DNA from: Rhizorhabdus wittichii RW1
Lineage (GTDB): Bacteria; Pseudomonadota; Alphaproteobacteria; Sphingomonadales; Sphingomonadaceae
NCBI GenBank assembly: GCA_000016765.1
Contig: CP000699.1
Location: 310,001-374,000, forward strand
DNA length: 64,000 nt
Reading direction: 5' to 3'
Shown: positions 1 through 64,000 of the stretch, piece after piece
Numbering within the stretch: position 1 is the stretch's first letter
Layout: each line of letters opens with the position of its first letter
Notes under the pieces: model-generated
Database searches by the model: none
The model's input: the letters and a program-made list of their open reading frames with translations, nothing else
Told to the model about the DNA's origin: nothing
Translations under genes and position numbers: made by a program

Positions 1-231
1 GACAATATCCGGGTGAACAGCGTGCTCCCCGGCCTCACCGCCACGCCGCAGATCGCGTCGATGTTCACGCTGGAGCAGCAGGCCGAGGTCGCCAGCCACC
101 ACCAGATGATCCACCGCTGCGTCCAGCCCGCCGAGATCGCGGCGGCGGTGCTGTTCCTGTCGAGCGACGAGGCGGCGATGATCACCGGTCGCGGGATCGA
201 GGTTTCGGGCGGCGGGGCGCACGCGTCGTAG
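1..231 (+). CDS. SDR family oxidoreductase, C-terminal fragment cut by the window edge
   Basis: The open frame runs in from the left edge and encodes about 76 residues ending at TAG. The segment DNIRVNSVLPGLTATP is the typical SDR stretch after the catalytic YxxxK, where the Pro-Gly turn contacts the nicotinamide. It is followed by the usual AAAVLFLSSDEAAMITG helix and an IEVSGGG end, which match the classical-SDR tail (normally LxVDGG). The Rossmann motif and catalytic Tyr lie outside the window, so the substrate cannot be inferred. The GTG at 13 is an internal Val codon, not a start. It is followed by a palindromic repeat and then by an opposing gene. Confidence 0.85.
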   Translation, partial: DNIRVNSVLPGLTATPQIASMFTLEQQAEVASHHQMIHRCVQPAEIAAAVLFLSSDEAAMITGRGIEVSGGGAHAS

Positions 232-250
232 GGGCTGTCCCTTATCTTCT

Positions 251-344
251 CGTCATTCCCGCGAAAGCGGGAATCCACGGTTACGGCCCATTCCGTCTCT
301 TGCGGGCCGCCGTCCATGGCTTCCCGCTTTCGCGGGAATGACGA
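251..344. repeat. 94-bp palindromic intergenic element, copy A
   Basis: The ends are near-perfect inverted copies of each other: CGTCATTCCCGCGAAAGCGG at the left and its complement at the right. Each arm itself holds a small hairpin, CCCGC-GAAA-GCGGG. The same 94 bp recurs at 37513-37606 with only four substitutions by eye. The architecture is that of REP/BIME-type or MITE-like elements. It sits between the end of the partial SDR and the convergent end of the Gfo/Idh/MocA gene, where it could also end transcription. No transposase gene is nearby. Confidence 0.85.
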
Positions 345-385
345 TATGGGGCGGAGAGAAGCCTGGCCTCGACCCGCCCGCGCCG

Positions 386-1540
386 TCACCCCATCTCGTC
401 CATCCTGATCCAGCGGCGTTCGGCGTCGGCTCGTTCGACCGCTTCGACCACGCGGTGGACGGCGGCGGCTTCGGTGAAGCTCGGCGATCCCTCGCGGCCC
501 GATCGGATCGCGGCGGCCATGTTGGCGAACATCCAGTCCATCGCCACGAACGGGCGCGGGCCGGTCTCGCCGCCGGTCGTGCCCGGCACCATGTAGAAGG
601 CGGGGTCGATCTCGACCTCGGCGCAGGCGCGCTCGCCATAGGGCATCAGCCGCGCGTCGCCGGCGTAGAGCCTGGCCGAGAGCAGGTTGCCGAAGCTGGA
701 GTCGCTCAGCAGCAGCCGGCCGCGGTCGCCCCAGACCTCGACCCGCCAGCCTTCGGTGTCGGGCACGCACCAGCCGGCCTGGAGGCTGCCGATCGCGCCG
801 TTCGCCATGCGCAGCGTGGCGGTGCCCAGGTCGTGGGTCTCGGGGCGCAGCACGTCGCCATTGGGCAGGAACCATTCGGGCACCCCGGTCGCGAGCAGGC
901 CGGTGGCCTCCTCGACCGGGCCGATCAGGTGGGTGAGGAACAGCAGCGAATGGGTCGCGAAATTGCGCCAGCCGCTGCCGCCGCTGCTCTTCTCCGCCAG
1001 CCAGTAATAGGGATCGGTGTTGCCCGACCAGGCGCTGTAGCAATAGGGTTTGTCGTTCTCGACGATCAGCGGCAGGAACAGCTGGACGTGGAAGCCCAGA
1101 GGCTTTCCGATATAGCCCGCGTCGATCATCGCCTTCATCTGCTGCGCGGGCGGCGACCAGCGGAACTGCGCGTCGACCACGCCGACCACGCCCGCCGCCT
1201 TCTGCGCGTCGCGCATCGCATCGGCATCGGCGACCGAGGTGGCGAAGGGCAGCGCGTCATAGACATGCTTGCCGTTGCGGAGCGCGGCCATCACCATCGG
1301 GAAGCGGAAGGAGGGGCGGGTGCCGACGTCGATGATGTCGAGATCGGGATCGGCCGACATCTCCTCATGGTTCCAATAGGCCTTGGGGATATCGAAGTCG
1401 GCGGCGGCCTTCTCGGCGGTCTCGCGGCGCGATGTGCAGATCGCCGCGACCTCGACGCCCTCGATCCTGCGCCATGCCGCGCCATGGACCTTGAGGCTCC
1501 AGTTCGCGCTGATGATGCCCACCTTGAGCGGCTTCGCCAT
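386..1540 (-). CDS. Gfo/Idh/MocA family NAD(P)-dependent oxidoreductase
   Basis: The 384-residue protein begins KPLKVGIISANWSLKVHGAAW, a Rossmann start where the usual GxGxxG is relaxed. AICTSRRETAEKAAADFDIP follows, then DVGTRPSFRFPMVMAALRNGKHVYDALPF, which matches the family EKP-type region with the central Lys-Pro replaced. The C-terminal half has the substrate-domain pattern (GGSGWRNFATHSLLFLTHL). Enzymes of this family oxidise or reduce sugars, inositols or trans-dihydrodiols; the substrate here is unknown. The ATG is preceded by AGGGAGACGG. It is divergent from the SDR at 1704 across a 163-bp gap. The altered EKP motif leaves catalytic activity uncertain. Confidence 0.85.
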   Translation of the reverse strand: MAKPLKVGIISANWSLKVHGAAWRRIEGVEVAAICTSRRETAEKAAADFDIPKAYWNHEEMSADPDLDIIDVGTRPSFRFPMVMAALRNGKHVYDALPFATSVADADAMRDAQKAAGVVGVVDAQFRWSPPAQQMKAMIDAGYIGKPLGFHVQLFLPLIVENDKPYCYSAWSGNTDPYYWLAEKSSGGSGWRNFATHSLLFLTHLIGPVEEATGLLATGVPEWFLPNGDVLRPETHDLGTATLRMANGAIGSLQAGWCVPDTEGWRVEVWGDRGRLLLSDSSFGNLLSARLYAGDARLMPYGERACAEVEIDPAFYMVPGTTGGETGPRPFVAMDWMFANMAAAIRSGREGSPSFTEAAAVHRVVEAVERADAERRWIRMDEMG

Positions 1541-1703
1541 ATGACCGTCTCCCTCGCTTTCCGATCGAGACTGGCCCAGTCCGCCGCGACGGAAAACCCG
1601 CCGGCCATGGCCTATCGCCTATGTGATCATGCGGCCGGGGGCGGGCGGGCGGATTGGCGGCGGCGCGCGGCGCCGACTATGCCGACCCCTGAGAGGACAG
1701 CGC

Positions 1704-2666
1704 ATGGACCGGATCGACTTCAGCGGGCAGGTGGCGGTGGTGACCGGCGCGGGCGGGGCGCTCGGCGGCGCCTTCTGCCGCGAGCTGGCGCGACGCGGGG
1801 CGGCGGTCGTCGCCAACGACCTGGGCGGCAGCACCACCGGCGAGGGCGGGTCGGCCGACTATGCCGACGCGATCGTCCGCGAGCTGCGCGCGGCGGGCGC
1901 AAGGGCGGTCGCGAATTACGACAGCGTCGCCTCGGCGGCCGGCGGCCAGGCGATCGTCGATACCGCGCTCCGGCATTTCGGCCGGGTCGACATCGTCATC
2001 AGCAACGCCGGCAACCAGCGCAACGCGCCGTTCGGCACGCTGACCGAGGAGGATGTCGAGGCGGTTTACGCGGTCCATGTGAAGGGCGCGTTCAACGTCT
2101 GCCAGCCCGCCTATCGCGAGATGGTGAGGCAGGGCTATGGCCGGCTGGTGCTGGTCGGCTCGCAATCGGGGGTGTTCGGCAACCCGATGCGCGCCAATTA
2201 CGGATCGGCCAAGACGGCGATGATCGGGTTGATGAACGTGATCGCGCAGGAGGCGCCCGCCGGTATCGCGGTCAACACGCTGTTCCCCAACGCGCAGGGC
2301 GGGCGGCTCGGCGGCACGCCGCTGGCCGAGCGGCCCGACATCGATTTCCTCAAGGCGGCGGGGGAGCGGACCCGCCACTTCGCCGACGCGATGAAGCCCG
2401 AGTTCGTCGCGGCGCTGGCCTGCTACATGGCGAGCCGCCAGTGCGACGGATCGCAGAACATGTATTCGGTGCTGGGCGGCAAATATTCGCGGCTGTTCAT
2501 GGGGCTGACCGAGGGCTGGTACGCGCCGGGCCCCGACGCGCCGAGCTGCGACGACATCCTCGCCCATATCGGCGAGATCGACGATCGCAGCCGCTATGCG
2601 GTGCCGTTGAGCGGGCTCGACGAGATGGACACGGTGCTCGCGGCGCAGCGCGCGGCCCATGGCTGA
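1704..2666 (+). CDS. SDR family protein, multifunctional enzyme 2-like (3R-hydroxyacyl-CoA dehydrogenase type)
   Basis: The 320-residue SDR has TGAGGALGG at residues 14-22, the NDLGG coenzyme-selectivity loop typical of the peroxisomal multifunctional-enzyme-2 subfamily, NAG at 101-103 and Y166xxxK170. Relatives oxidise (3R)-hydroxyacyl-CoA or a hydroxysteroid, with NAD. The start at 1704 is chosen because GAGAGGACAG lies just upstream and the reading frame before it has no SDR homology. The C-terminal 50 residues extend beyond a minimal SDR, as in the related proteins at 44181 and 45496. Its 3' end overlaps the following thioesterase gene by 8 bp, so the two are probably co-translated. Confidence 0.88.
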   Translation: MDRIDFSGQVAVVTGAGGALGGAFCRELARRGAAVVANDLGGSTTGEGGSADYADAIVRELRAAGARAVANYDSVASAAGGQAIVDTALRHFGRVDIVISNAGNQRNAPFGTLTEEDVEAVYAVHVKGAFNVCQPAYREMVRQGYGRLVLVGSQSGVFGNPMRANYGSAKTAMIGLMNVIAQEAPAGIAVNTLFPNAQGGRLGGTPLAERPDIDFLKAAGERTRHFADAMKPEFVAALACYMASRQCDGSQNMYSVLGGKYSRLFMGLTEGWYAPGPDAPSCDDILAHIGEIDDRSRYAVPLSGLDEMDTVLAAQRAAHG

Positions 2667-3564
2667 CGGCGGGACCGGGCAGGCCGGCGACGCGGCGATG
2701 CGCGTTTCGGCCGGCGAGATACTGGCGATCGAGCCGGCGGGCGGGGATCGCTTCATCGGCGGCGCGGGCGGCGTCAACCATATCGGCACCGTGTTCGGCG
2801 GCCGTCTGGTCGCGCAGGCGCTGCTGAGCGCGGTGCGCACCGTCGCGGCGATGCCGCCGACTTCGCTGCACGGCTATTTCCTGGCACCGGCGCAGGTCTC
2901 GCTGCCGATCGAATATCGGGTCGCGCGGCTGCGCGACAGCCGGCGCTTCGCCCATCGCCAGGTGACGGCGGTGCAGGAGGGGCGAGCGGTGTTCACGCTG
3001 CTCTGCCAGTTCCACGCGCCCGAGGACGGCTTCGTCCACCAGGCGGCGGAGATGCCCGACGTGCCGCCGCCGGAGGAGGTCGCGACCCTCCAGCAGTTCG
3101 TGCGCGACAATGGCGACCGGCTCGATTTCGCGGCGATCCGCAACTTCTCCGGCGCGCTGCCGATCGAGATGCGCGCGATCGCGCCCGAAGCCTATTTCTA
3201 CGAGCGGCCACGGGAGCCGATGCGCGACTTCTGGTTCCGCCTGCCCGGCGCGGCGGCGATCGACGATCCGCGCGAACAGGCCTGCCTGCTCGCCTATGCC
3301 AGCGACTATTGGCTGGCGGGGGTGTCGGCGACGCCGCACGGCTTTCCCACCAATAGCAGCTCGTTGCTGATCTCCAGCCTCGACCACGGCCTGTGGTTCC
3401 ACCGTCCGGTGCGCTGCGACGAGTGGTTGCTCCATCACACGCACAGCCCCGCTGCCGCCGACGGCCTGGGCTTCGCGCAGGGGCGGATCTTCGATCGGGA
3501 GGGACGACTGGTGGCGTCGACCACACAGGAATGCCTGCTGCGCCAATTACCGCCGGAAGCATAA
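2659..3564 (+). CDS. Acyl-CoA thioesterase II (TesB)-type double hot-dog protein
   Basis: The 301-residue protein has the TesB layout. An N-terminal hot dog carries GVNHIGTVFGGRLVAQAL and LHGYFLAP. The C-terminal hot dog ends NSSSLLISSLDHGLWFHRP-x-CDEWLL, which matches the TesB signature around the catalytic Asp/Thr/Gln network. It should hydrolyse acyl-CoA esters in the cytosol, releasing CoA when intermediates stall or producing an acid for export. The start overlaps the end of the upstream SDR, so translation is likely coupled. Length is normal for the family (about 290 residues). Confidence 0.9.
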   Translation: MADGGTGQAGDAAMRVSAGEILAIEPAGGDRFIGGAGGVNHIGTVFGGRLVAQALLSAVRTVAAMPPTSLHGYFLAPAQVSLPIEYRVARLRDSRRFAHRQVTAVQEGRAVFTLLCQFHAPEDGFVHQAAEMPDVPPPEEVATLQQFVRDNGDRLDFAAIRNFSGALPIEMRAIAPEAYFYERPREPMRDFWFRLPGAAAIDDPREQACLLAYASDYWLAGVSATPHGFPTNSSSLLISSLDHGLWFHRPVRCDEWLLHHTHSPAAADGLGFAQGRIFDREGRLVASTTQECLLRQLPPEA

Positions 3565-3584
3565 CGATGGAGGGAGAGCAGGGC

Positions 3585-4433
3585 ATGGCGTTCACGGACA
3601 CTCCGCTGGCCCCGGCGATCGGGTCGGTCGTCGAGGGACTCGACCTGTCGCGGGACATGAGCGAGCCGACGATGCGCCGGCTGCTGGCGCTGCTGTTCGA
3701 TCGCGGCGTGGTGGTGATCCCCGGCCAGACGATCGACGACGCGGCCTATGTCCGCTTCGCCTCCTTCTTCGGCACGCCGCTCGACTTCTTCATCCCCGAG
3801 CATCGCAACGCCGATTTCCCGGCGATCATCCGCATCAACAACGATCCGGCGACCCCGGCGGCGATGCGCGACGGCGCGGTCCACTGGCATTCGGACAGCA
3901 GCTATGAGAGCGTGCCGGGCTGCGTCACCATGTTGTTCGGCAAGGAGGCCCCCGACCAGGGCGGCGAGACCCATTTCGCCAGCACCAGCGCCGCCTATGC
4001 CGACCTGCCCGAGGCGACCAGGGCGCGGATCGACGGGCTGGTCGCGCGCCACGAGCTGGGCCGCGCGCCCTGGATCGAGGGGGAGACGCGGCCCGATCCC
4101 AACCGGCCCCCGCGCAAGACCGACGCGCCGAGCCATCCGCTGGTGATGGTCCACCCCGTGACGGGCCGGAAGGGCATCTTCACCTCGGGCACCGCCTATG
4201 CGATCGACGGGATGGACGATGCCGAGGCGACCGCGCTGATCCGCGAGCTGCGCGAGCATGTCGCCAAGCCCGCCTATCGCATCAGCTACAAGGCCAGGCC
4301 CGGCGACATCGTGCTGTGGGACAATTTCGGCACCGTCCACTGCGCCAGCCCGATCGAATATTCGAACGAGGCCGGCAAGCGCCGGCTGCTCCACCGCATC
4401 AGCACCAAGGGGATGCCGGCGCTCTGCTCATAG
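3585..4433 (+). CDS. TauD/TfdA-type Fe(II)/2-oxoglutarate dioxygenase
   Basis: The 282-residue protein shows the complete facial triad: H102 and D104 in VHWHSDSSY and H252 in TVHCASP. Arginines near R267/R271 are placed to bind 2-oxoglutarate. FFGTPLDFFIPEHRN is the conserved N-terminal TauD block. The enzyme should hydroxylate a substrate using O2 and 2-oxoglutarate; family members act on taurine, aryloxyacetates or alkyl sulfates, but nothing here fixes the substrate. The start at 3585 is preferred over an ATG 18 bp upstream because GGAGGGAGAG lies between them at a good distance. It ends 9 bp from the convergent MFS gene. Confidence 0.9.
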   Translation: MAFTDTPLAPAIGSVVEGLDLSRDMSEPTMRRLLALLFDRGVVVIPGQTIDDAAYVRFASFFGTPLDFFIPEHRNADFPAIIRINNDPATPAAMRDGAVHWHSDSSYESVPGCVTMLFGKEAPDQGGETHFASTSAAYADLPEATRARIDGLVARHELGRAPWIEGETRPDPNRPPRKTDAPSHPLVMVHPVTGRKGIFTSGTAYAIDGMDDAEATALIRELREHVAKPAYRISYKARPGDIVLWDNFGTVHCASPIEYSNEAGKRRLLHRISTKGMPALCS

Positions 4434-4442
4434 AGAGGCCGG

Positions 4443-5681
4443 TCAGTCCGGCTGGCGTTCCGGATAGCGGCCCATGGCGAGGTAGCAGCAGGCGGCGAGG
4501 GCGAAGGAGGCCGAGGCGGCCATCAGCGCGAAGTTGTAATTGCCGAACATGTCGTAGCCCTTGCCGATCATGCTGGCCCCGAACGCCACGCCGAGCGCGA
4601 TGCCGAGGGTCGAGACGCCGTAGATCGAGGCATAGCTGCGCAGCCCGAAATAGCGGGCGATCATGAAGGCGACGATGTCGATCTCCGCCCCCTGGCCGAG
4701 GCCGATCAGCAGGATCGCGCCGTAGAACATCACCGGCGGCACATGGTCCTGCAGCAGGAACAGGCAGCCGACTGCCGGCAAGGCGTTGAGCACGAAGGCG
4801 ACGGCGGGCGCCCAGAAGCGATCGACCAGCAGCCCGCTGAGCAGCGCCCCCGCCGCCGCGGCGAGGCCGAGGGTGGAGACCGCCGCCACCGCCATCGACG
4901 CTTCCAGCCCCTTGGAGACGGCGAGCGGCTTCATCTGCGACATCAGCGAGACGACCGGCACATAGTTGAGCACCGCCGCGGCGGTGAGGATGCGGACCTT
5001 GGGCTGGGCGAGCAGCACCCGCCAGCTGTCCGCCAGGCCATGGGCGGCGGCCGCGCCGATCCGTTCCTGCGCCTTGGCCGGCACCCAGAACCAGACCAGC
5101 GGCAGCGCCAGCATCAGCACAAGCCCGCCGAGCAGCAGATAGCCGCCCGCCGTGCCGTAATGGCCGATCACCGGGAACAGCGCCATCGGCACCAGCGCGC
5201 CGGCGACGGCGAGCCCCGATCGGCCGATCGCCAGCGCGGTGCCGCGCGTATGGTGGAAGGCGCCGCTCAGGATGCGGGTGAAGGTGATGCCGGTGGTCGA
5301 CATGCCGACCAGCGAGAAGAAGAAATAGGCCGCGTAATAATAATCGAGCGATCCGCGCATCAGGGCGAGCAGCGCATAGCCGATCGCGGTGAGGACCAGT
5401 CCGGTCGACAGCACCGGGCGCACGCCGTAGCGATCGGTGAGCGCGCCGACCACGGGTGCGGCGAAGGCGGTGACCAGGCCGAAGCTGTGGACCAGCGCGA
5501 TCTGCCCGCGCGACCAGCCGAACTGGGCCTGGAGCGGCTCGACGAACAGGCTGGAGACGGCGGCATAGAGCGAATAGCTGATCGACCCGCCGATCAGCGC
5601 GGCGAGGCCGGGCCGCCAGGCCTGGCGCCATTCGTGGACGACCATCGCGCCATGCGATCGGCCGTCATGCGCTTCGCCCAT
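4443..5681 (-). CDS. MFS transporter
   Basis: This is a polytopic inner-membrane protein of about 412 residues with roughly twelve hydrophobic segments. It has the MFS motif A-like loop GALTDRYGVRPVL after TM2 and a second-half counterpart LLVDRFWAP. The N-terminus LIGGSISYSLYAAVSSLFVEPLQAQFGWSR resembles the monocarboxylate/oxalate-formate transporter group, so an organic acid is a reasonable guess for cargo. The start is uncertain: ATG at 5681 or 5645 are both in frame without a strong ribosome site. A good AGGAGAG lies farther upstream but serves another frame (see findings). It is divergent from the hydratase at 5865. Confidence 0.85.
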   Translation of the reverse strand: MGEAHDGRSHGAMVVHEWRQAWRPGLAALIGGSISYSLYAAVSSLFVEPLQAQFGWSRGQIALVHSFGLVTAFAAPVVGALTDRYGVRPVLSTGLVLTAIGYALLALMRGSLDYYYAAYFFFSLVGMSTTGITFTRILSGAFHHTRGTALAIGRSGLAVAGALVPMALFPVIGHYGTAGGYLLLGGLVLMLALPLVWFWVPAKAQERIGAAAAHGLADSWRVLLAQPKVRILTAAAVLNYVPVVSLMSQMKPLAVSKGLEASMAVAAVSTLGLAAAAGALLSGLLVDRFWAPAVAFVLNALPAVGCLFLLQDHVPPVMFYGAILLIGLGQGAEIDIVAFMIARYFGLRSYASIYGVSTLGIALGVAFGASMIGKGYDMFGNYNFALMAASASFALAACCYLAMGRYPERQPD

Positions 5682-5864
5682 TGCCGTCCGGTCAGCACGC
5701 ACATCCGCTCTCCTGCTTCGTAGCGAGCAGTCCTGCGCCCGCGACGCGACGCGCGCAAACCGAATGACGGCGCAGCGCCAGCCCCTACGCATATGTGTAC
5801 ATCCCGCCCGGCCCATTGCCACCCGTCCGGGCCCTCACCACGATCGCCGGCGGAGGAGAGAGGC

Positions 5865-6662
5865 ATGTCGGACATCCTGGTCGAGCGCCGCGACGAAGGC
5901 ATCGCGGTGGTGACGATCAACCGCCCGGAACGGCTCAACGCGCTGACTCGCGAGGCGGTCGCCGCCCTCAACGCCACGCTTGACGGCATCGCCGCCGACC
6001 CCGGCTGCCGCGCGGTGATCCTGACCGGCGCGGGGCGCGGCTTCTGCTCGGGGCAGGACCTCGCCGCCGCCAATGCGCGCAAGGGCGACCGGGCGAGCGG
6101 CGTCATCGAGAAGCTGTTCTGGCAGGAGCAGTTCGCCGGCATGGGCAAGCGGCTGCGATCGATGCCGCAACTGGTGATCGCGGCGGTAAACGGTCCGGCG
6201 GTGGGTGCGGGCATGGCGATCGCGCTGAGCGCCGACGTCCGCATCGCCACGCCCTCGGCGCGCTTCCTGGTCGCGGCGGTGCGGATCGGCCTGTCGGCGG
6301 GGGAGAGCGGGATCAGCTATCTGCTGCCGCGCATGATCGGCATCCCGCGCGCCTTCGACATATTGCTCACCGGCCGGCCGATCGAAGCCGAGGAGGCCGA
6401 GCGGATCGGGCTGGTGCTGCGGCTGGCCGAGCCGGCGGCGCTGGTCGACGAGGCGATCGGCTATGCGCGCGCGGTGCTCGCCAACAGCCCCTATTCGGTC
6501 GCGCACAGCAAGAAGCTGATGTGGGAGAATCTGGACGCCTCGTTCGATGCGGCGATCGGGGCGGAGAACCGCACCCAGATCCTCGCGACGATGACGCAGG
6601 ACTATGCGGAGGCGACCGCCGCCTTCGTCGAGAAGCGCCCGCCGCGCTTCGAGGGGCGCTGA
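5865..6662 (+). CDS. Enoyl-CoA hydratase/isomerase family protein
   Basis: The 265-residue crotonase-fold protein carries the oxyanion-hole segments AGRGFCSGQDLAAA and NGPAVGAGMAIALSADVRIA. RIGLSAGESGISYLLPRMIG follows, where an acidic residue sits in the catalytic helix as in PaaG/PaaF-like proteins. It probably hydrates or isomerises an enoyl-CoA in a beta-oxidation-type route. The start is fixed by GGAGGAGAGAGG just before ATG. It is followed after 17 bp by an SDR on the same strand, and the two probably form an operon reading away from the MFS gene. Confidence 0.9.
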   Translation: MSDILVERRDEGIAVVTINRPERLNALTREAVAALNATLDGIAADPGCRAVILTGAGRGFCSGQDLAAANARKGDRASGVIEKLFWQEQFAGMGKRLRSMPQLVIAAVNGPAVGAGMAIALSADVRIATPSARFLVAAVRIGLSAGESGISYLLPRMIGIPRAFDILLTGRPIEAEEAERIGLVLRLAEPAALVDEAIGYARAVLANSPYSVAHSKKLMWENLDASFDAAIGAENRTQILATMTQDYAEATAAFVEKRPPRFEGR

Positions 6663-6679
6663 ACGGAAGGGGAGGATCG

Positions 6680-7468
6680 ATGGACCTGGGTCTGACGGGC
6701 AAGCGCGCGCTGGTGACGGGCAGCAGCTCGGGCATCGGCGCGGCGACGGCGCGCATGCTCGCCGAGGAGGGCTGCGCGGTGGTCGTCCATGGCCGCGACG
6801 CGGCGCGCGCCGAAGCGGTCGCGGCCGGGATCAGGGATGGGGGCGGCACCGCCCATGTCGCGCTCGGCGATCTCGCCACGCCGGACGGCGCCGATGGCGT
6901 CATCGCCGCGGTGCGGGCGATCTGGCCCGAGGGGCCCGACATCCTCGTCAACAATGCCGGCGGCTCGGCGGCGAGCCCGCAGCCCTGGGAGGAGATCGGC
7001 GACGCGACCTGGCTCGCCAGCTACCAGAAGAACGTCGTCGCGGCGGTGCGGCTGATCCGCGCCTTCCTGCCAATGATGAAGACGCGCGGCTGGGGGCGGC
7101 TGATCCAGGTCGGCAGCGCCAGCGGGGCGCAGCCGGTGCCGGTGCTACCCGACTATGCGGCGGCCAAGGCGGCGATCAACAATATGAGCGTCGCGCTGGC
7201 GCGGACGCTGGCCGGCAGCGGCGTCACCGCCAACACGGTGTCGCCGGGCCGCACCCTCACCCCGGCGGTCGAGCGCGCCTTCGCCGGACGCGGCGCCAAT
7301 GCCGCCTGGAGCGCCGACCAGGGCGACGGCGGCAGCGTCGGAGCCGTGGCGATCGGAACGCCGGAGGACATCGCCTTCGCGATCTGCACGATCGCGAGCC
7401 CGCGCTCGGGCTTCGTCACCGGCGCCAATATCCGGGTCGACGGCGGCCAGGTGAAGGGCGTCAACTGA
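6680..7468 (+). CDS. SDR family oxidoreductase
   Basis: The 262-residue classical SDR has TGSSSGIG at 13-20, HGRD after beta-2 (suggesting NADP preference), NNAGG at 91-95, S145/S147 in the QVGSASG strand and Y159xxxK163, and ends FVTGANIRVDGGQ. It is placed directly after an enoyl-CoA hydratase, so it may act as a 3-hydroxyacyl-CoA or alcohol dehydrogenase on the same intermediate. GGAGGATCG precedes the ATG. It faces the TetR gene with 38 bp between the stops. Confidence 0.9.
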   Translation: MDLGLTGKRALVTGSSSGIGAATARMLAEEGCAVVVHGRDAARAEAVAAGIRDGGGTAHVALGDLATPDGADGVIAAVRAIWPEGPDILVNNAGGSAASPQPWEEIGDATWLASYQKNVVAAVRLIRAFLPMMKTRGWGRLIQVGSASGAQPVPVLPDYAAAKAAINNMSVALARTLAGSGVTANTVSPGRTLTPAVERAFAGRGANAAWSADQGDGGSVGAVAIGTPEDIAFAICTIASPRSGFVTGANIRVDGGQVKGVN

Positions 7469-7506
7469 GCCCGCCGCTCGGGGCAAGCCAGTCATCACAT
7501 TTCTGA

Positions 7507-8157
7507 TCAGACAGGTCGAGGATGCCGCGCGGGTCGCAGGCAGAGCGCCACGATCATGTCGATGCCCTCCGCCAGGAAGGCGTCCTCGGGCATCACCGGC
7601 CGGCCTTCGGCGACGTCGCAGTCGCGATCGAAGATCATGTCGAACAGCGAGCAGCAGGCATAGCGGAGGCGATGCATCAGCAGGTCCTCGGGGATATCCC
7701 CGGCGAGGTCCTTGAGCAGGCTGATCGCCTCCAGGCTGGCGGGGGTCGTCCCCATCTCGCGCGCGCGCAGCTCCTGCCCCTGGCGCCAGCGCAGCGCATG
7801 GCGGAAGAAGGCGGTGTAGCGGTGGACGCCCTGGGCATCGAGCAGCTCGTAATTGGGCTGCACCAGCAGCCGCGCCACGGCATGGGGATCGCGGGTCTCG
7901 CCGCGTTCATGCATTTGACGCAGCAGCATTTTCCGGCGCGCTTCGAGCGTCGGCAGGCGGTGCTGCCAGATCGCCCGGATCAGCTCGGCCCTGTCGCCGA
8001 AATGATAATTCACCGCCGACTTGTTGGCGACGTTCGCCTCCAGCCCGATCTGGCGCAGCGACACCGCCTCGATGCCGTAGCTGCCGAACAGCCGCTCGGC
8101 GGCTTCGATGATCGCCATCGGCGTGGATTTATAGGAGCGGGAAGGGTGGCCGGCCAT
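7507..8157 (-). CDS. TetR family transcriptional regulator
   Basis: The roughly 216-residue protein has an N-terminal helix-turn-helix: AIIEAAERLFGSYGIEAVSLRQIGLEANVANKSAVNYHFGDRAELIRAIW is the TetR DNA-binding pattern, with Tyr-His-Phe in the recognition-helix end. The C-terminal ligand domain is unassigned. The ATG at 8157 is preferred; an upstream in-frame ATG at 8259 would add a low-complexity Arg/Pro-rich leader. It is divergent from TonB receptor 1 over 292 bp, so it may control that receptor and itself. No clear palindromic operator was seen in that gap. Confidence 0.88.
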   Translation of the reverse strand: MAGHPSRSYKSTPMAIIEAAERLFGSYGIEAVSLRQIGLEANVANKSAVNYHFGDRAELIRAIWQHRLPTLEARRKMLLRQMHERGETRDPHAVARLLVQPNYELLDAQGVHRYTAFFRHALRWRQGQELRAREMGTTPASLEAISLLKDLAGDIPEDLLMHRLRYACCSLFDMIFDRDCDVAEGRPVMPEDAFLAEGIDMIVALCLRPARHPRPV

Positions 8158-8449
8158 GCCGTCGGGGTGCGCCGAACGCCCTGCGCGGTCAAGCCATTCG
8201 CGCTCCGGAGGCGGCATGGCCGGCGCGCGTCGGAGGGCGGCGCGGGATCGTTGCCGCATCCCCGCGACAACCGGCGAAGCGCCCGTCGGCCAGCCTTCGG
8301 CATATATCAGATAGACGATGAGGCGCCTTCCTTACCGGCCGGGCTCTATGGGGCGGGGCACGAACCGGATATCAGGATCGGGTGAGGCCGGACAACGGCC
8401 CCGGGGATCACCGTAACCAACCTAGCCATTGAGATATTGGGGAGGAAGC

Positions 8450-10837
8450 ATGCGCTGTCGCACCATTTTTCTGTCGGGATGCGCTTTCGCGCTGAACGCG
8501 CTGCCGAGCATGGGCATGGCCCAGACCGCCGTTCCGCCGCAGGCGGCCGAAGCCGCTGACGTCGCCGCCGGCGACATCGTCGTCACCGCCCGTCGCCGTG
8601 AGGAATCGATCCAGGACGTGCCGATCTCGGTCTCGGCCCTGTCGGGCGAGCAGCTCCGCCGCCAGGGCGTCACCGACGCCCAGTCGCTGCAATATGCGAC
8701 GCCGTCGCTGTCGATCACCAGCGCGCAGAGCCAGCGCAATACCGTGGCCTTCGCGCTGCGCGGCCAGCGCACGCAGGAGACCCAGCTCTTCACCGATCCG
8801 CCGGTCGGCACCTATTTCGCCGAAGTCGTCCAGCCGCGCCCCTATGGCTTCGGCAAGACCTTCTTCGACCTCCAGTCGGTCCAGGTGCTCAAGGGCGTCC
8901 AGGGCACGCTGTTCGGCCGCAACATGACCGGCGGCGCCGTGCTCGTCGAGCCGGCCCATCCCGAACTCGGCTCGTTCAGCGGCGAGGTCCGCGGCCAGTA
9001 CGGCAATTACGACATGAAGGACCTCTACGGGATGGTGAACATCCCGGTCGGCGACAATTTCGCGATCCGCGTCGCCGGCAAGACCCGCAAGCGCGACGGC
9101 TGGGCCCATGAGGTGACCACCGGCCGCGATTACGACAACCAGGATTTCAACACCTTCCGCGTCTCCACGCTGTGGAAGCCGATCGAGGGGCTGGAGACGC
9201 TGACCGTCGGCGACTGGTACAAGTCGAAGGAGCACGGCACCGCCGCGTTCATCACCGACCTGCGCCTGCCGTCGGTCATCTCCAACTATGAAGGGCTGCG
9301 CGCGGCAGGCCTGATCACCGCCAACATCCCGGCGCAATATGCCGCCGCCCGCGACATGTTCTACAAGAAGCACTTCACCCTCGACATGGGTGCGGGCGAG
9401 GGCGGCAATCTCGACGTCTTCGGCAAGCCCTACGAGAACATCAAGAACTGGGGCATCACCAACAAGACGACCTGGGAGCTGAGCGACACGATCACGCTGA
9501 AGAACATCTTCGGCTATCGCCGCCTCCAGCGCGACCAGGTGCAGGATTATGACGGCATTCCCGCCTTCCTGATCACGCCTTATCAATATGCTCGCAGCCG
9601 CAACATCAGCGAGGAGTTCCAGATCCAGGGCAAGGCCTTCGACCGGAAGCTCGATTATATCGCCGGCCTCTATTATTTCGAGGAGAAGGGCAAGGACGGC
9701 TCGCTGGCCAACACGCTGCCCGAGCTCAACATCGTCGGCGCCGGCCAGAACCCGCGCACCGCGTCCGCGACCCAGTTCGTCACCGCCAACCCCGGCGTCG
9801 GCTATTCGCGGACGGCTGCGGCCTTCCTGGCCGGCACGTTCCACGCGACCGATCAGCTCAGCCTGTCGGGCGGCCTCCGCTACAATTACGACAAGCGCAA
9901 GATCACCGTTTCGCCGTCGCTGCCGTTCCGGACCAATCCGGCCGGCGGCACGGGCGTCTGCTCGTTCGATATCGACGCGGCGACCGCCGGCACCCAGACG
10001 GTGCCGTTCGACCAGTGCTCGTTCACCAACCAGAAGTCGTTCAAGGAATGGACCTACGACGCGACCGTCCAATATGAGCCGTCGGCGAACGTCACCGCCT
10101 ACGCCTCCTACCGGCACGGCTTCCGCGCCGGCGGCTTCTCGACCCGCGCGACCAGCTACGTCACCCTCGCGCCGTTCCTGCCCGAGTTCGTCGACGAATA
10201 TGAGATCGGCCTGAAGACCAGCACGCGGATCGGCTCGTCGGGCCGCCTGACGACCAGCACGGCGATCTTCCGGCAGGACGGCTCGGACGTGCAGAAGCAG
10301 CGCGCGACCTTCGTCAACGGCAACGTCTTCACGGTCATCGACAACACCGCCAAGCAGCGCAACAGCGGCGGCGAGTTCGAGGCGACGCTGAGCGTGCCGA
10401 ACTTCTCGCTGACCGGCTTCTACTCCTACACCAAGGTGAAGATCCTGCGCGGCGCGGCGGTATCGGCGATCGGGCCGGAGATCGCGCAGCGCGGCACGCC
10501 GAAGAACCAGGCGGGCTTCACGGCGACCGTCTCGCCGCCGATCTCGGAGGATGTCGGCCAGCTCAACCTGATCGGCAACTTCACCTGGCGCAGCAAGAAC
10601 TATCTCGACGATTTCGAGGTGAGCGGCGTCCAGCCGGCCTTCGCGCTGGTCAACCTGCGCGCCGAACTCAACGACATCGGCGGATCGAAGGCCTCGATCG
10701 CGTTCTTCGTCAACAACGCGACCAACGAGGTCTACCGCATCGGCGTCCTCGGCCTGGTCGCCGAAGGCCTCGGCTTCTCGTCGAGCGTCTATGGCGAGCC
10801 GCGGATGTATGGCGTCGAGCTGGGCTACAAATTCTAA
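8450..10837 (+). CDS. TonB-dependent outer-membrane receptor 1
   Basis: The 795-residue protein starts with a signal peptide (MRCRTIFLSGCAFAL...GMAQ, cleavage near residue 25). A TonB-box-like DIVVTA follows at about 42-47, then a plug domain (VPISVSALSGEQLRRQG, LFGRNMTGGAVLVEP). The long beta-barrel ends LGYKF with terminal Phe, as barrel-assembly requires. It should import a large or scarce substrate across the outer membrane using TonB-ExbBD energy. GGGGAGGAAGC precedes the ATG. It is closely related to the receptor at 41788 and, like it, sits beside a phosphotransferase and an SDR. A strong terminator follows. Confidence 0.95.
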   Translation: MRCRTIFLSGCAFALNALPSMGMAQTAVPPQAAEAADVAAGDIVVTARRREESIQDVPISVSALSGEQLRRQGVTDAQSLQYATPSLSITSAQSQRNTVAFALRGQRTQETQLFTDPPVGTYFAEVVQPRPYGFGKTFFDLQSVQVLKGVQGTLFGRNMTGGAVLVEPAHPELGSFSGEVRGQYGNYDMKDLYGMVNIPVGDNFAIRVAGKTRKRDGWAHEVTTGRDYDNQDFNTFRVSTLWKPIEGLETLTVGDWYKSKEHGTAAFITDLRLPSVISNYEGLRAAGLITANIPAQYAAARDMFYKKHFTLDMGAGEGGNLDVFGKPYENIKNWGITNKTTWELSDTITLKNIFGYRRLQRDQVQDYDGIPAFLITPYQYARSRNISEEFQIQGKAFDRKLDYIAGLYYFEEKGKDGSLANTLPELNIVGAGQNPRTASATQFVTANPGVGYSRTAAAFLAGTFHATDQLSLSGGLRYNYDKRKITVSPSLPFRTNPAGGTGVCSFDIDAATAGTQTVPFDQCSFTNQKSFKEWTYDATVQYEPSANVTAYASYRHGFRAGGFSTRATSYVTLAPFLPEFVDEYEIGLKTSTRIGSSGRLTTSTAIFRQDGSDVQKQRATFVNGNVFTVIDNTAKQRNSGGEFEATLSVPNFSLTGFYSYTKVKILRGAAVSAIGPEIAQRGTPKNQAGFTATVSPPISEDVGQLNLIGNFTWRSKNYLDDFEVSGVQPAFALVNLRAELNDIGGSKASIAFFVNNATNEVYRIGVLGLVAEGLGFSSSVYGEPRMYGVELGYKF

Positions 10838-10866
10838 CCCCTCGGTCCGCAAGGCCGAACCTCAGC

Positions 10867-10899
10867 AGGGGCGCACCATGTGCGTCCCTGTTTTCTTTT
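10867..10899 (+). terminator. Rho-independent terminator after TonB receptor 1
   Basis: A 10-bp stem (10867-10876 with 10880-10889, one G-T pair) with a 3-base CAT loop is followed directly by GTTTTCTTTT. It lies 29 bp after the receptor stop and 29 bp before the next gene, so it should uncouple or attenuate transcription into the phosphotransferase. Confidence 0.8.
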
Positions 10900-10928
10900 G
10901 GCCTGCTTTCTTTTGTGGGGAGGACAGC

Positions 10929-12011
10929 ATGGTTGAGATCGTCCATCGGCCGGCCCTGCCGCTGCCGCTGTCGCCCGAACAGGTCGACGCCGGCTGGTTG
11001 AGCCGCGCGCTGGGGCAGACCACGCCCGGCGCGGTGGTGGCCGCGGCCGACATCGTCGACATCGTTTGGGGGACATCGACCAAGATCAGGGTCCGCGTCG
11101 ACGGGCATGACGGGCAGGGGGCGGCGTTGCCCGCCACGCTGATCGTCAAGGGCGGCTTCGAGGAGCACAGCCCCCGGATGGCGGCGATGTACGCCAATGA
11201 GGCGCGCTTCTACGCCGACATCCAGCCGCACGTGCCGATGCCGTCGCCGCGCTGCTGGTTCGCCGGATCGGACCCGGCGTCGCACCAGTCGATCGTGATC
11301 ATGGAGGACCTGCGCCGCGATGGGCTGGCCTTCTGCGATCCGCTCCAGCCCCAGGATTTCGAGCCGATCGCCCGCCGGCTCGAGGTGATGGCCGGCTATC
11401 ACGCCGCGACCTGGCAATCGCCGCGCTTCGAGCCGGGCGGGTCGTGGTCGGACATCCACAGCCGGTTCGAAAGCTGGGGCCTCGACTATATGCGCCGCTA
11501 TCTCGTCGCCGACGTCTGGGCGCACTACATGGCCTCGCCGCGCGGCGCGGCGGTCTCCCGGCGCTTCCACGACCGCGCCTGGATGGAGCGCGCGCTGCTG
11601 CGGATCGGCGAGATCCAGCATGCCCAGCCGCGATGCCTGATCCACGGCGACACCCATCTCGGCAATCTCTACGTCGCCGAGGACGGCACGCCGGGCTTCT
11701 TCGACGCGCAGGTGGCGCGCACCGCCTGGCATCATGAGGTGTCCTACCACATCGTCTGCGCCGCCGACCTCGCCGACCGGGCGGAATGGGAGCGGCCGCT
11801 GCTCGATCGCTATCTCCGGGCGATGGCCCGCCATGGCGTCGCGCTCGACGCCGAGGCGGCGTGGCTCGACTATCGCCGCTCGATCGCCTGGGGGCTGTTC
11901 ATCTTCCTGACCAACGAGGTGCGGTTCCAGACCGAGTCCGTGAACACCGCCTATGCCGCCCGCTTCTCGCAGGCGGCGCTGGATCACGAGTTGAAGGAAT
12001 TGCTGCCTTAG
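10929..12011 (+). CDS. APH-fold phosphotransferase, ecdysteroid-kinase/choline-kinase-like
   Basis: The 360-residue protein has the aminoglycoside-phosphotransferase fold. IVDIVWGTSTKIRV forms a glycine-loop equivalent, LIVKGG supplies the ATP-site Lys, SIVIMEDL is the hinge, HGDTHLGN (239-246) is the catalytic loop and D259 in FFDAQ replaces the DFG Asp. The WGTxTK start and overall spacing recall ecdysteroid-22-kinase-like (CHK/EcK) proteins that phosphorylate hydroxyl groups of lipids or steroids. Here a hydroxylated catabolic substrate is plausible but unproven. It has the same length as the paralogue at 40535. The 3' end overlaps the convergent SDR by 4 bp. Confidence 0.85.
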   Translation: MVEIVHRPALPLPLSPEQVDAGWLSRALGQTTPGAVVAAADIVDIVWGTSTKIRVRVDGHDGQGAALPATLIVKGGFEEHSPRMAAMYANEARFYADIQPHVPMPSPRCWFAGSDPASHQSIVIMEDLRRDGLAFCDPLQPQDFEPIARRLEVMAGYHAATWQSPRFEPGGSWSDIHSRFESWGLDYMRRYLVADVWAHYMASPRGAAVSRRFHDRAWMERALLRIGEIQHAQPRCLIHGDTHLGNLYVAEDGTPGFFDAQVARTAWHHEVSYHIVCAADLADRAEWERPLLDRYLRAMARHGVALDAEAAWLDYRRSIAWGLFIFLTNEVRFQTESVNTAYAARFSQAALDHELKELLP

Positions 12012-12832
12012 GGGCTCTCGATCAGGCTGTGGCCGGTCATCCCCGCGATCTGGCTGACGCCGGCGTCGACCGGCAGCAGGACGCCGGTGATCAGCCGCGC
12101 CTCCGGCGAGGCGAGGAACAATGTCGCCGCCGCGACGTCCCAGGCGTCGCCCTCGATGCCGAGCGGGCCGACCTTGCGGCGCTTCTCGCGCAGCGGGGCG
12201 AGCTGCGGGTTGTTGGCGACGTGCGGCGTGTGGAGATGGCCGGGGGAGACGATGTTGGCGCGGATGCCCTGGCGGCCGTAGACGGTCGCGATCTCGCGGG
12301 TGAAGGCGTCGAGCGCGGCCTTGGCGGGGCCGTAGCCGAGCGATCCGTGCGCGCGCTGGCCGGCGGTCGAGGAGATGTTGACGATCGCCTTGCCGCGCCC
12401 CTCGGCCAGCGCCGGCATCGCCGCCCGGCACATGTGGAAGGCGCCGGTCAGGTTGACGTCGACGATCTCCCGCCAGGTCGCGTCGTCGATGTCGGCGAGC
12501 TTCGGTCCGCCGAAGCCACGGCCGACATTGTTGACCAATATGTCGAGGGTGCCGAAGGCGGCGAGCGCCTCGGCGACGATCCGCTCGCAATCCTCCGCGC
12601 GGGTGACGTCGCCCGTGCAGGCGACGGCTTCGCCGCCCGACGCCTCGATCATCGCCACGGTGCGCTCGGCATTGGCGCGGTCGCGGGTGACGACGCAGAC
12701 CCGGGCGCCTTCGCGCGCGAACAGCAGCGCGATGGCGCGGCCATTGCCCATCTCCTCGCCGGGCGCGCCGGCGCCGGTGACGATGGCGGCCTGGCCGGCG
12801 AGGCGGTCGTGATAGCTCAGGGGTTCGGGCAT
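12008..12832 (-). CDS. SDR family oxidoreductase (cassette 1 copy)
   Basis: The 274-residue SDR begins MPEPLSYHDRLAGQAAIVTG. It has an enlarged glycine loop, TGAGAPGEEMGNGRA at 19-33, instead of TGxxxGIG, then NNVG at 101-104, S154 and Y167xxxK171. The same extended loop and the same EKRRKVGPLGIEGDAWDVA C-terminal block occur in the SDR at 39720, so the two are paralogues. GAGGAGGCGAGC precedes the ATG. The chemistry is presumably NAD-dependent alcohol/ketone interconversion. It is the last gene of a minus-strand run that starts at 16457. Confidence 0.9.
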   Translation of the reverse strand: MPEPLSYHDRLAGQAAIVTGAGAPGEEMGNGRAIALLFAREGARVCVVTRDRANAERTVAMIEASGGEAVACTGDVTRAEDCERIVAEALAAFGTLDILVNNVGRGFGGPKLADIDDATWREIVDVNLTGAFHMCRAAMPALAEGRGKAIVNISSTAGQRAHGSLGYGPAKAALDAFTREIATVYGRQGIRANIVSPGHLHTPHVANNPQLAPLREKRRKVGPLGIEGDAWDVAAATLFLASPEARLITGVLLPVDAGVSQIAGMTGHSLIESP

Positions 12833-12842
12833 GCTCGCCTCC

Positions 12843-13589
12843 TCAGACCGCGCTGCGGCCGCCGTCGATCAGATAGGCGCCGCCATGGATGTGCGGCGCC
12901 TCGTCCGAGGCGAGGAAGGCGACCAGCGCGGCGACCTCCTCGGGCTCGCCCAGCCGCGCCTGCGGCGAACGGGCGACGAGCATCTCGATCATCTCGGCGC
13001 TGCTGTTGGCAAGGATGTCGGTGTTGGTGGTGCCGGGGCAGACCGCGTTGATGCGGATATTGTCGCGGGCATAGTCGGCGGCGGCGGCGCGGGTCATCAT
13101 CAGCACCGCGCCCTTGGAGGTGATGTAGGGGCTCGACAGCGCGGTCGCGCGGAAGCTGCCGGTCGAGGCCATGTTGACGATCGATCCGCCGCCCTGGCGC
13201 AGCATGTGCGGGATCACCGCGCGCTGCATTAGGTAGACGCCGCGCACATTGACCCCCATCACCTTGTCCCAGTCCTCTGGCGGCTGCTCGTGGAGTCGGA
13301 GCCGCCGGGGATTGCCGATCCCGGCATTGTTGATCAGCACGTGGACCCCGCCGAAGCGCGCGACGACATCTGCCACCATGGCGTCGATCGCCGCCTGGTC
13401 GGCGACGTCGCAGATCATGCCATGGGCGTTGGCGCCGGCCGCCGCGACGGCGTCGTCGAGCTTGGCCTGGTTGACGTCGGTGCCGACCACGATCGCGCCT
13501 TCGCTCGCGAGCCGCGCCATGCAGGCGCGGCCGATCCCGGCGCCGGCGCCGGTGACGATCGCGACCTTGCCCTCGAAGCGGCGGTTCAT
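12843..13589 (-). CDS. SDR family oxidoreductase
   Basis: The 248-residue classical SDR has TGAGAGIG at 13-20, D38 after beta-2 (NAD-type), NNAG at 87-90, S142 and Y155xxxK159, and ends IHGGAYLIDGG. It resembles 3-hydroxybutyrate or cyclopentanol-type dehydrogenases, but the exact substrate cannot be read. The start at 13589 overlaps the stop of the VOC gene (ATGA), so translation is coupled. It lies 10 bp ahead of the SDR at 12832 and probably shares its transcript. Confidence 0.9.
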   Translation of the reverse strand: MNRRFEGKVAIVTGAGAGIGRACMARLASEGAIVVGTDVNQAKLDDAVAAAGANAHGMICDVADQAAIDAMVADVVARFGGVHVLINNAGIGNPRRLRLHEQPPEDWDKVMGVNVRGVYLMQRAVIPHMLRQGGGSIVNMASTGSFRATALSSPYITSKGAVLMMTRAAAADYARDNIRINAVCPGTTNTDILANSSAEMIEMLVARSPQARLGEPEEVAALVAFLASDEAPHIHGGAYLIDGGRSAV

Positions 13590-14074
13590 GCCGACGCTCC
13601 CTGCTCGATCATATGCTGGTCGATGCGCGCGTTGAGCTTGGCGACGAGCGCTCGGTCGGACAGCTCGACGAAATAGCCGAGCTGCGCGACCGTATCGAGG
13701 TGGACCACCGCGGCGTCGCCATTGGGCATCGTCGCGCCCCAGCTCTCGAACACGCATTCGACGCCGCCGGGCCGCTGGCCGAGATCGTCGACCGCATAGC
13801 CGAGGTGGAAGATGCCTTCGCCGCGCGTCTCCAGCCATTCCTTCGCATTGCCTTCGCCGATCACCGGCTCGATCATCTCGAGATAGACGTCGCCCCATCG
13901 GGTGAAGGCGTTGCGGTTGGCGAAGCGGCCGCGCCAGTCGCGGTAGCGCCCCTCATAATCGGTATCGAGCCGCCAGAAGGGGCCGAGGCCGAGCAGGCGG
14001 CGATACTGCTCCATGCCCGCGTCGATGTCGCGGACGACGACGCCGATCTGGTAGAAATCGCCCTCGAATTTCAT
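13586..14074 (-). CDS. VOC (glyoxalase/bleomycin-resistance fold) family protein
   Basis: The 162-residue protein has two beta-alpha-beta-beta-beta modules. The first is FYQIGVVVRDIDAGMEQYRRLLGLGPF, the second GIFHLGYAVDDLGQ. Possible metal ligands are His/Glu in these strands and in YLEMIEP. The fold covers methylmalonyl-CoA epimerases, extradiol dioxygenases and lactoylglutathione lyases; this sequence fits the single-domain epimerase/isomerase-like group. The ATG at 14074 is chosen because GGAGAACGAG stands just before it; an ATG at 14092 has no ribosome site. It is coupled on both sides to the SDR and sulfotransferase genes. Confidence 0.82.
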   Translation of the reverse strand: MKFEGDFYQIGVVVRDIDAGMEQYRRLLGLGPFWRLDTDYEGRYRDWRGRFANRNAFTRWGDVYLEMIEPVIGEGNAKEWLETRGEGIFHLGYAVDDLGQRPGGVECVFESWGATMPNGDAAVVHLDTVAQLGYFVELSDRALVAKLNARIDQHMIEQGASA

Positions 14075-14088
14075 GGTCTCGTTCTCCG

Positions 14089-15228
14089 TCATGCGAGGTC
14101 GTGGCGCGCGATGTAATCGGCGAAGCGATCGCGGACCTGATCGTCGGTGATGCCGAACTCGCCCGACGAATAATCGTGCCGGCCGTGCTTGCCCTGCGGG
14201 TTGTCGCCGATGAACGCCTGCATCGCCGCCTCGGCCTCGGCGCTCAGCGTCAGGCCGAAATGGCGGTAGATGCGGCGCACCGTGCCCAGCTTGTCGGCGA
14301 TCAGGTCGCGATAATGGACGTCGAGCACCGCCGCGCCGGGATGCCGCTCGCGCGCCTCGCGCATCCGCTCGACCGCGCGGGCGAAGATGTCGAGCCGGAT
14401 CGGGCCGGTCTCCGCCTTCTCGAACAACTGGCCGTTGCGCCAGATCAGGCTCGCGCCCGACGCGATCGTCTCGACCGGGTTGCGATGGAGCACCACCACC
14501 CGTGCGTCGGGAAAGACGCGCAGCATCGCGTCCATGCCGTAGCTGTGCGACGGATTCTTGAGCAGCCAGGTGCGGTCGCGCGCCCGCGCGCCCATCAGCC
14601 GCAGATTGTCCTTGTAGCGCCGGTAGGAGGGCTCCTCGTCGGCCTCGTACCACCAGCGGCGATAGTCGGGCAGCGGCAGCGTCGAGTTGAATGTGTTGGT
14701 CATGAAGCTCTGGCTCATGACGGTGATGCACTCGTCGGCCAGCGCCGCGCCCATGTCGTGCGCGGCGCGCAGGCCCGGATTGGCGGCGAAGGTCGCCTCC
14801 AGCCGGTCGTGGACCTGGCGATATTGGGGATGGCTCTCCCATTCCTCGCGGGGCGGGCGGATCAGCGGCGCCTCGCCGACCCAGCGCGGCGTCCACTGGA
14901 ACTGCGGATCGACCGACATCAGGAAGTGGAGGATCGTCGTGCCGCTGCGCGGCAGTCCGGTGATGATCAGCGGCGCGGGCACCGGATCGTCGAGCAGCTC
15001 GGGATGCGCGTTCCACCCGGCCTGCGAGGCGAGGCGGCCGACCAGCAGGTTGACCGCCATCGCGCCGAAGCGCGGGGCGATCCGATCGTGGCGCGGGCTG
15101 GCTCTGATCGCGTCGATCAGGACGCCGAGCCCCTCGCGATAGCCGTCGTCGCCGAAATCGGAGCGGCCGGTGCGCGCGATCGCTTCCTCGTGCAGCGCGT
15201 CGGCGTCGGTCGGATCGAAGCCGCTCAT
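14089..15228 (-). CDS. Sulfotransferase family protein
   Basis: The 379-residue protein has the PAPS-binding 5'-PSB loop GLPRSGTT at 91-98, the 3'-PB-like segment VVVLHRNPVETIASGASL and a WLLKNPSHSYGMDAML block. This is the bacterial sulfotransferase_3 type. It would move a sulfuryl group from PAPS to a hydroxyl or related acceptor in the cytosol. A sulfotransferase within a degradative run is unusual; it may detoxify or tag a hydroxylated intermediate. The start at 15228 overlaps the DUF1214 stop (ATGA), so the two are translated together. Confidence 0.87.
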   Translation of the reverse strand: MSGFDPTDADALHEEAIARTGRSDFGDDGYREGLGVLIDAIRASPRHDRIAPRFGAMAVNLLVGRLASQAGWNAHPELLDDPVPAPLIITGLPRSGTTILHFLMSVDPQFQWTPRWVGEAPLIRPPREEWESHPQYRQVHDRLEATFAANPGLRAAHDMGAALADECITVMSQSFMTNTFNSTLPLPDYRRWWYEADEEPSYRRYKDNLRLMGARARDRTWLLKNPSHSYGMDAMLRVFPDARVVVLHRNPVETIASGASLIWRNGQLFEKAETGPIRLDIFARAVERMREARERHPGAAVLDVHYRDLIADKLGTVRRIYRHFGLTLSAEAEAAMQAFIGDNPQGKHGRHDYSSGEFGITDDQVRDRFADYIARHDLA

Positions 15229-16457
15229 CGCTGGAACCGCCGGGCGAGCTGCTCGCGGCGCTTCGACAGCGTCGCGCGGCGGGCGTCGGCGTCGACCGCC
15301 GGATGATCGGCGGGCAGGGCGGCGCGAACGGCGTCGACCTTCAGCAGGCGCGAGACCGGCGTCGGGATCGTCTGGTCGGGGCGGAACCAGCGATAATGGA
15401 GGAAGCCGCGTCGCGCGCCGCCGGTGTCGAGCCAGTTGGGCACCCCCGGATCGCGCGCCGAGATCACGAAGCGCGCCTTGCCGTCGCCGTCGACATGCGC
15501 CTGGCGGGCGTTGAGCGAGGTCTGCCGGTTCATGATGTCGGGCGCTTCCCACCACATATTGTAGAGGGTGAAGCTCCAATAGGGCCCGTCGGGCAGGTCG
15601 GTCTCGATCAGGATCGCCTCGTCCTCGGCGAGGTCGAGGCAGATGATGCCGTAATAGAGCCAGGCCTTGCCGCCGGTCATCGGCGGCTTGAAGTCGCGGA
15701 CCCCGGGCGGCTCGGTGCTCGGCGGGGTGATGGCGTTGGGCGGATTGTCGGCGCGGACATTGGCGGCGCGCTGGTTCCACCAGCGGGCGGCGGCCAGGAA
15801 CAGGCGGGTGGCGTTGGCGATCTGGTCGGCCAGCCGGTCCGGCGACAGGGCAGGCGGATAGGCCGGCGCGCCGGGGTCGATCCGTTCGATGGTCAGCCAG
15901 CCCGGCGGCAGGTCGCGATCCCAGTCCCAGTCGTAGCGGCGCACGGTGATGCCGTTGCCGGCGGTGGGATATTGATCGGGTATGCCGGTGTCGCCGGTCA
16001 GGCCCGGGGCGATCGGCGTCCAGTTGCCGGGTTGCTCCTCGGCCGAGACGACCACCTCGAAATCGCCATTGGCGGCGGTCGCGATATTATCGTGCCACAG
16101 CCGGCCGATATTGACGCTGCGCCCGTCGCCGCCATTGTTGCCGCGCAGCCGATAGGTCGCGTCGCCGCGCAGCGCGGCCATGAAATAGGCGATGTTGTTG
16201 TCGGGCCCGCCATAGCGGTAGCGATCGTCCATCTGCCGCAGGAACAGCGGGAAATCGGGGTCGTTGAAATCGAGCCGGTGCTGCAGGCTCATCGCGGCGA
16301 GCCGCGCGATCGAGCGCAGCAATTCGGCCAGCTCGCCGCCGTCGGCCGGATCGCCGAGCGCGCCGTCGATCGCCTCCGACGCGACCTGCTTGAGCGCGTC
16401 GCAATGGCCGTTCCACGCCGCGCGCAGCTTTTCCCGTTCCTCGACGCTGATCGCCAT
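15225..16457 (-). CDS. DUF1214 domain protein, copy 1
   Basis: The 410-residue soluble protein has no signal peptide. Its C-terminal half carries the DUF1214 pattern: LAEDEAILIETDLPDGPYWSF, RQTSLNARQAHVDGDGKARFVIS, then RDPGVPNWLDTGG-x-RRGFLHYRW. The N-terminal half is helical and then rich in Asp/Gly loops. The biochemical role of DUF1214 is not established; family members are frequent beside catabolic SDR and Rieske genes. It shares the whole C-terminal block with the protein at 50431. It heads a coupled minus-strand run (sulfotransferase, VOC, two SDRs). The intergenic space to the divergent AraC gene is 81 bp. Confidence 0.85.
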   Translation of the reverse strand: MAISVEEREKLRAAWNGHCDALKQVASEAIDGALGDPADGGELAELLRSIARLAAMSLQHRLDFNDPDFPLFLRQMDDRYRYGGPDNNIAYFMAALRGDATYRLRGNNGGDGRSVNIGRLWHDNIATAANGDFEVVVSAEEQPGNWTPIAPGLTGDTGIPDQYPTAGNGITVRRYDWDWDRDLPPGWLTIERIDPGAPAYPPALSPDRLADQIANATRLFLAAARWWNQRAANVRADNPPNAITPPSTEPPGVRDFKPPMTGGKAWLYYGIICLDLAEDEAILIETDLPDGPYWSFTLYNMWWEAPDIMNRQTSLNARQAHVDGDGKARFVISARDPGVPNWLDTGGARRGFLHYRWFRPDQTIPTPVSRLLKVDAVRAALPADHPAVDADARRATLSKRREQLARRFQR

Positions 16458-16538
16458 GGTCCTCTCCTGATATGGGTTGAGGATCGCGCGGCCGACGGCT
16501 CTCGACCAGCAGCATTCAGGACATTATCATAGGCAGAA

Positions 16539-17534
16539 GTGACAAGCTCCGCCGATCTCCTCCGCATCGCCATGCTGTGCGATCCCGACACCCAGCGCGC
16601 CAGCCTGGCGCCGCTGCGCGACCTCGCCCGGCTGTCGGAGCGGCTCGCGAGCGAACTCGACGGGCAGGCCGGGATGCAGCCGCTGCGCCTCGACCTGCTC
16701 CACGACGCGCGGCTCGGCGAGGCGCCGCTGTCGGAGAGCCGGCCGATCGCCTTCCGGCCGGGGGGCGAGCGCTACGACCTGGTCTATGTGGCGGCCGGCG
16801 AGGACCCCGCGACCGGCGACGAATGGGGCGATGCGCGGCTGAGCGAATGGTTGCGCTGGCACCATGATCGCGGCGCCTGGGTGGTGGGGCTCGGCTCGGG
16901 CGTGCTGGCGCTGGCGGCGGCGGGGCTGCTCGACGGCGGCCCGGCCTCGATCCCGCCACGCCACGCCCGGCTCGCGCGGCAGCGTCATCCGGACATCCGG
17001 CTCGCCCATGTCGGGGCGATCGCGGAACATGACCGGGTGCTGACCGCCGCCGAGCCGTCCTCGGTGTTCGCGCTGGTGGTGGCGATGACGCGGCGCTTCC
17101 ATTCGCACGGCCTGGCCGAGCGCTATCGCCGCGCCTGCGGCCTGCCCGAGACGGCGGTGCCCGACAATGCGCTGCTGCCGATGCGCAGCAACCAGGATCT
17201 GCTGATCGCCGAGGCGCGCGCCTGGATCATCGCCCATATGCACGACGCGATCGACACCAATGCGGTGGCGGCGCAGTTCCACGTCAGCGCGCGCACCCTG
17301 GCGCGCCGGTTCGAGCGGTCGATGGGGATCAGCCCGGCGCGCTACCTGCGCGAGGCGCGGCTCGACGCCGCCCGCTCGATGCTGCACCGGACGCGCTTCT
17401 CGATCGAGCAGATCGCGCATCTGGTCGGCTATCGCGACGTCGGCTTCTTCCGCGACCTGTTCCGCAAGAGCAGCGGCTGCTCGCCGCGCGCCTATCGCAT
17501 GGCCGCTCAGGCCGGGACGGCATCCCCGAGCTGA
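16539..17534 (+). CDS. AraC family regulator, GlxA-type (DJ-1/PfpI-like N-domain), copy 1
   Basis: The roughly 331-residue regulator has a class-I glutamine-amidotransferase-like sensor domain (RIAMLCDPDTQ..., VVGLGSGVLALAAAGLLDG, the nucleophile elbow with no Cys). Two C-terminal helix-turn-helix motifs follow: AVAAQFHVSARTLARRFERS, then IEQIAHLVGYRDVGFFRDLF. It probably activates the divergent DUF1214-sulfotransferase run in response to a metabolite. The start is a GTG at 16539; the next ATG is at 16572. Its last 28 bp overlap the convergent acyl-CoA ligase gene. Confidence 0.9.
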   Translation: MTSSADLLRIAMLCDPDTQRASLAPLRDLARLSERLASELDGQAGMQPLRLDLLHDARLGEAPLSESRPIAFRPGGERYDLVYVAAGEDPATGDEWGDARLSEWLRWHHDRGAWVVGLGSGVLALAAAGLLDGGPASIPPRHARLARQRHPDIRLAHVGAIAEHDRVLTAAEPSSVFALVVAMTRRFHSHGLAERYRRACGLPETAVPDNALLPMRSNQDLLIAEARAWIIAHMHDAIDTNAVAAQFHVSARTLARRFERSMGISPARYLREARLDAARSMLHRTRFSIEQIAHLVGYRDVGFFRDLFRKSSGCSPRAYRMAAQAGTASPS

Positions 17535-19108
17535 TCGCGCAGCACGAATTTCTGGATCTTGCCCAGCGGCGTGCGAGGGAAGTCCTCGACCAGGAACAGG
17601 TGGCGCGGCACCTTGTAATTGGCCATCCGCTCGCGGCTCCAGGCGGTCAGCTCGGCGAGCGACAGCGCGGCGCCGGGGCGCGGGATCACGCAGGCGGCGC
17701 AGACCTCGCCCATCCGATCGTCGGGCCAGCCGATCACGCAGACGTCGGCGACCGCCGGATGCGCGCGCAGGACATGCTCGATCTCGGCCGGATAGGCGTT
17801 GAACCCGCCGACGATGACGACGTCCTTGAGCCGGTCGAGAATGCGGACCGTGCCGTCCGCGTTCAGGCAGGCGACGTCGCCGGTGTGGAGCCAGCCCTCG
17901 GCGTCGATCGTCGCGGCGGTCTGCTCGGGGTCCTCGAAATAGCCCCGCATGACGTTGGGGCCGCGCACCAGCAGCTCGCCGCTCTCCTCGGCGATCCGCA
18001 CCTCGACGCCGGGCAGCGGCACGCCGACCGTCCGGGCGATCGTCTCGAAATCGCTGTCGGGATAGTTGACCGTCACCAGCGCGGTCGTCTCGGTCTGCCC
18101 GAAGCTGGTCAGGAACAGGTCGAAGCCGAACACCTCGCGTCCCGCCCGGATCAGGTCGACCGGGACATTGGCCGCGCCGGTATGGCCGACGCGCAGCGAG
18201 GAGATGTCGTAGGCGCCGAAGCGCGGATGCTCCATCAGCGTGGTGAAGATGGTCGGCGGCCCCATCAGCACGCTGATCCGCTCGCGCTCGATCAGCTTGA
18301 GCACGGCTTCGGGATCGAAGCTGGCGACCGGGAAGACGGTCATCCCCGCGACCAGCCCCGACACCCAGCCCGACCGGTAGCCGAAGCTGTGGAAGAAGGG
18401 GTTGACGATCAGCGCCCTATCGCCCGCGCGCAGGTCGTTCGAGCGGTTCCAGTTGGCGACCATCCACAGCGCCTGGCCGTGATCGTGCATCGCCCCCTTG
18501 GGGAAGCCGGTGGTGCCGCTGGTGAACAATATGTCGGCGATGCTGTCGGAACGGACCCCGGCGATGCGCGCCGCCAACTCGGCGTCGCTGCACCGGTCGG
18601 CCTCGAACGCCGCGAGCGAGGCGTCGTCGAGCAATATGATCTCGCGCAGGTTCGGCAGCGCGGCGACCGGATGGACGACGCCCGCGCCGCCGCCGGCCTG
18701 GCGCAGCATCGCGGCATAGTCGTTGCCCAGGAAGCCTGCGACGGTGAACAGGACGCGCGCCCGCGTCTTGCCGAGCGCGTAGAGCGCCTCGGCGCCCTTG
18801 AAGCGGGTGTTGATCGGCACCATGATCGCGCCGATGCTCTCGATCGCCGAGGCCGCGACCATCCATTCGGGGCTGTTGGGCGCCCAGATCGCCACCCGGT
18901 CGCCATATGCGACGCCATGCGCCACCAGCGCCGCCGCGAGCCGGTCCGCCCGGTCCCGGAACGCCGCGAAGCTCGTCGCCCGGCCGTCCTCGCCGACGAC
19001 GAAGGGCGTGTCGCCATAGGTCTCGGCGACATGGGCGATCAGCGCGGGCAGCGTGTGATCGAGCGAGATGGTCAGCCCGGAGAAATGCGGGCTCGCCGCG
19101 TCGTCCAT
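17507..19108 (-). CDS. Acyl-CoA synthetase (AMP-forming), ligase 1
   Basis: The 533-residue ANL-superfamily enzyme has the ATP loop FTSGTTGFPKG, the A5 motif SFGQTETT, A7 GWLHTGDVA, hinge DRLKDVVIVGGFNAYPAEIE and the catalytic Lys in PLGKIQKF. It should activate a carboxylic acid to its AMP ester and then its CoA thioester. It has the closest feel to FadD3/long- or bulky-chain ligases (e.g. FadD3-type, which activate ring-derived acids), but that is inference. The ATG lies 2 bp after the CMD-family stop on the same strand. It overlaps the end of the AraC gene. Confidence 0.93.
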   Translation of the reverse strand: MDDAASPHFSGLTISLDHTLPALIAHVAETYGDTPFVVGEDGRATSFAAFRDRADRLAAALVAHGVAYGDRVAIWAPNSPEWMVAASAIESIGAIMVPINTRFKGAEALYALGKTRARVLFTVAGFLGNDYAAMLRQAGGGAGVVHPVAALPNLREIILLDDASLAAFEADRCSDAELAARIAGVRSDSIADILFTSGTTGFPKGAMHDHGQALWMVANWNRSNDLRAGDRALIVNPFFHSFGYRSGWVSGLVAGMTVFPVASFDPEAVLKLIERERISVLMGPPTIFTTLMEHPRFGAYDISSLRVGHTGAANVPVDLIRAGREVFGFDLFLTSFGQTETTALVTVNYPDSDFETIARTVGVPLPGVEVRIAEESGELLVRGPNVMRGYFEDPEQTAATIDAEGWLHTGDVACLNADGTVRILDRLKDVVIVGGFNAYPAEIEHVLRAHPAVADVCVIGWPDDRMGEVCAACVIPRPGAALSLAELTAWSRERMANYKVPRHLFLVEDFPRTPLGKIQKFVLRDQLGDAVPA

Positions 19109-19110
19109 GG

Positions 19111-19542
19111 TCAGAGCAGGCCGCGCTCTTCCGACGTCTGCAGCCCGTCCGGCGACACGCCCGCCTCGCGCATCGCCTCGATCACCGCGGTGGTGGCGGT
19201 GGCGATGCAGGGGAAGCCGACATAGGGGGCAAGCTGGACGAGGATGCCCTCCAGCTCGGCGACCGTCAGGCCGTTGGCGATGCCGATCTTGACGTGGTTC
19301 TTGAGCTCGAGCGGCTGGCGCTGCGCCACCAGCATCGCGATGATCGCGATGCTCTTCTCCTTGCGGCCGATGCCCTCATGCTGCCAGGCGTCGTGGAAGC
19401 AGGCGGTCGCCGCCATCCGCGTGATTGGCGCGCCGAACCGGTCGGAGGCGGCGGAATCGCGGAACGCCGATCCGAACGCCTCGCCCATGATCCCGGTGAT
19501 GAAGCCGATGCCGGCTTCCTGCTTGTCGTCGAGCTTGGCCAC
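19111..19542 (-). CDS. Carboxymuconolactone decarboxylase (CMD/AhpD-fold) family protein
   Basis: The 143-residue all-helical protein has the CMD pattern RKEKSIAIIAMLVAQRQPLELKNHVKIGIANGLTVAELEGILVQLAPYVGFPC. The CxxC of AhpD peroxidases is missing, so gamma-carboxymuconolactone-decarboxylase-like chemistry or a structural role is more likely than peroxidase activity. The start is GTG at 19542, preceded by AGGAACGGC. It sits between the D-aminoacylase-like amidohydrolase and ligase 1, with only 2 bp to the ligase. Confidence 0.85.
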   Translation of the reverse strand: MAKLDDKQEAGIGFITGIMGEAFGSAFRDSAASDRFGAPITRMAATACFHDAWQHEGIGRKEKSIAIIAMLVAQRQPLELKNHVKIGIANGLTVAELEGILVQLAPYVGFPCIATATTAVIEAMREAGVSPDGLQTSEERGLL

Positions 19543-19569
19543 GCCGTTCCTTTCGTCCTGATGTCTTGT

Positions 19570-21306
19570 CTATTCGGCGGCGGCCAGCGCGGGCGCGGGG
19601 CGGCCGTGGCGGACCAGCCGGCCCGGCAGCCTGCCGGTCGGGCGGCCGCGCCGATAGGTGATCTCGCCCGAGACGATCGTCGCCTCATAGCCGTCCGACT
19701 GCTGGCTGAGCCGCTTGCCGCCGGCGGGAAGGTCGTGCCTCACGCGCGGCGCGTAGAGGTGCAGCCGGTCGAGGTCGATCAGGTTGAGATCGGCCTTGTA
19801 GCCGGGCTTGATCACGCCGCGATCGAACAGGTTGACGGTCTCGGCGGTCTCGCGGCTGAGCATGCTGACGGCCTGCTCGATCGGCATCTTGTGGCTGTCG
19901 CGGACATATTCGGACAGCATGTAGGTCGGATAGGCCGCGTCGCAGATCATCCCGTAATGCGCGCCGCCGTCGCCCAGGCCCAGCACCGTGCCCGGCTTGC
20001 CGAACAGGTCGACCGCCGCGTCGAAGCGGTTGTTCTCGGTATTGCCCATCGGGCAGTAGATGATCGCCTTGCCGTTCTGGCGCAGCAGCTCGTCATACAT
20101 CAGCTCGCGCTCGTCGATGCCCAGCGTCTCGGCGCGCGCCTTGATGCTGTCGCTCGGGTGCGGGTTGTAGTTGGGCGGATCGCCGAGCGGGAACAGGATG
20201 TGGGTCTGCTGGACGACCCAGAGGAAGAAGGGGTTCGGGTCCTCGGGCTGCTCGGACAATAGCTGCTGGCGGAAGGCGGGATCGCGCATCCGCGCGACCT
20301 TCTCCTCCAGCGGCAGATGCTCGATCTGCTTGTAGCTGGGGTTGAGCGAGAAGGGGTGGTAGCTCAGCTCGATCCCGAACAGCATGCCGATCGGGCGCGG
20401 GAAGAACTGGCCCTGGATGCGGCGTCCGTCCTGCTTGGCCCGGGCGAGGCCCTCGAGCAGCGGCTCGGGCCCGCCGACCACCTGCGATCCGGTGAACAGG
20501 CTGAAATTGACCGACTTGCCGCCCGACGTCTCGTTGAGCGTCTCGATGACCTCCCATTCGTGCGGGGTCGGCAGGTTGGTGTTGGGGATGATCTGGAACA
20601 CGCCGGCGCCGGCGTCCTTCAGGCCCCCGGCCAGCGCCTTCAGCTCGTCGACCTCGGTCTTGGTCGAGGGGGCGGGGCGGCCGTCGCGGAAGCTGTGCGC
20701 GAGCTGGCGCGAGGTGGTGACGCCGAGCGCGCCGGCCTCGATCGCCTCGCGGGTGATGCGGCGCATCTCGGCCAGGTCGGCCTCGGTCGGCGGCTCCAGA
20801 TTGGTGCCGCGCTCGCCCATCACATAGACGCGCAGCGGGCTGTGCGGCAGCTGGGCGGCGAAATCGACGTCGGTGCGCCGGGTGTCGAGGAAGTCGAGAT
20901 ATTCGGGGAAGGTCTCCCACTTCCAGGGGACGCCGTCGGTCATCACCACCTCGGGGATGTCCTCGACGCCTTCCATCAGCTTGACCATCAGCTGGCGATG
21001 CTCGGGCCGCGACGGCGCGAAGCCGACGCCGCAATTGCCCATCACCACCGTCGTCACGCCATGGTTGGAGGACGGCGCGAGGGTGTTCTCCCAGGTGACC
21101 TGGCCGTCATAATGGGTGTGGACGTCGACGAAGCCCGGCGTCACCGTCAGGCCGGTCGCGTCGATCTCCTCGCGGCCCTTGCCCGCCACCGTGCCGACCG
21201 CGGCGATGGCGCCGTCGCTGATCGCCACGTCGGCCTGGAAACCGGGCGCGCCGGTGCCGTCGACGACGGTGCCGCCACGGATCACGATGTCAAATTCCGC
21301 GCTCAT
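19570..21306 (-). CDS. N-acyl-D-amino-acid deacylase-like amidohydrolase
   Basis: The 578-residue metal-dependent hydrolase starts with the urease-type beta-sandwich (FDIVIRGGTVVDGTGAPG). The metal motif DVHTHYDGQ is at 61-69, followed by GVTTVVMGNCGVGFAPSR. LGLGDGGAHYGMICD supplies the late Asp, and the sandwich closes with GYKADLNLIDLD. This is the D-aminoacylase/DAN_amidohydrolase group. In clusters like this the physiological substrate may be a cyclic amide, lactone or N-acyl compound rather than a D-amino acid. The start at 21306 begins at the family N-terminus. It heads the minus-strand run with the CMD protein and ligase 1. Confidence 0.9.
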   Translation of the reverse strand: MSAEFDIVIRGGTVVDGTGAPGFQADVAISDGAIAAVGTVAGKGREEIDATGLTVTPGFVDVHTHYDGQVTWENTLAPSSNHGVTTVVMGNCGVGFAPSRPEHRQLMVKLMEGVEDIPEVVMTDGVPWKWETFPEYLDFLDTRRTDVDFAAQLPHSPLRVYVMGERGTNLEPPTEADLAEMRRITREAIEAGALGVTTSRQLAHSFRDGRPAPSTKTEVDELKALAGGLKDAGAGVFQIIPNTNLPTPHEWEVIETLNETSGGKSVNFSLFTGSQVVGGPEPLLEGLARAKQDGRRIQGQFFPRPIGMLFGIELSYHPFSLNPSYKQIEHLPLEEKVARMRDPAFRQQLLSEQPEDPNPFFLWVVQQTHILFPLGDPPNYNPHPSDSIKARAETLGIDERELMYDELLRQNGKAIIYCPMGNTENNRFDAAVDLFGKPGTVLGLGDGGAHYGMICDAAYPTYMLSEYVRDSHKMPIEQAVSMLSRETAETVNLFDRGVIKPGYKADLNLIDLDRLHLYAPRVRHDLPAGGKRLSQQSDGYEATIVSGEITYRRGRPTGRLPGRLVRHGRPAPALAAAE

Positions 21307-21617
21307 CCTAATCCTCGCTTTTGCCCGGGAAGACGCCGCATGGGGGCGTCCGCGATCCGGCCATGGCCGATCCTGCTGGGCTTCCCGAGCGAAGATAGGA
21401 TGCGGGGGAGGGGCGTCAACCGCGGCGTCGCCCCGGGCCCCGGCGCGCGCCGACTCATCGGCCATCTGATGGGATGGCGCGGGTGCCATCAGATGGCCGA
21501 TGGACGCGGCCGGCTTCTATTCGGCCCAAAAGCGGTAGCGTATAGCCCGGTCGAACAGGCGGCGCGGCGACAGGAGGTCGGCCCCGCACGCGCTTCACCA
21601 GCCATATTGGAGTCGTG
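21307..21617. promoter_or_regulatory. 311-bp divergent intergenic region with twin palindromic operators
   Basis: No open frame of substance is present. At 21461-21472 lies GCCATC-T-GATGG, and at 21485-21497 GCCATC-A-GATGGC. The two odd-length palindromes have centres exactly 24 bp apart, and together they form a perfect 15-bp inverted repeat (21458-21472 with 21486-21500). The layout fits paired operators for a dimeric regulator between two divergent amidohydrolase genes. Which regulator binds is unknown; the IclR pair about 2 kb away is a candidate. Confidence 0.65.
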
Positions 21618-22850
21618 ATGTCTTCCCAAGCGCAACCCAAGTCGGCCGACCGCACCCCGCTCTATGCGGGGCCGATCTTCGACGCCGATACCCATTTCTG
21701 GGAGACCGACGAGGCGTGGACCCGCTATCTGCCGCGCGATGCCGCCGAGAAATACGGCATCAGCTTCAAGACCGGCGAGGATGGCGACTTCGCCATGTAT
21801 GTCGGCCCGCGCAAGGTGGAGATCAGCGCCGATCACCTGTTCGAGGACGGGCGGGTGCCGGCGCCGGGCAAGCTCCACGAATGGCTGCGCGCGATGAAGG
21901 AGGGCAAGGCCGAGATCGACCTGCACGTGCCCAAGACCGCCGACATGATGGAACCCGCCGCGCGGGTGGAGAAGCTCGACGGCTGGGACGTGCGATCGTC
22001 GATCCTGTTCATCGGCAACATGATCACCGCGATCAGCTTCCTCGACGATCCGCGCTACGCCTATCCGGTGCTCAACGCCTATAATGGCTGGATGTACGAC
22101 CAGTGGAAGTACAATTACGACGACCGCATCTACACCGCGCCGATCGTCACGCTCGATGACGTCGACGAGGCGTGCAGGCAGCTGCGCGACGTGATCGGGA
22201 AGGGCGCCAAGCTGATCCTGATGCCGATGGGCCCCTATAACGGCAAGGCGCCCGCGCATCCCGACCATGACCCCTTCTGGGCGATCGCCAACGAGGCCGG
22301 CCTCCGCGTCGTCTTCCACGTCTCCGAAGCGATCTACATGAAGCATCACATGGCGGTGTGGGGCGAGCCGGTGCAGCAGTCGCGCATCAAGCAGACCGCC
22401 TTCGTCTGGATGCACGGCTATTCCGAGCGCCCGGTGGTCGAGACGCTGTCGAGCTTCATCTTCTGGAACTTCTTCGCGCGCTTCCCGAAGGTGAAGCTGC
22501 TCTCCGCCGAGAACGGGGCGGAGTGGGTGCCGGCGATGCTGACCAAGATGGACAAGTGCCGGGGCATCGCCAAGAACGGCTTCTGGCCCGGCGGCCAGCT
22601 CAAGGACCGTCCGAGCCGCATCTTCGCCGAGCATGTCTCGGTCGTCGCCTATCCCGAGGACGACCTCCGCTCGATCGTCGATCAGGTCGGCACCGCCGAT
22701 TGGCTGCTGATGGGATCGGACTATCCCCACGCCGAAGGCGTCGAGGAACCGCGCATCTTCGCCGACGAAGCCTGCCGCGGACTCTCGGCCGGGGATACCC
22801 GCAAGATCATGTACGAGAACGGCATGCGCTTCATGGGCCTGCCCTACTGA
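21618..22850 (+). CDS. Amidohydrolase-2 family metal-dependent hydrolase/decarboxylase
   Basis: The 410-residue TIM-barrel protein begins IFDADTHFWE, the ACMSD-type metal motif (D24, H26). It has further ligands in VVFHVSEAIYMKHH and a late Asp in LLMGSDYPHAEG. Members hydrolyse C-C or C-N bonds or decarboxylate aromatic acids without oxygen. It resembles the long (about 400 residue) amidohydrolase-2 proteins common in sphingomonad catabolic islands, whose roles are mostly undefined. The ATG follows TTGGAG. It is divergent from the other amidohydrolase across the twin-operator region, and stops 15 bp from the convergent IclR gene. Confidence 0.9.
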   Translation: MSSQAQPKSADRTPLYAGPIFDADTHFWETDEAWTRYLPRDAAEKYGISFKTGEDGDFAMYVGPRKVEISADHLFEDGRVPAPGKLHEWLRAMKEGKAEIDLHVPKTADMMEPAARVEKLDGWDVRSSILFIGNMITAISFLDDPRYAYPVLNAYNGWMYDQWKYNYDDRIYTAPIVTLDDVDEACRQLRDVIGKGAKLILMPMGPYNGKAPAHPDHDPFWAIANEAGLRVVFHVSEAIYMKHHMAVWGEPVQQSRIKQTAFVWMHGYSERPVVETLSSFIFWNFFARFPKVKLLSAENGAEWVPAMLTKMDKCRGIAKNGFWPGGQLKDRPSRIFAEHVSVVAYPEDDLRSIVDQVGTADWLLMGSDYPHAEGVEEPRIFADEACRGLSAGDTRKIMYENGMRFMGLPY

Positions 22851-22865
22851 GGGCGGGCCGGGCCT

Positions 22866-23690
22866 TCAGTCCCCGGAAAGGAGCTCCGGCACGGCCGTCA
22901 CCGGCCGGCCGGACGCTTCATGCCCGGCGTCGATCAGCAATTGCAGGAAGGCGTCATAGCTGTTCCGCATGCGATCGAGCGGGGCGGCGAGCATCATCGC
23001 GCCGATCGGCTCGTCGTCGGGCCCGAACACCGGCACCGACATGGCGGCGGTGTCGCTCAGCATCTCGCCGAAGCTGGCGCAATAGCCGGTCCGCCGTATC
23101 TCCTCGAGGTCGGCCATGATGTCGGCCTCGGTGATCCGGGTACTCTCGGTGAGCGGGCGCAGCTTGGCCCGCTTGAGATAGGCGCTGACGCGGGCCGGCG
23201 GCGCATGGGCGAGCAGCACCCGCCCCGCCGCGCTGGCATAGAGCGGCGCGCGGATGCCGACATGCATCGCATAGCGGACCGGCTGGGTGCTGTTCACCGC
23301 CTCGGTATAGATGGCCTGGCCGATCTCCCAGTCGGCGATCGCGAAGCCGACCGATTCATGGGTGGTGCGGGCGAGCGCCTTGAGCGGCTGGCGGACGACC
23401 TCGGGCGCCGACCAGGTCGACATGATGCGGCCGGCCAGGCGGTAGGCGACCGGCCCCAGCCGGTAGCGGCCTTCCTCCTGCACCAGATAGCGCATGTCGC
23501 ACAGGCCGCGCAGCGTATCGAGGAAGGTGCTCTTGGGCACCGCCATGGCCGCGCTGATCTCGGCGAGGCCGAGCCCGTCGCGGTGCTTCGACAGCAGCAT
23601 CAGCAGGTCGAGCACGCGCCCGATCGCCCTGGGTCCCTTGACCGTCCGCGCCTCCGCCTTCGGTGATGTCGTCATCGTGGAATTCCCCAT
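22866..23690 (-). CDS. IclR family transcriptional regulator 1
   Basis: The roughly 274-residue protein has the IclR layout. An N-terminal winged helix (IGRVLDLLMLLSKHRDGLGLAEISAAMAVPKSTFLDTLRGL) precedes the GAF-like effector domain (ESVGFAIADWEIGQAIYTEAVNS, YASAAGRVLLAHAPP). The start at 23690 is chosen because farther upstream codons lie inside the operator-like repeat at 23712-23740; an ATG at 23675 is also possible. It is transcribed toward the amidohydrolase and is divergent from a second IclR gene. Confidence 0.9.
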   Translation of the reverse strand: MGNSTMTTSPKAEARTVKGPRAIGRVLDLLMLLSKHRDGLGLAEISAAMAVPKSTFLDTLRGLCDMRYLVQEEGRYRLGPVAYRLAGRIMSTWSAPEVVRQPLKALARTTHESVGFAIADWEIGQAIYTEAVNSTQPVRYAMHVGIRAPLYASAAGRVLLAHAPPARVSAYLKRAKLRPLTESTRITEADIMADLEEIRRTGYCASFGEMLSDTAAMSVPVFGPDDEPIGAMMLAAPLDRMRNSYDAFLQLLIDAGHEASGRPVTAVPELLSGD

Positions 23691-23711
23691 GTCCCTGGTC
23701 GATGCATAGCC

Positions 23712-23740
23712 GTTCGAAAAATCGAACACAATTCGAAAAA
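23712..23740. promoter_or_regulatory. Operator-like repeat between divergent IclR genes
   Basis: The perfect palindrome GTTCGA-AAAA-TCGAAC (23712-23727) is followed by a direct repeat of its core, TTCGAAAAA (23713-23721 and 23732-23740, 19 bp apart). AT-rich palindromes of this form are unusual in this GC-rich sequence and match the size of IclR-dimer sites. It is placed to repress or activate both divergent IclR genes. Confidence 0.65.
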
Positions 23741-23811
23741 CCTTTGCGCATCACGTCCGTGATGCTACACCCGCTTCAGGATCAGCGAGTCTCAGGAGAG
23801 GGAGAGCATCG

Positions 23812-24651
23812 ATGGCCACCAGCGATTCACGGACGATCAAGTCGGCGCACCGCGTCCTCGAAATCCTCGAATATTTCGACCAGGACCGTCGCCATGCCAC
23901 GGTGATGGATATGTCGCGGACCTTGTCCTACCCGCAGTCGAGCACGTCGGAGCTGCTGCGCTGCCTGACCCGGCTCGGTTATCTGCACTACAACCGCTTC
24001 CGCCGCACCTACAGCCCCACCGCCCGCGTCGCCCTGCTCGGCGCCTGGGTGAAGCCGGCGCTGTTCCGGGGCGGCCCCGTGCTGTCGGCGATCGACCGGG
24101 TGTCCGACCTGGTCGGCGAGACGGTGATCCTGTCGACGGCGTCCAACTATGTCGTCCAGCATCTCCACGTCATCCACGGGCAGGAGGAGGACGCGATCGA
24201 CGCGCATGTCGGCGACACGCTGCCGCTGCTGCACAGCCCGCAGGGCAAGCTGCTGCTGTCGAGCTACCAGAACGACCATATCCGCTCGGCGGTCCACCGC
24301 CTCAACGCCGAGGAGGGCGACGCCTCGCGCCATGTCCGCCTCGCCGACGTGATGGAGGAGATGGCGGCGCTGCGCGAGAAGGGCTGGCTGGTCACCGACG
24401 AGGAGGATGGGTCGGGCTGCATCGCGGTGCTGCTGCCGGCGCGGCGCGGCATGGACCGGCTGGTGATCAGCGTGCTCGCCTCGCGCGAGGTGATCGAGCA
24501 GCGCTCGGGCGAGATCATCGCCGCCTTGCTCGACCATCGCGACGAGATCGACGCGGTCGAGGGCGCCGAGGTGCGGGAGATGACCGAGAGCAATCTCGCC
24601 CGCATGAATGACAATGTGAAGATCGTGAGCTATCGCCGCCACTTCGCCTGA
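23812..24651 (+). CDS. IclR family transcriptional regulator 2
   Basis: The 279-residue protein has an N-terminal winged helix (SAHRVLEILEYFDQDRRHATVMDMSRTLSYPQSSTSELLRCLTRLGYL) and an IclR effector domain (GETVILSTASNYVVQHLHVIHG, LPLLHSPQGKLLLSSY). It is clearly different from the neighbouring IclR 1 and lacks most of its effector-domain signature, so the two may sense different ligands. AGGAGAGGGAGAGC precedes the ATG. The MDR reductase follows 15 bp after its stop, so the pair probably shares a transcript. Confidence 0.88.
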   Translation: MATSDSRTIKSAHRVLEILEYFDQDRRHATVMDMSRTLSYPQSSTSELLRCLTRLGYLHYNRFRRTYSPTARVALLGAWVKPALFRGGPVLSAIDRVSDLVGETVILSTASNYVVQHLHVIHGQEEDAIDAHVGDTLPLLHSPQGKLLLSSYQNDHIRSAVHRLNAEEGDASRHVRLADVMEEMAALREKGWLVTDEEDGSGCIAVLLPARRGMDRLVISVLASREVIEQRSGEIIAALLDHRDEIDAVEGAEVREMTESNLARMNDNVKIVSYRRHFA

Positions 24652-24666
24652 GGCGGCGGCCCGTCG

Positions 24667-25632
24667 ATGAGTCCGCCCGCCAATATCGGCCTGCTGGCCG
24701 GGACGGCGGACGGCGTCCGTTTCGAACCCCAGGCGATGCCCGATGCGCCGGGGCCGGACGGCCTGACCGTCCGGATGCTGTTCGCGCCGGTCAACCCCGC
24801 CGACCTGCTGGCGATCGACGGCGGCTATGCCTTCGCGCTCGCCGCCGACGATCCGCTGGGGGCAGAGGGCGTCGGCGTCGTAGAGCAGGCCGGATCGCGG
24901 GTGAGCGACCTCGGCCCCGGCGACCTCGTCCTGCCGCTCGATCGTGGAAACTGGACCCGCTATCGCGCGGTGGCGCGAGACCGGGTGCTCGCGGTTCCGC
25001 CCGGTGTCGATCCCCGGCAGGCGGCGATGATGCGGATCAATCCCGCCACCGCCTGGCTGCTGCTCGCCGCGAGCGGCGCGGGGCCGGGCGACTGCCTCGT
25101 CCAGAACGCCGCCGGCTCGACCGTCGCGCATTGGGTGCGCCGGCTGGCGGCGCTGCGCGACGTCGCGGTGATCGACGTGGTCCGCCCCGGCGCGTCGGCG
25201 CCGGGTCTTGCCGACGACGAGCATCTCGAAGCGGCGGTGAAGGCCGCGAGCGGCGGCCGGCGGGTCCGCGCCGCGCTCGACTGCGTCGCCGGCGATGCGA
25301 CCGGCCGGATGGCGGCCTGCCTCGACGCCGAGGGGACGGTCCTCGTCTTCGGCCATCTCTCCGGCGAACCCTCCACCATTCGTTCGCAACTGCTCACCGG
25401 GCGCGGCCTGACGGTGCGGGGCTTCAGCCTGCGCCCCGCCGAGGCGAGAATGACCCCGGCGGCGCGCGACGCGATGGTCGCCGGGCTCTGGGCCGCGGCC
25501 GGGCAGGGCGCCGTCGAGCTGCCGATCCGCGCCGTCCTGCCTCTCGCCGAAGCGGAGCGGGCGATCGCGCTGGCGCGGACGCCGGGGCGGGGCCGGGTGC
25601 TGATCGATCTCGACGCGATATCGGGCATGTGA
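24667..25632 (+). CDS. MDR superfamily reductase, 2-enoyl reductase (MECR/ETR)-like
   Basis: The 321-residue medium-chain reductase without zinc ligands has an N-terminal GroES-like domain (VNPADLLAIDGGYAF, PLGAEGVGVVEQAG), WTRYRAV, then QAAMMRINPATAWLLL, a pattern of mitochondrial-type trans-2-enoyl reductases. The nucleotide-binding loop is altered: QNAAGSTVAHWVRRLA replaces the usual AxxSxVG. It should reduce an activated C=C with NADPH. It lies in the same direction as IclR 2 and 76 bp ahead of an acyl-CoA dehydrogenase pair. Confidence 0.82.
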   Translation: MSPPANIGLLAGTADGVRFEPQAMPDAPGPDGLTVRMLFAPVNPADLLAIDGGYAFALAADDPLGAEGVGVVEQAGSRVSDLGPGDLVLPLDRGNWTRYRAVARDRVLAVPPGVDPRQAAMMRINPATAWLLLAASGAGPGDCLVQNAAGSTVAHWVRRLAALRDVAVIDVVRPGASAPGLADDEHLEAAVKAASGGRRVRAALDCVAGDATGRMAACLDAEGTVLVFGHLSGEPSTIRSQLLTGRGLTVRGFSLRPAEARMTPAARDAMVAGLWAAAGQGAVELPIRAVLPLAEAERAIALARTPGRGRVLIDLDAISGM

Positions 25633-25708
25633 AGGCTTCCGGCCGTCGCGTTGACAGCAGCGCCGTCAATCTGGTGGGGACAGGCTCGACCAACGGGATT
25701 TTTTGCCG

Positions 25709-26869
25709 ATGAATCTTGAGTTCACGCCCGAGGAGATCGCCTTCCGCGACGAGGTCCGCGCCTTCTTCCGGGAGGCGCTGCCCGACGACCTGCGCCGCAA
25801 GATGATCAACCGCGAGCATCTGGAGAAGGACGACACGGTCCGCTGGCAGCGCATCCTCAACGCGCGCGGCTGGGCGGTGACGCATTGGCCGGTCGCCTAT
25901 GGCGGCCAGCCGTGGACGCCCGCCCAGCGCTATATCTTCCAGGAGGAGATGGCGCTGGCCCATGCGCCCGAGGGATCGCCCTTCAACGTCAACATGATCG
26001 GCCCGGTGCTGTGCCGCTTCGGCACCGACGAGCAGAAGCGGCGCTTCCTCGCCGCCACCGCCAATATCGACATCTGGTGGTGCCAGGGCTTCTCCGAGCC
26101 CGGCGCCGGATCGGACCTCGCCAGCCTGAAGACCAGCGCGGTGCGCGACGGCGATCATTATGTCCTCAACGGCCAGAAGATCTGGACCACCCAGGCGCAG
26201 CATGCCGACTGGATGTTCGGCCTGTTCCGCACCGATAATAGCGGCAGGAAGCAGCAGGGGATCACCTTCCTGCTGCTCGACATGAGGACGCCGGGCATCA
26301 CCGTGCGCCCGATCGAGACGATCGACGGCGGCCATGACGCCAATGAAGTGTTCTTCGACGACGTCCGCGTGCCGGTCGCCAATGTCGTCGGCGAGGAAGG
26401 CAAGGGCTGGGACGTCGCCAAGCATCTGCTGGGCAGCGAGCGCAGCGGCATCGCTCGCATCGGCTTGTCCAAGGAGCGGCTGTCGCAGCTCCGCAGCCTC
26501 GAGCGGCGCCTCGCCGCCGAAGGCGTGCTGACCCCGGCCGAGCGCGAGCGGCTCGCCTTCAAGCTCGCCGAGGTCGAGGTCGAGCTGCGCGCGCTGGAGC
26601 TGACCCAGCTCCGCGTCGTCTCGGCCGACGCCCATGGCGGCGGCGCCAATGCGGCCGCCTCGATCCTGAAGGTCAAGGGCACCGAGATGCAGCAGCGCAT
26701 GACCGAACTGGTGCTCGAACTGGCCGGCCCCGCCGGGCTGGCCACGGCGGGGCATGACTGGCTCGCCGCGGCGGCGCCCTTCTACTTCACGATGCGCAAG
26801 GTCTCGATCTTCGGCGGATCGAACGAGATCCAGAAGAACATCATCGCCAAGACGATGCTGGGGCTGTGA
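25709..26869 (+). CDS. Acyl-CoA dehydrogenase, large-type subunit
   Basis: The 386-residue flavoprotein has the ACAD order: an N-terminal helical domain (FTPEEIAFRDEVRAFFREALP), the FAD/substrate motif WCQGFSEPGAGSDLASL, YVLNGQKIWTTQAQ in the beta domain, and the C-terminal SIFGGSNEIQKNIIAKTMLGL. It should introduce a 2,3-double bond into an acyl-CoA and pass electrons to ETF. The gene is followed after 6 bp by a second ACAD. Such tandem pairs form alpha2beta2 heterotetramers in bacterial steroid side-chain degradation (ChsE1-ChsE2 type), and this pair could do likewise. Confidence 0.92.
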   Translation: MNLEFTPEEIAFRDEVRAFFREALPDDLRRKMINREHLEKDDTVRWQRILNARGWAVTHWPVAYGGQPWTPAQRYIFQEEMALAHAPEGSPFNVNMIGPVLCRFGTDEQKRRFLAATANIDIWWCQGFSEPGAGSDLASLKTSAVRDGDHYVLNGQKIWTTQAQHADWMFGLFRTDNSGRKQQGITFLLLDMRTPGITVRPIETIDGGHDANEVFFDDVRVPVANVVGEEGKGWDVAKHLLGSERSGIARIGLSKERLSQLRSLERRLAAEGVLTPAERERLAFKLAEVEVELRALELTQLRVVSADAHGGGANAAASILKVKGTEMQQRMTELVLELAGPAGLATAGHDWLAAAAPFYFTMRKVSIFGGSNEIQKNIIAKTMLGL

Positions 26870-26875
26870 CACGCG

Positions 26876-28006
26876 ATGGATTTTGAACTCACCGACGAGC
26901 AGAAGATGCTCAGCGAGACCGTCACCCGCTTCGTGGCGGAGACCTATGATTTCTTGAAGCGCGAGCATGCGCTGCGCAGCGCCGACGGCTGGAGCCGCGA
27001 GGCCTGGGCCGCGCTCGCCGAGATGGGCCTGCTCGGGCTGCCCTTCGCCGAGGAGGATGGCGGCTTCGGCGGCAGCGGCGTCGAGATGATGCTGATCATG
27101 GAGGCGCTCGGCCGCGGCCTGATGGTCGAGCCCTATTTCGCGACGGTGGTACTCGCCGGCGGCGTGCTGCGGCACGGCGCCTCGGCGGCGCAGCGCGGGG
27201 CGATCGTGCCGGGGCTGATCGCCGGGGAGCGCATCCTGGCGCTCGCCCATGACGAGGCGGGGCAGGCGCGCCACACGCTGGCGGCGCGGACCTCCGCCCG
27301 CCCGTCCGGCGACGGCTGGATCATCGACGGCGCCAAGATCGCGGTGATCCACGGCCGGAGCGCCGACACGCTGATCGTCAGCGCGACGACGGGGGAAGGG
27401 CTGGGCCTGTTCCTGGTCGATGCGAAGGCCGACGGCGTCGCGATCGAGGCGGCGCGCGGCTATGACGGGGTGCCGGTGGCGTCGGTCCGGCTGAACGGCG
27501 TCGCGGTCGGCGCCGACGCGCTGGTCGGCGGGGCCGGCGGCGGCGCGGCGATCCTCGAGCGGTCGTTCGACGAGGCGCGCGCCGCGCTGGCCGCCGAGGC
27601 GGTCGGCGCGATGGCCGAGACGCTCGACGTCACCGTCGACTATCTCAAGACCCGCCAGCAGTTCGGCGTCGCGATCGGCAGTTTCCAGGCGCTCCAGCAC
27701 CGCGCGGTCGACATGCTGATGCAGGTGGAGCTGTCGCGCAGCATGGCGGTGCTCGCCGCGCTGTCGCTCGACGGCGACGAGGACCAGCGCCGCCGCAACA
27801 TCGCCGCCGCCAAGGCGCAGATCGGCAAGTCGGGCCGGATGGTCGGGCAGGATGCGGTGCAGATGCACGGCGCGATCGGCATCACCGCCGAATACAAGGT
27901 CGGCCACGCCTTCAAGCGACTGACCGCGATCGACGCGCTGCTGGGCGACCGCGACCATCATCTGACGCGGCTCGTCGAACTGGGCGGGGTCTATCCGGCG
28001 GAGTGA
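26876..28006 (+). CDS. Acyl-CoA dehydrogenase, small-type partner subunit
   Basis: The 376-residue ACAD homologue is more divergent. Its middle domain is short of the ExGxGSD motif (HDEAGQARHTLAA instead). The C-terminal segment MHGAIGITAEYKVGHAFKRL takes the place of GGxGxTxEY...R. These are traits of the second subunit in heterotetrameric ACADs. It probably contributes part of the FAD site to the upstream enzyme rather than acting alone. It starts 6 bp after the partner's stop. The stop codon lies inside a 10-bp stem-loop. Confidence 0.9.
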   Translation: MDFELTDEQKMLSETVTRFVAETYDFLKREHALRSADGWSREAWAALAEMGLLGLPFAEEDGGFGGSGVEMMLIMEALGRGLMVEPYFATVVLAGGVLRHGASAAQRGAIVPGLIAGERILALAHDEAGQARHTLAARTSARPSGDGWIIDGAKIAVIHGRSADTLIVSATTGEGLGLFLVDAKADGVAIEAARGYDGVPVASVRLNGVAVGADALVGGAGGGAAILERSFDEARAALAAEAVGAMAETLDVTVDYLKTRQQFGVAIGSFQALQHRAVDMLMQVELSRSMAVLAALSLDGDEDQRRRNIAAAKAQIGKSGRMVGQDAVQMHGAIGITAEYKVGHAFKRLTAIDALLGDRDHHLTRLVELGGVYPAE

Positions 28007-28019
28007 GCGCTCCGCCGGA
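27994..28019. terminator. Stem-loop between convergent genes, no T-tract
   Basis: A perfect 10-bp inverted repeat (27994-28003 and 28010-28019) with a 6-base loop spans the stop of the acyl-CoA dehydrogenase and lies 16 bp before the end of the opposing PhyH gene. No run of T follows on either side, so termination would need Rho or the stem may only protect 3' ends. Confidence 0.5.
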
Positions 28020-28034
28020 AGCGGAAGAGGATCG

Positions 28035-29021
28035 TCAGCCTTCCGAAGCCTTGCGCAGCATCACCGCGCGGTCGCCGTCGCGGACCACCACCAGCCGCAT
28101 GCCGGGCACGGTATAGTCGGCGAACCCTTCGAACGGCTCGCGCTTGCCGGGATGCAAGACGCGGATGAAGGTGTCGGCGTCGACCTTCACGGTCAGCTCG
28201 CCGCGCGCGCCGGCGTCGACGGTGATCGAGTCCGGCGTCACGGCCTTGACCGTCGCCGCGATCGCGCTCGGATTGGCGGCCGACTGGACGCGCGAGTCGA
28301 ACGAGATGCGCAGCCGGTCCGAACGGTTGGGCATGCCGCAATGGGGCGTGAAGGGGTTCACGATCAGCACGTCGCCCGGCATGTAGTCGGTGGTTGCCCA
28401 GGCATCGTCGGGGATCGCGTCGCGCGGGATCGGATAGGGCGCCGGCTTGGCGGTGTTGTGGAAATAGCCGCGCTTGTTCTGGCCGACCGCCAGCGCCAGC
28501 CCGCCCATCTCGCGAGTGCAGGGCGTCAGCGTGATCCAGACCGGCTTATAATCCTGGATGCCGGGGCTGTAGAAACCGTCCTGGTGGACGACGGTGGTCG
28601 GCCCGTTCGGCGGATAGGTGCGATACTGGACGATCGGCACCGCGCAGGCGGGCTCGCCCAGTACCTTCTCCATCACCGCCAGATTGACGGGATGCTCGAT
28701 CAGCCGGGCGGCGATGCCCGAATAGATGTAGCTCTCCTCCATGCCGCCGTCGAAGGCGCCGCCGGTATATTTCCCGTCCGGGTCGTCGGCGCGGGCGAGG
28801 CCGAGCGTCTCCGCCACCCGGAGCATCGCGTCGCGCGCCTCCGCGACCGACGCCTGGTCGAACACGCCGCGCAGCAGGATATAGCCGTTCTCGTCGTAGA
28901 AGCGCTCCAGCGCATCATGGTCGTCGAGCAGGTGGTTGCAGCTTTCCAGCTCACGGTCGGGCCGCACGTCGGCGACCTTGATGTCCTCGGCCTCGGGCCG
29001 GTTGAGCGCTGCGACGGTCAT
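28035..29021 (-). CDS. Phytanoyl-CoA dioxygenase (PhyH)-like protein 1
   Basis: The 328-residue Fe(II)/2-oxoglutarate enzyme has the HxD pair H146/D148 (VVHQDGFY), the distal His H227 (TPHCGMPNRSDRLRISFDSR) and the following Arg for 2-oxoglutarate. Related proteins hydroxylate acyl-CoAs or small terpenoid or polyketide molecules. A 60-residue C-terminal beta extension follows and is also seen in the copy at 38746. The ATG at 29021 follows GGAGAGGATC. A 7-bp palindrome lies upstream at 29079-29097. It is convergent with the ACAD pair. Confidence 0.88.
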   Translation of the reverse strand: MTVAALNRPEAEDIKVADVRPDRELESCNHLLDDHDALERFYDENGYILLRGVFDQASVAEARDAMLRVAETLGLARADDPDGKYTGGAFDGGMEESYIYSGIAARLIEHPVNLAVMEKVLGEPACAVPIVQYRTYPPNGPTTVVHQDGFYSPGIQDYKPVWITLTPCTREMGGLALAVGQNKRGYFHNTAKPAPYPIPRDAIPDDAWATTDYMPGDVLIVNPFTPHCGMPNRSDRLRISFDSRVQSAANPSAIAATVKAVTPDSITVDAGARGELTVKVDADTFIRVLHPGKREPFEGFADYTVPGMRLVVVRDGDRAVMLRKASEG

Positions 29022-29078
29022 GATCCTCTCCGTTTTGGTACGAGACTCGGCGCCCTTTGGCGTCAGTGTACAGAAGAT

Positions 29079-29097
29079 ACTTTCGGGCATCGAAAGT
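29079..29097. promoter_or_regulatory. Palindrome upstream of the PhyH 1 gene
   Basis: ACTTTCG-GGCAT-CGAAAGT is a perfect 7-bp inverted repeat 58 bp upstream of the PhyH start, in a 112-bp intergenic gap. The position and symmetry fit an operator. The bound factor is unknown. Confidence 0.45.
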
Positions 29098-29133
29098 GAG
29101 GGATGTTTTCCGGCAATAGCCGGATGAAATCGA

Positions 29134-30102
29134 TCATGGCTGGCCGGCCTGGTCGCGTCCCATCAGCGCCAGCATCGCCATCAGCAGCGCATCCTGCCGC
29201 CGGGCGATCTCCTCGACGCTGCGGCCGTCCGTGGCGGCTTCCATCTGCCGTACCAGCTCGGCCTGCAGGGCGGGGTCGCCGAGCGGCGGATCGGCCATCG
29301 TCTCCCAGCGTTTGAGGATGCCGGGCACGAATTTCGGCAGGAACTCGGCGAGGCCGCCGGCGCCGCCCGAGGTGTGGAAGGTGGTGAACTGGCCCTGGAT
29401 CGCCCATTTGAGCGCGGGTCCGAAGCGGATCGCCTTGTCGACGTCCTCGACGCTGGCATAGCCCTCCGCCACCAGCCGCACCGCCTCGCGGAACATCGCG
29501 CTGGTCAGCCGGTTGCCGATATGGCCGAACACCTCGCGATTGAGGCGGACCGGCTCCTTGCCGAGCGCCGCGTAGAAGGCGAGGGCGGTGTCGACCGCCG
29601 CCGGATCGGTCGCATCGCCGCCGCCGACCTCGACCAGCGGGATCAGGTGGACCGGGTTGAACGGATGGCCGAGCACGAAGCGCGCGGCGGTGGAAAGGCC
29701 GGCCTGGAGATCGCTGATCGGCAGGCTGGAGGTGCTGCTGCCGACGAGGACGTCGGCCGGGACCAGCCGGTCGAGCTCGGCGAACAGGGCGCGCTTGACG
29801 TCGCTCCGCTCGGGGGTGTTTTCCTGAACGAAATCAGTGCCTTCGACGGCGTCTTCGATAGTCTCGTGGAAGCTCAGCCGGCCCGTCCAGTCGTCGTCGG
29901 CGCGGGCCAGCCCCAGCGCCGCCATCTGCGGCCAGGCCTGGGTCACATGGGCGCGGATCCGGGCCTCGGCGCCGGGGGCGGGATCGTGCAGCCGCACCGC
30001 CCGCCCGCTGCCGAGGAAGGCGGCGACCCAGCCGCCGCCGATCACGCCGCCGCCGATCGCGGCGACGGTGCCGATCGCCTGATGGCCGCGAAACCCGCCC
30101 AT
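29134..30102 (-). CDS. 3-hydroxyacyl-CoA dehydrogenase / L-carnitine dehydrogenase-like protein
   Basis: The 322-residue protein has an N-terminal NAD-binding loop (AIGGGVIGGGWVAAFL) and then the HAD signatures VQENTPERSDVKRALF, SSTSSLPISDLQ and LGHPFNPVHLIPLVEVGGG (catalytic His), followed by FGHIGNRLTSAMFREA. The PERxDVK and HPFNPxxLxPLVEV patterns match L-carnitine and 3-hydroxybutyryl-type dehydrogenases acting on 3-hydroxy acids or CoA esters. An ATG at 30102 is used; a TTG at 30111 would overlap the upstream hydratase stop. It probably forms an operon with that hydratase. Confidence 0.88.
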   Translation of the reverse strand: MGGFRGHQAIGTVAAIGGGVIGGGWVAAFLGSGRAVRLHDPAPGAEARIRAHVTQAWPQMAALGLARADDDWTGRLSFHETIEDAVEGTDFVQENTPERSDVKRALFAELDRLVPADVLVGSSTSSLPISDLQAGLSTAARFVLGHPFNPVHLIPLVEVGGGDATDPAAVDTALAFYAALGKEPVRLNREVFGHIGNRLTSAMFREAVRLVAEGYASVEDVDKAIRFGPALKWAIQGQFTTFHTSGGAGGLAEFLPKFVPGILKRWETMADPPLGDPALQAELVRQMEAATDGRSVEEIARRQDALLMAMLALMGRDQAGQP

Positions 30103-30107
30103 GCCGG

Positions 30108-30944
30108 TCAATAGCCCTTGAAGACCGGTTTTTCCTTGTTGGCGAAGGCGGTGGTCGCCGCCTTGTAGTCGTGCGTCATCATCGTCATCGCCTCATAGGC
30201 GATCGACAGCTCGCCGGTCAGGTTGACCTGGTCGCGGATGCACTTGTTGACCGCGGCCTTGGACCAGCGCACCGCCCAGATCGGCTGGCCGGCGATCTCG
30301 CGGGCGATCTTCATCGCCTCGTCGAGCACCTGTTCCTTGGGGAAGGCATAGTTGACCAGGCCGATCTCCTCGGCCTTCCTGCCGTTCAGGAGCTTGCCGC
30401 GCATCAGATATTCCTTGGCCTTCTGCGGCCCCACCAGCAGCGGCCACATCACCGACCCGCCGTCCCCGGTGACGAGGCCGACGCGGACATGGGTGTCGCC
30501 CAGCCGGGCGTCCTCGGCAACGATGCTCATGTCGCAGAAGGCGAACAGCGAGGTGCCCAGGCCGATCGCGTCGCCGTTGACGGCGGCGATGATCGGCTGC
30601 GGAGTCATCAGGATCTGGTCCCAGATGCGCAGCGTGTTGATCGGCACCCGCAGCGCGTATTTCAGGCCATATTCGGTCTGGGCGCGCTCGGCCATCAGCT
30701 TGATGTTGCCGCCGGCCGAGAAGGCCTTGCCGGCGCCGGTCAGCACGATCACCTTGATCCGCTCGTCGCGGGCGAGCTTCAGCCAGATATCCTCGAGCTG
30801 CCAGTGGTTGTGCGGGCCGACCGCGTTGAGCGTGTCGGGATCGTTCATCGTCACGACGGCGACGCCGTCCTCGCCGATGTCGACCGTCAGGAAGTCGAAC
30901 TCGCTATAGTCGATCTCGCGCTGGAACTCGTTGTCGTCGCTCAT
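30108..30944 (-). CDS. Enoyl-CoA hydratase/isomerase family protein
   Basis: The 278-residue crotonase-fold protein has the oxyanion loops GAGKAFSAGGNIKLMAER and NGDAIGLGTSLFAFCDMSI. VGLVTGDGGSVMWPLLVG puts Asp where classical hydratases have Glu, and the C-terminus is FANKEKPVFKGY. The Glu-to-Asp change is common among isomerase or hydrolase-like members. AGGAGAAC stands before a double ATG, and the second (30944) has the better spacing. It lies 47 bp from the FadB-like stop and directly ahead of the hydroxyacyl dehydrogenase. Confidence 0.9.
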   Translation of the reverse strand: MSDDNEFQREIDYSEFDFLTVDIGEDGVAVVTMNDPDTLNAVGPHNHWQLEDIWLKLARDERIKVIVLTGAGKAFSAGGNIKLMAERAQTEYGLKYALRVPINTLRIWDQILMTPQPIIAAVNGDAIGLGTSLFAFCDMSIVAEDARLGDTHVRVGLVTGDGGSVMWPLLVGPQKAKEYLMRGKLLNGRKAEEIGLVNYAFPKEQVLDEAMKIAREIAGQPIWAVRWSKAAVNKCIRDQVNLTGELSIAYEAMTMMTHDYKAATTAFANKEKPVFKGY

Positions 30945-30990
30945 CATGTTCTCCTGGAAATCCTGTGGAGCCGGCGCGCCGGCGCGATGC

Positions 30991-33102
30991 TCAGGCCGCG
31001 GCGCGGCTCTTCTGCCATTCGGAAAAACCCTGTCCTTTCGCGGCCAGCTCGACCAGCAACGGCGCGGGTTCGAGCGAGGGATCGTCGGGCGTGTCGGCGG
31101 CGAACTCCCGCAGGCGGGCGACGATGTGCGCCAGCCCGGTCTCGTCGGCGTGGAACATCGGGCCGCCCAGGTGGCGCGGCCAGCCATAGCCGTTGATCCA
31201 GACCAGATCGACGTCGGACGGCCGCAGCGCGATGCCTGCCTCGACGATCCGCGCGCCCTCGTTGATCAGCGGGAACAGCAGCCGTTCGACCATCTCGCCC
31301 TCCGACATCTCGCGCCGCTCGATGCCCAGCTTCGCCGAGGTGGCGACGATCAGCGCGTCGGTGTCGGGGTTGGGGCGGGGGGTGCGGTCGCCCGGCTCGT
31401 AGCGATAATAGCCCGATCCGGTCTTCTGGCCGAGCTGCCCGCTCTCGACGATCGCGTCGGCGATCGGGAAGGGCGTGCCGCGCCGCTTGCGGATCGCATA
31501 GCCGATGTCGAGGCCCGACATGTCGTTGGTGGTCAGCGGCCCCATCGGGAAGCCGAGCTTGGTGAGCGCCGCGTCGACCTGCGGCGGGAAGGCGCCGCGC
31601 TGGAGCAGCCGTTCGGCCTGGGCCGAGCGCTTGGCGACCATCCGGTTGCCGATGAAGCCGTCGCAATTGCCCGACCAGACCGGCACCTTGCCTATCTTGC
31701 GGCCGACCGCCATCGCGGTGAGGATCGCCTCCGGGCTGCTCTTCGCCGCCTGCACCACCTCCAGCAGCTTCATCACATTGGCCGGCGAGAAGAAGTGCAT
31801 GCCGACGAAATCCTCGGGCCGGTCGAGCGCCGCGGCGATCTCGTCGACGTCGAGCGCCGAGGTGTTCGAGGCGAGCACCGTGCCCGGCTTCACCCGCTTC
31901 TCCAGGTCGGAGAATATCTCCTTCTTGACCGCCATGTCCTCGAACACCGCCTCGATCACCAGGTCGGCGTCGGCGACGGCGGCGCGGTCGGTCGCCGGGG
32001 TGATCAGCGCCAGGCGCTTGTCGACCTGCTCCTGGCTGATCGAGCCGCGCTTGACCGAGGTGGCGTAGTTGGCGCGCACCCGCTCCATGCCGCGATCGAG
32101 CGCCTCCTGCGTCGTGTCGACGATGACGACGGGGATGCCGGCGCCGGCGAAGCACATCGCGATGCCGCCGCCCATCGTGCCCGCGCCGATGATCGCCGCG
32201 CTGGCGACGTCGCGCGCCCTGGCGTCCTTGGGCAGGCCGGGAATCCGGGCGGCCTCCCGCTCGGCGAAGAACAGGTGGCGCAGTGCGCGCGACTGGCTGC
32301 CCGCCATCAGCGCGCGATTGGCCTCGGCGTCGATCGCCATCGCCTCGTCGAAGGGCAGGGTGAAGGAGCGGCGGACCGCGGCGACGTTGGCGGCCGGCGC
32401 CTCCTGGCCCTTGCTGCGCGCGGTGAGCTTCGCGGCGAGCGCGTCGAAGGCGCTCGGATCTGCGCGGGTCGCGGCGATCCTGTCGTCGCGGCGGCTGACC
32501 GCCACCGCCGGCAGCTTCTCGTCGATCACCCGGCGGGCGAAGGCCGCGCCGATCGCATCGGGGGCGCCGTCCTCGACCGCGTCGAGGATGCCGAGCGCCA
32601 GCGCCTGGGCGGCGCCCACCGGCTTGCCCGACAGCACGAATTCGAGCGCCTTCTCCGGACCGATGATGCGCGGCAGCCGCTGCGTCCCGCCGCCGCCGGC
32701 GAACAGGCCCAGGTTGATCTCGGGCAGGCCCATCCTGGCCGAGGGGACGGCGACGCGGAACGGGCAGCCGAGCGCGGTCTCGAAGCCGCCGCCCAGCGCG
32801 GTGCCGTGGACCGCGGCGACCACCGGCTTGGGCGAGTTCTCGATCGCGAGGATCATCTCCTGGAGGGTCGGGGGCACGCGCGGCTTGTTGAACTCGGTGA
32901 TGTCGGCGCCGGCGAAGAAGGTGCGGCCTTCGCAATGGAGCACGATCGCCTTGACCGCGGGGTCGGCGTTCAGCCGATCGAGCGCCTCGACGACGCCGCT
33001 GCGCACCGCCTGTCCGAGCGCGTTGACCGGCGGGTTGTCGCTGCGGATGAAACCGATGTCGCCTTCGACGCGCGTGGAGATCTTCTCGTTTACCTGGGTC
33101 AT
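30991..33102 (-). CDS. FadB/FadJ-like fusion: enoyl-CoA hydratase plus 3-hydroxyacyl-CoA dehydrogenase
   Basis: The 703-residue trifunctional-alpha-type protein has a crotonase domain (about 10-190) containing GRTFFAGADI, HGTALGGGFETALGCPFR and PEINLGLFAGGGGTQRLPR with both catalytic Glu positions. The HAD NAD-binding domain starts with GAGTMGGGIAMCFAGAG at 306-322. HFFSPANVMKLLEVV holds the catalytic His, and a C-terminal HAD domain follows. It performs hydration and oxidation in beta-oxidation; the fatty-acyl specificity is unknown. It is divergent from the ACAD at 33307 with 204 bp between them. Confidence 0.94.
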   Translation of the reverse strand: MTQVNEKISTRVEGDIGFIRSDNPPVNALGQAVRSGVVEALDRLNADPAVKAIVLHCEGRTFFAGADITEFNKPRVPPTLQEMILAIENSPKPVVAAVHGTALGGGFETALGCPFRVAVPSARMGLPEINLGLFAGGGGTQRLPRIIGPEKALEFVLSGKPVGAAQALALGILDAVEDGAPDAIGAAFARRVIDEKLPAVAVSRRDDRIAATRADPSAFDALAAKLTARSKGQEAPAANVAAVRRSFTLPFDEAMAIDAEANRALMAGSQSRALRHLFFAEREAARIPGLPKDARARDVASAAIIGAGTMGGGIAMCFAGAGIPVVIVDTTQEALDRGMERVRANYATSVKRGSISQEQVDKRLALITPATDRAAVADADLVIEAVFEDMAVKKEIFSDLEKRVKPGTVLASNTSALDVDEIAAALDRPEDFVGMHFFSPANVMKLLEVVQAAKSSPEAILTAMAVGRKIGKVPVWSGNCDGFIGNRMVAKRSAQAERLLQRGAFPPQVDAALTKLGFPMGPLTTNDMSGLDIGYAIRKRRGTPFPIADAIVESGQLGQKTGSGYYRYEPGDRTPRPNPDTDALIVATSAKLGIERREMSEGEMVERLLFPLINEGARIVEAGIALRPSDVDLVWINGYGWPRHLGGPMFHADETGLAHIVARLREFAADTPDDPSLEPAPLLVELAAKGQGFSEWQKSRAAA

Positions 33103-33306
33103 GATGGCTTGGTCGGGCCCCGTGCTGGCTATAGTCCTGCCCCCGCAGAAGCTATCCGGCGCCCGCACTGTCAAGCAAAGCGCCGGAGCCGGGCGGAGGT
33201 ATCGAGAATGTGAAGCTTTGTCCGGCCGCCTTCGCATCGCGCCGATCGCGATTTACCCGGACGATGCGATGATGCGCGGCCGCGCGATACCAAGGGAAGC
33301 CTTTTG

Positions 33307-34461
33307 ATGCAGTTCGATCTGACCGAAGAACAGTCCATGTTCCGGGATGCCGTCGCGGCGTTCGCGCAGCGGCATCTGGCGGCCGGTGCCCTGGAACGCG
33401 CGCACAGCGACGACTATCCGTGGGAGGTCGCCCGGATGATGGCCGAGCAGGGGCTGATCGGCATCACCATCCCGGAGGAGAAGGGCGGCCTCGGCGGATC
33501 GCTGATGGACGCGGTGATCGCGATCGAGACGATCGCGTCGGTCTGCCCGCGCTCGGCGGACGTGGTGCAGGCCGGCAATTTCGGCGCGATCCGCACCTTC
33601 GCCCAGTTCGCCAGCGACGCGCAGAAGGAACAATATCTGGCGCCGCTGCTGAAGGGCGACGGCCTGATCTCGGTGGCGATGACCGAGCCCAACGCCGGAT
33701 CGGCCGTTACCGAGCTGACGACGACGGCGGTGCCCGACGGCGACGGCTTCCGCATCAGCGGGCAGAAGATCTTCACCACCCACGGCACCCATGCCACGGT
33801 CTTCCTCGTCTATGTCCGCTACGGGCCCGGCACCGGCAATATCGGCTCGGTGCTGATCGAGCGCGGGCAGGAGGGGTTCAGCTTCGGCAAGCCGGTGCGC
33901 TTCCTGTCGGGCGAGGAGTGGAACCCGCTGTTCTTCGACAATGTCCATGTGCCGAAGGACAAGGTGCTGCTGGGGCCGGGCGGGTTCAAGCAGCAGATGT
34001 CGGGCTTCAACGTCGAGCGGATCGGCAACACCGCGCGCAGCCTGGCGCTGGGCCGCTACGCCTTCAACGCGGCGGTCGAGCATGCCAAGACGCGCAAGCA
34101 GTTCGGCCGCGCGCTGTGCGAGTTCCAGGGCCTGCAATGGAAGTTCGCCGAGATGAAGCTCAAGCTCGATGCGGCGCAGCTCCTGCTCTACCGGGCCGCG
34201 ACCAACGCCGACAAGGGCCTGCCGTCGCCGGACGAGACCGCGATCGCCAAGGTCGCGTGCAACCGGGCCGGGTTCGACTGCGCCAATGAGGCGATGCAGG
34301 TCATGGGCGGCGCCGGCTACAGCCAGGACGGGCTGGTGGAATATTGCCTGCGCCGCACCCGGGGCTGGATGATCGCGGGCGGCGCGATAGAGATATTGCT
34401 CAACCGGATCGCCGAGGGCGTTTTCGACATGCGGTTTCCCCAGGGGCCTGCCAGGGCCTGA
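33307..34461 (+). CDS. Acyl-CoA dehydrogenase
   Basis: The 384-residue ACAD has an N-terminal helix bundle (DLTEEQSMFRDAVAAFAQRHL), SVAMTEPNAGSAVTELTTTA for the FAD/substrate loop, RISGQKIFTTHGTHA, and a C-terminal GGAGYSQDGLVEYCLRRTRG followed by GGAIEILLNRIAEG. It should dehydrogenate an acyl-CoA and reduce ETF. It differs from the tandem pair at 25.7 kb and is a full-length single ACAD. A 26-bp gap separates it from the Rieske oxygenase gene, so the oxygenase, flavoprotein and ACAD may be one operon. Confidence 0.92.
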   Translation: MQFDLTEEQSMFRDAVAAFAQRHLAAGALERAHSDDYPWEVARMMAEQGLIGITIPEEKGGLGGSLMDAVIAIETIASVCPRSADVVQAGNFGAIRTFAQFASDAQKEQYLAPLLKGDGLISVAMTEPNAGSAVTELTTTAVPDGDGFRISGQKIFTTHGTHATVFLVYVRYGPGTGNIGSVLIERGQEGFSFGKPVRFLSGEEWNPLFFDNVHVPKDKVLLGPGGFKQQMSGFNVERIGNTARSLALGRYAFNAAVEHAKTRKQFGRALCEFQGLQWKFAEMKLKLDAAQLLLYRAATNADKGLPSPDETAIAKVACNRAGFDCANEAMQVMGGAGYSQDGLVEYCLRRTRGWMIAGGAIEILLNRIAEGVFDMRFPQGPARA

Positions 34462-34487
34462 CGCGGAATCGGGGAGAGGATGGAGCC

Positions 34488-35816
34488 ATGAACGAGATCA
34501 GCAAGGTGAAGACGGCGGGCGGGACGGTGCGGCCGGACTATGTGCCGGCCGACGCCTATGTCTCCCCCGACTATGTGCGGCTGGAGAAGGAGCGGCTGTG
34601 GCCGCGCGTCTGGCAGATCGCCTGCCGCGAGGAGGAGATCCCGAACCCCGGCGACTTCTACACCTACGACATCGCCGACGAGTCGATCGCGGTGGTGCGC
34701 AAGACCGACGGCGCGATCGCGGCCTATCACAATGTCTGCCCGCATCGCGGCCGGCGGCTGACCGCCGGTTGCGGCCGGATGGGCAAGTTCCACTGCAAAT
34801 ATCATGGCTGGCAGTGGAATCTCGACGGCAAGCCGACCGAGGTGGTCGACCGCAAGGACTGGGGCGAGCTGCTCCAGGACAGCGAGATCACCCTGCACCC
34901 GGTCAAGAGCGCGAGCTGGGGCGGCTGGGTGTTCATCAACATGGACCCCGACAGCGAGAGCCTGGAGGAGCATCTGGGCGAGGCCAAGACCCTGCTCGAT
35001 CCGTTCGAGATGGATCGGATGCGCTATGTCTGGCGCAAGCGGATCACCATGCCGTGCAACTGGAAGACCGCGCAGGAGGCCTTCATGGAAGGCTATCATG
35101 TGCAGACCACGCACCGGCAGCTTCTGCCCTATCAGGACGACTACACCTTCTCCCGCGCCTATGGGCGGCACGCCATGTTCGGCTATGCCCCGACCGCCCT
35201 GTTCGGCCTGCCGAGCCCGCGGATCGGCGACCAGAGCGGCGACATGCGCAAGGGTCTCTATGAGTTCAACAAGGAGATCTGGGACACGCTGAAGGCGACC
35301 ACCACCGACGAGATGCTGGCGGCGGGCCGGCGGCTGATGGAGCTGCCCGAAACCGCGACGCCGTTCGAGATCTACGTCGCCTTCGCGACCTTCCACCGCG
35401 AGGAATCGGCGAAGGCTGGCCGGCCCTGGCCCGCCATCACCCCCGAGCAGCAGATGGCGGCGGGGACCGACTGGAACATCTTCCCCAACCTCGTCTTCCT
35501 CCAGCAGCCGACCAACGTGCTGTTCTACCGCGCCCGCCCGAACGGCGACGATCCCGACAGCTGCATCTTCGAGGTCAATGTGATGGAGCGCTTCGCGGAG
35601 GGCGCCGAACCCAGGAATGTCGAGGTCGAGGTCGCCGACGACTGGCGCACGGTCGACTGGGGGCTGATCCTGGAGCAGGATTTCCAGAATATGGAGGCCG
35701 TCCAGAAGGGGATGAAGTCCCGCGTCTTCAAGGCGGCGCGGCCGAGCCCGGTGCAGGAGGTCGAGATCAGCAATTTCCACGCGACCCTGCTCGCCTATCT
35801 GCACGGGGGCCAGTGA
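34488..35816 (+). CDS. Rieske aromatic ring-hydroxylating oxygenase, alpha subunit 1
   Basis: The 442-residue protein has the Rieske cluster site C84-x-H86 (CPHRGRR) and C103-x2-H106 (FHCKYHGW). The mononuclear iron ligands H204 and H209 are in EGYHVQTTH. Length and layout are those of the alpha-only oxygenases that act on steroids, diterpenoids or aromatic acids. No ferredoxin, reductase or beta-subunit gene is present in the window, so electrons must come from elsewhere. GGGGAGAGGATGGAGCC precedes ATG. The stop is joined TGATG to the flavoprotein start. Confidence 0.93.
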   Translation: MNEISKVKTAGGTVRPDYVPADAYVSPDYVRLEKERLWPRVWQIACREEEIPNPGDFYTYDIADESIAVVRKTDGAIAAYHNVCPHRGRRLTAGCGRMGKFHCKYHGWQWNLDGKPTEVVDRKDWGELLQDSEITLHPVKSASWGGWVFINMDPDSESLEEHLGEAKTLLDPFEMDRMRYVWRKRITMPCNWKTAQEAFMEGYHVQTTHRQLLPYQDDYTFSRAYGRHAMFGYAPTALFGLPSPRIGDQSGDMRKGLYEFNKEIWDTLKATTTDEMLAAGRRLMELPETATPFEIYVAFATFHREESAKAGRPWPAITPEQQMAAGTDWNIFPNLVFLQQPTNVLFYRARPNGDDPDSCIFEVNVMERFAEGAEPRNVEVEVADDWRTVDWGLILEQDFQNMEAVQKGMKSRVFKAARPSPVQEVEISNFHATLLAYLHGGQ

Positions 35817-37468
35817 TGGCGGCGACGAACTGGGACGAGACGGCGGACTTCGTGATCTGCGGCTCGGGCGGCGGATCGATGGCGGCCGCGCTGTATCTCA
35901 AATCGATCGGCAAGCAGCCGCTGATCCTGGAGAAGACCGACAAGCTGGGCGGATCGACCGCCATGTCGGGCGGCGTGCTGTGGATTCCCGACAACCATCT
36001 CCTCGCCCGCGACGGGATCGCGGACAGCCATGAGCTGGGCCGCATGTATATGGACGCGACGGTCGGCAACGATGCCGGCCCGGCCGCCTCGCCCGAGCGC
36101 AAGGAAGCCTATCTGCGCAACGGCCCGGTGATGATGAAGTGGCTGGAGGAGCAGGGCATGCAATGGCTCCGCACCGAAGGCTGGGCCGATTATTACGACG
36201 ATCGGCCCGGCGGCTGCACCCGCAGCCGGTCGGTCGGCGCGCCGATGCTCGACGCCCGCAAGATGGGCCCGCTGTTCGACAAGCTGCGCCTCGGCCCGAT
36301 GGTGATGCCGCTGCCGACCGACAAGGCGGGGATCATCGGCCTCGCCACCCGCACGCCGAGGGGCATGTGGGAGGGCATGAAGCTGCTGTTCCGCATGTGG
36401 CTGGTGAAGAAGCGCGGCGCGCCGCTGCTCAGCTTCGGCGGCGCGCTCCAGGGCCGCATGCTGATGCTGGCCGACAAGGCTGGCGTCGACATGCGGACAG
36501 GCCATGGCGTCGTCGAACTGGTCGAGGAGAAGGGGCGGATCACCGGCGTCGTCGTCGAGCATGAGGGCAGGACGCTGCTGATCGGCGCCCGCGACGGCGT
36601 GCTGATCAACGCGGGCGGCTTCTCGAAAAATGCCGAGATGCGCAAGAAATACGGCCCGCAGCCCAGCTCGGTGGAATGGACCAACGCCAATCCCGGCGAC
36701 ACTGGCGAGATGATCGAGATCGCCGAGAGGCACGGCGCGGCGCTCGACCTGATGGACCAGGCCTGGTGGGTGCCCGGCACGATGGTGCCCGAGGGCGGCC
36801 CCGCCAACATGCACAACACCGACATCTCCAAGCCGCACTGCATCATCGTCAACCGCCAGGGGCGGCGCATCCTCAACGAGAGCGGCTCCTATATGGAGAA
36901 CGGCCAGCGGCTCTACCGGAACGACGTGCCGGCCTATGTCATCCTCGATAGCCGCCACCGCAAGCGCTATGCCTGGGGCTATTATCCGCCGGGCAAGACG
37001 CCGCAGTCCTGGCTCGACAGCGGGATGATGAAGACCGCCGACACGATCGAGGAGCTGGCCGCGAAGGCGGGCATCGATCCGGTTGGGCTCAAGGACGAGA
37101 TCGCCAAGTTCAACCGCTATTGCGAGACCGGCAAGGACCTCGACTTCAATCGCGGCGGGCGTGGCTACGACAACTGGTTCGGCGATCCGACCGTCAAGCC
37201 CAACCCCAATCTGGGCAAGATCGACAAGCCGCCCTTCCATGTGATGGAGATGGTGCCCGGCGACGTCGGCACCAGCGGCGGCATGCTGACCGACGAACAT
37301 GCGCGGGTGCTCCGCGCCGACGGGTCGGTGATCGAGGGGCTCTACGCCACCGGCAATTCGACTGCCTCGGTGATGGGGCGCTGCTATCCGGCGGCGGGCG
37401 CGAGCATCGGCGCCTCGTTCGTCTTCGCCTGGATCGCGGCGCACCATGCCGTCGGCGCCAACGATTAG
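35816..37468 (+). CDS. FAD-binding flavoprotein, 3-ketosteroid delta-1-dehydrogenase/fumarate-reductase-like
   Basis: The 550-residue protein begins TADFVICGSGGGSMAAALYL, the FAD dinucleotide loop (GSGGGS 16-21), followed by LEKTDKLGGSTAMSGGVLWIP, the flavin-contact pattern of the KstD/fumarate-reductase flavoprotein family. The C-terminus YATGNSTASVMGRCYPAAGASIGASFVF closes the FAD domain. It may dehydrogenate a ring ketone next to a carbonyl. It shares its stop/start junction with the Rieske gene, which argues for one pathway step pair. A true KstD assignment needs the active-site Tyr residues to be aligned. Confidence 0.88.
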   Translation: MAATNWDETADFVICGSGGGSMAAALYLKSIGKQPLILEKTDKLGGSTAMSGGVLWIPDNHLLARDGIADSHELGRMYMDATVGNDAGPAASPERKEAYLRNGPVMMKWLEEQGMQWLRTEGWADYYDDRPGGCTRSRSVGAPMLDARKMGPLFDKLRLGPMVMPLPTDKAGIIGLATRTPRGMWEGMKLLFRMWLVKKRGAPLLSFGGALQGRMLMLADKAGVDMRTGHGVVELVEEKGRITGVVVEHEGRTLLIGARDGVLINAGGFSKNAEMRKKYGPQPSSVEWTNANPGDTGEMIEIAERHGAALDLMDQAWWVPGTMVPEGGPANMHNTDISKPHCIIVNRQGRRILNESGSYMENGQRLYRNDVPAYVILDSRHRKRYAWGYYPPGKTPQSWLDSGMMKTADTIEELAAKAGIDPVGLKDEIAKFNRYCETGKDLDFNRGGRGYDNWFGDPTVKPNPNLGKIDKPPFHVMEMVPGDVGTSGGMLTDEHARVLRADGSVIEGLYATGNSTASVMGRCYPAAGASIGASFVFAWIAAHHAVGAND

Positions 37469-37512
37469 GGCAGTCCGGTCGTGATCGAATCCCGCCGATC
37501 GCCCTATCTTTC

Positions 37513-37606
37513 CGTCATTCCCGCGAAAGCGGGAATCCACGGTCACGGCGCATTCCGTCTCTTGCGGGCCGCCGTCTATGGATTCCCGCTTTCGCGGGAA
37601 TGACGA
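37513..37606. repeat. 94-bp palindromic intergenic element, copy B
   Basis: This is the same length and nearly the same sequence as the element at 251-344, with four single-base differences by eye. It has the same terminal inverted repeats that each fold into CCCGC-GAAA-GCGGG. It lies between the convergent ends of the flavoprotein and the AraC gene, where it could end transcription from both sides. No transposase is adjacent. Confidence 0.85.
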
Positions 37607-37633
37607 CAGGGGGCGGGGGCGAGGAGGATGGAC

Positions 37634-38605
37634 TCAGCCGCGCCGGGCCTGCGACGCCTCGCGCCATTGCGTCGCGGTCATCCCGGTCCGCTGGCGGAAC
37701 ATGGCGCGGAACAGCCGGCTGTCGGAGAAGCCGACCAGTTCGGCGATCCGGTCGATCGAGCGGTTCGACTTCTCCAGCATCCGCGTCGCCGCCTGGAGGC
37801 GCAGGTGCTGGATATAGCTTTTCGGGCTCATCCCGAGCGCCTTGCGGAAGCGGCGCACCAGCGTCGGCTGGCTGGTCGACAGCGCCTCCGCCAGCTCCTG
37901 GATGCCGATCGCGCCGGTGAAGCGCTGCTCCAGCCAGATCTGCGCGCGGGCGACGAGCGGATCGCTCGCGAGCAGATGTTCCTCCTCGCGATCGAGCCCC
38001 ATGATCGAGGTCAGCCAGCGGCCGACATCGGGGGACAGGGTGCGCTCCATCACCCGGACGATCAGCGCGAGGTCATGGGCCATGCCGTTGGCGATCAGCA
38101 GATCGCCATGATCGGCGAGCGCCAGCCGCTCCTCGGCGCGGTGGCGCGGGAACATCGCCCGGGCGACCGGTTGCAGCGCGCGGGCGATCGGCACGGCGAC
38201 GTCGTGGGTCAGCCCCGCCGCCATCAGGATCAGCGCGGAGGCGCCGCTCGCCCCGATCACCGCGCCGCCGGCCGCCTGCTGCCGGAGCCAGGGCAGCAGC
38301 GCATGGCTGCGCGCCAGCCGCTCCTCGAGCGCCGGAATCCCCATGACGCGGAAGGCGGGCAGCCAGACGAAGCCATGGTCGTCGACGCTGCTGATCGCGC
38401 CGTCGACATCGAGCCGGCGGCCGTCGCTCATCCGGATCGGTCCGCCGTCGAGCGACAATATCCGGAGCCGGGTCTCCATCCGCATCGGTCCGCTGTCGGC
38501 GAACACCTGCTCGATCCGGTCGCGCGCGAGGATGAAGCTGTCGGTCAGCGCGCCGACGCTGGCGTGATAGGCGCCGTCGAGCGCGACGAGGGCGAAATCG
38601 GGCAT
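37634..38605 (-). CDS. AraC family regulator, GlxA-type, copy 2
   Basis: The 323-residue regulator has a DJ-1/PfpI-like sensor domain (FALVALDGAYHASVGALTDSFILARD, GGAVIGASGASALILMAAGL) and two C-terminal helix-turn-helix motifs: IQELAEALSTSQPTLVRRFR and IDRIAELVGFSDSRLFRAMFRQRTGMT. It is similar in plan to the protein at 16539. It is divergent from the PhyH 2 gene, whose 140-bp upstream region includes a GC-rich stem, so it likely controls the PhyH-SDR-phosphotransferase-TonB receptor set. Confidence 0.9.
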   Translation of the reverse strand: MPDFALVALDGAYHASVGALTDSFILARDRIEQVFADSGPMRMETRLRILSLDGGPIRMSDGRRLDVDGAISSVDDHGFVWLPAFRVMGIPALEERLARSHALLPWLRQQAAGGAVIGASGASALILMAAGLTHDVAVPIARALQPVARAMFPRHRAEERLALADHGDLLIANGMAHDLALIVRVMERTLSPDVGRWLTSIMGLDREEEHLLASDPLVARAQIWLEQRFTGAIGIQELAEALSTSQPTLVRRFRKALGMSPKSYIQHLRLQAATRMLEKSNRSIDRIAELVGFSDSRLFRAMFRQRTGMTATQWREASQARRG

Positions 38606-38697
38606 CGCACGACCATGACGGAAAATATCCGCTTATTGCAAGATATCATCCTGTCCGGCCACGAGGGCGGCCCGGATAGTCGGATCGACGAGAACAG

Positions 38698-38730
38698 CGC
38701 GCGGCGCCGGCCGATCGGTCGCGCCGCGCG
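38698..38730 (+). promoter_or_regulatory. GC-rich hairpin just upstream of the PhyH 2 ribosome site
   Basis: A perfect 10-bp inverted repeat, CGCGCGGCGC and its complement (38698-38707 and 38721-38730), with a 13-base spacer, ends three bases before the GGAGAG of the PhyH 2 gene. It could fold in the 5' leader and affect initiation, or be a DNA palindrome for AraC copy 2. In such GC-rich sequence chance occurrence is possible. Confidence 0.4.
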
Positions 38731-38745
38731 GACAGGAGAGTTGCG

Positions 38746-39702
38746 ATGACCATGGCCGCCCCGAGCCTCATCCCCGAGATGGGCGAATTCAACGTCTCCA
38801 ACCATCTGCTCGGCGACCGGGAGGGGCTGAAGGCCGCCTGGGAGCGCGACGGCTACTGGTTCTTCCGCGACGTGCTCGACAAGCAGGCGATCGCCGAGCT
38901 GCGCCAGATCTACATGGACTATCTCGGCGAACTGGGCGTCGCCGACCCGCAGGACCCCGACGCGCGCTACAACGGCGCCGACCTGTCGGCGATGCCGGCG
39001 ATGGTCAACGAGACCGCGATGAACGAGCGCCGGGTCGACCGGGTGCTGCACCGCGATCCGCGCATCGCGGCCTTCTTCCGGCGGCTGTTCGGCTGCGATC
39101 CCTTCTGGGTGCCGTTCACCGTCCATCGCCAGGTGCCGCCGGCGCGCGATCGCGACGCGCGGCGGCTGGAGTTCATCCATCAGGACGGCACCTATAATGA
39201 CGGGCTCGACTTCCTGATCTGCTGGATTCCGCTGGCGGAGATCGCGCCCGAGGTCGGCGGGCTGGCGCTGGTCGAAGGGGTGCACCGGCGCGGCAGCCTC
39301 CACCGCAAGGACGGCATGAAGATCCTGCCGATCGCCGAGGCGGACATGGAGATCGGGCGCTGGCGCAGCACCCATTACCGTCCCGGCGACGTGCTGCTGA
39401 TGGACCTCAATACGCCGCATTCGGGCATCACCAACCATTCGGACCGCTTCCGCCTGTCGGTCGACACGCGGATCATGCCATCGAACGGCAACGTCCCGGT
39501 GGTCGGCACGATCGCGGCGGTCAGCGCCGACGGCGTCACCATCGGCGATCGCGCGTTGCGCTTCGATGTGACCAGCTTCGTGCGCGGGCTGCGCGGCGAC
39601 CAGATGCCGCTCGCCGACATACCCGGCCGCTATCGCGTCGGGCAGGAGGTGATCGCCGCCGTCACCGGCGACCTCGTCCGCAACATGCGGCCCATCCAAT
39701 AA
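38746..39702 (+). CDS. Phytanoyl-CoA dioxygenase (PhyH)-like protein 2
   Basis: The 318-residue protein has H145/D147 in EFIHQDGTY, H225 in NTPHSGITNHSDRFRLSVDTR and the 2-oxoglutarate Arg downstream. It keeps the same C-terminal beta extension as the copy at 28035. It should hydroxylate a CoA ester or terpenoid-like substrate with O2 and 2-oxoglutarate. GGAGAG precedes the ATG. The SDR at 39720 follows 17 bp downstream, so it is the first gene of the set that ends with TonB receptor 2. Confidence 0.88.
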   Translation: MTMAAPSLIPEMGEFNVSNHLLGDREGLKAAWERDGYWFFRDVLDKQAIAELRQIYMDYLGELGVADPQDPDARYNGADLSAMPAMVNETAMNERRVDRVLHRDPRIAAFFRRLFGCDPFWVPFTVHRQVPPARDRDARRLEFIHQDGTYNDGLDFLICWIPLAEIAPEVGGLALVEGVHRRGSLHRKDGMKILPIAEADMEIGRWRSTHYRPGDVLLMDLNTPHSGITNHSDRFRLSVDTRIMPSNGNVPVVGTIAAVSADGVTIGDRALRFDVTSFVRGLRGDQMPLADIPGRYRVGQEVIAAVTGDLVRNMRPIQ

Positions 39703-39719
39703 GCCTCGAAGGACAGTCC

Positions 39720-40538
39720 ATGCCCGAACCCACCCGCTATCTCGGCCGCCTGGCCGGCAAGGCCGCGATCGTCACCGGCGCCGGAGCGGCGGAGGACGAG
39801 ATCGGCATCGGCCGCGCCATCGCCTATATCATGGCGCGCGAGGGGGCGAAGGTCGCCTGCGCCGATCTCGACGGCGCGCGCGCCGAGGCGACCGCCGCGC
39901 AGATCCGCGCCGAGGGCGGCGAGGCGATCGCCGTCGCCGCCGACGTCAGCCTGCCCGAGGATTGCGAGGCGTTGGTAGAAACCACCGTCAAGACCTTTGG
40001 ACAGCTCGATATTCTGGTGAACAATGTCGGCATCTCGGTGCCGACCAACCTGGAGTCGGTGACGCTCGACCTGTGGAACCGGACGATCGCCGTCAACCTG
40101 ACCAGCGTCATGCTGATGAGCAAATATGCGGTGCCGGTGATGGCGGCGCGGGGCGGCGGATCGATCGTCAACATCTCGTCGCTGGCTGGCATGCGGGCGA
40201 TGGGCGCGGTCGCCTATGGCCCCTCCAAGGCGGCGATGGCGCAGCTCTCGCGCGAGATCGGCGTGCTGCACGGGCGGCAGGGCATCCGCGTCAACACGGT
40301 CGCGCCCGGCCATGTCATGACCCCGCACGCGATGAGCAAGCTGCCCGCCAGCATGCGCGAGGCGCGCCGCAAGGTCGGCCCGCTCGGCGTCGAGGGCGAT
40401 GCGTGGGACGTCGCCCAGGCGGTGCTGTTCATCGCCAGCGACGAGGCGCGCTTCATCAACGGCGTCCATCTCGCGGTCGACGGCGGGGTCGAGGGGATCG
40501 GCCCGATGGTCGGCCACGCGTTGATCTCCGAGGCATGA
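39720..40538 (+). CDS. SDR family oxidoreductase (cassette 2 copy)
   Basis: The 272-residue SDR begins MPEPTRYLGRLAGKAAIVTG. It has the enlarged glycine loop TGAGAAEDEIGIGRA (19-33), NNVG at 101-104 and Y166xxxK170. The block RRKVGPLGVEGDAWDVAQA is shared with the SDR at 12008, its clear paralogue. The last codons overlap the phosphotransferase start (ATGA), so the two proteins are made together. The function is presumably NAD-linked oxidation of an alcohol later or earlier handled by the kinase. Confidence 0.92.
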   Translation: MPEPTRYLGRLAGKAAIVTGAGAAEDEIGIGRAIAYIMAREGAKVACADLDGARAEATAAQIRAEGGEAIAVAADVSLPEDCEALVETTVKTFGQLDILVNNVGISVPTNLESVTLDLWNRTIAVNLTSVMLMSKYAVPVMAARGGGSIVNISSLAGMRAMGAVAYGPSKAAMAQLSREIGVLHGRQGIRVNTVAPGHVMTPHAMSKLPASMREARRKVGPLGVEGDAWDVAQAVLFIASDEARFINGVHLAVDGGVEGIGPMVGHALISEA

Positions 40539-41617
40539 GCGATCTGCGGCTGCCGCTGCTGCCGGAGGAGGTGACGGCCGCCTGGCTGGGCGAGGCGCTG
40601 TCCGTCTATGCGCCCGGCATTGTCGTCGAGCGGATCGAGGTCACCGATATCCTCTGGGGCACCGGCACCAAGATGATGATCACCGCCGCCTATGACCGGG
40701 CCGGCCGCGATGCGGGCCTGCCCGAGCGATTGTGCGTCAAGGCCGGGCTCGCCGAGCATCGCGAGCTGGTCAAATTCTGCTACCAGACCGAAGCCCGCTT
40801 CTTCGCCGAGGTCGCGCCCCGCCTGTCGATCGGCCTGCCGCGCTGCTTCTTCGCGGCGGCCAATGCCGATCAGGGCGTCGTGATCATGGAGGACCTGCGC
40901 CCGGCCGGCGCGCAGATCTGCCGGGTGCAGCAGCCGCTCTCCCGCGACCAGGCCGCCGCCTTCCTCGACGATCTGGCGGCGCTCCACGCGCGGTGGTGGA
41001 ACGGCCCGGCGCTGGCCGACGGGGGCGAACTGGGCTGGCTGATGCGGCACGATCCGCTGCCCGACGCGGCGTGGGGCGATTTCGGGCGCGGTCAGCTCCA
41101 GCCCGAGACCTGGGCGCATTATATGGGCCTGCCGCGCTCGCTCGGCATCCCGCGCGTCTGCCGTGACCGGGAGACGATGCACGCCGCGCTCCAGGCGCTG
41201 CGCCGCTTCGCGCCCGGTGGGCCGACCTGCGTGATCCATGGCGACGCGCATCTTGGCAACATGTACCTCGACGCCGCGGGGCGGCCTGGCTTCCTCGACT
41301 GGCAGACCGCGCGGCGCGGCCATTGGGCGCAGGACGTCACCTATTTCTACGTGTCGGCGCTCGACCCGCTCGATCGCCGCGCCTGGGAGCGCGATCTGAT
41401 CGCGGGCTATCTCGCCGCGCTGGGACGGCATGGCGTGGCCGACGCGCCGGGCGAGGCGGAAGCCTGGGCGGCGATCCGCGCGCATATCGTCTACGGCCTG
41501 TTCTACTGGATGGTGAACCCCGTCGAATGGCAGGCCGAGGAGAATAATGCGGCCGTGGCGCCGCGCTTCGGCTGGGCGGCGGTCGACCTCGGCGCGCCGC
41601 CGGCCGCTGCTGTGTAG
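40535..41617 (+). CDS. APH-fold phosphotransferase, ecdysteroid-kinase/choline-kinase-like, copy 2
   Basis: The 360-residue protein has the same length as the paralogue at 10929. WGTGTKMMI starts the ATP loop, K69 in LCVKAG, VVIMEDL hinge, HGDAHLGN catalytic loop (235-242) and D255 in FLDWQ, the fuller form of the DFG-like motif. It should phosphorylate a hydroxyl group using ATP. The start overlaps the SDR stop. It ends 170 bp before TonB receptor 2, in the opposite relative order to cassette 1. Confidence 0.87.
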   Translation: MSDLRLPLLPEEVTAAWLGEALSVYAPGIVVERIEVTDILWGTGTKMMITAAYDRAGRDAGLPERLCVKAGLAEHRELVKFCYQTEARFFAEVAPRLSIGLPRCFFAAANADQGVVIMEDLRPAGAQICRVQQPLSRDQAAAFLDDLAALHARWWNGPALADGGELGWLMRHDPLPDAAWGDFGRGQLQPETWAHYMGLPRSLGIPRVCRDRETMHAALQALRRFAPGGPTCVIHGDAHLGNMYLDAAGRPGFLDWQTARRGHWAQDVTYFYVSALDPLDRRAWERDLIAGYLAALGRHGVADAPGEAEAWAAIRAHIVYGLFYWMVNPVEWQAEENNAAVAPRFGWAAVDLGAPPAAAV

Positions 41618-41787
41618 CATGTACACCACAGTCCATCGAAAAATATGTCGGGCCGGCTTCCGGCGCACCTGATCACGGAGCCGATATGTCCGTGGCGCCG
41701 TTGCCTCGCCGGGCCCTTTGGCTGTTCTCTTCCCCCGAAACAATAAGCCCCGGGCATGGTCCCGAGGGTGTCGAGAGGAGGATCGTC

Positions 41788-44121
41788 ATGGCTTTCCGCA
41801 GAACCTGTCTCCTGGCTTGCGCGGCCTCGCTGCTGCCGCAGCTCGCGGCGGCGCAGACGGCTTCGCCGCCCGCCGAGGCCGAGGCTGCCGTCACCGGCGC
41901 CGCCGACAGCGGCGAGATCATCGTCACCGCCCGCCGCCGCGCGGAATCGCTGCAGGACGTGCCGATCTCGGTCAGCGCGATCTCGGGCAAGGCGCTGACC
42001 CAGGGCGGAGTCACCGACGCGCTCAGCTTCCAATCGCGGGTGCCGTCGCTCAGCCTCACCAACCAGGGCACCACCCGGTCCGAGCTCGGCTTCTCGATCC
42101 GCGGCCAGCGCACCCAGGAATCGCAGCTTCTCACCGATCCGCCGGTCGGCACCTATTTCGCCGAGGTGGTGCAGGCGCGCAGCACCGGCTTCGCCAACAC
42201 GCTCTACGACCTGGAGTCGGTGCAAGTGCTGAAGGGCGTGCAGGGCACGCTGTTCGGGCGCAACATGACCGGCGGCGCGGTGCTGGTCGAGCCGGCCAAG
42301 CCGACCGACCAGCTCGCCGCCGAGGTGCGCGGGCAGATCGGCAATTTCGACCTGCGCGACGCCTATGCGATGCTCAACCTGCCGATATCCGACGGGATCG
42401 CCGTCCGCTTCGCCGGCAAGACCCATGAGCGCGACGGCTTCACCAAGGACGTCAGCAGCGGCCGCGATTATGACGACCAGAATTACGACACGTTCCGCGT
42501 CTCGCTGGCGATCAACCCGGCGGAGAACATCGAGTCGACCACGATCTTCGACTGGGTCCGCACCCGCGAGCACGGCACCGCGCTGGTCGGCACCGCCGCC
42601 AACCCCGCCGCGCCGGCGATCGCCGGCTATGCGGCGCTGCGCGGCTTCGGCATTCCGGTGTCGGACGTGCTGGCGCAGTTCGCCGCGCAGGCCGCGCGCC
42701 CGCACTATCGCTTCGACACGGCGGCGGGCGAGGACGGCACGCTCGACGCCTATGGCGTCAAGCCGTTCGAGCATCTGAAGAATTACGGGATCACCAACCG
42801 CAGCTCGATCGACCTGGGCGGCGTCACGATCAAGAACATCTTCGGCTACCGCCGGCTCAAGTTCAACCAGATCATGGACCTGGACGGCGTCCCCGCCTTC
42901 CTGATCAACAGCAACCGCTTCCGCGACATCAAGCAGTATAGCGAGGAGCTTCAGGCGCAGGGCAAGGCGTTCGACGACCGGCTGACCTATGTGGTCGGCG
43001 CCTATTATTTCCTGGAGAAGGGCACCGACGGATCGACGTCGAGCCAGTTCCCCGAACTGGCGATCGCCGGCCAGGGCCTGCCGCTGACCACGCCGGCCTC
43101 GACCTTCCTCAACGCCTATGTCGGGCAGGGCAGGGCGAAGACGGGGGCCCTCTACGCGGCGGGCACCTATAATTTCACCAACCAGTTCAAGCTCTCGGCC
43201 GGCATCCGCTACACCGAGGACAAGCGCCGCGCGACGGTGACCGCCTATTATCCCAATCTCGGCGCCTGCCTGTTCCGGCTCGCCGACGGCACCACGCCGA
43301 GCCTCGCGAACTGCCCGCAGACCAATGCCAAGAAATGGGACGACGTCACCTGGGACGTGACCCTGCAATATGAGCCGAACGACGGCCTCACCGCCTATGT
43401 CTCCACCCGGCGCGGCTTCCGCGCGGGCGGCTTCTCGCTACGGGCGGCCTCGACCGCCGAACTGGCGCCGTTCAACCCGGAGACGGTGCAGGAATATGAG
43501 ATCGGCCTGAAGAACCGGGCCGACCTCGGCGGCGGCGCGGCGCTCAGGACCAGCCTCGCGCTGTTCTACCAGGATTACAAGAACGTCCAGAAGCAGGCCT
43601 CGTCGATCGACGCGGCCGGCAACGTCAACACGATCATCACCAACACCGCGCGGCAGAAGCATTATGGCGGCGAACTGGAGGCGACCCTGTCCGCCGGGGC
43701 GATCGACCTGACCGCCTTCTATTCCTATGTGAAGGTCGACATCAGCAAGGGCCGGCAGCCCGGCGAGTTCGAACTGGTCGGCGCGCCGCATCACCAGCTC
43801 GGCGCCAATCTGAGCTACCGCCTGCCGCTGTCGGAGAGCGTCGGCGCGGCCTCGCTCAACGCCAATGTCGCCTATCGGAGCAAGCAGCATCTCGACAAGA
43901 ACGACGTGCTCGCCACCGAGCCGGGCTATGCGCTCGTCAACCTGCGCGCGAACCTCGACAATATCGCCGGCACCGGCTTCGGCGCGGCGCTGTTCGTTAA
44001 CAACGCCACCGACAAATATTATCGGATCGGCGTGATCGGCATCTACAACGAGGCCGGTTACATCTCGAGCGTCTATGGCGAGCCGAGGACCTACGGCCTG
44101 GAGGTTTCGTACCGCTTCTGA
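41788..44121 (+). CDS. TonB-dependent outer-membrane receptor 2
   Basis: The 777-residue protein has a signal peptide (MAFRRTCLLACAASLLPQLAAAQ), a TonB-box-like EIIVTA at about 43-48, and a plug (LQDVPISVSAISGKAL, LFGRNMTGGAVLVEP). The barrel ends LEVSYRF with terminal Phe. The plug is very similar to receptor 1, so the two probably take related substrates. The start at 41788 has GAGAGGAGGATC upstream; an in-frame ATG 102 bp earlier would break the signal peptide. A strong terminator follows. Confidence 0.95.
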   Translation: MAFRRTCLLACAASLLPQLAAAQTASPPAEAEAAVTGAADSGEIIVTARRRAESLQDVPISVSAISGKALTQGGVTDALSFQSRVPSLSLTNQGTTRSELGFSIRGQRTQESQLLTDPPVGTYFAEVVQARSTGFANTLYDLESVQVLKGVQGTLFGRNMTGGAVLVEPAKPTDQLAAEVRGQIGNFDLRDAYAMLNLPISDGIAVRFAGKTHERDGFTKDVSSGRDYDDQNYDTFRVSLAINPAENIESTTIFDWVRTREHGTALVGTAANPAAPAIAGYAALRGFGIPVSDVLAQFAAQAARPHYRFDTAAGEDGTLDAYGVKPFEHLKNYGITNRSSIDLGGVTIKNIFGYRRLKFNQIMDLDGVPAFLINSNRFRDIKQYSEELQAQGKAFDDRLTYVVGAYYFLEKGTDGSTSSQFPELAIAGQGLPLTTPASTFLNAYVGQGRAKTGALYAAGTYNFTNQFKLSAGIRYTEDKRRATVTAYYPNLGACLFRLADGTTPSLANCPQTNAKKWDDVTWDVTLQYEPNDGLTAYVSTRRGFRAGGFSLRAASTAELAPFNPETVQEYEIGLKNRADLGGGAALRTSLALFYQDYKNVQKQASSIDAAGNVNTIITNTARQKHYGGELEATLSAGAIDLTAFYSYVKVDISKGRQPGEFELVGAPHHQLGANLSYRLPLSESVGAASLNANVAYRSKQHLDKNDVLATEPGYALVNLRANLDNIAGTGFGAALFVNNATDKYYRIGVIGIYNEAGYISSVYGEPRTYGLEVSYRF

Positions 44122-44139
44122 GGCTTCGAAGCGGGAGAC

Positions 44140-44173
44140 TGGCGGCCGGTCTTCACGCCGGCCGCCATTTTTT
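44140..44173. terminator. Rho-independent terminator after TonB receptor 2
   Basis: A perfect 10-bp stem (44140-44149 with 44158-44167) with an 8-base loop is followed by six T residues. It lies between convergent genes. The complementary strand carries A residues before the stem and no clear T-run after it, so it should act mainly on the plus strand. Confidence 0.85.
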
Positions 44174-44180
44174 GTGAGCC

Positions 44181-45113
44181 TCAGTCGCGCCTGACGAAGC
44201 GGTTGGGAATGTCACCGAACAGATAGGCGCGGTTGGCCTCCTCGTCGAAGGCGTCGAGCGTCCAGCCGCCGGGATGGAAGCTGGTGCGGATCGCCTCGGG
44301 CTCGGGGATCAGCGCCACCTCGTCGCCCTGGATGTAGAAGTCGCGGCCGCTGACATGGCCGGCGGCGTCGGTGCAGAGCCACGCCACCAGTGCGGCGACA
44401 TGCTCGGGCAGGGCGGTCATGCGCGGCGCCGCCATCGGCTTGTTCCACAGCAGCGGGATGCCGAGCCGTGCCGATTCCGCGATCGTCGCGTCGATCTCCG
44501 GCGTGTGGGTGCCGGTCAGGTGCGACACCGGCCGGATCATGTTGCAGCGGACGCCGAACTCGCCCAGGTCGCGCGCGATCGAGCGGGTGAGGCCGAGCAC
44601 GCCTTCCTTGGCGGCCGAATAATTGCCCATCCCCCAATGGCCGAAGCCGGATGGCGAGCCGGTGTTGACGATCGCGCCCGATCGCTGCCCGATCATGTGC
44701 CGGGCGGCGGCGCGGCAGCTGTGGAAGGTCGCGGTCAGGCTGACGTCGACGCAGAGCCGCCAGTCCTCGTCGGTCATCCGGTCGATGCGCGCGGGGCGGA
44801 CGATGCCGGCGTTGTTGACGAGGATGTCGATCCGGCCCCACCGGTCGATCGCGGCCTGGACCGCCGCCTCGGCGCCGTCGCGGGTCGCGACGCTCGAACA
44901 TTGGCCGATCGCCTCGCCGCCCACGTCGCGTATCTCCTTGGCGACAGTTTCAGCCAGCGAGGCGTCGGCCGCCTCGGTGCCATAGGGTCCGCCGCCGAGA
45001 TCGTTGACCACCACCCGCGCGCCCTGTTCGGCCAGCAGCATCGCCTCGGCCCGGCCGATATTGCGTCCGGCGCCGGTCACCACCGCCACCTTGCCCTCGA
45101 GTCTTCCCGCCAT
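44181..45113 (-). CDS. SDR family protein, multifunctional enzyme 2-like
   Basis: The 310-residue SDR has TGAGRNIGRAEA at 13-24, NDLGGGPYG (the multifunctional-enzyme loop), NNAG at 100-103, S150-region and Y165xxxK169. The extended C-terminal tail (about 50 residues, GGWTLDAFDEEANRAYLFGDIP) is shared in style with the SDRs at 1704 and 45496. It likely oxidises a (3R)-hydroxyacyl-CoA or ring alcohol. ATG at 45113 is preferred because GGAGGAG lies against the earlier ATG at 45119. It is divergent from the small repeat protein. Confidence 0.87.
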   Translation of the reverse strand: MAGRLEGKVAVVTGAGRNIGRAEAMLLAEQGARVVVNDLGGGPYGTEAADASLAETVAKEIRDVGGEAIGQCSSVATRDGAEAAVQAAIDRWGRIDILVNNAGIVRPARIDRMTDEDWRLCVDVSLTATFHSCRAAARHMIGQRSGAIVNTGSPSGFGHWGMGNYSAAKEGVLGLTRSIARDLGEFGVRCNMIRPVSHLTGTHTPEIDATIAESARLGIPLLWNKPMAAPRMTALPEHVAALVAWLCTDAAGHVSGRDFYIQGDEVALIPEPEAIRTSFHPGGWTLDAFDEEANRAYLFGDIPNRFVRRD

Positions 45114-45257
45114 CCGCATCTCCTCCGTTTCGGGCGGAGCCTAATCGGCGGCGGGAGAGGGGACCAAGCCGGGTGGCGCCGCCATCATGCTGATGATGAG
45201 TTTGCCGTGCGCGGCGCGCGCATGATAGCCTGCGGGAAAGCGATGGAGGGAGAGGCC

Positions 45258-45476
45258 TTGAGCAAGGACATCAGCGACGAGGAAAGCCGTCGCATCATGG
45301 CGACGGCGACGGACGTGCGGCCCGACGAGAACGTCCACCGCGATCCCGCGCTGGCGCCGCCGCCGGTGGCCAAGGCGCGGCCGGTGACCAGCCAGGAGAG
45401 CCGGGTGATCATGGCGCTGGCGACCGACATGCGGCCTCTGGAGAATATCCATCCGGAGCGCGACGAGGAAGCTTAG
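45258..45476 (+). CDS. Small protein with two tandem 19-residue repeats, unknown function
   Basis: I do not recognise this family. The frame from TTG 45258 (preceded by GGAGGGAGAGG) gives 72 residues; an ATG at 45243 would add five. Residues 9-27 and 47-65 are repeats of the pattern ESRxIMAxATDxRPxENxH, 14 of 19 identical, joined by a Pro-rich linker with ALAPPPVAKARPV. The protein is acidic at the ends and lacks a signal peptide or membrane segment. It stands alone between a divergent SDR and a convergent one. The repeated pattern, good ribosome site and codon use argue that it is translated. Confidence 0.6.
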   Translation: MSKDISDEESRRIMATATDVRPDENVHRDPALAPPPVAKARPVTSQESRVIMALATDMRPLENIHPERDEEA

Positions 45477-45495
45477 GTTCCATCAGGGGGCGGGT

Positions 45496-46446
45496 CTATC
45501 CCCGTTCCACCTCGGGGCCGAAGTCGGCGCTGGCCGTGGCGGTCCAGGGGAAATGCTCGAAATAGCGGGCGCCGGCTTCGGCCTGGTCGTGGACCACGGT
45601 CAGTCGGCTCTCGTCGATGATCCGGTTGAGCACCCCCGCGACCTGCTCGGCGCCGAGGGTCGGATCGCAGACTTCGCCGGTCTCGGCCATCACCAGGCTC
45701 GACAGCCGCCCGCCGCCGGTCAGCCAGATGCGGCCGGACAGGGTGCAGTCGCGGCTCAGGAACCAGGCCATCGCCGCGGCGACCTGTTCGGGCGGGAGAT
45801 GGTCGCGGAACCAGGCGACCGTCGCCGGGTCGGGAATCTGCTCGATCATCCGCGAATAGGATGTCGGCATCACCGCGTTGACGAGGATGCCGAGCGGCCG
45901 GCCCTCGATCGCGGCGTCAAGGGTGAGGCCGATCATGCCCGCCTTGGCCGCCGCATAGGGCGCGTTGCCGCCGACGCCGAGCGCGCCGTTCGAGCTGATG
46001 TTGAGGATGCGGCCGTAGCCCTGCACCGCCATCAGCGCCCATACCGCGCGCATCAGATGATGGCCGCCGATCAGGTTGGTCGCATAATGGCGCTCGATAT
46101 CCTCGTCCCGATGGCTGGTGAAGGAACCGGCCAGCGCGGTGCCGGCATTGTTGACGAGGATGTCGACCCGCCCGAAGGCGTCGAGCGCGGCGCGGACGAT
46201 GGCGCGGGCCGCGTCGGCGGTCCCGACGGCCTGGCCGTTCGCCTCGGCCTGACCGCCCGCCGCGCGAATTTCGGCGGCGACGGCTTCCGCCGGGCCGGGC
46301 GTGCCGTCCTGCTGCCCCAGCACGCCGCCGCCATAGTCGTTGACCAGCACCCGCGCCCCGCGCCGCGCCAGTTCGAGCGCATAGGCGCGGCCCATGCCGC
46401 CGCCCGCGCCGGTGACGATCGCCACCTGTCCGTCGAAGCGGATCAT
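45496..46446 (-). CDS. SDR family protein, multifunctional enzyme 2-like
   Basis: The 316-residue SDR has TGAGGGMGRAYA at 12-23, NDYGGG, NNAG at 99-102 and Y164xxxK168. A long C-terminal tail (SRLTVVHDQAEAGARYFEHFPWTATAS) extends past the catalytic fold. It is a probable dehydrogenase of a (3R)-hydroxyacyl-CoA or steroid-like alcohol. The start overlaps the stop of the SDR at 46443 (ATGA). It is the last member of a coupled run: the SDRs at 47327 and 46443, then this gene. Confidence 0.87.
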   Translation of the reverse strand: MIRFDGQVAIVTGAGGGMGRAYALELARRGARVLVNDYGGGVLGQQDGTPGPAEAVAAEIRAAGGQAEANGQAVGTADAARAIVRAALDAFGRVDILVNNAGTALAGSFTSHRDEDIERHYATNLIGGHHLMRAVWALMAVQGYGRILNISSNGALGVGGNAPYAAAKAGMIGLTLDAAIEGRPLGILVNAVMPTSYSRMIEQIPDPATVAWFRDHLPPEQVAAAMAWFLSRDCTLSGRIWLTGGGRLSSLVMAETGEVCDPTLGAEQVAGVLNRIIDESRLTVVHDQAEAGARYFEHFPWTATASADFGPEVERG

Positions 46447-47327
46447 GAGCCGTTCGCCGCGTTGGCCAGCTCGGGCATCAGCTCGGCGCCCGAGGCGAAG
46501 GAGCTGGTCCATTCGGGCTTGGGCTCCAATCGCGCCATCACCTCGTCGATCGGGCCGCTCGACAGTTCCTCGATCGGCCCTTCGAGGATCTGGACGCGGC
46601 GGACATGGCCGGCGCCGGCATGATAGATGCCGCCCGAGCTGCCGCAGCGATCGCTCGCCAGCCAGCCGACCACCGGGGCGACCCGGTCGGCCGAGGCGTA
46701 ATCGGCCCATTTCTCGTCGAAATGCGCCGCCGACATCGGCGTATAGGCGGCGGGCGCGATCACGTTGATCCGGATATCGGCGCCCTCGGGCACGTCGAGC
46801 GCGATCGAGCGGGCGAGGCCGATCATCGCCGCCTTCGAGGCGCCATAGGCGGGCGAGCGCATCTGGCCCCACAGCCCCGCGCTCGACGCGGTGAGGACGA
46901 TCCGGCCATAGCCGCGCGCCGTCATCGCCGGCCACGCCGCCTTCAGCCCATGGATGCAGCCCCACAGGTTGATGTCGATCACCTCGCGCATATCGTCGGC
47001 GGTGACTGCGCCGAATTCGCCCCAGCGCACCACCCCCGCATTGCTGACGAGGATGTCGATCCCGCCGAAGCGGCTGAGCGCGAGATCGGCCAGCTCGGCC
47101 GCCGCCGCCTCGGATTCGACCGGCCCGTCATGCGCCACCGCGCGGCCGCCGGCCGCGACGATCTCGTCCACGGTCGCCTGCGCCGCCGAGCCGCCGTCCG
47201 CCGCCGGCCGGTTGCTGGCGACCACCGCGCAGCCGCGCGCGGCGAGCCAGCGGGCATAGGCGCGGCCGAGGCCCTTGGCGGCGCCGGTGACGATCGCCGT
47301 GCGGCCGGTGAAGTCGAGCTCCGCCAT
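46443..47327 (-). CDS. SDR family oxidoreductase
   Basis: The 294-residue SDR has TGAAKGLGRAYA at 14-25, SNR after beta-2, SNAG at 95-98 in place of NNAG, S148 in LTASSAG and Y161xxxK165. The tail is longer than a minimal SDR (GHVRRVQILEGPIEELSSGP). It probably acts on a bulky acyl-CoA or alcohol. The start at 47327 shares one base with the stop of the next upstream SDR (TGATG), so all three SDRs here are translationally coupled. Confidence 0.87.
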   Translation of the reverse strand: MAELDFTGRTAIVTGAAKGLGRAYARWLAARGCAVVASNRPAADGGSAAQATVDEIVAAGGRAVAHDGPVESEAAAAELADLALSRFGGIDILVSNAGVVRWGEFGAVTADDMREVIDINLWGCIHGLKAAWPAMTARGYGRIVLTASSAGLWGQMRSPAYGASKAAMIGLARSIALDVPEGADIRINVIAPAAYTPMSAAHFDEKWADYASADRVAPVVGWLASDRCGSSGGIYHAGAGHVRRVQILEGPIEELSSGPIDEVMARLEPKPEWTSSFASGAELMPELANAANGS

Positions 47328-48085
47328 CAGAGCATCATCTGGCCGCCGTCGACGTTGATCGTCTGGCCGGTGACGTAGCGGCTGTCGTCGCTGGCCAGGA
47401 ACAACGCGGCCGGGCCGATGTCCTCGGCGCAGTCGCCCAGATAGCCGAGCGCGACGAGCTTCATCACCTTCTCGGCCTCCTCGGGGAAGTCCTTGACCCA
47501 TTGCTCGGCGATCGGGCTCAGCGCGGCGGGGCAGATCACGTTGACGCGGACCTTGTGCTTGCCCAGCTCGCGCGCGGCGGTGCGCGACAGGCCGCGAATG
47601 GCCTCCTTGGTAGCGGCATAGGCGGCGAAGCCGATGCCGCCGTGGATGCCTTCATAGGAGCCGAAGTTGATGATCGATCCGCCGCCGCGCTTCTTCATCG
47701 CGGGCAGCGCCGCCTGCATGTGCTGGAAGGTGCCGTAGAGCCCCGAGTTGATCGTCAGCGCGAACAGATCGTCGTCGGTATCCTCGAACAGCGCGCCGGG
47801 GCGCGAGGTCTGGGCGTTGTTGACCAGGATGTCGAGCCCGCCGAACAGTTCTACCGCCCTGGCGACGGCCGCCTCGGCATCGGCGCGGACCCCGGCGGTG
47901 CCGGCGATCCAGGCGGCGTCGCCGCCGGCCGCCTTGAGTTCGGCGACCGCCGCCTCCAGCTTGTCGGGGGTGCGGCCGGTGATCAGCACCCTGGCGCCTT
48001 CGCGCGCGAAGACCTGGGTGATGCCCTGGCCCACGCCCTGACCGCCGCCGGTGATGATCGCGACCTTGCCGCTGAGCCTGCCCAT
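47327..48085 (-). CDS. SDR family oxidoreductase
   Basis: The 252-residue classical SDR has TGGGQGVGQG at 12-21, TGRT after beta-2, NNAQ at 89-92 (Gly of NNAG replaced by Gln), S143 and Y156xxxK160, and it ends YVTGQTINVDGGQ. It is coupled to the SDR at 46443. It starts 17 bp after the Rieske 2 stop, so the oxygenase and three SDRs look like one minus-strand operon in which the SDRs handle the diol or alcohol products. Confidence 0.9.
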   Translation of the reverse strand: MGRLSGKVAIITGGGQGVGQGITQVFAREGARVLITGRTPDKLEAAVAELKAAGGDAAWIAGTAGVRADAEAAVARAVELFGGLDILVNNAQTSRPGALFEDTDDDLFALTINSGLYGTFQHMQAALPAMKKRGGGSIINFGSYEGIHGGIGFAAYAATKEAIRGLSRTAARELGKHKVRVNVICPAALSPIAEQWVKDFPEEAEKVMKLVALGYLGDCAEDIGPAALFLASDDSRYVTGQTINVDGGQMML

Positions 48086-48102
48086 CTTCCTTGTCTCCCG
48101 AT

Positions 48103-49446
48103 CTATTCGCTGATGAATTCGCGCAGGGCGCGGTGGAAATTGGACACGCTCTTCTCCTGCACGGGGTTGGTGCGCGATCCGGTGAAGCCCCGCGACCGCA
48201 TGCCGCGCTGGACCTCGGTCATGTTCTGGAAATCCTGTTCGAGGATCAGGCCCCAGCCGTCGTGATCCTTCCAGTCCGCGAAACATTGCCGTTCGAGCGG
48301 AGGCTCCTCGCCTTCCGGGTAGAGCAGCAGCGAATAGACCTCGAAGATGCAGCGCTCGGGATCGTCGCGGTCGGGCCGCGCGCGATAGGCGAGCATCGCG
48401 TCGGGCGCGGGCAGGAACACCATGTTGGGGAAGAGGTGCCAGTCGGCGCCGGCCCGCGCGATCTCCTCGGGGGTGAGCGCCGGGAAGGGGATGCCGCGCT
48501 CGCCGGCCGCCTCATAGGCGATCTGGCCGTATTTCATCAGCACGTCGAGCAGGCTGGCCTCGGCCGGAAGCTCCTCGACCAGCCGGTCCATCAGCCCGGC
48601 CATGTGCGGCGGGATCGAGGCCTTCAGGTCCTGTTCGAGCATCAGCACGAAGTCGCGGACATTGTGCCGATAGTCGACCGTCCGGGCGGCCAGCCGCGGC
48701 GATCGCTCGCCCAGCGAGATGCGGCCGGGGGCGAGCTGGTAGCTGCCGTGTCGGCCCTCGGCATGGGCCAGCGCCTCGTCGTCGTGGACGGGCAATAGCT
48801 GGGTGTGGGTGGTCTGGACGTGATAGCCCTCGTTGAAGGCTTCGAGCGCGGTCTTCCAGTTGCAGGCGATGCCGGTCGACTTGTACCAGCGATAGCGCAT
48901 CCTCTCGAACGGATAGTTGCGGAACACCTCCGGCAGCGGCGCCAGGAATTCGAGCAGCGGCTCGGTCTCCTCGCTCATGCAGACGAACACCCAGCCGCCC
49001 CAGCTGTCGACCCGCACCTTGGGCAGGGCGATGTCCTCGTCCTTCAGGCTGCCGTCCCAATTGTCGCGGTCGACGACATGGGCGATGGTGCCGTCGAGCT
49101 TCCACGACCAGCCATGGAAGCGGCAATGGAGCCGCGCGGCATGGCCGCAGCCCTCGGCCAGCCGGCGGCCGCGATGCTGGCAGGCATTGTGATAGGCGGC
49201 GATGCGGTCGGGCGCGGTGCGGACGACGATGATCGACTCGTCGAGCACGTCATAGGTCACATAGTCGCCGACCCGGGGAATCTCCTCCTCGCGGCAGGCC
49301 ATCTGCCAGGTGCGCGGCCACAACCGCTCGGCCTCGCGCCGGGCGAAGTCGCGCGAGACATAATCTTCCTTGGGGATGAAGTCGTCGGGCCCGGCCTTGG
49401 CGCGCCGGGTGATCTCGGGCTGCATCTGTTGCACTGGCTGATCCAC
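48103..49446 (-). CDS. Rieske aromatic ring-hydroxylating oxygenase, alpha subunit 2
   Basis: The roughly 447-residue paralogue of the alpha subunit at 34488 has C89-x-H91 (CQHRGRR), C108-x2-H111 (HCRFHGW) and H209/H214 in NEGYHVQTTH. It keeps the C-terminal ILEQDFQNMTEVQRGMRSRGF block seen in copy 1 (ILEQDFQNMEAVQKGMKSRVF). Reductase and ferredoxin genes are not seen. The start is GTG 49446, after GGGAGAGGATC, or ATG 49425, which has no ribosome site. It heads an operon with three SDRs. Confidence 0.92.
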   Translation of the reverse strand: MDQPVQQMQPEITRRAKAGPDDFIPKEDYVSRDFARREAERLWPRTWQMACREEEIPRVGDYVTYDVLDESIIVVRTAPDRIAAYHNACQHRGRRLAEGCGHAARLHCRFHGWSWKLDGTIAHVVDRDNWDGSLKDEDIALPKVRVDSWGGWVFVCMSEETEPLLEFLAPLPEVFRNYPFERMRYRWYKSTGIACNWKTALEAFNEGYHVQTTHTQLLPVHDDEALAHAEGRHGSYQLAPGRISLGERSPRLAARTVDYRHNVRDFVLMLEQDLKASIPPHMAGLMDRLVEELPAEASLLDVLMKYGQIAYEAAGERGIPFPALTPEEIARAGADWHLFPNMVFLPAPDAMLAYRARPDRDDPERCIFEVYSLLLYPEGEEPPLERQCFADWKDHDGWGLILEQDFQNMTEVQRGMRSRGFTGSRTNPVQEKSVSNFHRALREFISE

Positions 49447-49619
49447 GTCGCTCGATCCTCTCCCGGCGGACGGGAAGACAGGACAGCGGCGGCCCTTGCG
49501 CGTCAATGCGTTAAGGCGACTGCCTGCACCTTCATCACCAATCTGATCGGTTGCCGGGGCCGATTGTGCCGCCCGGCAAAGCCCCCGATGGTCGGCTCCT
49601 CACCAGCGGAAGGAGCGGC

Positions 49620-50417
49620 ATGGCGCAGCGATGGTTCGTCACCGGCGTGGCCGGCGGATTGGGGCAGGCGCTGGCGACGGCGCTGCTCGATCGCGGCGAC
49701 ATCGTCGTCGGCACCGCGCGGCGCGTCGCCGAGGCGGAGGCCTTCGCCCGCAGCCGGCCGGGCGCCGCGCACGGCATCGCGCTCGATCTCGACGATCATG
49801 CCCGCATCGCGGCGGCGGTCGAGCAGGCGATGGCGCTGGCGGGCGGCGGAATCGACGTCGTCGTCAACAATGCCGGCCGCAGCCTGTTCGCGCCGGTCGA
49901 GGAGACCCCGCTCGACGACGCCAAGGCGCTGTTCGCGACCAACCTCTTCGGGCCGATGGCGGTGATGCAGGCCTTCCTGCCGCACGTCCGCCGCCAGGGG
50001 CGGGGGACCTTCGTCACCATCTCCTCGGGCTGCGGGCTGATGGGGGTGCCGGGGCTCGGCGCCTATTGCGCCAGCAAGTTCGCGCTCGAAGGCCTTTGCG
50101 AGACGCTGGCGATCGAGATGGCCGGCTTCGGTGGCCGGATGATGCTGGTCGAGCCCGGCGCGGTGCGGACCCGCTTCATCAGCCACGGCACCGCCGAGGT
50201 CGGCGCACGGGGTGGCCACTACGGCACTCTCGACGGCGGCAAGGACCTGCTCGACGCCTATTACCAGGACAAGGCGATGGCGCCCGAGGCGGTGGCCGCT
50301 GCGATCCTGGCGGCGCTGGACGGCGGCGATCCGCCGCCGCGCCTGGTGCTGGGCGACGATACCCGGCCGGGCGCGCGGGCGAAGTTCCAGGCGCTCGCCG
50401 ACATGCTGGCCGATTGA
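49620..50417 (+). CDS. SDR family oxidoreductase
   Basis: The 265-residue SDR of the fold with TGVAGGLGQA at 8-17, TARR after beta-2, NNAG at 83-86, S135/S136 and Y149xxxK153. It has the GCGLMGVPGLGAYCASKFALEGL pattern of retinol/oxidoreductase-like (DltE-like) SDRs. The C-terminus is not VDGG-type. AAGGAGCGGC precedes the ATG. A 173-bp gap separates it from the divergent Rieske 2 gene. The DUF1214 gene follows 13 bp downstream, so they share an operon. Confidence 0.88.
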   Translation: MAQRWFVTGVAGGLGQALATALLDRGDIVVGTARRVAEAEAFARSRPGAAHGIALDLDDHARIAAAVEQAMALAGGGIDVVVNNAGRSLFAPVEETPLDDAKALFATNLFGPMAVMQAFLPHVRRQGRGTFVTISSGCGLMGVPGLGAYCASKFALEGLCETLAIEMAGFGGRMMLVEPGAVRTRFISHGTAEVGARGGHYGTLDGGKDLLDAYYQDKAMAPEAVAAAILAALDGGDPPPRLVLGDDTRPGARAKFQALADMLAD

Positions 50418-50430
50418 CGGGAGAAGGACG

Positions 50431-51618
50431 ATGACGGGCACCGATGCCGCCTGGGCCGACTATCAGCGCGTGATCGACGAGGCGCGCACCCGCGCGATGA
50501 CGTCGAGCTGGGCGAGCACGCCGCAGCTTCGCGCGCAGGCGGCCTATTATATCTCGATGCTGCAGGCGTTCGGCTTCAACCTCTACATGGCGCCGCGGCA
50601 GGCCTATCCGACCTTCTTCTCGCATACGATCTTCACGCCCGTGGAATATCAGTGGGGCGCGCCGAGCCCCGATTTTCGCTACCACTGGACCGCGATCGAC
50701 GGCCGCCGCACCTACCGGATCTGGGGCAGGCGCGGCAACACGCGCTGGCTCGACATCCAGGCGCAGCATGGCTGGTGGGGCGACGTCGACCAGCGCAACC
50801 TGGCCAATTGGGACATCGACGAGTTCGATCTGGGCCCGGACGGCAGCTTCGAGGCGATCGCCTCGGCCGATCCGCAGCCCGGCAACTGGATGAAGCTCGA
50901 CCGCGACAGCCACAATATCTGCCTGCTGGTGCGCGACGTGTGGGACGACTGGGCCAATGCCGACGGCGCCACCATCCACATCGAATGCATCGACCGCGAT
51001 CCCGCCGACACCGTGCTGCTGAGCGAGGCGCAGATCGCCGAGCGGCTCGGCAAGATCGCGCATATGACCAGCTTCTCGGTCGACTGGTACCAGGACATGT
51101 CCGACACGGTGCTGCGCGAGGCGGGCGGGCCCAACCGGCTGTGGCTGCCGACCCTGTCGGTCTCGAACGTCGGCGGCAATCCGCGCGCGGTCTACATCCA
51201 GATGATCTACGACCTGGCCGAGGACGAGGCGCTGATCATCGACAGCGAGATTCCCGACTGCAAATATTGGTCGCTGCAGCTCGCCGACCCCTGGTTCCAG
51301 ACCACCGACTATCGCTTCCACGCCAGCTCGATCAACGACAAGCAGGCGCGCCGCGACGCCGACGGCCGGGTGCGGATCGTGCTGAGCCCGCGCGATCCCG
51401 GCGTGCCCAACTGGGTCGACACGGCGGGCCTGCTCAAGGGGCTGGGGATGTGGCGCTGGTATCTCTCGCCCAGCCATCCGGTGCCGGCGACCCGCAAGGT
51501 CAGGCTGGCCGAGGTGCGCGATCATTTGCCCGCCGATACGCCGATCGTCTCGTCCGCCGAGCGCGCGGAAATGCTGGCGACCCGCCAGGCCCAGGTGGCG
51601 CGGCGGTTCGGTTTCTGA
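50431..51618 (+). CDS. DUF1214 domain protein, copy 2
   Basis: The 395-residue soluble protein has a C-terminal half with DLAEDEALIIDSEIPDCKYWS, FHASSINDKQARRDADGRVRIVLS and RDPGVPNWVDTAG-LLKGLGMWRW. These align closely with the DUF1214 protein at 15225 (LAEDEAILIETDLPDGPYWSF, RDPGVPNWLDTGG). The N-terminal region differs more. The reaction is unknown; repeated occurrence beside Rieske/SDR genes suggests a role in the same catabolic route. The start at 50431 is preceded by GGGAGAAGGACG. It stops 7 bp from the convergent SnoaL-like gene. Confidence 0.85.
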   Translation: MTGTDAAWADYQRVIDEARTRAMTSSWASTPQLRAQAAYYISMLQAFGFNLYMAPRQAYPTFFSHTIFTPVEYQWGAPSPDFRYHWTAIDGRRTYRIWGRRGNTRWLDIQAQHGWWGDVDQRNLANWDIDEFDLGPDGSFEAIASADPQPGNWMKLDRDSHNICLLVRDVWDDWANADGATIHIECIDRDPADTVLLSEAQIAERLGKIAHMTSFSVDWYQDMSDTVLREAGGPNRLWLPTLSVSNVGGNPRAVYIQMIYDLAEDEALIIDSEIPDCKYWSLQLADPWFQTTDYRFHASSINDKQARRDADGRVRIVLSPRDPGVPNWVDTAGLLKGLGMWRWYLSPSHPVPATRKVRLAEVRDHLPADTPIVSSAERAEMLATRQAQVARRFGF

Positions 51619-51625
51619 GAGCCGC

Positions 51626-52069
51626 TCAGCGCGGCTCGTGGTCGACGATCAGGCGGGTCAGCTTCATCGCCGTGATCAGCCAGCGGCCGTCGCGCTTCTC
51701 ATAGCTCTCGTGATAATGGCCGAAGCCATGCAGGCGGCGCAGCGGCGCGTCGGGATCGTCGTCGTCCCAGCGGAGGATGTCCTCCATCGCCCAGATCGCC
51801 CGCGCCTCGGTGGGCGAGAGGATCTCGACCTCGGGGCAATGGCCGTGATGGACGGTGCGGCAGCGGGCGAGCGGGGTGCTCGCCGCCTCGACGATCGCGG
51901 CGCGGCCGCGGATGACGCCGCCCGGCACGTCGTCGCTGATGTCGAACAGCGCGTCCTCGGCGAACAGCGCGGCGAAGCCGGCCCAGTCCTTGGTGTCGAC
52001 GCAGCGGAAATAGCGCGCCTTGACCGCGCGGACCTCCTCGATCGCCAGCAGCGTCTCGATCGCGTCCAT
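51626..52069 (-). CDS. SnoaL-like / nuclear transport factor 2-fold protein
   Basis: The 147-residue cone-fold protein has AIEEVRAVKARYFRCVDTKDWAGFAALFAEDALFD, the classical SnoaL_4 opening (ketosteroid-isomerase-like superfamily), then HHGHCPEVEI, YHESYEKRDGRWLITAMKLTRL. Members isomerise, dehydrate or cyclise small ketones, or dehydrate ring intermediates; the catalytic residues are not obvious here. The start shares one base with the stop of the SDR at 52069 (TGATG), so the two are translated together. Confidence 0.85.
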   Translation of the reverse strand: MDAIETLLAIEEVRAVKARYFRCVDTKDWAGFAALFAEDALFDISDDVPGGVIRGRAAIVEAASTPLARCRTVHHGHCPEVEILSPTEARAIWAMEDILRWDDDDPDAPLRRLHGFGHYHESYEKRDGRWLITAMKLTRLIVDHEPR

Positions 52070-52866
52070 CAGGCCGCTCCCGCCGCCGCGATCGACGCCA
52101 TGATCTCGGCGGTCGTCGGGTTGCGGCGCAGGGTCAGCCCGCCGGTGACGTGGAAGGTCTCGCCGGTCATGAAGCATTCGTCGCCGGCCATGAACAGCGC
52201 GGCGTTGGCGATGTCGTCGACCGTGCCGATCCGGCCCAGCGGATATTCGCGCGCATAGGCCTCGGCCATGCCGGGCACGTCATAGCCGCCCAGCATCGGC
52301 GTGACGGTGAGCCCCGGCGACAATATGTTGGCGCGGATGCCGTGCCGGCCATATTCATGGGCGACGAAGCGGGTCATGTGGTTGAGCCCGGCCTTGGCGC
52401 CCATATAGCTGCAATGGTTCTCCGACATGATGTCGGCCACCGCCGAGGAGACGGTGATGATCGATCCGCCCCGGCCGACGGGGCGCTTCATCCGCCCCAC
52501 CACCGCCTGCATGAAGAACAGGCCGCCCTTGAAGATGATCGACAGCATCTCGTCGACCTGCTCCTCGGTCTCCTCCTCGAAGGGGGCGAGCGCGCCGGTC
52601 GCCGCGGCGTTGACGGCGATGTCGAGGCCGCCATGGCGGGCGACCACCGCATCGGCCAGCGCCTCGATCCCGGCGCGGTGGCGGACGTCGCAGGGCAGGG
52701 CGGTGGCGCCGGTCTCGGCGGCGAAGGCGTCGAGACCCTCGCGACCGCGCCCGGAGACGACCACCGTCGCCCCCTCGTCGATGAAGCGCCGGGCGATCGC
52801 CTGGCCCATATTGCCCGCGCGCGTCGCGCCCATGATCAGCGCGACCTTGCCGTCCAGCCTGCCCAT
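52069..52866 (-). CDS. SDR family oxidoreductase
   Basis: The 265-residue SDR has an enoyl-reductase-like glycine loop, GATRAGNMGQAIA (13-25), NAAA at 86-89 in place of NNAG, S140/S141 and Y154xxxK158, with a long C-terminus (FHVTGGLTLRRNPTTAEIM). It is probably NAD-dependent and may dehydrogenate a ring alcohol whose product the coupled SnoaL-like protein then handles. A divergent 174-bp gap precedes the hydratase at 53041. Confidence 0.87.
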   Translation of the reverse strand: MGRLDGKVALIMGATRAGNMGQAIARRFIDEGATVVVSGRGREGLDAFAAETGATALPCDVRHRAGIEALADAVVARHGGLDIAVNAAATGALAPFEEETEEQVDEMLSIIFKGGLFFMQAVVGRMKRPVGRGGSIITVSSAVADIMSENHCSYMGAKAGLNHMTRFVAHEYGRHGIRANILSPGLTVTPMLGGYDVPGMAEAYAREYPLGRIGTVDDIANAALFMAGDECFMTGETFHVTGGLTLRRNPTTAEIMASIAAAGAA

Positions 52867-53040
52867 ATCGCCCTCTTCCTGTGAGGGCCGCGACCATGCG
52901 CCGGATGGAAAGCGCGGTTCCAGCCGCCGGCGTCGAACATCACAGCCATGATCGACGCGGCCCGCCCGCCGTTCGGGCTCGCTTCGCCGCGCCGCGCTAT
53001 GTCATGTGTCGCCGGGCAAGGATCGCGGAGAGGGCGTGTC

Positions 53041-53949
53041 ATGGGCATGAAATGGCTGAAGTCGACCGATTGCGTGGCGTTCGACGTGCGCGACAACGTC
53101 GCCCGGATCACGCTGAACCGGCCCGACAAGCGCAATGCCCTGTCCGCCCGGACGATCCAGGAGCTCAACCAGGCGCTGCTCGAAGCCGACGACCGGCGCG
53201 ACGTCAACGCGATCCTGCTGTCGGGCGCCGGCCGGGATTTCTGCGCCGGCTACGACCTGACCGACAGCTATGGCGGCGCGGCCGACCTCTCGTCCGATTA
53301 TGACGCCGATCGCTATCGCACCCGTGCCGGCACGCTCGACGACGATATCTGGAATCTCGAGCGGCAGCAGGAACTGACGCTGATCATGCTCGACCTGCAC
53401 AAGCCGATCGTCGCCAAGATCCAGGGCAATTGCCTGGCGGGCGGCACCGACCTCGCCTTTTCCTGCGACATCGTGCTGGCCGCCGACGATGCCAGGATCG
53501 GCTTCCCGGCCGCGCGCGCCAACGGCACCCCGCCGACCAACTTGTGGTTCTACCATTGCGGCCCGCAATGGGCGAAGCGGATGCTGTTCACCGGCGACAC
53601 GATCAGCGGGATCGACGCCGCCCGGATCGGCCTGGTGCTGGAGGCCTATCCCGCCGACGCAATCGACGCCGAGGCCGACGAAATGGTCCGCCGCATCGCC
53701 TGCGTCGACGCCGAGATATTGGCGACCCACAAGCGGGTGATGAACATGCAGATGGAGCTGGCCGGCGCCAGGCTGTCGCAGCGCTACGCCGCCGAGCTCG
53801 ACGCGCGCGCCCATCTCAGCCAGGGCCCGCGCCGCAGCCAGTTCCGCAAGGACATGGCGGAGAAGGGCCTCAAGGAAGCGCTGACCAACCGCGATGCGCC
53901 GTTCGGCAACAGCCGGGTCGCGCTCCGCGCGCGCAAGCCATCGGCCTGA
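53041..53949 (+). CDS. Enoyl-CoA hydratase/isomerase family protein
   Basis: The 302-residue crotonase-fold protein has GAGRDFCAGYDLTDSYGG and GNCLAGGTDLAFSCDIVLA for the oxyanion hole. Both catalytic Glu sites are altered (ARANGTPPTNLWFYHCG). The C-terminal HMAEKGLKEALTNRDAPFG-like tail is longer than in classical hydratases. It may be an isomerase or C-C hydrolase rather than a hydratase. GGAGAGGG precedes the ATG; there are 192 bp to the next gene, which faces it and carries a palindromic repeat. Confidence 0.86.
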   Translation: MGMKWLKSTDCVAFDVRDNVARITLNRPDKRNALSARTIQELNQALLEADDRRDVNAILLSGAGRDFCAGYDLTDSYGGAADLSSDYDADRYRTRAGTLDDDIWNLERQQELTLIMLDLHKPIVAKIQGNCLAGGTDLAFSCDIVLAADDARIGFPAARANGTPPTNLWFYHCGPQWAKRMLFTGDTISGIDAARIGLVLEAYPADAIDAEADEMVRRIACVDAEILATHKRVMNMQMELAGARLSQRYAAELDARAHLSQGPRRSQFRKDMAEKGLKEALTNRDAPFGNSRVALRARKPSA

Positions 53950-54034
53950 TCAGCCCAGCGCGCGACCCCAGAAGGCCTGCGCGTCGGCGTCGAGCATGTC
54001 GCTCATGAGTCGGGAGCGGTCTTCACTTTCGGAT

Positions 54035-54130
54035 CGTCATCCCGGACTTGATCCGGGATCCAGAAACGCAGCGTCGGAGCAAGAAGCGCTGCGTTGCGGT
54101 TCTGGATGCTGAATCACGTTCAGCATGACG
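54035..54130. repeat. 96-bp palindromic intergenic element, different family
   Basis: The outer ends CGTCAT and ATGACG are inverted, as in the 94-bp elements, but the inside differs. It contains three hairpins: ATCCCGGA-CTTGA-TCCGGGAT (54039-54059), a perfect 9-bp stem AACGCAGCG/CGCTGCGTT, and ATGCTGAA-TCACG-TTCAGCAT, plus TCCAGAA/TTCTGGA pairing around the centre. It could form a cruciform. It lies between convergent genes (hydratase and thiolase-like), a usual place for such bacterial palindromic units. Confidence 0.75.
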
Positions 54131-54141
54131 GGTGGCCTGTC

Positions 54142-55293
54142 TCACCCCCGCGCGAGGACGACCGTCGCCTCGCTCGATAACACCCCGCCATTGCCGTGCG
54201 CTACCGCCAGTTCGGCGCGCTCCAGCTGGCGGTCGCCGGCCTCGCCGCGCAGCTGGCGGACCGCCTCGACCAGCAGGAACAGCCCGTACATGCCGGGATG
54301 GACGCAGGAGAGGCCGCCGCCATTGGTGTTGACCGCCAGTCGCCCGCCCGGCGCGATCGCGCCGTTCTCGACGAAGCGGCCGCCTTCGCCCTTGGGGCAG
54401 AAGCCGAGATCCTCGAGGAACAGGATCGGGGTGATGGTGAAGGCGTCGTAGACCATCGCCAGGTCGATGTCGGCCGGAGTCACCCCCGCCTGGGCGAAGG
54501 CCTGCGGGCCGGAGATCGCGGCGCCCGTCACCGTCAGGTCGGGCATCGAGCTGATCTCGCGGTGGGTGACGGCATGGGCGGCGCCCAGCACCGGGATCGG
54601 CCGCCTGGCGCAGTCCTTGGCCCGGTCGGCGCGGACCATCACCACCGCCGCCGCGCCGTCGTTGAACAGGCAGCAGTCGCGGGCGGTCAGCGGGTCGGAG
54701 ATCATGCGCGCCGACAGCACCTCGTCGATCGTCAGCGGGTCGCGCACTGCCGCCTCGGGGTTGAGCTGCGCCCAGCGCCTCGCCGCCACCGCCACTTCGG
54801 CGAGCTGGGCGCGGGTGGTGCCGTAGAGGTGCATGTGCCGGCTTGCCGCCAGCGCATAGGAGGAAATCGGGGCGACCGGTCGGTAGGGCGCTTCCCACGG
54901 GCTCTGGCGGGTCATGCCGACGCCGGGCGGCGGGTTGCTCGCCGGGTTCGATCCATAGGCGATCAGCGCGCAATCGATCAGCCCCGCTTCGAGCGCGAGC
55001 GCCGCCTGCTGGACATAGACCTCGAACGCCGATCCGCCGGTGCGGTTGCAGTCGACGACCTTCGGCGTGAGGCCGAGATATTCGGAAAGCTCCATCCCGC
55101 CGAGCGCCTCATAGGGCGCGGAGGTGTAGAGCGCGTCGACGTCCGCCAGCGAAAGGCCGGCATCGGCCAGCGCCAGCATCGCCGCGCGCGCCGCCATGTC
55201 TACCGCCGAGACGCCGGGGCACCGGCCGATGCCGAAGGTGGCGGCGCCGACGATCGCGGTGCGTCCGCTCGGGAAACCGTGGCGCATGCTCAT
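54142..55293 (-). CDS. Thiolase-fold protein without catalytic Cys, probable acyl-CoA aldolase (SCP-x/Ltp2 type)
   Basis: The 383-residue thiolase superfamily protein shows AIVGAATFGIGRCPG, the dinucleotide-like start, and a C-terminal HPGMYGLFLLVEAVRQLRG. The usual active-site Cys segment (CxSG) is replaced by NRTGGSAFEVYVQQAALALEAG, so it should not be a thiolase. YDAFTITPILFLEDLGF has the Tyr of the Ltp2/SCP-x group; relatives with DUF35 partners are retro-aldolases of side-chain beta-hydroxyacyl-CoAs. The start overlaps the DUF35 stop (ATGA), as expected for a complex. Confidence 0.85.
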   Translation of the reverse strand: MSMRHGFPSGRTAIVGAATFGIGRCPGVSAVDMAARAAMLALADAGLSLADVDALYTSAPYEALGGMELSEYLGLTPKVVDCNRTGGSAFEVYVQQAALALEAGLIDCALIAYGSNPASNPPPGVGMTRQSPWEAPYRPVAPISSYALAASRHMHLYGTTRAQLAEVAVAARRWAQLNPEAAVRDPLTIDEVLSARMISDPLTARDCCLFNDGAAAVVMVRADRAKDCARRPIPVLGAAHAVTHREISSMPDLTVTGAAISGPQAFAQAGVTPADIDLAMVYDAFTITPILFLEDLGFCPKGEGGRFVENGAIAPGGRLAVNTNGGGLSCVHPGMYGLFLLVEAVRQLRGEAGDRQLERAELAVAHGNGGVLSSEATVVLARG

Positions 55294-55649
55294 GCCGGCA
55301 CGAAGACGAGCAGCGGCTTGCCTTCCCCCTCGACGATGCGGGCCCGCACGTCCATGCCGATCCGGACCGCGTCGACATCGATCCCGTCGACCCGGCTCAT
55401 CAGCCGGGGCCCCTCGGCCAGGTCGACCAGCACGACATTGTAGCTGTCCGCCGGGTCCTTCTTGCGGACCACCGTGACGGCGTGGACCACGCCCTTGCCC
55501 GACGCCTCCACCCATTGCAGGTCGTCGGCGCCGGTGCCGGGTTCGACGATGCGCGGATAGAAGACATGGCCGCCGGTCGACCGGCTGCGCTGGATCATGA
55601 AGCGCCCCTCGGCCAGATGCGCGCGCCACTCCGCTTCGGGCTGGATCAT
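55290..55649 (-). CDS. DUF35/OB-fold acyl-CoA-associated protein lacking the zinc-ribbon cysteines
   Basis: The 119-residue protein has an N-terminal helix (QPEAEWRAHLAEGRFMIQR) and then GGHVFYPRIVEPGTGADDLQWVEASGKGVVHAVT. In typical DUF35 proteins a Cys-x2-Cys rubredoxin-like zinc ribbon lies here, but no Cys is present. The OB-fold continues to VDLAEGPRLMSRVDGIDVDAVRIG. DUF35 proteins bind thiolase-fold aldolases or channel acyl-CoA. The start at 55649 is the first ATG that fits the family helix; it follows GGGGGAA loosely. It is coupled to the thiolase-like gene. Confidence 0.82.
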   Translation of the reverse strand: MIQPEAEWRAHLAEGRFMIQRSRSTGGHVFYPRIVEPGTGADDLQWVEASGKGVVHAVTVVRKKDPADSYNVVLVDLAEGPRLMSRVDGIDVDAVRIGMDVRARIVEGEGKPLLVFVPA

Positions 55650-55653
55650 CCGA

Positions 55654-56424
55654 TCATTCCCCCTTGAAGACCGGCTTGCGCTTCTCGCGGAAGGCGCGGA
55701 GGCCCTCCTCATGGTCCTCGCTGCGGCTCGCGATCGGCTGCATCGTGAACTCCATGTCGAGATATTGCTCGAAGCCGGCGTTCCAGGAGAGGTCGAACTG
55801 GCGCTTGGCGAGGCCCATCGCGATGCTGGGGCCGGCGGCGAAGCTCTCGGCCAACTCCATTGCGCGCTCCATCAGCCCTTCGTCGGACGTCTTCTCGAAC
55901 ACCAGGCCCATCGCCAGCGCCTCGTCGGCGCCGATGATCCGGCCTGAATAGACCAGCTCCTTGGCCTTCTGGACGCTGATCTGCTGGCGGAGCTGCCAGA
56001 CGAGGCCGCCGTCGGGCGCCAGCGCGATGTTGCGGAAGATCGCGGCGAACCTGGCCTTCTCGGCGGCCAGCACGATGTCGCAGGCGAGGGCGTAGGACCA
56101 GCCGACCCCGACGCAGATGCCCGGCACCGCCGCGATGGTCGGCTTCTTGAGCGTGTGGATCGCCCGCGCGATCCGGTTGAGCGTGTACATCCGGTCCATC
56201 GATCCGGTCACGCCGCCCCGGCCCATGCCGCCGACGTCCATCCCCGAGCAGAAGGCGCCGTTCGCGCCGGTCAGGATCGCGGCGCGGATATCATGGTCGA
56301 GCGCGATCTGCTCGAAGGCGCCGTAGAGCTGGCCGCGCATCTCCTGGGTGATCGCGTTCCTGGTTTCGGGGCGGTCGAGCGTCACGATCGCGACCGCTCC
56401 CCGTTTCTCGACACTGATCGTCAT
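55654..56424 (-). CDS. Enoyl-CoA hydratase/isomerase family protein
   Basis: The 256-residue crotonase-fold protein has TGANGAFCSGMDVGGMGRG and PGICVGVGWSYALACDIVLA for the oxyanion hole. NIALAPDGGLVWQLRQQIS places Asp where hydratases have Glu, and the tail is REKRKPVFKGE. It is similar in style to PaaG-like isomerases. ATG 56424 follows TTGGAGCGCC; an earlier TTG lies in frame. It stands 4 bp upstream of the DUF35 gene, so hydratase, DUF35 and thiolase-like protein form one operon. Confidence 0.9.
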   Translation of the reverse strand: MTISVEKRGAVAIVTLDRPETRNAITQEMRGQLYGAFEQIALDHDIRAAILTGANGAFCSGMDVGGMGRGGVTGSMDRMYTLNRIARAIHTLKKPTIAAVPGICVGVGWSYALACDIVLAAEKARFAAIFRNIALAPDGGLVWQLRQQISVQKAKELVYSGRIIGADEALAMGLVFEKTSDEGLMERAMELAESFAAGPSIAMGLAKRQFDLSWNAGFEQYLDMEFTMQPIASRSEDHEEGLRAFREKRKPVFKGE

Positions 56425-56610
56425 CTGGGCGCTCCAAGCCGAATTTCCCAAGCCGAATTTCGACGCCCGGTGTGTTGGCGCGGGGTGCGATGGTCAAGCG
56501 AGCCGGGAAACATCGCAGACGTGATGAGCGCGGCCGGCGATGGCAAGCGGCGGGCCCGGCGATTATCTCGCGGTCAGGTTGCGCGCAGGCTGCGGGAGGA
56601 CAGGGCAGAC

Positions 56611-57789
56611 ATGAAGGAAGCGGCGATCGTCGCCACCGCGCGGACCCCGATCGGCAAGGCCCATCGCGGTTCGCTCAACAATGTCCATGGCGCCACCATG
56701 GCCGGCCATGTCATCGCCGCCGCCGTGGCGCGCGCCGGGATCGATCCGGGCGAGGTCGAGGACGTGCTGCTCGGCTCGGCGCGCTGCGAAGGCGCGGTCG
56801 GATCGAACGTCGCGCGGCAGGCGGCGCTGCGGGCCGGCCTGCCGGTCGGGGTCTGCGGCGTCACGCTCGACCGCAAATGCTCGTCGGGTCTCCAGACCAT
56901 CGCCTTCGCGGCGCAGCGCATCCGGGCCGGGGAGGGCGGTATCTACGTCGCCGGCGGGGTCGAGACGGTGTCGCTGGTCGATCCGCACCGCAATACATTC
57001 CGTACCCGCGATGACTGGCTGGTCGAGCACAAGCCCGAAATCTACATGGCGATGAACCTGACCGGCGACATCGTCGCCCGCCGCTACAGCGTCGGCCGCG
57101 AGGCGCAGGACGCATTCGCCGTGACCAGCCAGGCGCGCGCCGCCGCAGCCCAGCAACAGGGCCATTTCGACGCGGAGATCGTGCCGATCGACGTCACCCG
57201 CAACCTCGTCGACAAGGCGCTGGCGGTGACCGGGCAGGAGGATGTCCGGTTCGAGCGCGACGAGTGCAACCGGCCGGGCACCGATATCGAGGGGCTGGCG
57301 AAGCTCAAGCCGCTGTTCGAGGGCGGCACCGTCACCGCCGGCAATTGCAGCCAGCTTTCGGACGGATCGAGCGTCTGCGTGGTGATGGACGCCGACGAGG
57401 CGGCGCGGCGGGGCATCCCGATCCTCGGCCTCTACAAGGGGATGCAGGTTGCGGGCTGCGAGCCCGACGAGATGGGGATCGGCCCGGTCTTCGCGGTGCC
57501 CAGGCTGCTGGCGCGCGCGGGGCTGTCGGTCGACGATATCGACCTGTGGGAGCTCAACGAGGCCTATGCCAGCCAGGCGCTGTACTGCCGCGACCGGCTC
57601 GGCATCCCGCAGGAACGGCTCAACGTCGATGGCGGCGCGATCGCGCTCGGCCATCCCTTCGGCATGACCGGCTCGCGGATGACCGGCCATGCGCTGCTCG
57701 CCGGCCGCCGGCTCGGCGCCCGCAACGCGGTGGTGACGATGTGCATCGGCGGCGGGATGGGCGCGGCCGCGCTGTTCGAGCTGGTCTAG
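56611..57789 (+). CDS. Acetyl-CoA C-acyltransferase (thiolase)
   Basis: The 392-residue type-I/II thiolase has the nucleophile C90 in LDRKCSSGLQT, the His of GGAIALGHPFGMTGSRM at H348 and the base C378 in VTMCIGGGMG. NEAYASQ lies between. It should cleave a 3-ketoacyl-CoA with CoA, giving acetyl-CoA or a shortened acyl-CoA. Unlike the thiolase-like gene at 54142 all catalytic residues are kept, so the two should do different steps. It is divergent from the hydratase at 56424 with 186 bp between; GGGAGGACAGGG precedes ATG. Confidence 0.93.
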   Translation: MKEAAIVATARTPIGKAHRGSLNNVHGATMAGHVIAAAVARAGIDPGEVEDVLLGSARCEGAVGSNVARQAALRAGLPVGVCGVTLDRKCSSGLQTIAFAAQRIRAGEGGIYVAGGVETVSLVDPHRNTFRTRDDWLVEHKPEIYMAMNLTGDIVARRYSVGREAQDAFAVTSQARAAAAQQQGHFDAEIVPIDVTRNLVDKALAVTGQEDVRFERDECNRPGTDIEGLAKLKPLFEGGTVTAGNCSQLSDGSSVCVVMDADEAARRGIPILGLYKGMQVAGCEPDEMGIGPVFAVPRLLARAGLSVDDIDLWELNEAYASQALYCRDRLGIPQERLNVDGGAIALGHPFGMTGSRMTGHALLAGRRLGARNAVVTMCIGGGMGAAALFELV

Positions 57790-57911
57790 GCGCCAAGCCT
57801 TCACAACCGCGATATCCTCGCGCGCGGGCCGCGCGGGGACTGCCAAGCGCCGCCGAACATGGCAGAGCAGGCTTCGAACGACCGGTGCGCCGGAAACAGA
57901 AAGGCTGATCG

Positions 57912-58892
57912 ATGACCAACAGGGCCGTGCCCGACGCCGGGACCCAGATCGAGATCTACCGCCGCATGGCGCTGATCAAGGCCAATGACGAGCGTTCGCG
58001 CAAGGTGATCATGACCGGCCGCCTGGTCATGCCCTATTACAGCCCGCGCGGGCAGGAGGTGATCCCCAGCGCGATCTCGGTCAGCCTGACCGACGAGGAC
58101 TATGTCTGCACCATCTATCGCGGCAGCCACGACCAGCTCGCCAAGGGCCTGCCGCTCAAGGACCTGTGGGCCGAGGTCGCCGGGCGCACCACCGGCACCT
58201 GCAAGGGCAAGGGCGGCCCGATGCACGTCACCTATCCGACCAAGGGGATCATGGTGACGACCGGCATCGTCGGATCGACCATGCCGATCGCCAACGGCCT
58301 CGCCTGGGGCTCGCAACTGCGCGGCGACGGGCGGGTGACGGTGGCCAATTTCGGCGACGGCGCCGCCAATATCGGCGCCTTCCACGAATCGCTCAACCTG
58401 GCGTCGGTGTGGAAGCTGCCGGTGATCTTCGTGTGCCAGAACAACGAATGGGGCGAGCACACCGCCTATGACAAGACCAGCAACGTCAGGGTCGCCGATC
58501 GCGCCGCCGCCTATGGCATCCCCGGCGAGCGGGTCGACGGCAACGATCCCTTCGCGATGTACGCTGCCGCCCGCGAGGCGATCGAGCGCGCCCGTGCCGG
58601 CGAGGGGCCGACCCTGATCGAGGCGATGACCTACCGCTTCCACGGCCACGTCTTCGGCGACCAGGACGCGTATATGGACAAGGACCGCAAGGCGCGGGCG
58701 ATGGCCGACGATCCGGTGCCTCGCTTCCGCGCGCGGCTGATCGCCGACGGCGTCGCCAGCGAGGAGCAACTCGTCGCGATGGAGGCCGAGATTGAGGCGC
58801 AGATCGACGAGGCGGTCGAGTTCGCGCTGGCCAGCGACTTCCCCGGCGTCGAGGAACTGAAGCGCGACGTGTTCGCGGAGGAGCTCAACTGA
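57912..58892 (+). CDS. 2-oxoacid/acetoin dehydrogenase-type E1 alpha subunit (thiamine diphosphate enzyme)
   Basis: The 326-residue protein has the TPP motif GDG (148-150) ... NN (177-178) in NFGDGAANIGAFHESLNLA through VIFVCQNNEWGEHT. IYRGSHDQLAKG and KGKGGPMHVT carry the usual E1-alpha His and Lys contacts. It resembles acetoin- and pyruvate-type E1 alpha subunits. It would decarboxylate a 2-oxoacid or cleave acetoin together with the beta subunit encoded just after it; the stop and start share one base. AAAGGCTGATCG precedes ATG. Confidence 0.92.
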   Translation: MTNRAVPDAGTQIEIYRRMALIKANDERSRKVIMTGRLVMPYYSPRGQEVIPSAISVSLTDEDYVCTIYRGSHDQLAKGLPLKDLWAEVAGRTTGTCKGKGGPMHVTYPTKGIMVTTGIVGSTMPIANGLAWGSQLRGDGRVTVANFGDGAANIGAFHESLNLASVWKLPVIFVCQNNEWGEHTAYDKTSNVRVADRAAAYGIPGERVDGNDPFAMYAAAREAIERARAGEGPTLIEAMTYRFHGHVFGDQDAYMDKDRKARAMADDPVPRFRARLIADGVASEEQLVAMEAEIEAQIDEAVEFALASDFPGVEELKRDVFAEELN

Positions 58893-59896
58893 TGGCTACC
58901 CAGACCGCTGCCAAGCCCGCCAAGGCCAATATCCTCCAGGCGATCAACGCCGCCATCGCCGACGCGATGGAGGCCGACGACAATGTCGTCGTGCTCGGCG
59001 AGGACGTCGCCGATCCCGAGGAGGGGGGCGTCTGCGGGGTGACCAAGGGGCTGTCGTCGCGCTTCGGCGATGCGCGCGTCCGCTCGACCCCGATCTCCGA
59101 GCAGGCGATCGTCGGCGCCGCGATCGGCGCTTCGCTGGTCGGCTTCAAGCCGGTCGCGGAGATCATGCTGATGAACTTCACGACGGTGGCGATGGACATG
59201 ATCGTCAACCACGCCGCCAAGCTGCGCTTCATGTCGGGCGGGCAGACCCATGTGCCGATCGTGATCCGCACCATGACCGGCACCGGCTTCGCCTCGGGCG
59301 GGCAGCATTGCGACTATCTGGAGGCGTGGTTCGCCCACACCGCCGGGATCAAGGTGGTGGCGCCGTCCAGCCCGCGCGACGCCTATGGCCTGATGCGCAG
59401 CGCGATCGACGATCCCGATCCGGTGCTGTTCATCGAGAATCTGCCGACCTACTGGACCCCGGCCGAAGCGCCCGAGAAGGACCATCGCGTGCCGATCGGC
59501 AAGGCGAAGCTGCTGAGCGAGGGCAGCGACATCACCATCATCGCCTATGCCCGGATGATCCAGGAGGCGCTGCCGGCGGTCGCCCAGCTCGCCGAGGCGG
59601 GAATCTCGGCCGAGCTGATCGACCTGCGCACCATCGCCCCCTGGGATCGCGACACCGTGCTGGCGTCGGTCGCCAGGACCGGCCGGGCGATGATCGTGCA
59701 CGAGGCGGTGACCCCGTTCGGGGTCGGCGCCGAGATCGGCTCGGTCCTGAACGAGGAGCTGTTCGGCAAGCTCAAGGCGCCGGTGAAGCGACTGGGCGGC
59801 GCCTTCTGCGCGGTGCCCTTCTCCAAGCCGCTGGAGACCGCCTTCGCGCCGCAGACCGCCGATATCGTTGCCGCCGCCAAGGCGCTGATGGCCTGA
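58892..59896 (+). CDS. 2-oxoacid/acetoin dehydrogenase-type E1 beta subunit
   Basis: The 334-residue partner of E1 alpha has the E1-beta segments VLGEDVADPEEGGVCGVTKGL, STPISEQAIVGAAIGASLVG and FMSGGQTHVPIVIRT, and a C-terminal transketolase domain (EGSDITIIAYARMIQEALPA, LIDLRTIAPWDRDTVLAS). The protein provides the pyrophosphate contacts and substrate channel. It overlaps the alpha gene by one base. A 25-bp gap leads to the lipoyl-domain gene. Confidence 0.92.
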   Translation: MATQTAAKPAKANILQAINAAIADAMEADDNVVVLGEDVADPEEGGVCGVTKGLSSRFGDARVRSTPISEQAIVGAAIGASLVGFKPVAEIMLMNFTTVAMDMIVNHAAKLRFMSGGQTHVPIVIRTMTGTGFASGGQHCDYLEAWFAHTAGIKVVAPSSPRDAYGLMRSAIDDPDPVLFIENLPTYWTPAEAPEKDHRVPIGKAKLLSEGSDITIIAYARMIQEALPAVAQLAEAGISAELIDLRTIAPWDRDTVLASVARTGRAMIVHEAVTPFGVGAEIGSVLNEELFGKLKAPVKRLGGAFCAVPFSKPLETAFAPQTADIVAAAKALMA

Positions 59897-59921
59897 ATAT
59901 TTTCCAACGGAGTTACCCAAG

Positions 59922-60152
59922 ATGGCTGTTGAGGTTCTGCTGCCGAAGCTCGGCTTTTCGATGAACGAGGGCGTGCTCGCCGAATGGCTGGTCGCCGACG
60001 GCGGCCAGGCGGTCGAGGGCGCGCCGCTCTATGCGCTCGAATCCGAGAAATCGACCCAGGAGGTCGAGAGCCCGGCGTCGGGCACGCTCAAGATCGTCGC
60101 CCAGGTCGGCGAGACCTATGAGGTCGGCACGGTGCTGGCCGTGATCGAATGA
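59922..60152 (+). CDS. Free-standing lipoyl/biotinyl-attachment domain protein
   Basis: The 76-residue protein is a single barrel-sandwich hybrid domain. GFSMNEGVLAEWLVADGGQ and LESEKSTQEVESPASGTLK place the modifiable lysine at K43, where dehydrogenase E2 proteins usually have DKA. No peripheral-subunit-binding or acyltransferase domain follows, so the E2 core is absent here. It would carry acyl or electron equivalents from the E1 pair. The start follows CGGAGTTACC. The end overlaps the EthD-like start (ATGA). Confidence 0.87.
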   Translation: MAVEVLLPKLGFSMNEGVLAEWLVADGGQAVEGAPLYALESEKSTQEVESPASGTLKIVAQVGETYEVGTVLAVIE

Positions 60153-60451
60153 CGGCGCGCTACAAGCTGCATGTCTCCTCGCGCGCCCTGCCGGGCCGCG
60201 AGGAGGATTATGACCGCTGGTATGCCGAGACCCATGTCGCCGACATGCTGGCGCTGCCGGGCTTCCTCGCCTGCGACCGCTATCGCCAACTCGGCATGGA
60301 CGGTCGACCGACCGGCGTCTTCATCGCCCTCTACGAGGTCGAGACCGACGACCCGGCCGCGCTGCTGCAAAGCGTGTTCGCGGCGGTGCCGACGATGCGG
60401 CTGACCGACGCGATCGACCCCGCCAGCGCGGCCTTCACCTTCCTGCAATGA
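60149..60451 (+). CDS. EthD-like / Dabb-fold small protein
   Basis: The 100-residue ferredoxin-like-fold protein has SSRALPGREEDYDRWYAETHVADMLALPGFLACDRYRQL, the EthD-type helix with conserved WYxEVHxxDML pattern. EthD proteins accompany oxidative catabolic enzymes, though the function is not settled; stability or cyclase-like roles have been suggested. It overlaps the lipoyl-domain gene upstream and the MDR oxidoreductase downstream, so all are translated together. Confidence 0.82.
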   Translation: MTARYKLHVSSRALPGREEDYDRWYAETHVADMLALPGFLACDRYRQLGMDGRPTGVFIALYEVETDDPAALLQSVFAAVPTMRLTDAIDPASAAFTFLQ

Positions 60452-61356
60452 CCATGCGCGCGGTCGCGATCCGGGGCCATGGCGGGCCCGAGGTGCTCGA
60501 GTTCGGCACCTGGCCGCACCCGATGCCGAAGCCCGGCGAGGCGGTGGTCGCGATCCGCGCCGCGGCGGTCAATCCGGCCGACGGCAAGTGGCGCGCCGGC
60601 ATGTTCGCCGGCTTCGCGCCGGTCTCCTTCCCCCATATCCTCGGCTATGACGTCGCCGGGGTGGTAGTGGGCGGCGCGGGCCTCACGCCCGGCACCCGCG
60701 TCGCAGCCATGCTCGATCCTTTCACCAAGGGCGGCTATGCCGACTATGTCGCGGTGGCGGCCGACCGGCTCGTCGCGATCCCGGACGGCCTGTCCTTCGA
60801 GGTCGCGGCGGCGGTGCCCACGGCGGGGCTGACCGGCGCGCAACTGATCGAGCGCGCGGTCGACGCGCGGCCGGGCCAGTTCGTCCTGCTGACCGGCGCG
60901 GTCGGGGCGGTCGGGCGGTTCGCGCTCGATGCGGCGCGGCGGCGCGGGGTCGAGGTCGTCGCGGCGGTGCGCGGGACGCGCAAGGACGAGGCGCTGGCGC
61001 TCGGCGCGGCGCAGGCGATCGCGCTCGGCGAGGATGATTGGTCGGGCGGGCCCTTCGATCATGTCGTCGACACGGTCGGCGGCGATGCCGTCGCGGCGCT
61101 GTGCCGGCATCTCCGCCCCGGCGGCCGGATCGCCACCGCCGCGACCACGCCGATCGATCCGCAAGGCCTGGCCGCCATCCCTGAATTCTACGCCGTGGTC
61201 GCCGATGCCGAGCGGCTCGGCCGGCTGCTGGACGCGGTCGCGAAGGGCGAGATCGCGGTGCCGATCGCGCGGGTGATGCCGCTGGAGGAGGCCGCCGAGG
61301 CGCAGCGCCTCACCGATGCCGGCGGGACCGGCGGCAAGATCATCCTCACGCCTTGA
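60448..61356 (+). CDS. Zinc-independent MDR oxidoreductase (quinone reductase-like)
   Basis: The 302-residue medium-chain reductase has an N-terminal GroES-like domain (RGHGGPEVLEFG, AAVNPADGKWRAGMF, PHILGYDVAGVVV) and the nucleotide loop LLTGAVGAVGRFALDAARRRG. No zinc ligands are seen. It would reduce an enone or quinone with NADPH. It is coupled to the EthD-like protein and probably handles the product or co-substrate of the E1/lipoyl set. It is convergent with the second ligase with 43 bp between stops. Confidence 0.88.
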   Translation: MTMRAVAIRGHGGPEVLEFGTWPHPMPKPGEAVVAIRAAAVNPADGKWRAGMFAGFAPVSFPHILGYDVAGVVVGGAGLTPGTRVAAMLDPFTKGGYADYVAVAADRLVAIPDGLSFEVAAAVPTAGLTGAQLIERAVDARPGQFVLLTGAVGAVGRFALDAARRRGVEVVAAVRGTRKDEALALGAAQAIALGEDDWSGGPFDHVVDTVGGDAVAALCRHLRPGGRIATAATTPIDPQGLAAIPEFYAVVADAERLGRLLDAVAKGEIAVPIARVMPLEEAAEAQRLTDAGGTGGKIILTP

Positions 61357-61399
61357 TAGCAAGGTGCAGGGATGCTGACGCATCCGCACCTTGGAACGC

Positions 61400-62923
61400 T
61401 CAGGCGCCGCGCGGGCTTAACCGTTCCTCGCGCAGAGCCGAGCGTCGCACCTTGCCGGCCTCGTCGCGGATCGGGCGGCAGGTGAACTCGGCCGAGCGCG
61501 GCCGCTTCAGCCCCGGCAGCCGGTCGGCGAGCGCGGCGAGGAAGGCGTCGGCGTCCTCGGGGACGTCGCCCGGTGCCGCGACCTCGACGATGGCGTGCAG
61601 CCGGTTGCCCATGTCGGCGTCGGGCAGGCCGATCACCGCGCAGCCGCGCACGCCGGGCAGCGCCTCGATCGCCGCCTCGATCTCGGCCGGATAGATGTTG
61701 ATGCCGCCGACCAGCACCATGTCGGTGCGGCGGTCGGCGATGTGGAGATAGCCGGCCTCGTCGAGCCAGCCCATGTCGCCGAAGCTGTCGATGTCGCCCT
61801 TCGCCCGGCCCGCCGCGCCGATATAGGCGTAGCCGGAGGCGGTGCCGCCGGTCTTGCGGAAGTGGATCTCGCCGATCGTCCCGGTCGGCAGCGGCGCACC
61901 GTCCTCGTCGGTGATCAGTATCTGCTGGCCGGGGCTCGCCTTGCCGACCGTGCCGGGATGATCGAGCCATTCGGCGCCGCCGATCGTGGTGACGCCGATC
62001 CGCTCGGTGCCGCCATAGACCTCCCAGACCCGCTCCGCGCCGATCCGGTCGATCCACCAGCGCTTGACCTCGGCCGGGCAGGGCGCGGCCATGTGGAGCA
62101 GGGTGCGGATCGTCGACAGGTCGCGGCCCTCGGTCTCGGCGGCGGGCAGGCGCGCGATCCGGGCCATCATCGTCGGCACCATATAGGCATAGTCGACCCC
62201 GTGCCGTTCGACGGCGTCGAGCCAGCGATGCGGATCGAAGCGATCGAGGCAGACGATGTGGCTGCCCTGCGCCAGCGCCATCGTCGTCGTGTTGAACGGC
62301 GCCGAATGATAGAGCGGGCCGGGGTTGAGCAGCGTCAGCCGCGGCCCGCGCCGGCATCCCTCCTTGTCGGGGCCCCAGACCGAGGGCAGCGGATCGACGA
62401 TCAGCTTGGGCCGGCCGGTGCTGCCGCCGCTGTTGGCGATCTTGCCGGGCGTGGCGACGGCAGGCGGCAAGGAGCCGTCGTCGATGCCGTCGGGCAGCGG
62501 ATCGTCGATGGCGTAGAGCCGGTCCGCGTCGACCGGCAGGCCCGGCAATCCGATCACCGCGCGGGGATCGGCGAGCGCGACGATCTCGGCGAACTCGGCC
62601 GGGGCCAGCCGTTCGGAAACGGGGCAGGGCGTCGCGCCGATCTTCCACAGCGCGAAGGCGCATTCCAGATAGTCGGGGCGGTTGGCCATCGCCAGCATCA
62701 CGCGGTCGCCCGCGGCGATGCCCCGGTCGATCAGGTGCCGCGCGCGCCGGTTGGCGCGCCGCTCGAACGCCGCGAAGCTAAGGCTGCTCTCGCCCAGGGT
62801 GAAGGCCGGCCGGTCGGGCGTCGCGGCGGCCTGGGCGCTGAGCAGCATGCCGAGCGGCGCGCCGGCGACGGGCCGGCCGCTGGCGGGGTCGATCCACTCG
62901 GCGGGGTCGACCGGCTCAGCCAT
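61400..62923 (-). CDS. Acyl-CoA synthetase (AMP-forming), ligase 2
   Basis: The 507-residue ANL enzyme has a P-loop variant ANSGGSTGRPKL, A5 EVYGGTERIG, then DMGWLDEAGYLHIADRRTDMVLVGGINIYPAEIE, and the catalytic Lys in EAGKVRRSAL. Ser-Gly-Gly-Ser replaces the usual TSGTTG, a mark of bile-acid-CoA-ligase-type and other bulky-acid ligases. It should activate a carboxylic acid as CoA thioester. The start overlaps the SDR stop by 8 bp; the two are co-translated. Confidence 0.92.
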   Translation of the reverse strand: MAEPVDPAEWIDPASGRPVAGAPLGMLLSAQAAATPDRPAFTLGESSLSFAAFERRANRRARHLIDRGIAAGDRVMLAMANRPDYLECAFALWKIGATPCPVSERLAPAEFAEIVALADPRAVIGLPGLPVDADRLYAIDDPLPDGIDDGSLPPAVATPGKIANSGGSTGRPKLIVDPLPSVWGPDKEGCRRGPRLTLLNPGPLYHSAPFNTTTMALAQGSHIVCLDRFDPHRWLDAVERHGVDYAYMVPTMMARIARLPAAETEGRDLSTIRTLLHMAAPCPAEVKRWWIDRIGAERVWEVYGGTERIGVTTIGGAEWLDHPGTVGKASPGQQILITDEDGAPLPTGTIGEIHFRKTGGTASGYAYIGAAGRAKGDIDSFGDMGWLDEAGYLHIADRRTDMVLVGGINIYPAEIEAAIEALPGVRGCAVIGLPDADMGNRLHAIVEVAAPGDVPEDADAFLAALADRLPGLKRPRSAEFTCRPIRDEAGKVRRSALREERLSPRGA

Positions 62924-63815
62924 CGCCGTCACGGTACATGCGTTCGAGTGTCCCCGCGAGCGGCACCGGCACGAAGCCGTCGCCGAACGGCCAGTCGAGG
63001 AAGCCGGCCGCCGCCATCGTGCCGCCGTCGACATGCAGTGTCGTGCCCGAGACGAAGCGGGCGAGGTCGGACGCCAGGAACAGCACCGCGTCGGCCAGCG
63101 CCTCGGGCGGCGGCTGCTCGCCGCGCGGGATGTACATCGCCATGCCCTGCGGCTTCACCGCATCGGGCAGGCGCATAAACGCCTCGCCATATTCGGGCGG
63201 CAGGCCGTTGATATTGCCCCGGCTCGGGGTGGTGTCGGGCGCGATGCAGTTGAGCCGGATCTTCTCCTTGCCCAGCTCGACCGCCATGGCGCGGGTGAAG
63301 TTGGTGGTCGCCGCCTTGGCCCCGGCATAGACCGAGAAGCCCGCCGCGCCGCGATGCGCCTCGATCGTGGTGAAGCTGACGATGCTGCCGCCGTCGCCCG
63401 AACGGCGGATCAGCGGCACCGCGCGCTGCACCGACTGGACGACATAGCCGTAGTTGCGCTGGATATCGTCGGCGATGGCGGCGCGGCTCGCCTCCATGAA
63501 GGCGCGCCGCCGGGTCCCGCCCGCGACGTTGACGAGGATGTCGAGGCGGCCGAAATCCTTGGCGAGTCGGTCATAATAGGCGTCGAGCGCGGCCTCGTCG
63601 GTCGCGTCGGCGTGGCAGGTCGTGACGGTGCGGCCGAGCGCGCGGGCCGCCTGCGCGGTCTCCTCCATCGCCGCCGCGTCGATGTCGCAGATCGCCAGGT
63701 CGACCCCGGCCTCGGCCAGCGCCGTCGATATCGCCGCGCCGATCCCGAAGCCGCCGCCGACCACCGCCGCGACCTTGCCGCCGAGCCCCGCGCGTTCGTC
63801 GAGGAAACCCGCCAT
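62916..63815 (-). CDS. SDR family oxidoreductase
   Basis: The 299-residue SDR has VGGGFGIGAAIS at 19-30, CDID after beta-2 (NAD-type), NVAGG at 96-100 instead of NNAG, S148-region and Y163xxxK167. A long insertion, PPEYGEAFMRLPDAVKPQGMAMYIP, lies before the C-terminal VDGG. It probably oxidises a hydroxyl or hydroxyacyl-CoA next to the acid activated by ligase 2. GGGAGAAGG lies against a double ATG; the second, at 63815, is preferred. It is coupled to ligase 2. Confidence 0.87.
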   Translation of the reverse strand: MAGFLDERAGLGGKVAAVVGGGFGIGAAISTALAEAGVDLAICDIDAAAMEETAQAARALGRTVTTCHADATDEAALDAYYDRLAKDFGRLDILVNVAGGTRRRAFMEASRAAIADDIQRNYGYVVQSVQRAVPLIRRSGDGGSIVSFTTIEAHRGAAGFSVYAGAKAATTNFTRAMAVELGKEKIRLNCIAPDTTPSRGNINGLPPEYGEAFMRLPDAVKPQGMAMYIPRGEQPPPEALADAVLFLASDLARFVSGTTLHVDGGTMAAAGFLDWPFGDGFVPVPLAGTLERMYRDGDG

Positions 63816-63834
63816 CATCCTTCTCCCGTCTGGT

Positions 63835-64000
63835 CTACCATTTGCGGCGGAGTTGCGATCCGATCCGGCGGCGGCGCAGCGCCTCGGCGCGTTCATCGCC
63901 GCCGATCCGGGCCACGCCCTCGGGCAGGTGCCGGTCGAGATCGGCGAATTTCACGCGGGTGACGCTCGGCGTCGGGTGCCCCGAGCAGCGATACCAGCGG
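63835..64000 (-). CDS. C-terminal fragment of an unrecognised protein, cut by the window edge
   Basis: The open frame enters from the right edge and gives 54 residues before TAG: it starts RWYRCSGHPTPSVTRVKFADL and ends with a basic tail, RRRRIGSQLRRKW. I do not recognise the family. The intact frame up to the edge and 19 bp to the SDR start suggest a real gene in the same run, but its start and domain lie outside. Confidence 0.5.
   Translation of the reverse strand, partial: RWYRCSGHPTPSVTRVKFADLDRHLPEGVARIGGDERAEALRRRRIGSQLRRKW

Follow-up and report, generated by a model that had tools for sequence, protein, structure and literature searches.

Two receptor, kinase and SDR sets in a catabolic island

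The window, a 64,000-nucleotide stretch of the Rhizorhabdus wittichii RW1 genome, carries two sets of three genes, A and B, each encoding a TonB-dependent receptor, an EcKL-like kinase and an SDR with an extended glycine loop (Table 1). All six genes are complete with a strong coding signal, and both receptors carry Plug and beta-barrel domains above cut-off in a Pfam scan that covered part of the window genes. A sequence-only reading had placed such trios at 8450-12832 and 39720-44121, with order and strand rearranged, 360-residue kinases and loop-extended SDRs, and all of this is borne out: both kinases have that length, and the SDR loops read TGAGAPGEEMGNG and TGAGAAEDEIGIG (three Sphingobium SDRs have the extended loop as well). 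In set A the SDR is convergent on a rightward receptor-kinase pair, with the kinase and SDR ends overlapping by 4 bases, and SDR A is the last (3') gene of a leftward run starting at 16457. Set B runs rightward as the PhyH gene, a 17-base gap, the SDR, a 4-base overlap, the kinase, a 170-base gap and the receptor.

Table 1. Genes of sets A and B and of the surrounding island, by window position (C1 numbering in the last row).
Feature	Coordinates	Strand	Basis
TetR-type regulator, divergent from receptor A	7507..8157	-	PF00440
TonB-dependent receptor A, 795 aa	8450..10837	+	PF00593, PF07715 above cut-off
EcKL-like kinase A, 360 aa	10929..12011	+	PF02958 30.2 bits
SDR A, 274 aa, extended glycine loop	12008..12832	-	PF13561/PF00106
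Second SDR of leftward run ending in SDR A	12843..13589	-	PF13561
Glyoxalase/VOC-fold protein	13586..14092	-	PF13669
Sulfotransferase-family protein	14089..15228	-	PF13469 1.7e-45
DUF1214 protein	15225..16457	-	PF06742
Tandem acyl-CoA dehydrogenases of island	25709..28006	+	gene 1: PDB 4x28, Tcur3483; gene 2: Pfam
3-ketosteroid-delta-1-dehydrogenase-like flavoprotein of island	35813..37468	+	NF009478 882 bits (cut-off 789); best PDB 7p18
AraC-type regulator, divergent from B run	37634..38605	-	PF12833
PhyH-type Fe/2-oxoglutarate oxygenase, B run gene 1	38746..39702	+	PF05721
SDR B, 272 aa, extended glycine loop	39720..40538	+	PF13561/PF00106; 55% to SDR A
EcKL-like kinase B, 360 aa	40535..41617	+	PF02958 49.8, PF01636 51.7 bits
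TonB-dependent receptor B, 777 aa	41788..44121	+	PF00593, PF07715; 50% to receptor A
RW1 PF13350 gene / third EcKL-like kinase pair	C1:2258126-2258905 and 2259220-2260278		

The island around the sets, conserved as a unit, contains many genes for beta-oxidation and ring attack and for CoA ligases. The window also has E1-alpha/beta genes at 57912-59896, homologues of which lie near kinases in several Sphingopyxis loci. RW1 has 153 TonB transporters (PMC7142613; here and below, a PMC number refers to the available part of each source). We found no expression data for the trio genes in the main text of PMC4911050, from which 'Swit_03' locus tags are absent.

Paralogy, divergence and distribution

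The two trios are real paralogue sets. Pairwise identity is 50% for the receptors (401/800), 42% for the kinases (147/353) and 55% for the SDRs (149/271). Searches of the 5.9 Mb RW1 genome returned the two receptors as mutual best matches at 52%, the next being 38% and 34% among the matches listed of 208. Kinase B found kinase A as best match at 43%, with the next full-length match at 32% and four matches in total, and kinase A at E ≤ 1e-55 found kinase B as the sole other match; SDR B found SDR A first at 55%, the rest of its 113 matches lying at or below 44%. The SDR C-terminal block RRKVGPLG-(I/V)-EGDAWDVA, which the sequence-only reading had described as shared, is indeed present in both and occurs in 6 of 37 SDR rows, all of them near orthologues. 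Classical SDR active sites carry NNVG, a Ser and YxxxK, and in both SDRs we read NNVG, ISS and YGPAK or YGPSK.

In a kinase tree of 89 sequences, which leaves out ORFs of 290 aa or less, kinase B falls in a clade of 11 (SH-aLRT 99) with Sphingobium, Novosphingobium, Paraburkholderia rhynchosiae, a Rhodospirillales bin and S. azotifigens, and kinase A in a clade of 42 (SH-aLRT 99) with Paraburkholderia, Pseudomonas and many Novosphingobium; each is nearer to Paraburkholderia kinases than to the other. Receptors A and B share one clade of 10 (support 100) and are sisters among the rows tested, in a tree that omits the receptor of genome G206, and the two SDRs lie in a clade of 21 (support 100) that includes Burkholderiaceae SDRs. 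All trees were quick searches without bootstrap and gave long-branch warnings (both kinase trees, receptor and SDR), and a second kinase tree leaves out the long-branch rows L111_10, L098_9, L097_7 and L104_3. The clade placement of kinases and SDRs therefore indicates that both diverged early and that the RW1 lineage keeps two sets. The expected closeness of the paralogues holds for the receptors, which are mutual best matches in the genome, and for the SDRs by the search with SDR B, but not for the kinases, which are nearer to kinases of other organisms. The picture of one cassette present twice has to be given up: the kinase clades A and B are old and separate, which rules out a single recently duplicated cassette, and the full trio is seen in four genomes only.

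These four, each holding both trios, are RW1, two congeners (G114 and G174, the latter taken as R. histidinilytica) and Sphingomonas sp. Y57. A scan of 298 genomes of the family including RW1, 7 of them from the genus, found both trios in three (RW1, G114 and G174), all within the genus; searched singly, kinase B (E ≤ 1e-60), SDR B (1e-62) and receptor B (1e-160) each occur in 4/298 and kinase A (1e-55) in 7/298. The stretches fetched from G114 and G174 are collinear with the window, most genes being 80-99% identical and the receptor A orthologues 92-96%. G265 has a kinase and an SDR on one contig about 35 kb apart, and G206 has the closest relative of receptor B (65%) but no kinase matching at E ≤ 1e-55. 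Species genomes yielded at least 79 kinase loci when scanned, with genes called in the fetched loci by a simple script of our own; among the loci listed, trios are confined to Y57 and R. histidinilytica, each of which has two. Co-occurrence of the three families is thus found twice over in each of these genomes, but the genomes are few (3/298 in the family, four seen).

An A kinase is present in all 13 genomes that hold a B kinase: RW1, G114, R. histidinilytica, Y57, S. fuliginis, S. chungbukense, S. chlorophenolicum, S. jiangsuense, N. endophyticum, P. rhynchosiae, the Rhodospirillales bin, S. azotifigens and P. sprentiae, the kinases of G114 (86%) and P. sprentiae (50%) being assigned by identity, off-tree.

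The kinases and their neighbours

Both kinases score above the PF02958 (EcKL) cut-off of 22 bits, and kinase B is above the APH cut-off too. The EcKL model also has matches in 5 of 14 control genomes (above cut-off in 3 of 14), and the EcKL-like label of the sequence-only reading is therefore loose and the cut-off a weak test, although both kinases pass it. K69, E86, H235, D237, N242 and D255, catalytic residues of the choline/aminoglycoside kinase superfamily, are invariant in 42 sequences, and DxQ replaces DFG in window kinases A and B. No solved relative was found by sequence in the PDB at E ≤ 0.01; a profile search at E ≤ 10 returned 13 weak matches (best E 0.012), macrolide phosphotransferase and methylthioribose kinase among them. 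The 25-hydroxysteroid kinase (25-HSK) is absent from these 13, in a set that may not contain 9ft5/9fsg, and other kinases outscore 25-HSK by Z in the fit to a structure model of kinase B (pLDDT 94.7). Kinases A and B are separate enzymes of old origin, and both are apparently active. A plasmid homologue is annotated as an 'ecdysteroid 22-kinase family protein'.

Neighbours were counted for 91 kinases at 82 listed loci, grouped into 40 clusters at 60% identity. Within 3 kb of the kinase, an A/B-like SDR occurs in 17 of the 40 clusters (by a broad search at E ≤ 1e-12 that takes in unspecific SDRs), another kinase of the family in 15, a TonB receptor in 9, a P450 in 8, PhyH and DUF1214 proteins in 4 each and a sulfotransferase in 3. 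An A/B-clade SDR lies 22-1180 bases behind kinase A in 9/9 Burkholderiaceae loci. Ten tandem kinase pairs were located on the tree: eight are non-sisters (L047, L048, L049, L057, L068, L070, L081 and M. branderi; L068 and L070 are nearly identical) and two are close kin (Diaphorobacter and L115). Among the ten pairs checked, a true A clade kinase stands in tandem with a true B clade kinase only in L047, L048 and L049.

Proposed role in hydroxyl activation

Our preferred reading, which we put forward tentatively and at somewhat less than an even chance, is that the trios serve one large catabolic island by taking up a terpenoid- or steroid-like compound and activating its hydroxyls through phosphorylation. 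The island spans most of the window. The gene families and their pairing, conservation and neighbours are observed, as are the invariant catalytic residues; the substrate, kinase activity, elimination and pathway direction we infer as follows. The compound would be hydrophobic, hydroxylated and ring-bearing, a terpenoid or steroid type being the most likely. Judging by its family, a TonB receptor would carry it, or two variants of it, over the outer membrane; PhyH and Rieske oxygenases (P450s in relatives) would add or expose hydroxyls, some of which SDRs would oxidise and others of which the EcKL-like kinases would phosphorylate from ATP. The phosphate could then act as leaving group in an elimination, an ATP-dependent dehydration comparable to those of 25-HSK and LvaA, by which the skeleton would enter CoA-dependent beta-oxidation. 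Kinases A and B may act on two positions or at two steps.

The choice of compound class draws on three proteins. The PhyH protein of the B run has 1-deoxypentalenic acid 11-beta hydroxylase as its sole PDB match at E ≤ 0.001 (1.4e-21), the KstD-like flavoprotein has 3-oxosteroid 1-dehydrogenase (7p18) as its best, and the first tandem acyl-CoA dehydrogenase is nearest to 4x28 and Tcur3483, which we take to have a steroid role. As sequence matches, these make a terpenoid or steroid the better fit when set against sugars and aromatic compounds. We found no support for the window as part of the testosterone genes or 9,10-seco cluster of RW1, since KshA_C matches above cut-off lie elsewhere, at 2.05, 2.30 and 3.64 Mb, and the window at 0.31-0.37 Mb. 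RW1 is listed with growth on testosterone and with '-' for cholesterol and cholate (PMC4810484), and the latter two entries are therefore evidence against a sterol with a side chain.

Transporters beside the kinases

The sequence-only reading had proposed a conserved import-and-phosphorylate function, which leads to an alternative in which the kinase phosphorylates the incoming compound at once and the charged product, being soluble, cannot diffuse back. The kinase directly adjoins the receptor in both RW1 sets, and across the 40 kinase clusters a TonB receptor is the next gene in 7, compared with a mean of 3.3 for random genes of the same loci; receptors outside the A/B clade adjoin kinases in Spongiibacter and Novosphingobium. 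However, 56 of 2000 random draws of genes from the same loci gave at least 7 adjacent receptors, and receptor adjacency is therefore weak as a general feature. By position, a TonB receptor is the next gene in 4.7%, yet the fraction is still 3.9% at the fourth gene and 3.8% at the fifth. Of the 78 loci in which a kinase was called (of 79, L106 having none), 11 have a receptor on the same strand within 500 bases of it. Adjacency is clear in Rhizorhabdus-type genomes and for the kinase A orthologues of S. fuliginis, S. chungbukense and N. endophyticum. The recurrence of a kinase beside a receptor thus stands for RW1 and is weak elsewhere, and the same counts (7/40 clusters, 56/2000 draws as high) rule out a transporter as universal partner of the kinase.

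Nor is import the constant part of the system. No TonB receptor was found in the flanks (up to 10 kb) of any of the 9 Burkholderiaceae kinase-SDR loci, and G206 has its receptor without a kinase match; of import and phosphorylation, the adjacency in both RW1 sets remains but the import part varies. For trapping, moreover, one kinase would suffice, yet unlike kinases are kept together, and it is general knowledge that TonB transport ends in the periplasm whereas an ATP-using kinase is cytoplasmic. Other transport-related genes speak for trapping: Pseudomonas nicosulfuronedens (L058) has DUF1302, DUF1329, BNR/YCF48-like and MMPL genes upstream of the kinase, and in Diaphorobacter sp. HDW4B the DUF1302/DUF1329/BNR/MMPL families are followed by E1-alpha, E1-beta, lipoyl, E2 and two kinases. 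A DUF1302/DUF1329/MMPL-type set has been tied to monoterpene use (PMC6394551), namely AmeABCD in a monoterpene island of Castellaniella defragrans (DUF1302 AmeA, DUF1329 AmeB, AmeC and RND AmeD). The Ame system shares these families with the Diaphorobacter and Pseudomonas loci but is absent from the window trios, which have TonB receptors, and the available text describes it as an exporter (PMC6394551). The import-and-phosphorylate reading is plausible but borne out in part, and we consider trapping unlikely.

A phosphatase-like neighbour

A rare phosphatase-like gene adjoins kinases of this family far above chance, an association that is new here. In L048 and L049 a Y_phosphatase3 (PF13350) gene with the motif HC(A/S)AGKDRTG overlaps the end of kinase B. 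An HMM built from these two genes gave 5 matches in 83 loci, 2 of the 5 being one contig counted twice, and each match adjoins a kinase: in L048 (between kinases B and A, which share the one phosphatase), L049, L083/L142 (the one contig) and L071. This amounts to 5 of 40 clusters against 0.3 expected, and none of 2000 random draws was as high.

The insect cycle of ecdysteroid kinase and phosphatase offers a parallel for reversible masking, in which the phosphate would protect or solubilise a hydroxyl and a tyrosine-phosphatase-like hydrolase would later remove it or clear misphosphorylated products. Beyond the adjacency itself, this alternative can draw on RW1, whose third EcKL-like kinase has one of the four PF13350 genes of the genome within 0.32 kb (Table 1), and on plasmids, where 12 records have a kinase (A or B query), 22 have the phosphatase and 5 have both; the two genes are separated by 12-16 kb in four of these and by 60 kb in the fifth. 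26-Phosphosteroids, moreover, are called problematic by-products of 25-HSK (PMC8449060). Yet tblastn found no phosphatase in the window, in the flanks L023, L024 and L026 or in the G114, G174 and G265 stretches, and most kinase loci are without one. PF13350 genes are common, with matches in 6 of 14 control genomes, and proteins of this family may have protein or lipid phosphates as substrates. Masking is in our view unlikely. For hydroxyl activation, the phosphatase beside some kinases means that the phosphate may leave by hydrolysis instead of elimination.

Sulfotransferase runs

Besides SDR A, the leftward run of set A comprises the second SDR, the VOC-fold protein, the sulfotransferase and the DUF1214 protein. 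In Paraburkholderia loci a sulfotransferase accompanies CysQ and CysDN, which is likewise new here. The window sulfotransferase has a 42% homologue in P. sprentiae beside CysQ/CysD/CysN, which by annotation produce the sulfate donor precursor and clear its by-product. On P. sprentiae plasmid pl1, kinase A and an SDR are followed by a regulator, an alcohol dehydrogenase, DUF1214, the sulfotransferase, VOC, CysQ, CysD and CysN, and ORFs of matching lengths come next in L050, L051, L053 and L054; kinase B lies 110 kb away on pl1 with SDRs, an AveC-like protein, an AMP-ligase and PhyH. A literature search for DUF1214 together with a sulfotransferase found nothing relevant. Insect EcKL kinases are thought to detoxify by conjugation, and the grouping of kinase and sulfotransferase genes in one region, joined in relatives by P450 genes, would suit the conjugation of a toxic hydroxylated compound to inactivate it, but this is very unlikely in an island conserved as a unit, full of beta-oxidation, ring-attack and CoA-ligase genes, and provided with TonB receptors that by family indicate uptake.

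Hydroxyl activation might extend to a wider system, a picture that we think rather unlikely as a whole: paired EcKL-like kinases with a matched phosphatase-like enzyme, and in some lineages a PAPS-fed sulfotransferase, would make up a bacterial system, widespread and spread by horizontal transfer, in which two hydroxyls of an imported terpenoid- or steroid-like molecule are activated by esterification with phosphate (and sulfate). The enzyme still missing, a lyase that eliminates the phosphate, could then be the phosphatase-like neighbour, or else this neighbour would serve in the repair of dead-end phosphoesters.

Comparison with known systems

The suggestion that no such kinase had been described is too strong, because 25-HSK (PMC8449060) and LvaA (PMC11342911) are known, and kinases of hydroxylated hydrophobic catabolites are thus already on record. 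By structure model, 25-HSK of Sterolibacterium denitrificans (PDB 9ft5, 9fsg) shares its overall fold with the window kinases; all are bacterial kinases of about 40 kDa. It phosphorylates the hydroxyl of a hydrophobic catabolite in steroid breakdown (PMC8449060). It differs in being a single gene of an oxygen-independent pathway, and the available part of that account, in which its C-O lyase partner is reported as unknown, mentions no receptor/SDR pair (PMC8449060). In LvaA/LvaC of Pseudomonas putida and in ACAD10/ACAD11, a kinase and an enzyme of the acyl-CoA dehydrogenase (ACAD) family remove a hydroxyl as phosphate, and beta-oxidation proceeds (PMC11342911). LvaA is likened here by description. 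Two of the three ACADs recognised in the window were compared with the PDB and are nearest to other entries (best matches 4x28 and 5ol2); ACAD11 (2wbi) reaches 4.5e-22 for the first and lies outside the best 60 for the other. An LvaC/ACAD11 partner was not found among these two, and a phosphate-eliminating enzyme was not identified in the window.

The window kinases resemble the EcKL family in passing its cut-off and differ in being bacterial, paired and set within a catabolic island. We found no literature on the function of bacterial 'ecdysteroid 22-kinase family' proteins; a fish-gene paper notes that bacteria have homologues containing an ecdysteroid kinase domain (PMC4687049), and the available subfamily accounts in PMC1821047 and PMC4702295 do not name the RW1 kinase family. 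The best literature matches listed for ecdysteroid degradation by bacteria included none that was relevant. Within the literature searched, then, the kind of kinase is known, and the A/B family, its pairing, its setting and its partner genes appear new.

Few ATP-dependent routes of hydroxyl removal are known in lipid and steroid breakdown. If the window kinases perform the same chemistry, sphingomonads and Paraburkholderia would hold a broad version of it, with two kinases and with candidate partner enzymes adjacent. The receptors should then help to name the substrate, and bacterial 'ecdysteroid 22-kinase family' proteins would gain a function.

Genes beside the kinases

Y_phosphatase3 (PF13350, tyrosine-phosphatase-like) genes directly adjoin EcKL-like kinases at several loci, and in one case among these a kinase B and a kinase A flank a single such gene on its two sides. 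M. branderi and P. sprentiae both carry annotated AveC-family spirocyclase genes close to kinases (L159, L160). On a P. sprentiae plasmid, the row from DUF1214 to CysN is positioned behind kinase A and its SDR, and this island, with CysQ/CysD/CysN, apparently produces the sulfate donor itself. The F420 genes and LLM oxidoreductases on a plasmid of the alphaproteobacterium Croceicoccus marinus stand near a kinase and two sulfotransferases.

Features of the window and of kinase-bearing loci
Feature	Location	Strand	Remark
Small ORF	window 45207-45476	+	
Y_phosphatase3	L048:5456-6235		directly adjoins EcKL-like kinase
Y_phosphatase3	L049:11037-11798		as L048
Y_phosphatase3	L071:11055-11834		as L048
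Y_phosphatase3	L083:9156-9938		as L048
Y_phosphatase3	own genome C1:2258126-2258905		as L048
AveC-family spirocyclase (annotated)	L159:33704-34774		near kinase
AveC-family spirocyclase (annotated)	L160:16187-17137		near kinase
DUF1214, sulfotransferase, VOC, CysQ, CysD, CysN	L158:22324-28840		consecutive; P. sprentiae plasmid
cofC, cofD, cofE, cofH, npdG (F420 biosynthesis); LLM oxidoreductases	L157:22901-28130		Croceicoccus marinus plasmid
E1-alpha, E1-beta, short lipoyl-domain-like protein	window 57912-60152	+	E1s by Pfam; lipoyl by eye

Receptor relatives and window genes

A receptor B relative in family genome G206 (L140:12790) is 65% identical, and no EcKL-like kinase was called within the 34 kb examined around it. 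Within the own genome, the third closest receptor lies at C1:292866-295145 (38% identity to B, 34% to A), and the window starts ~15 kb downstream of it.

The small ORF, kept in two congeners (82% and 93%), encodes two mutually similar stretches, EESRRIMATATDVRPDENVH and QESRVIMALATDMRPLENIH. In Sphingopyxis and S. azotifigens, genes that are 64-85% identical to the E1/lipoyl-like genes lie close to EcKL-like kinases; the window's E1-alpha and E1-beta are 66-70% identical to Diaphorobacter genes. The presence of this set suggests that an alpha-ketol or 2-oxo intermediate is cleaved.
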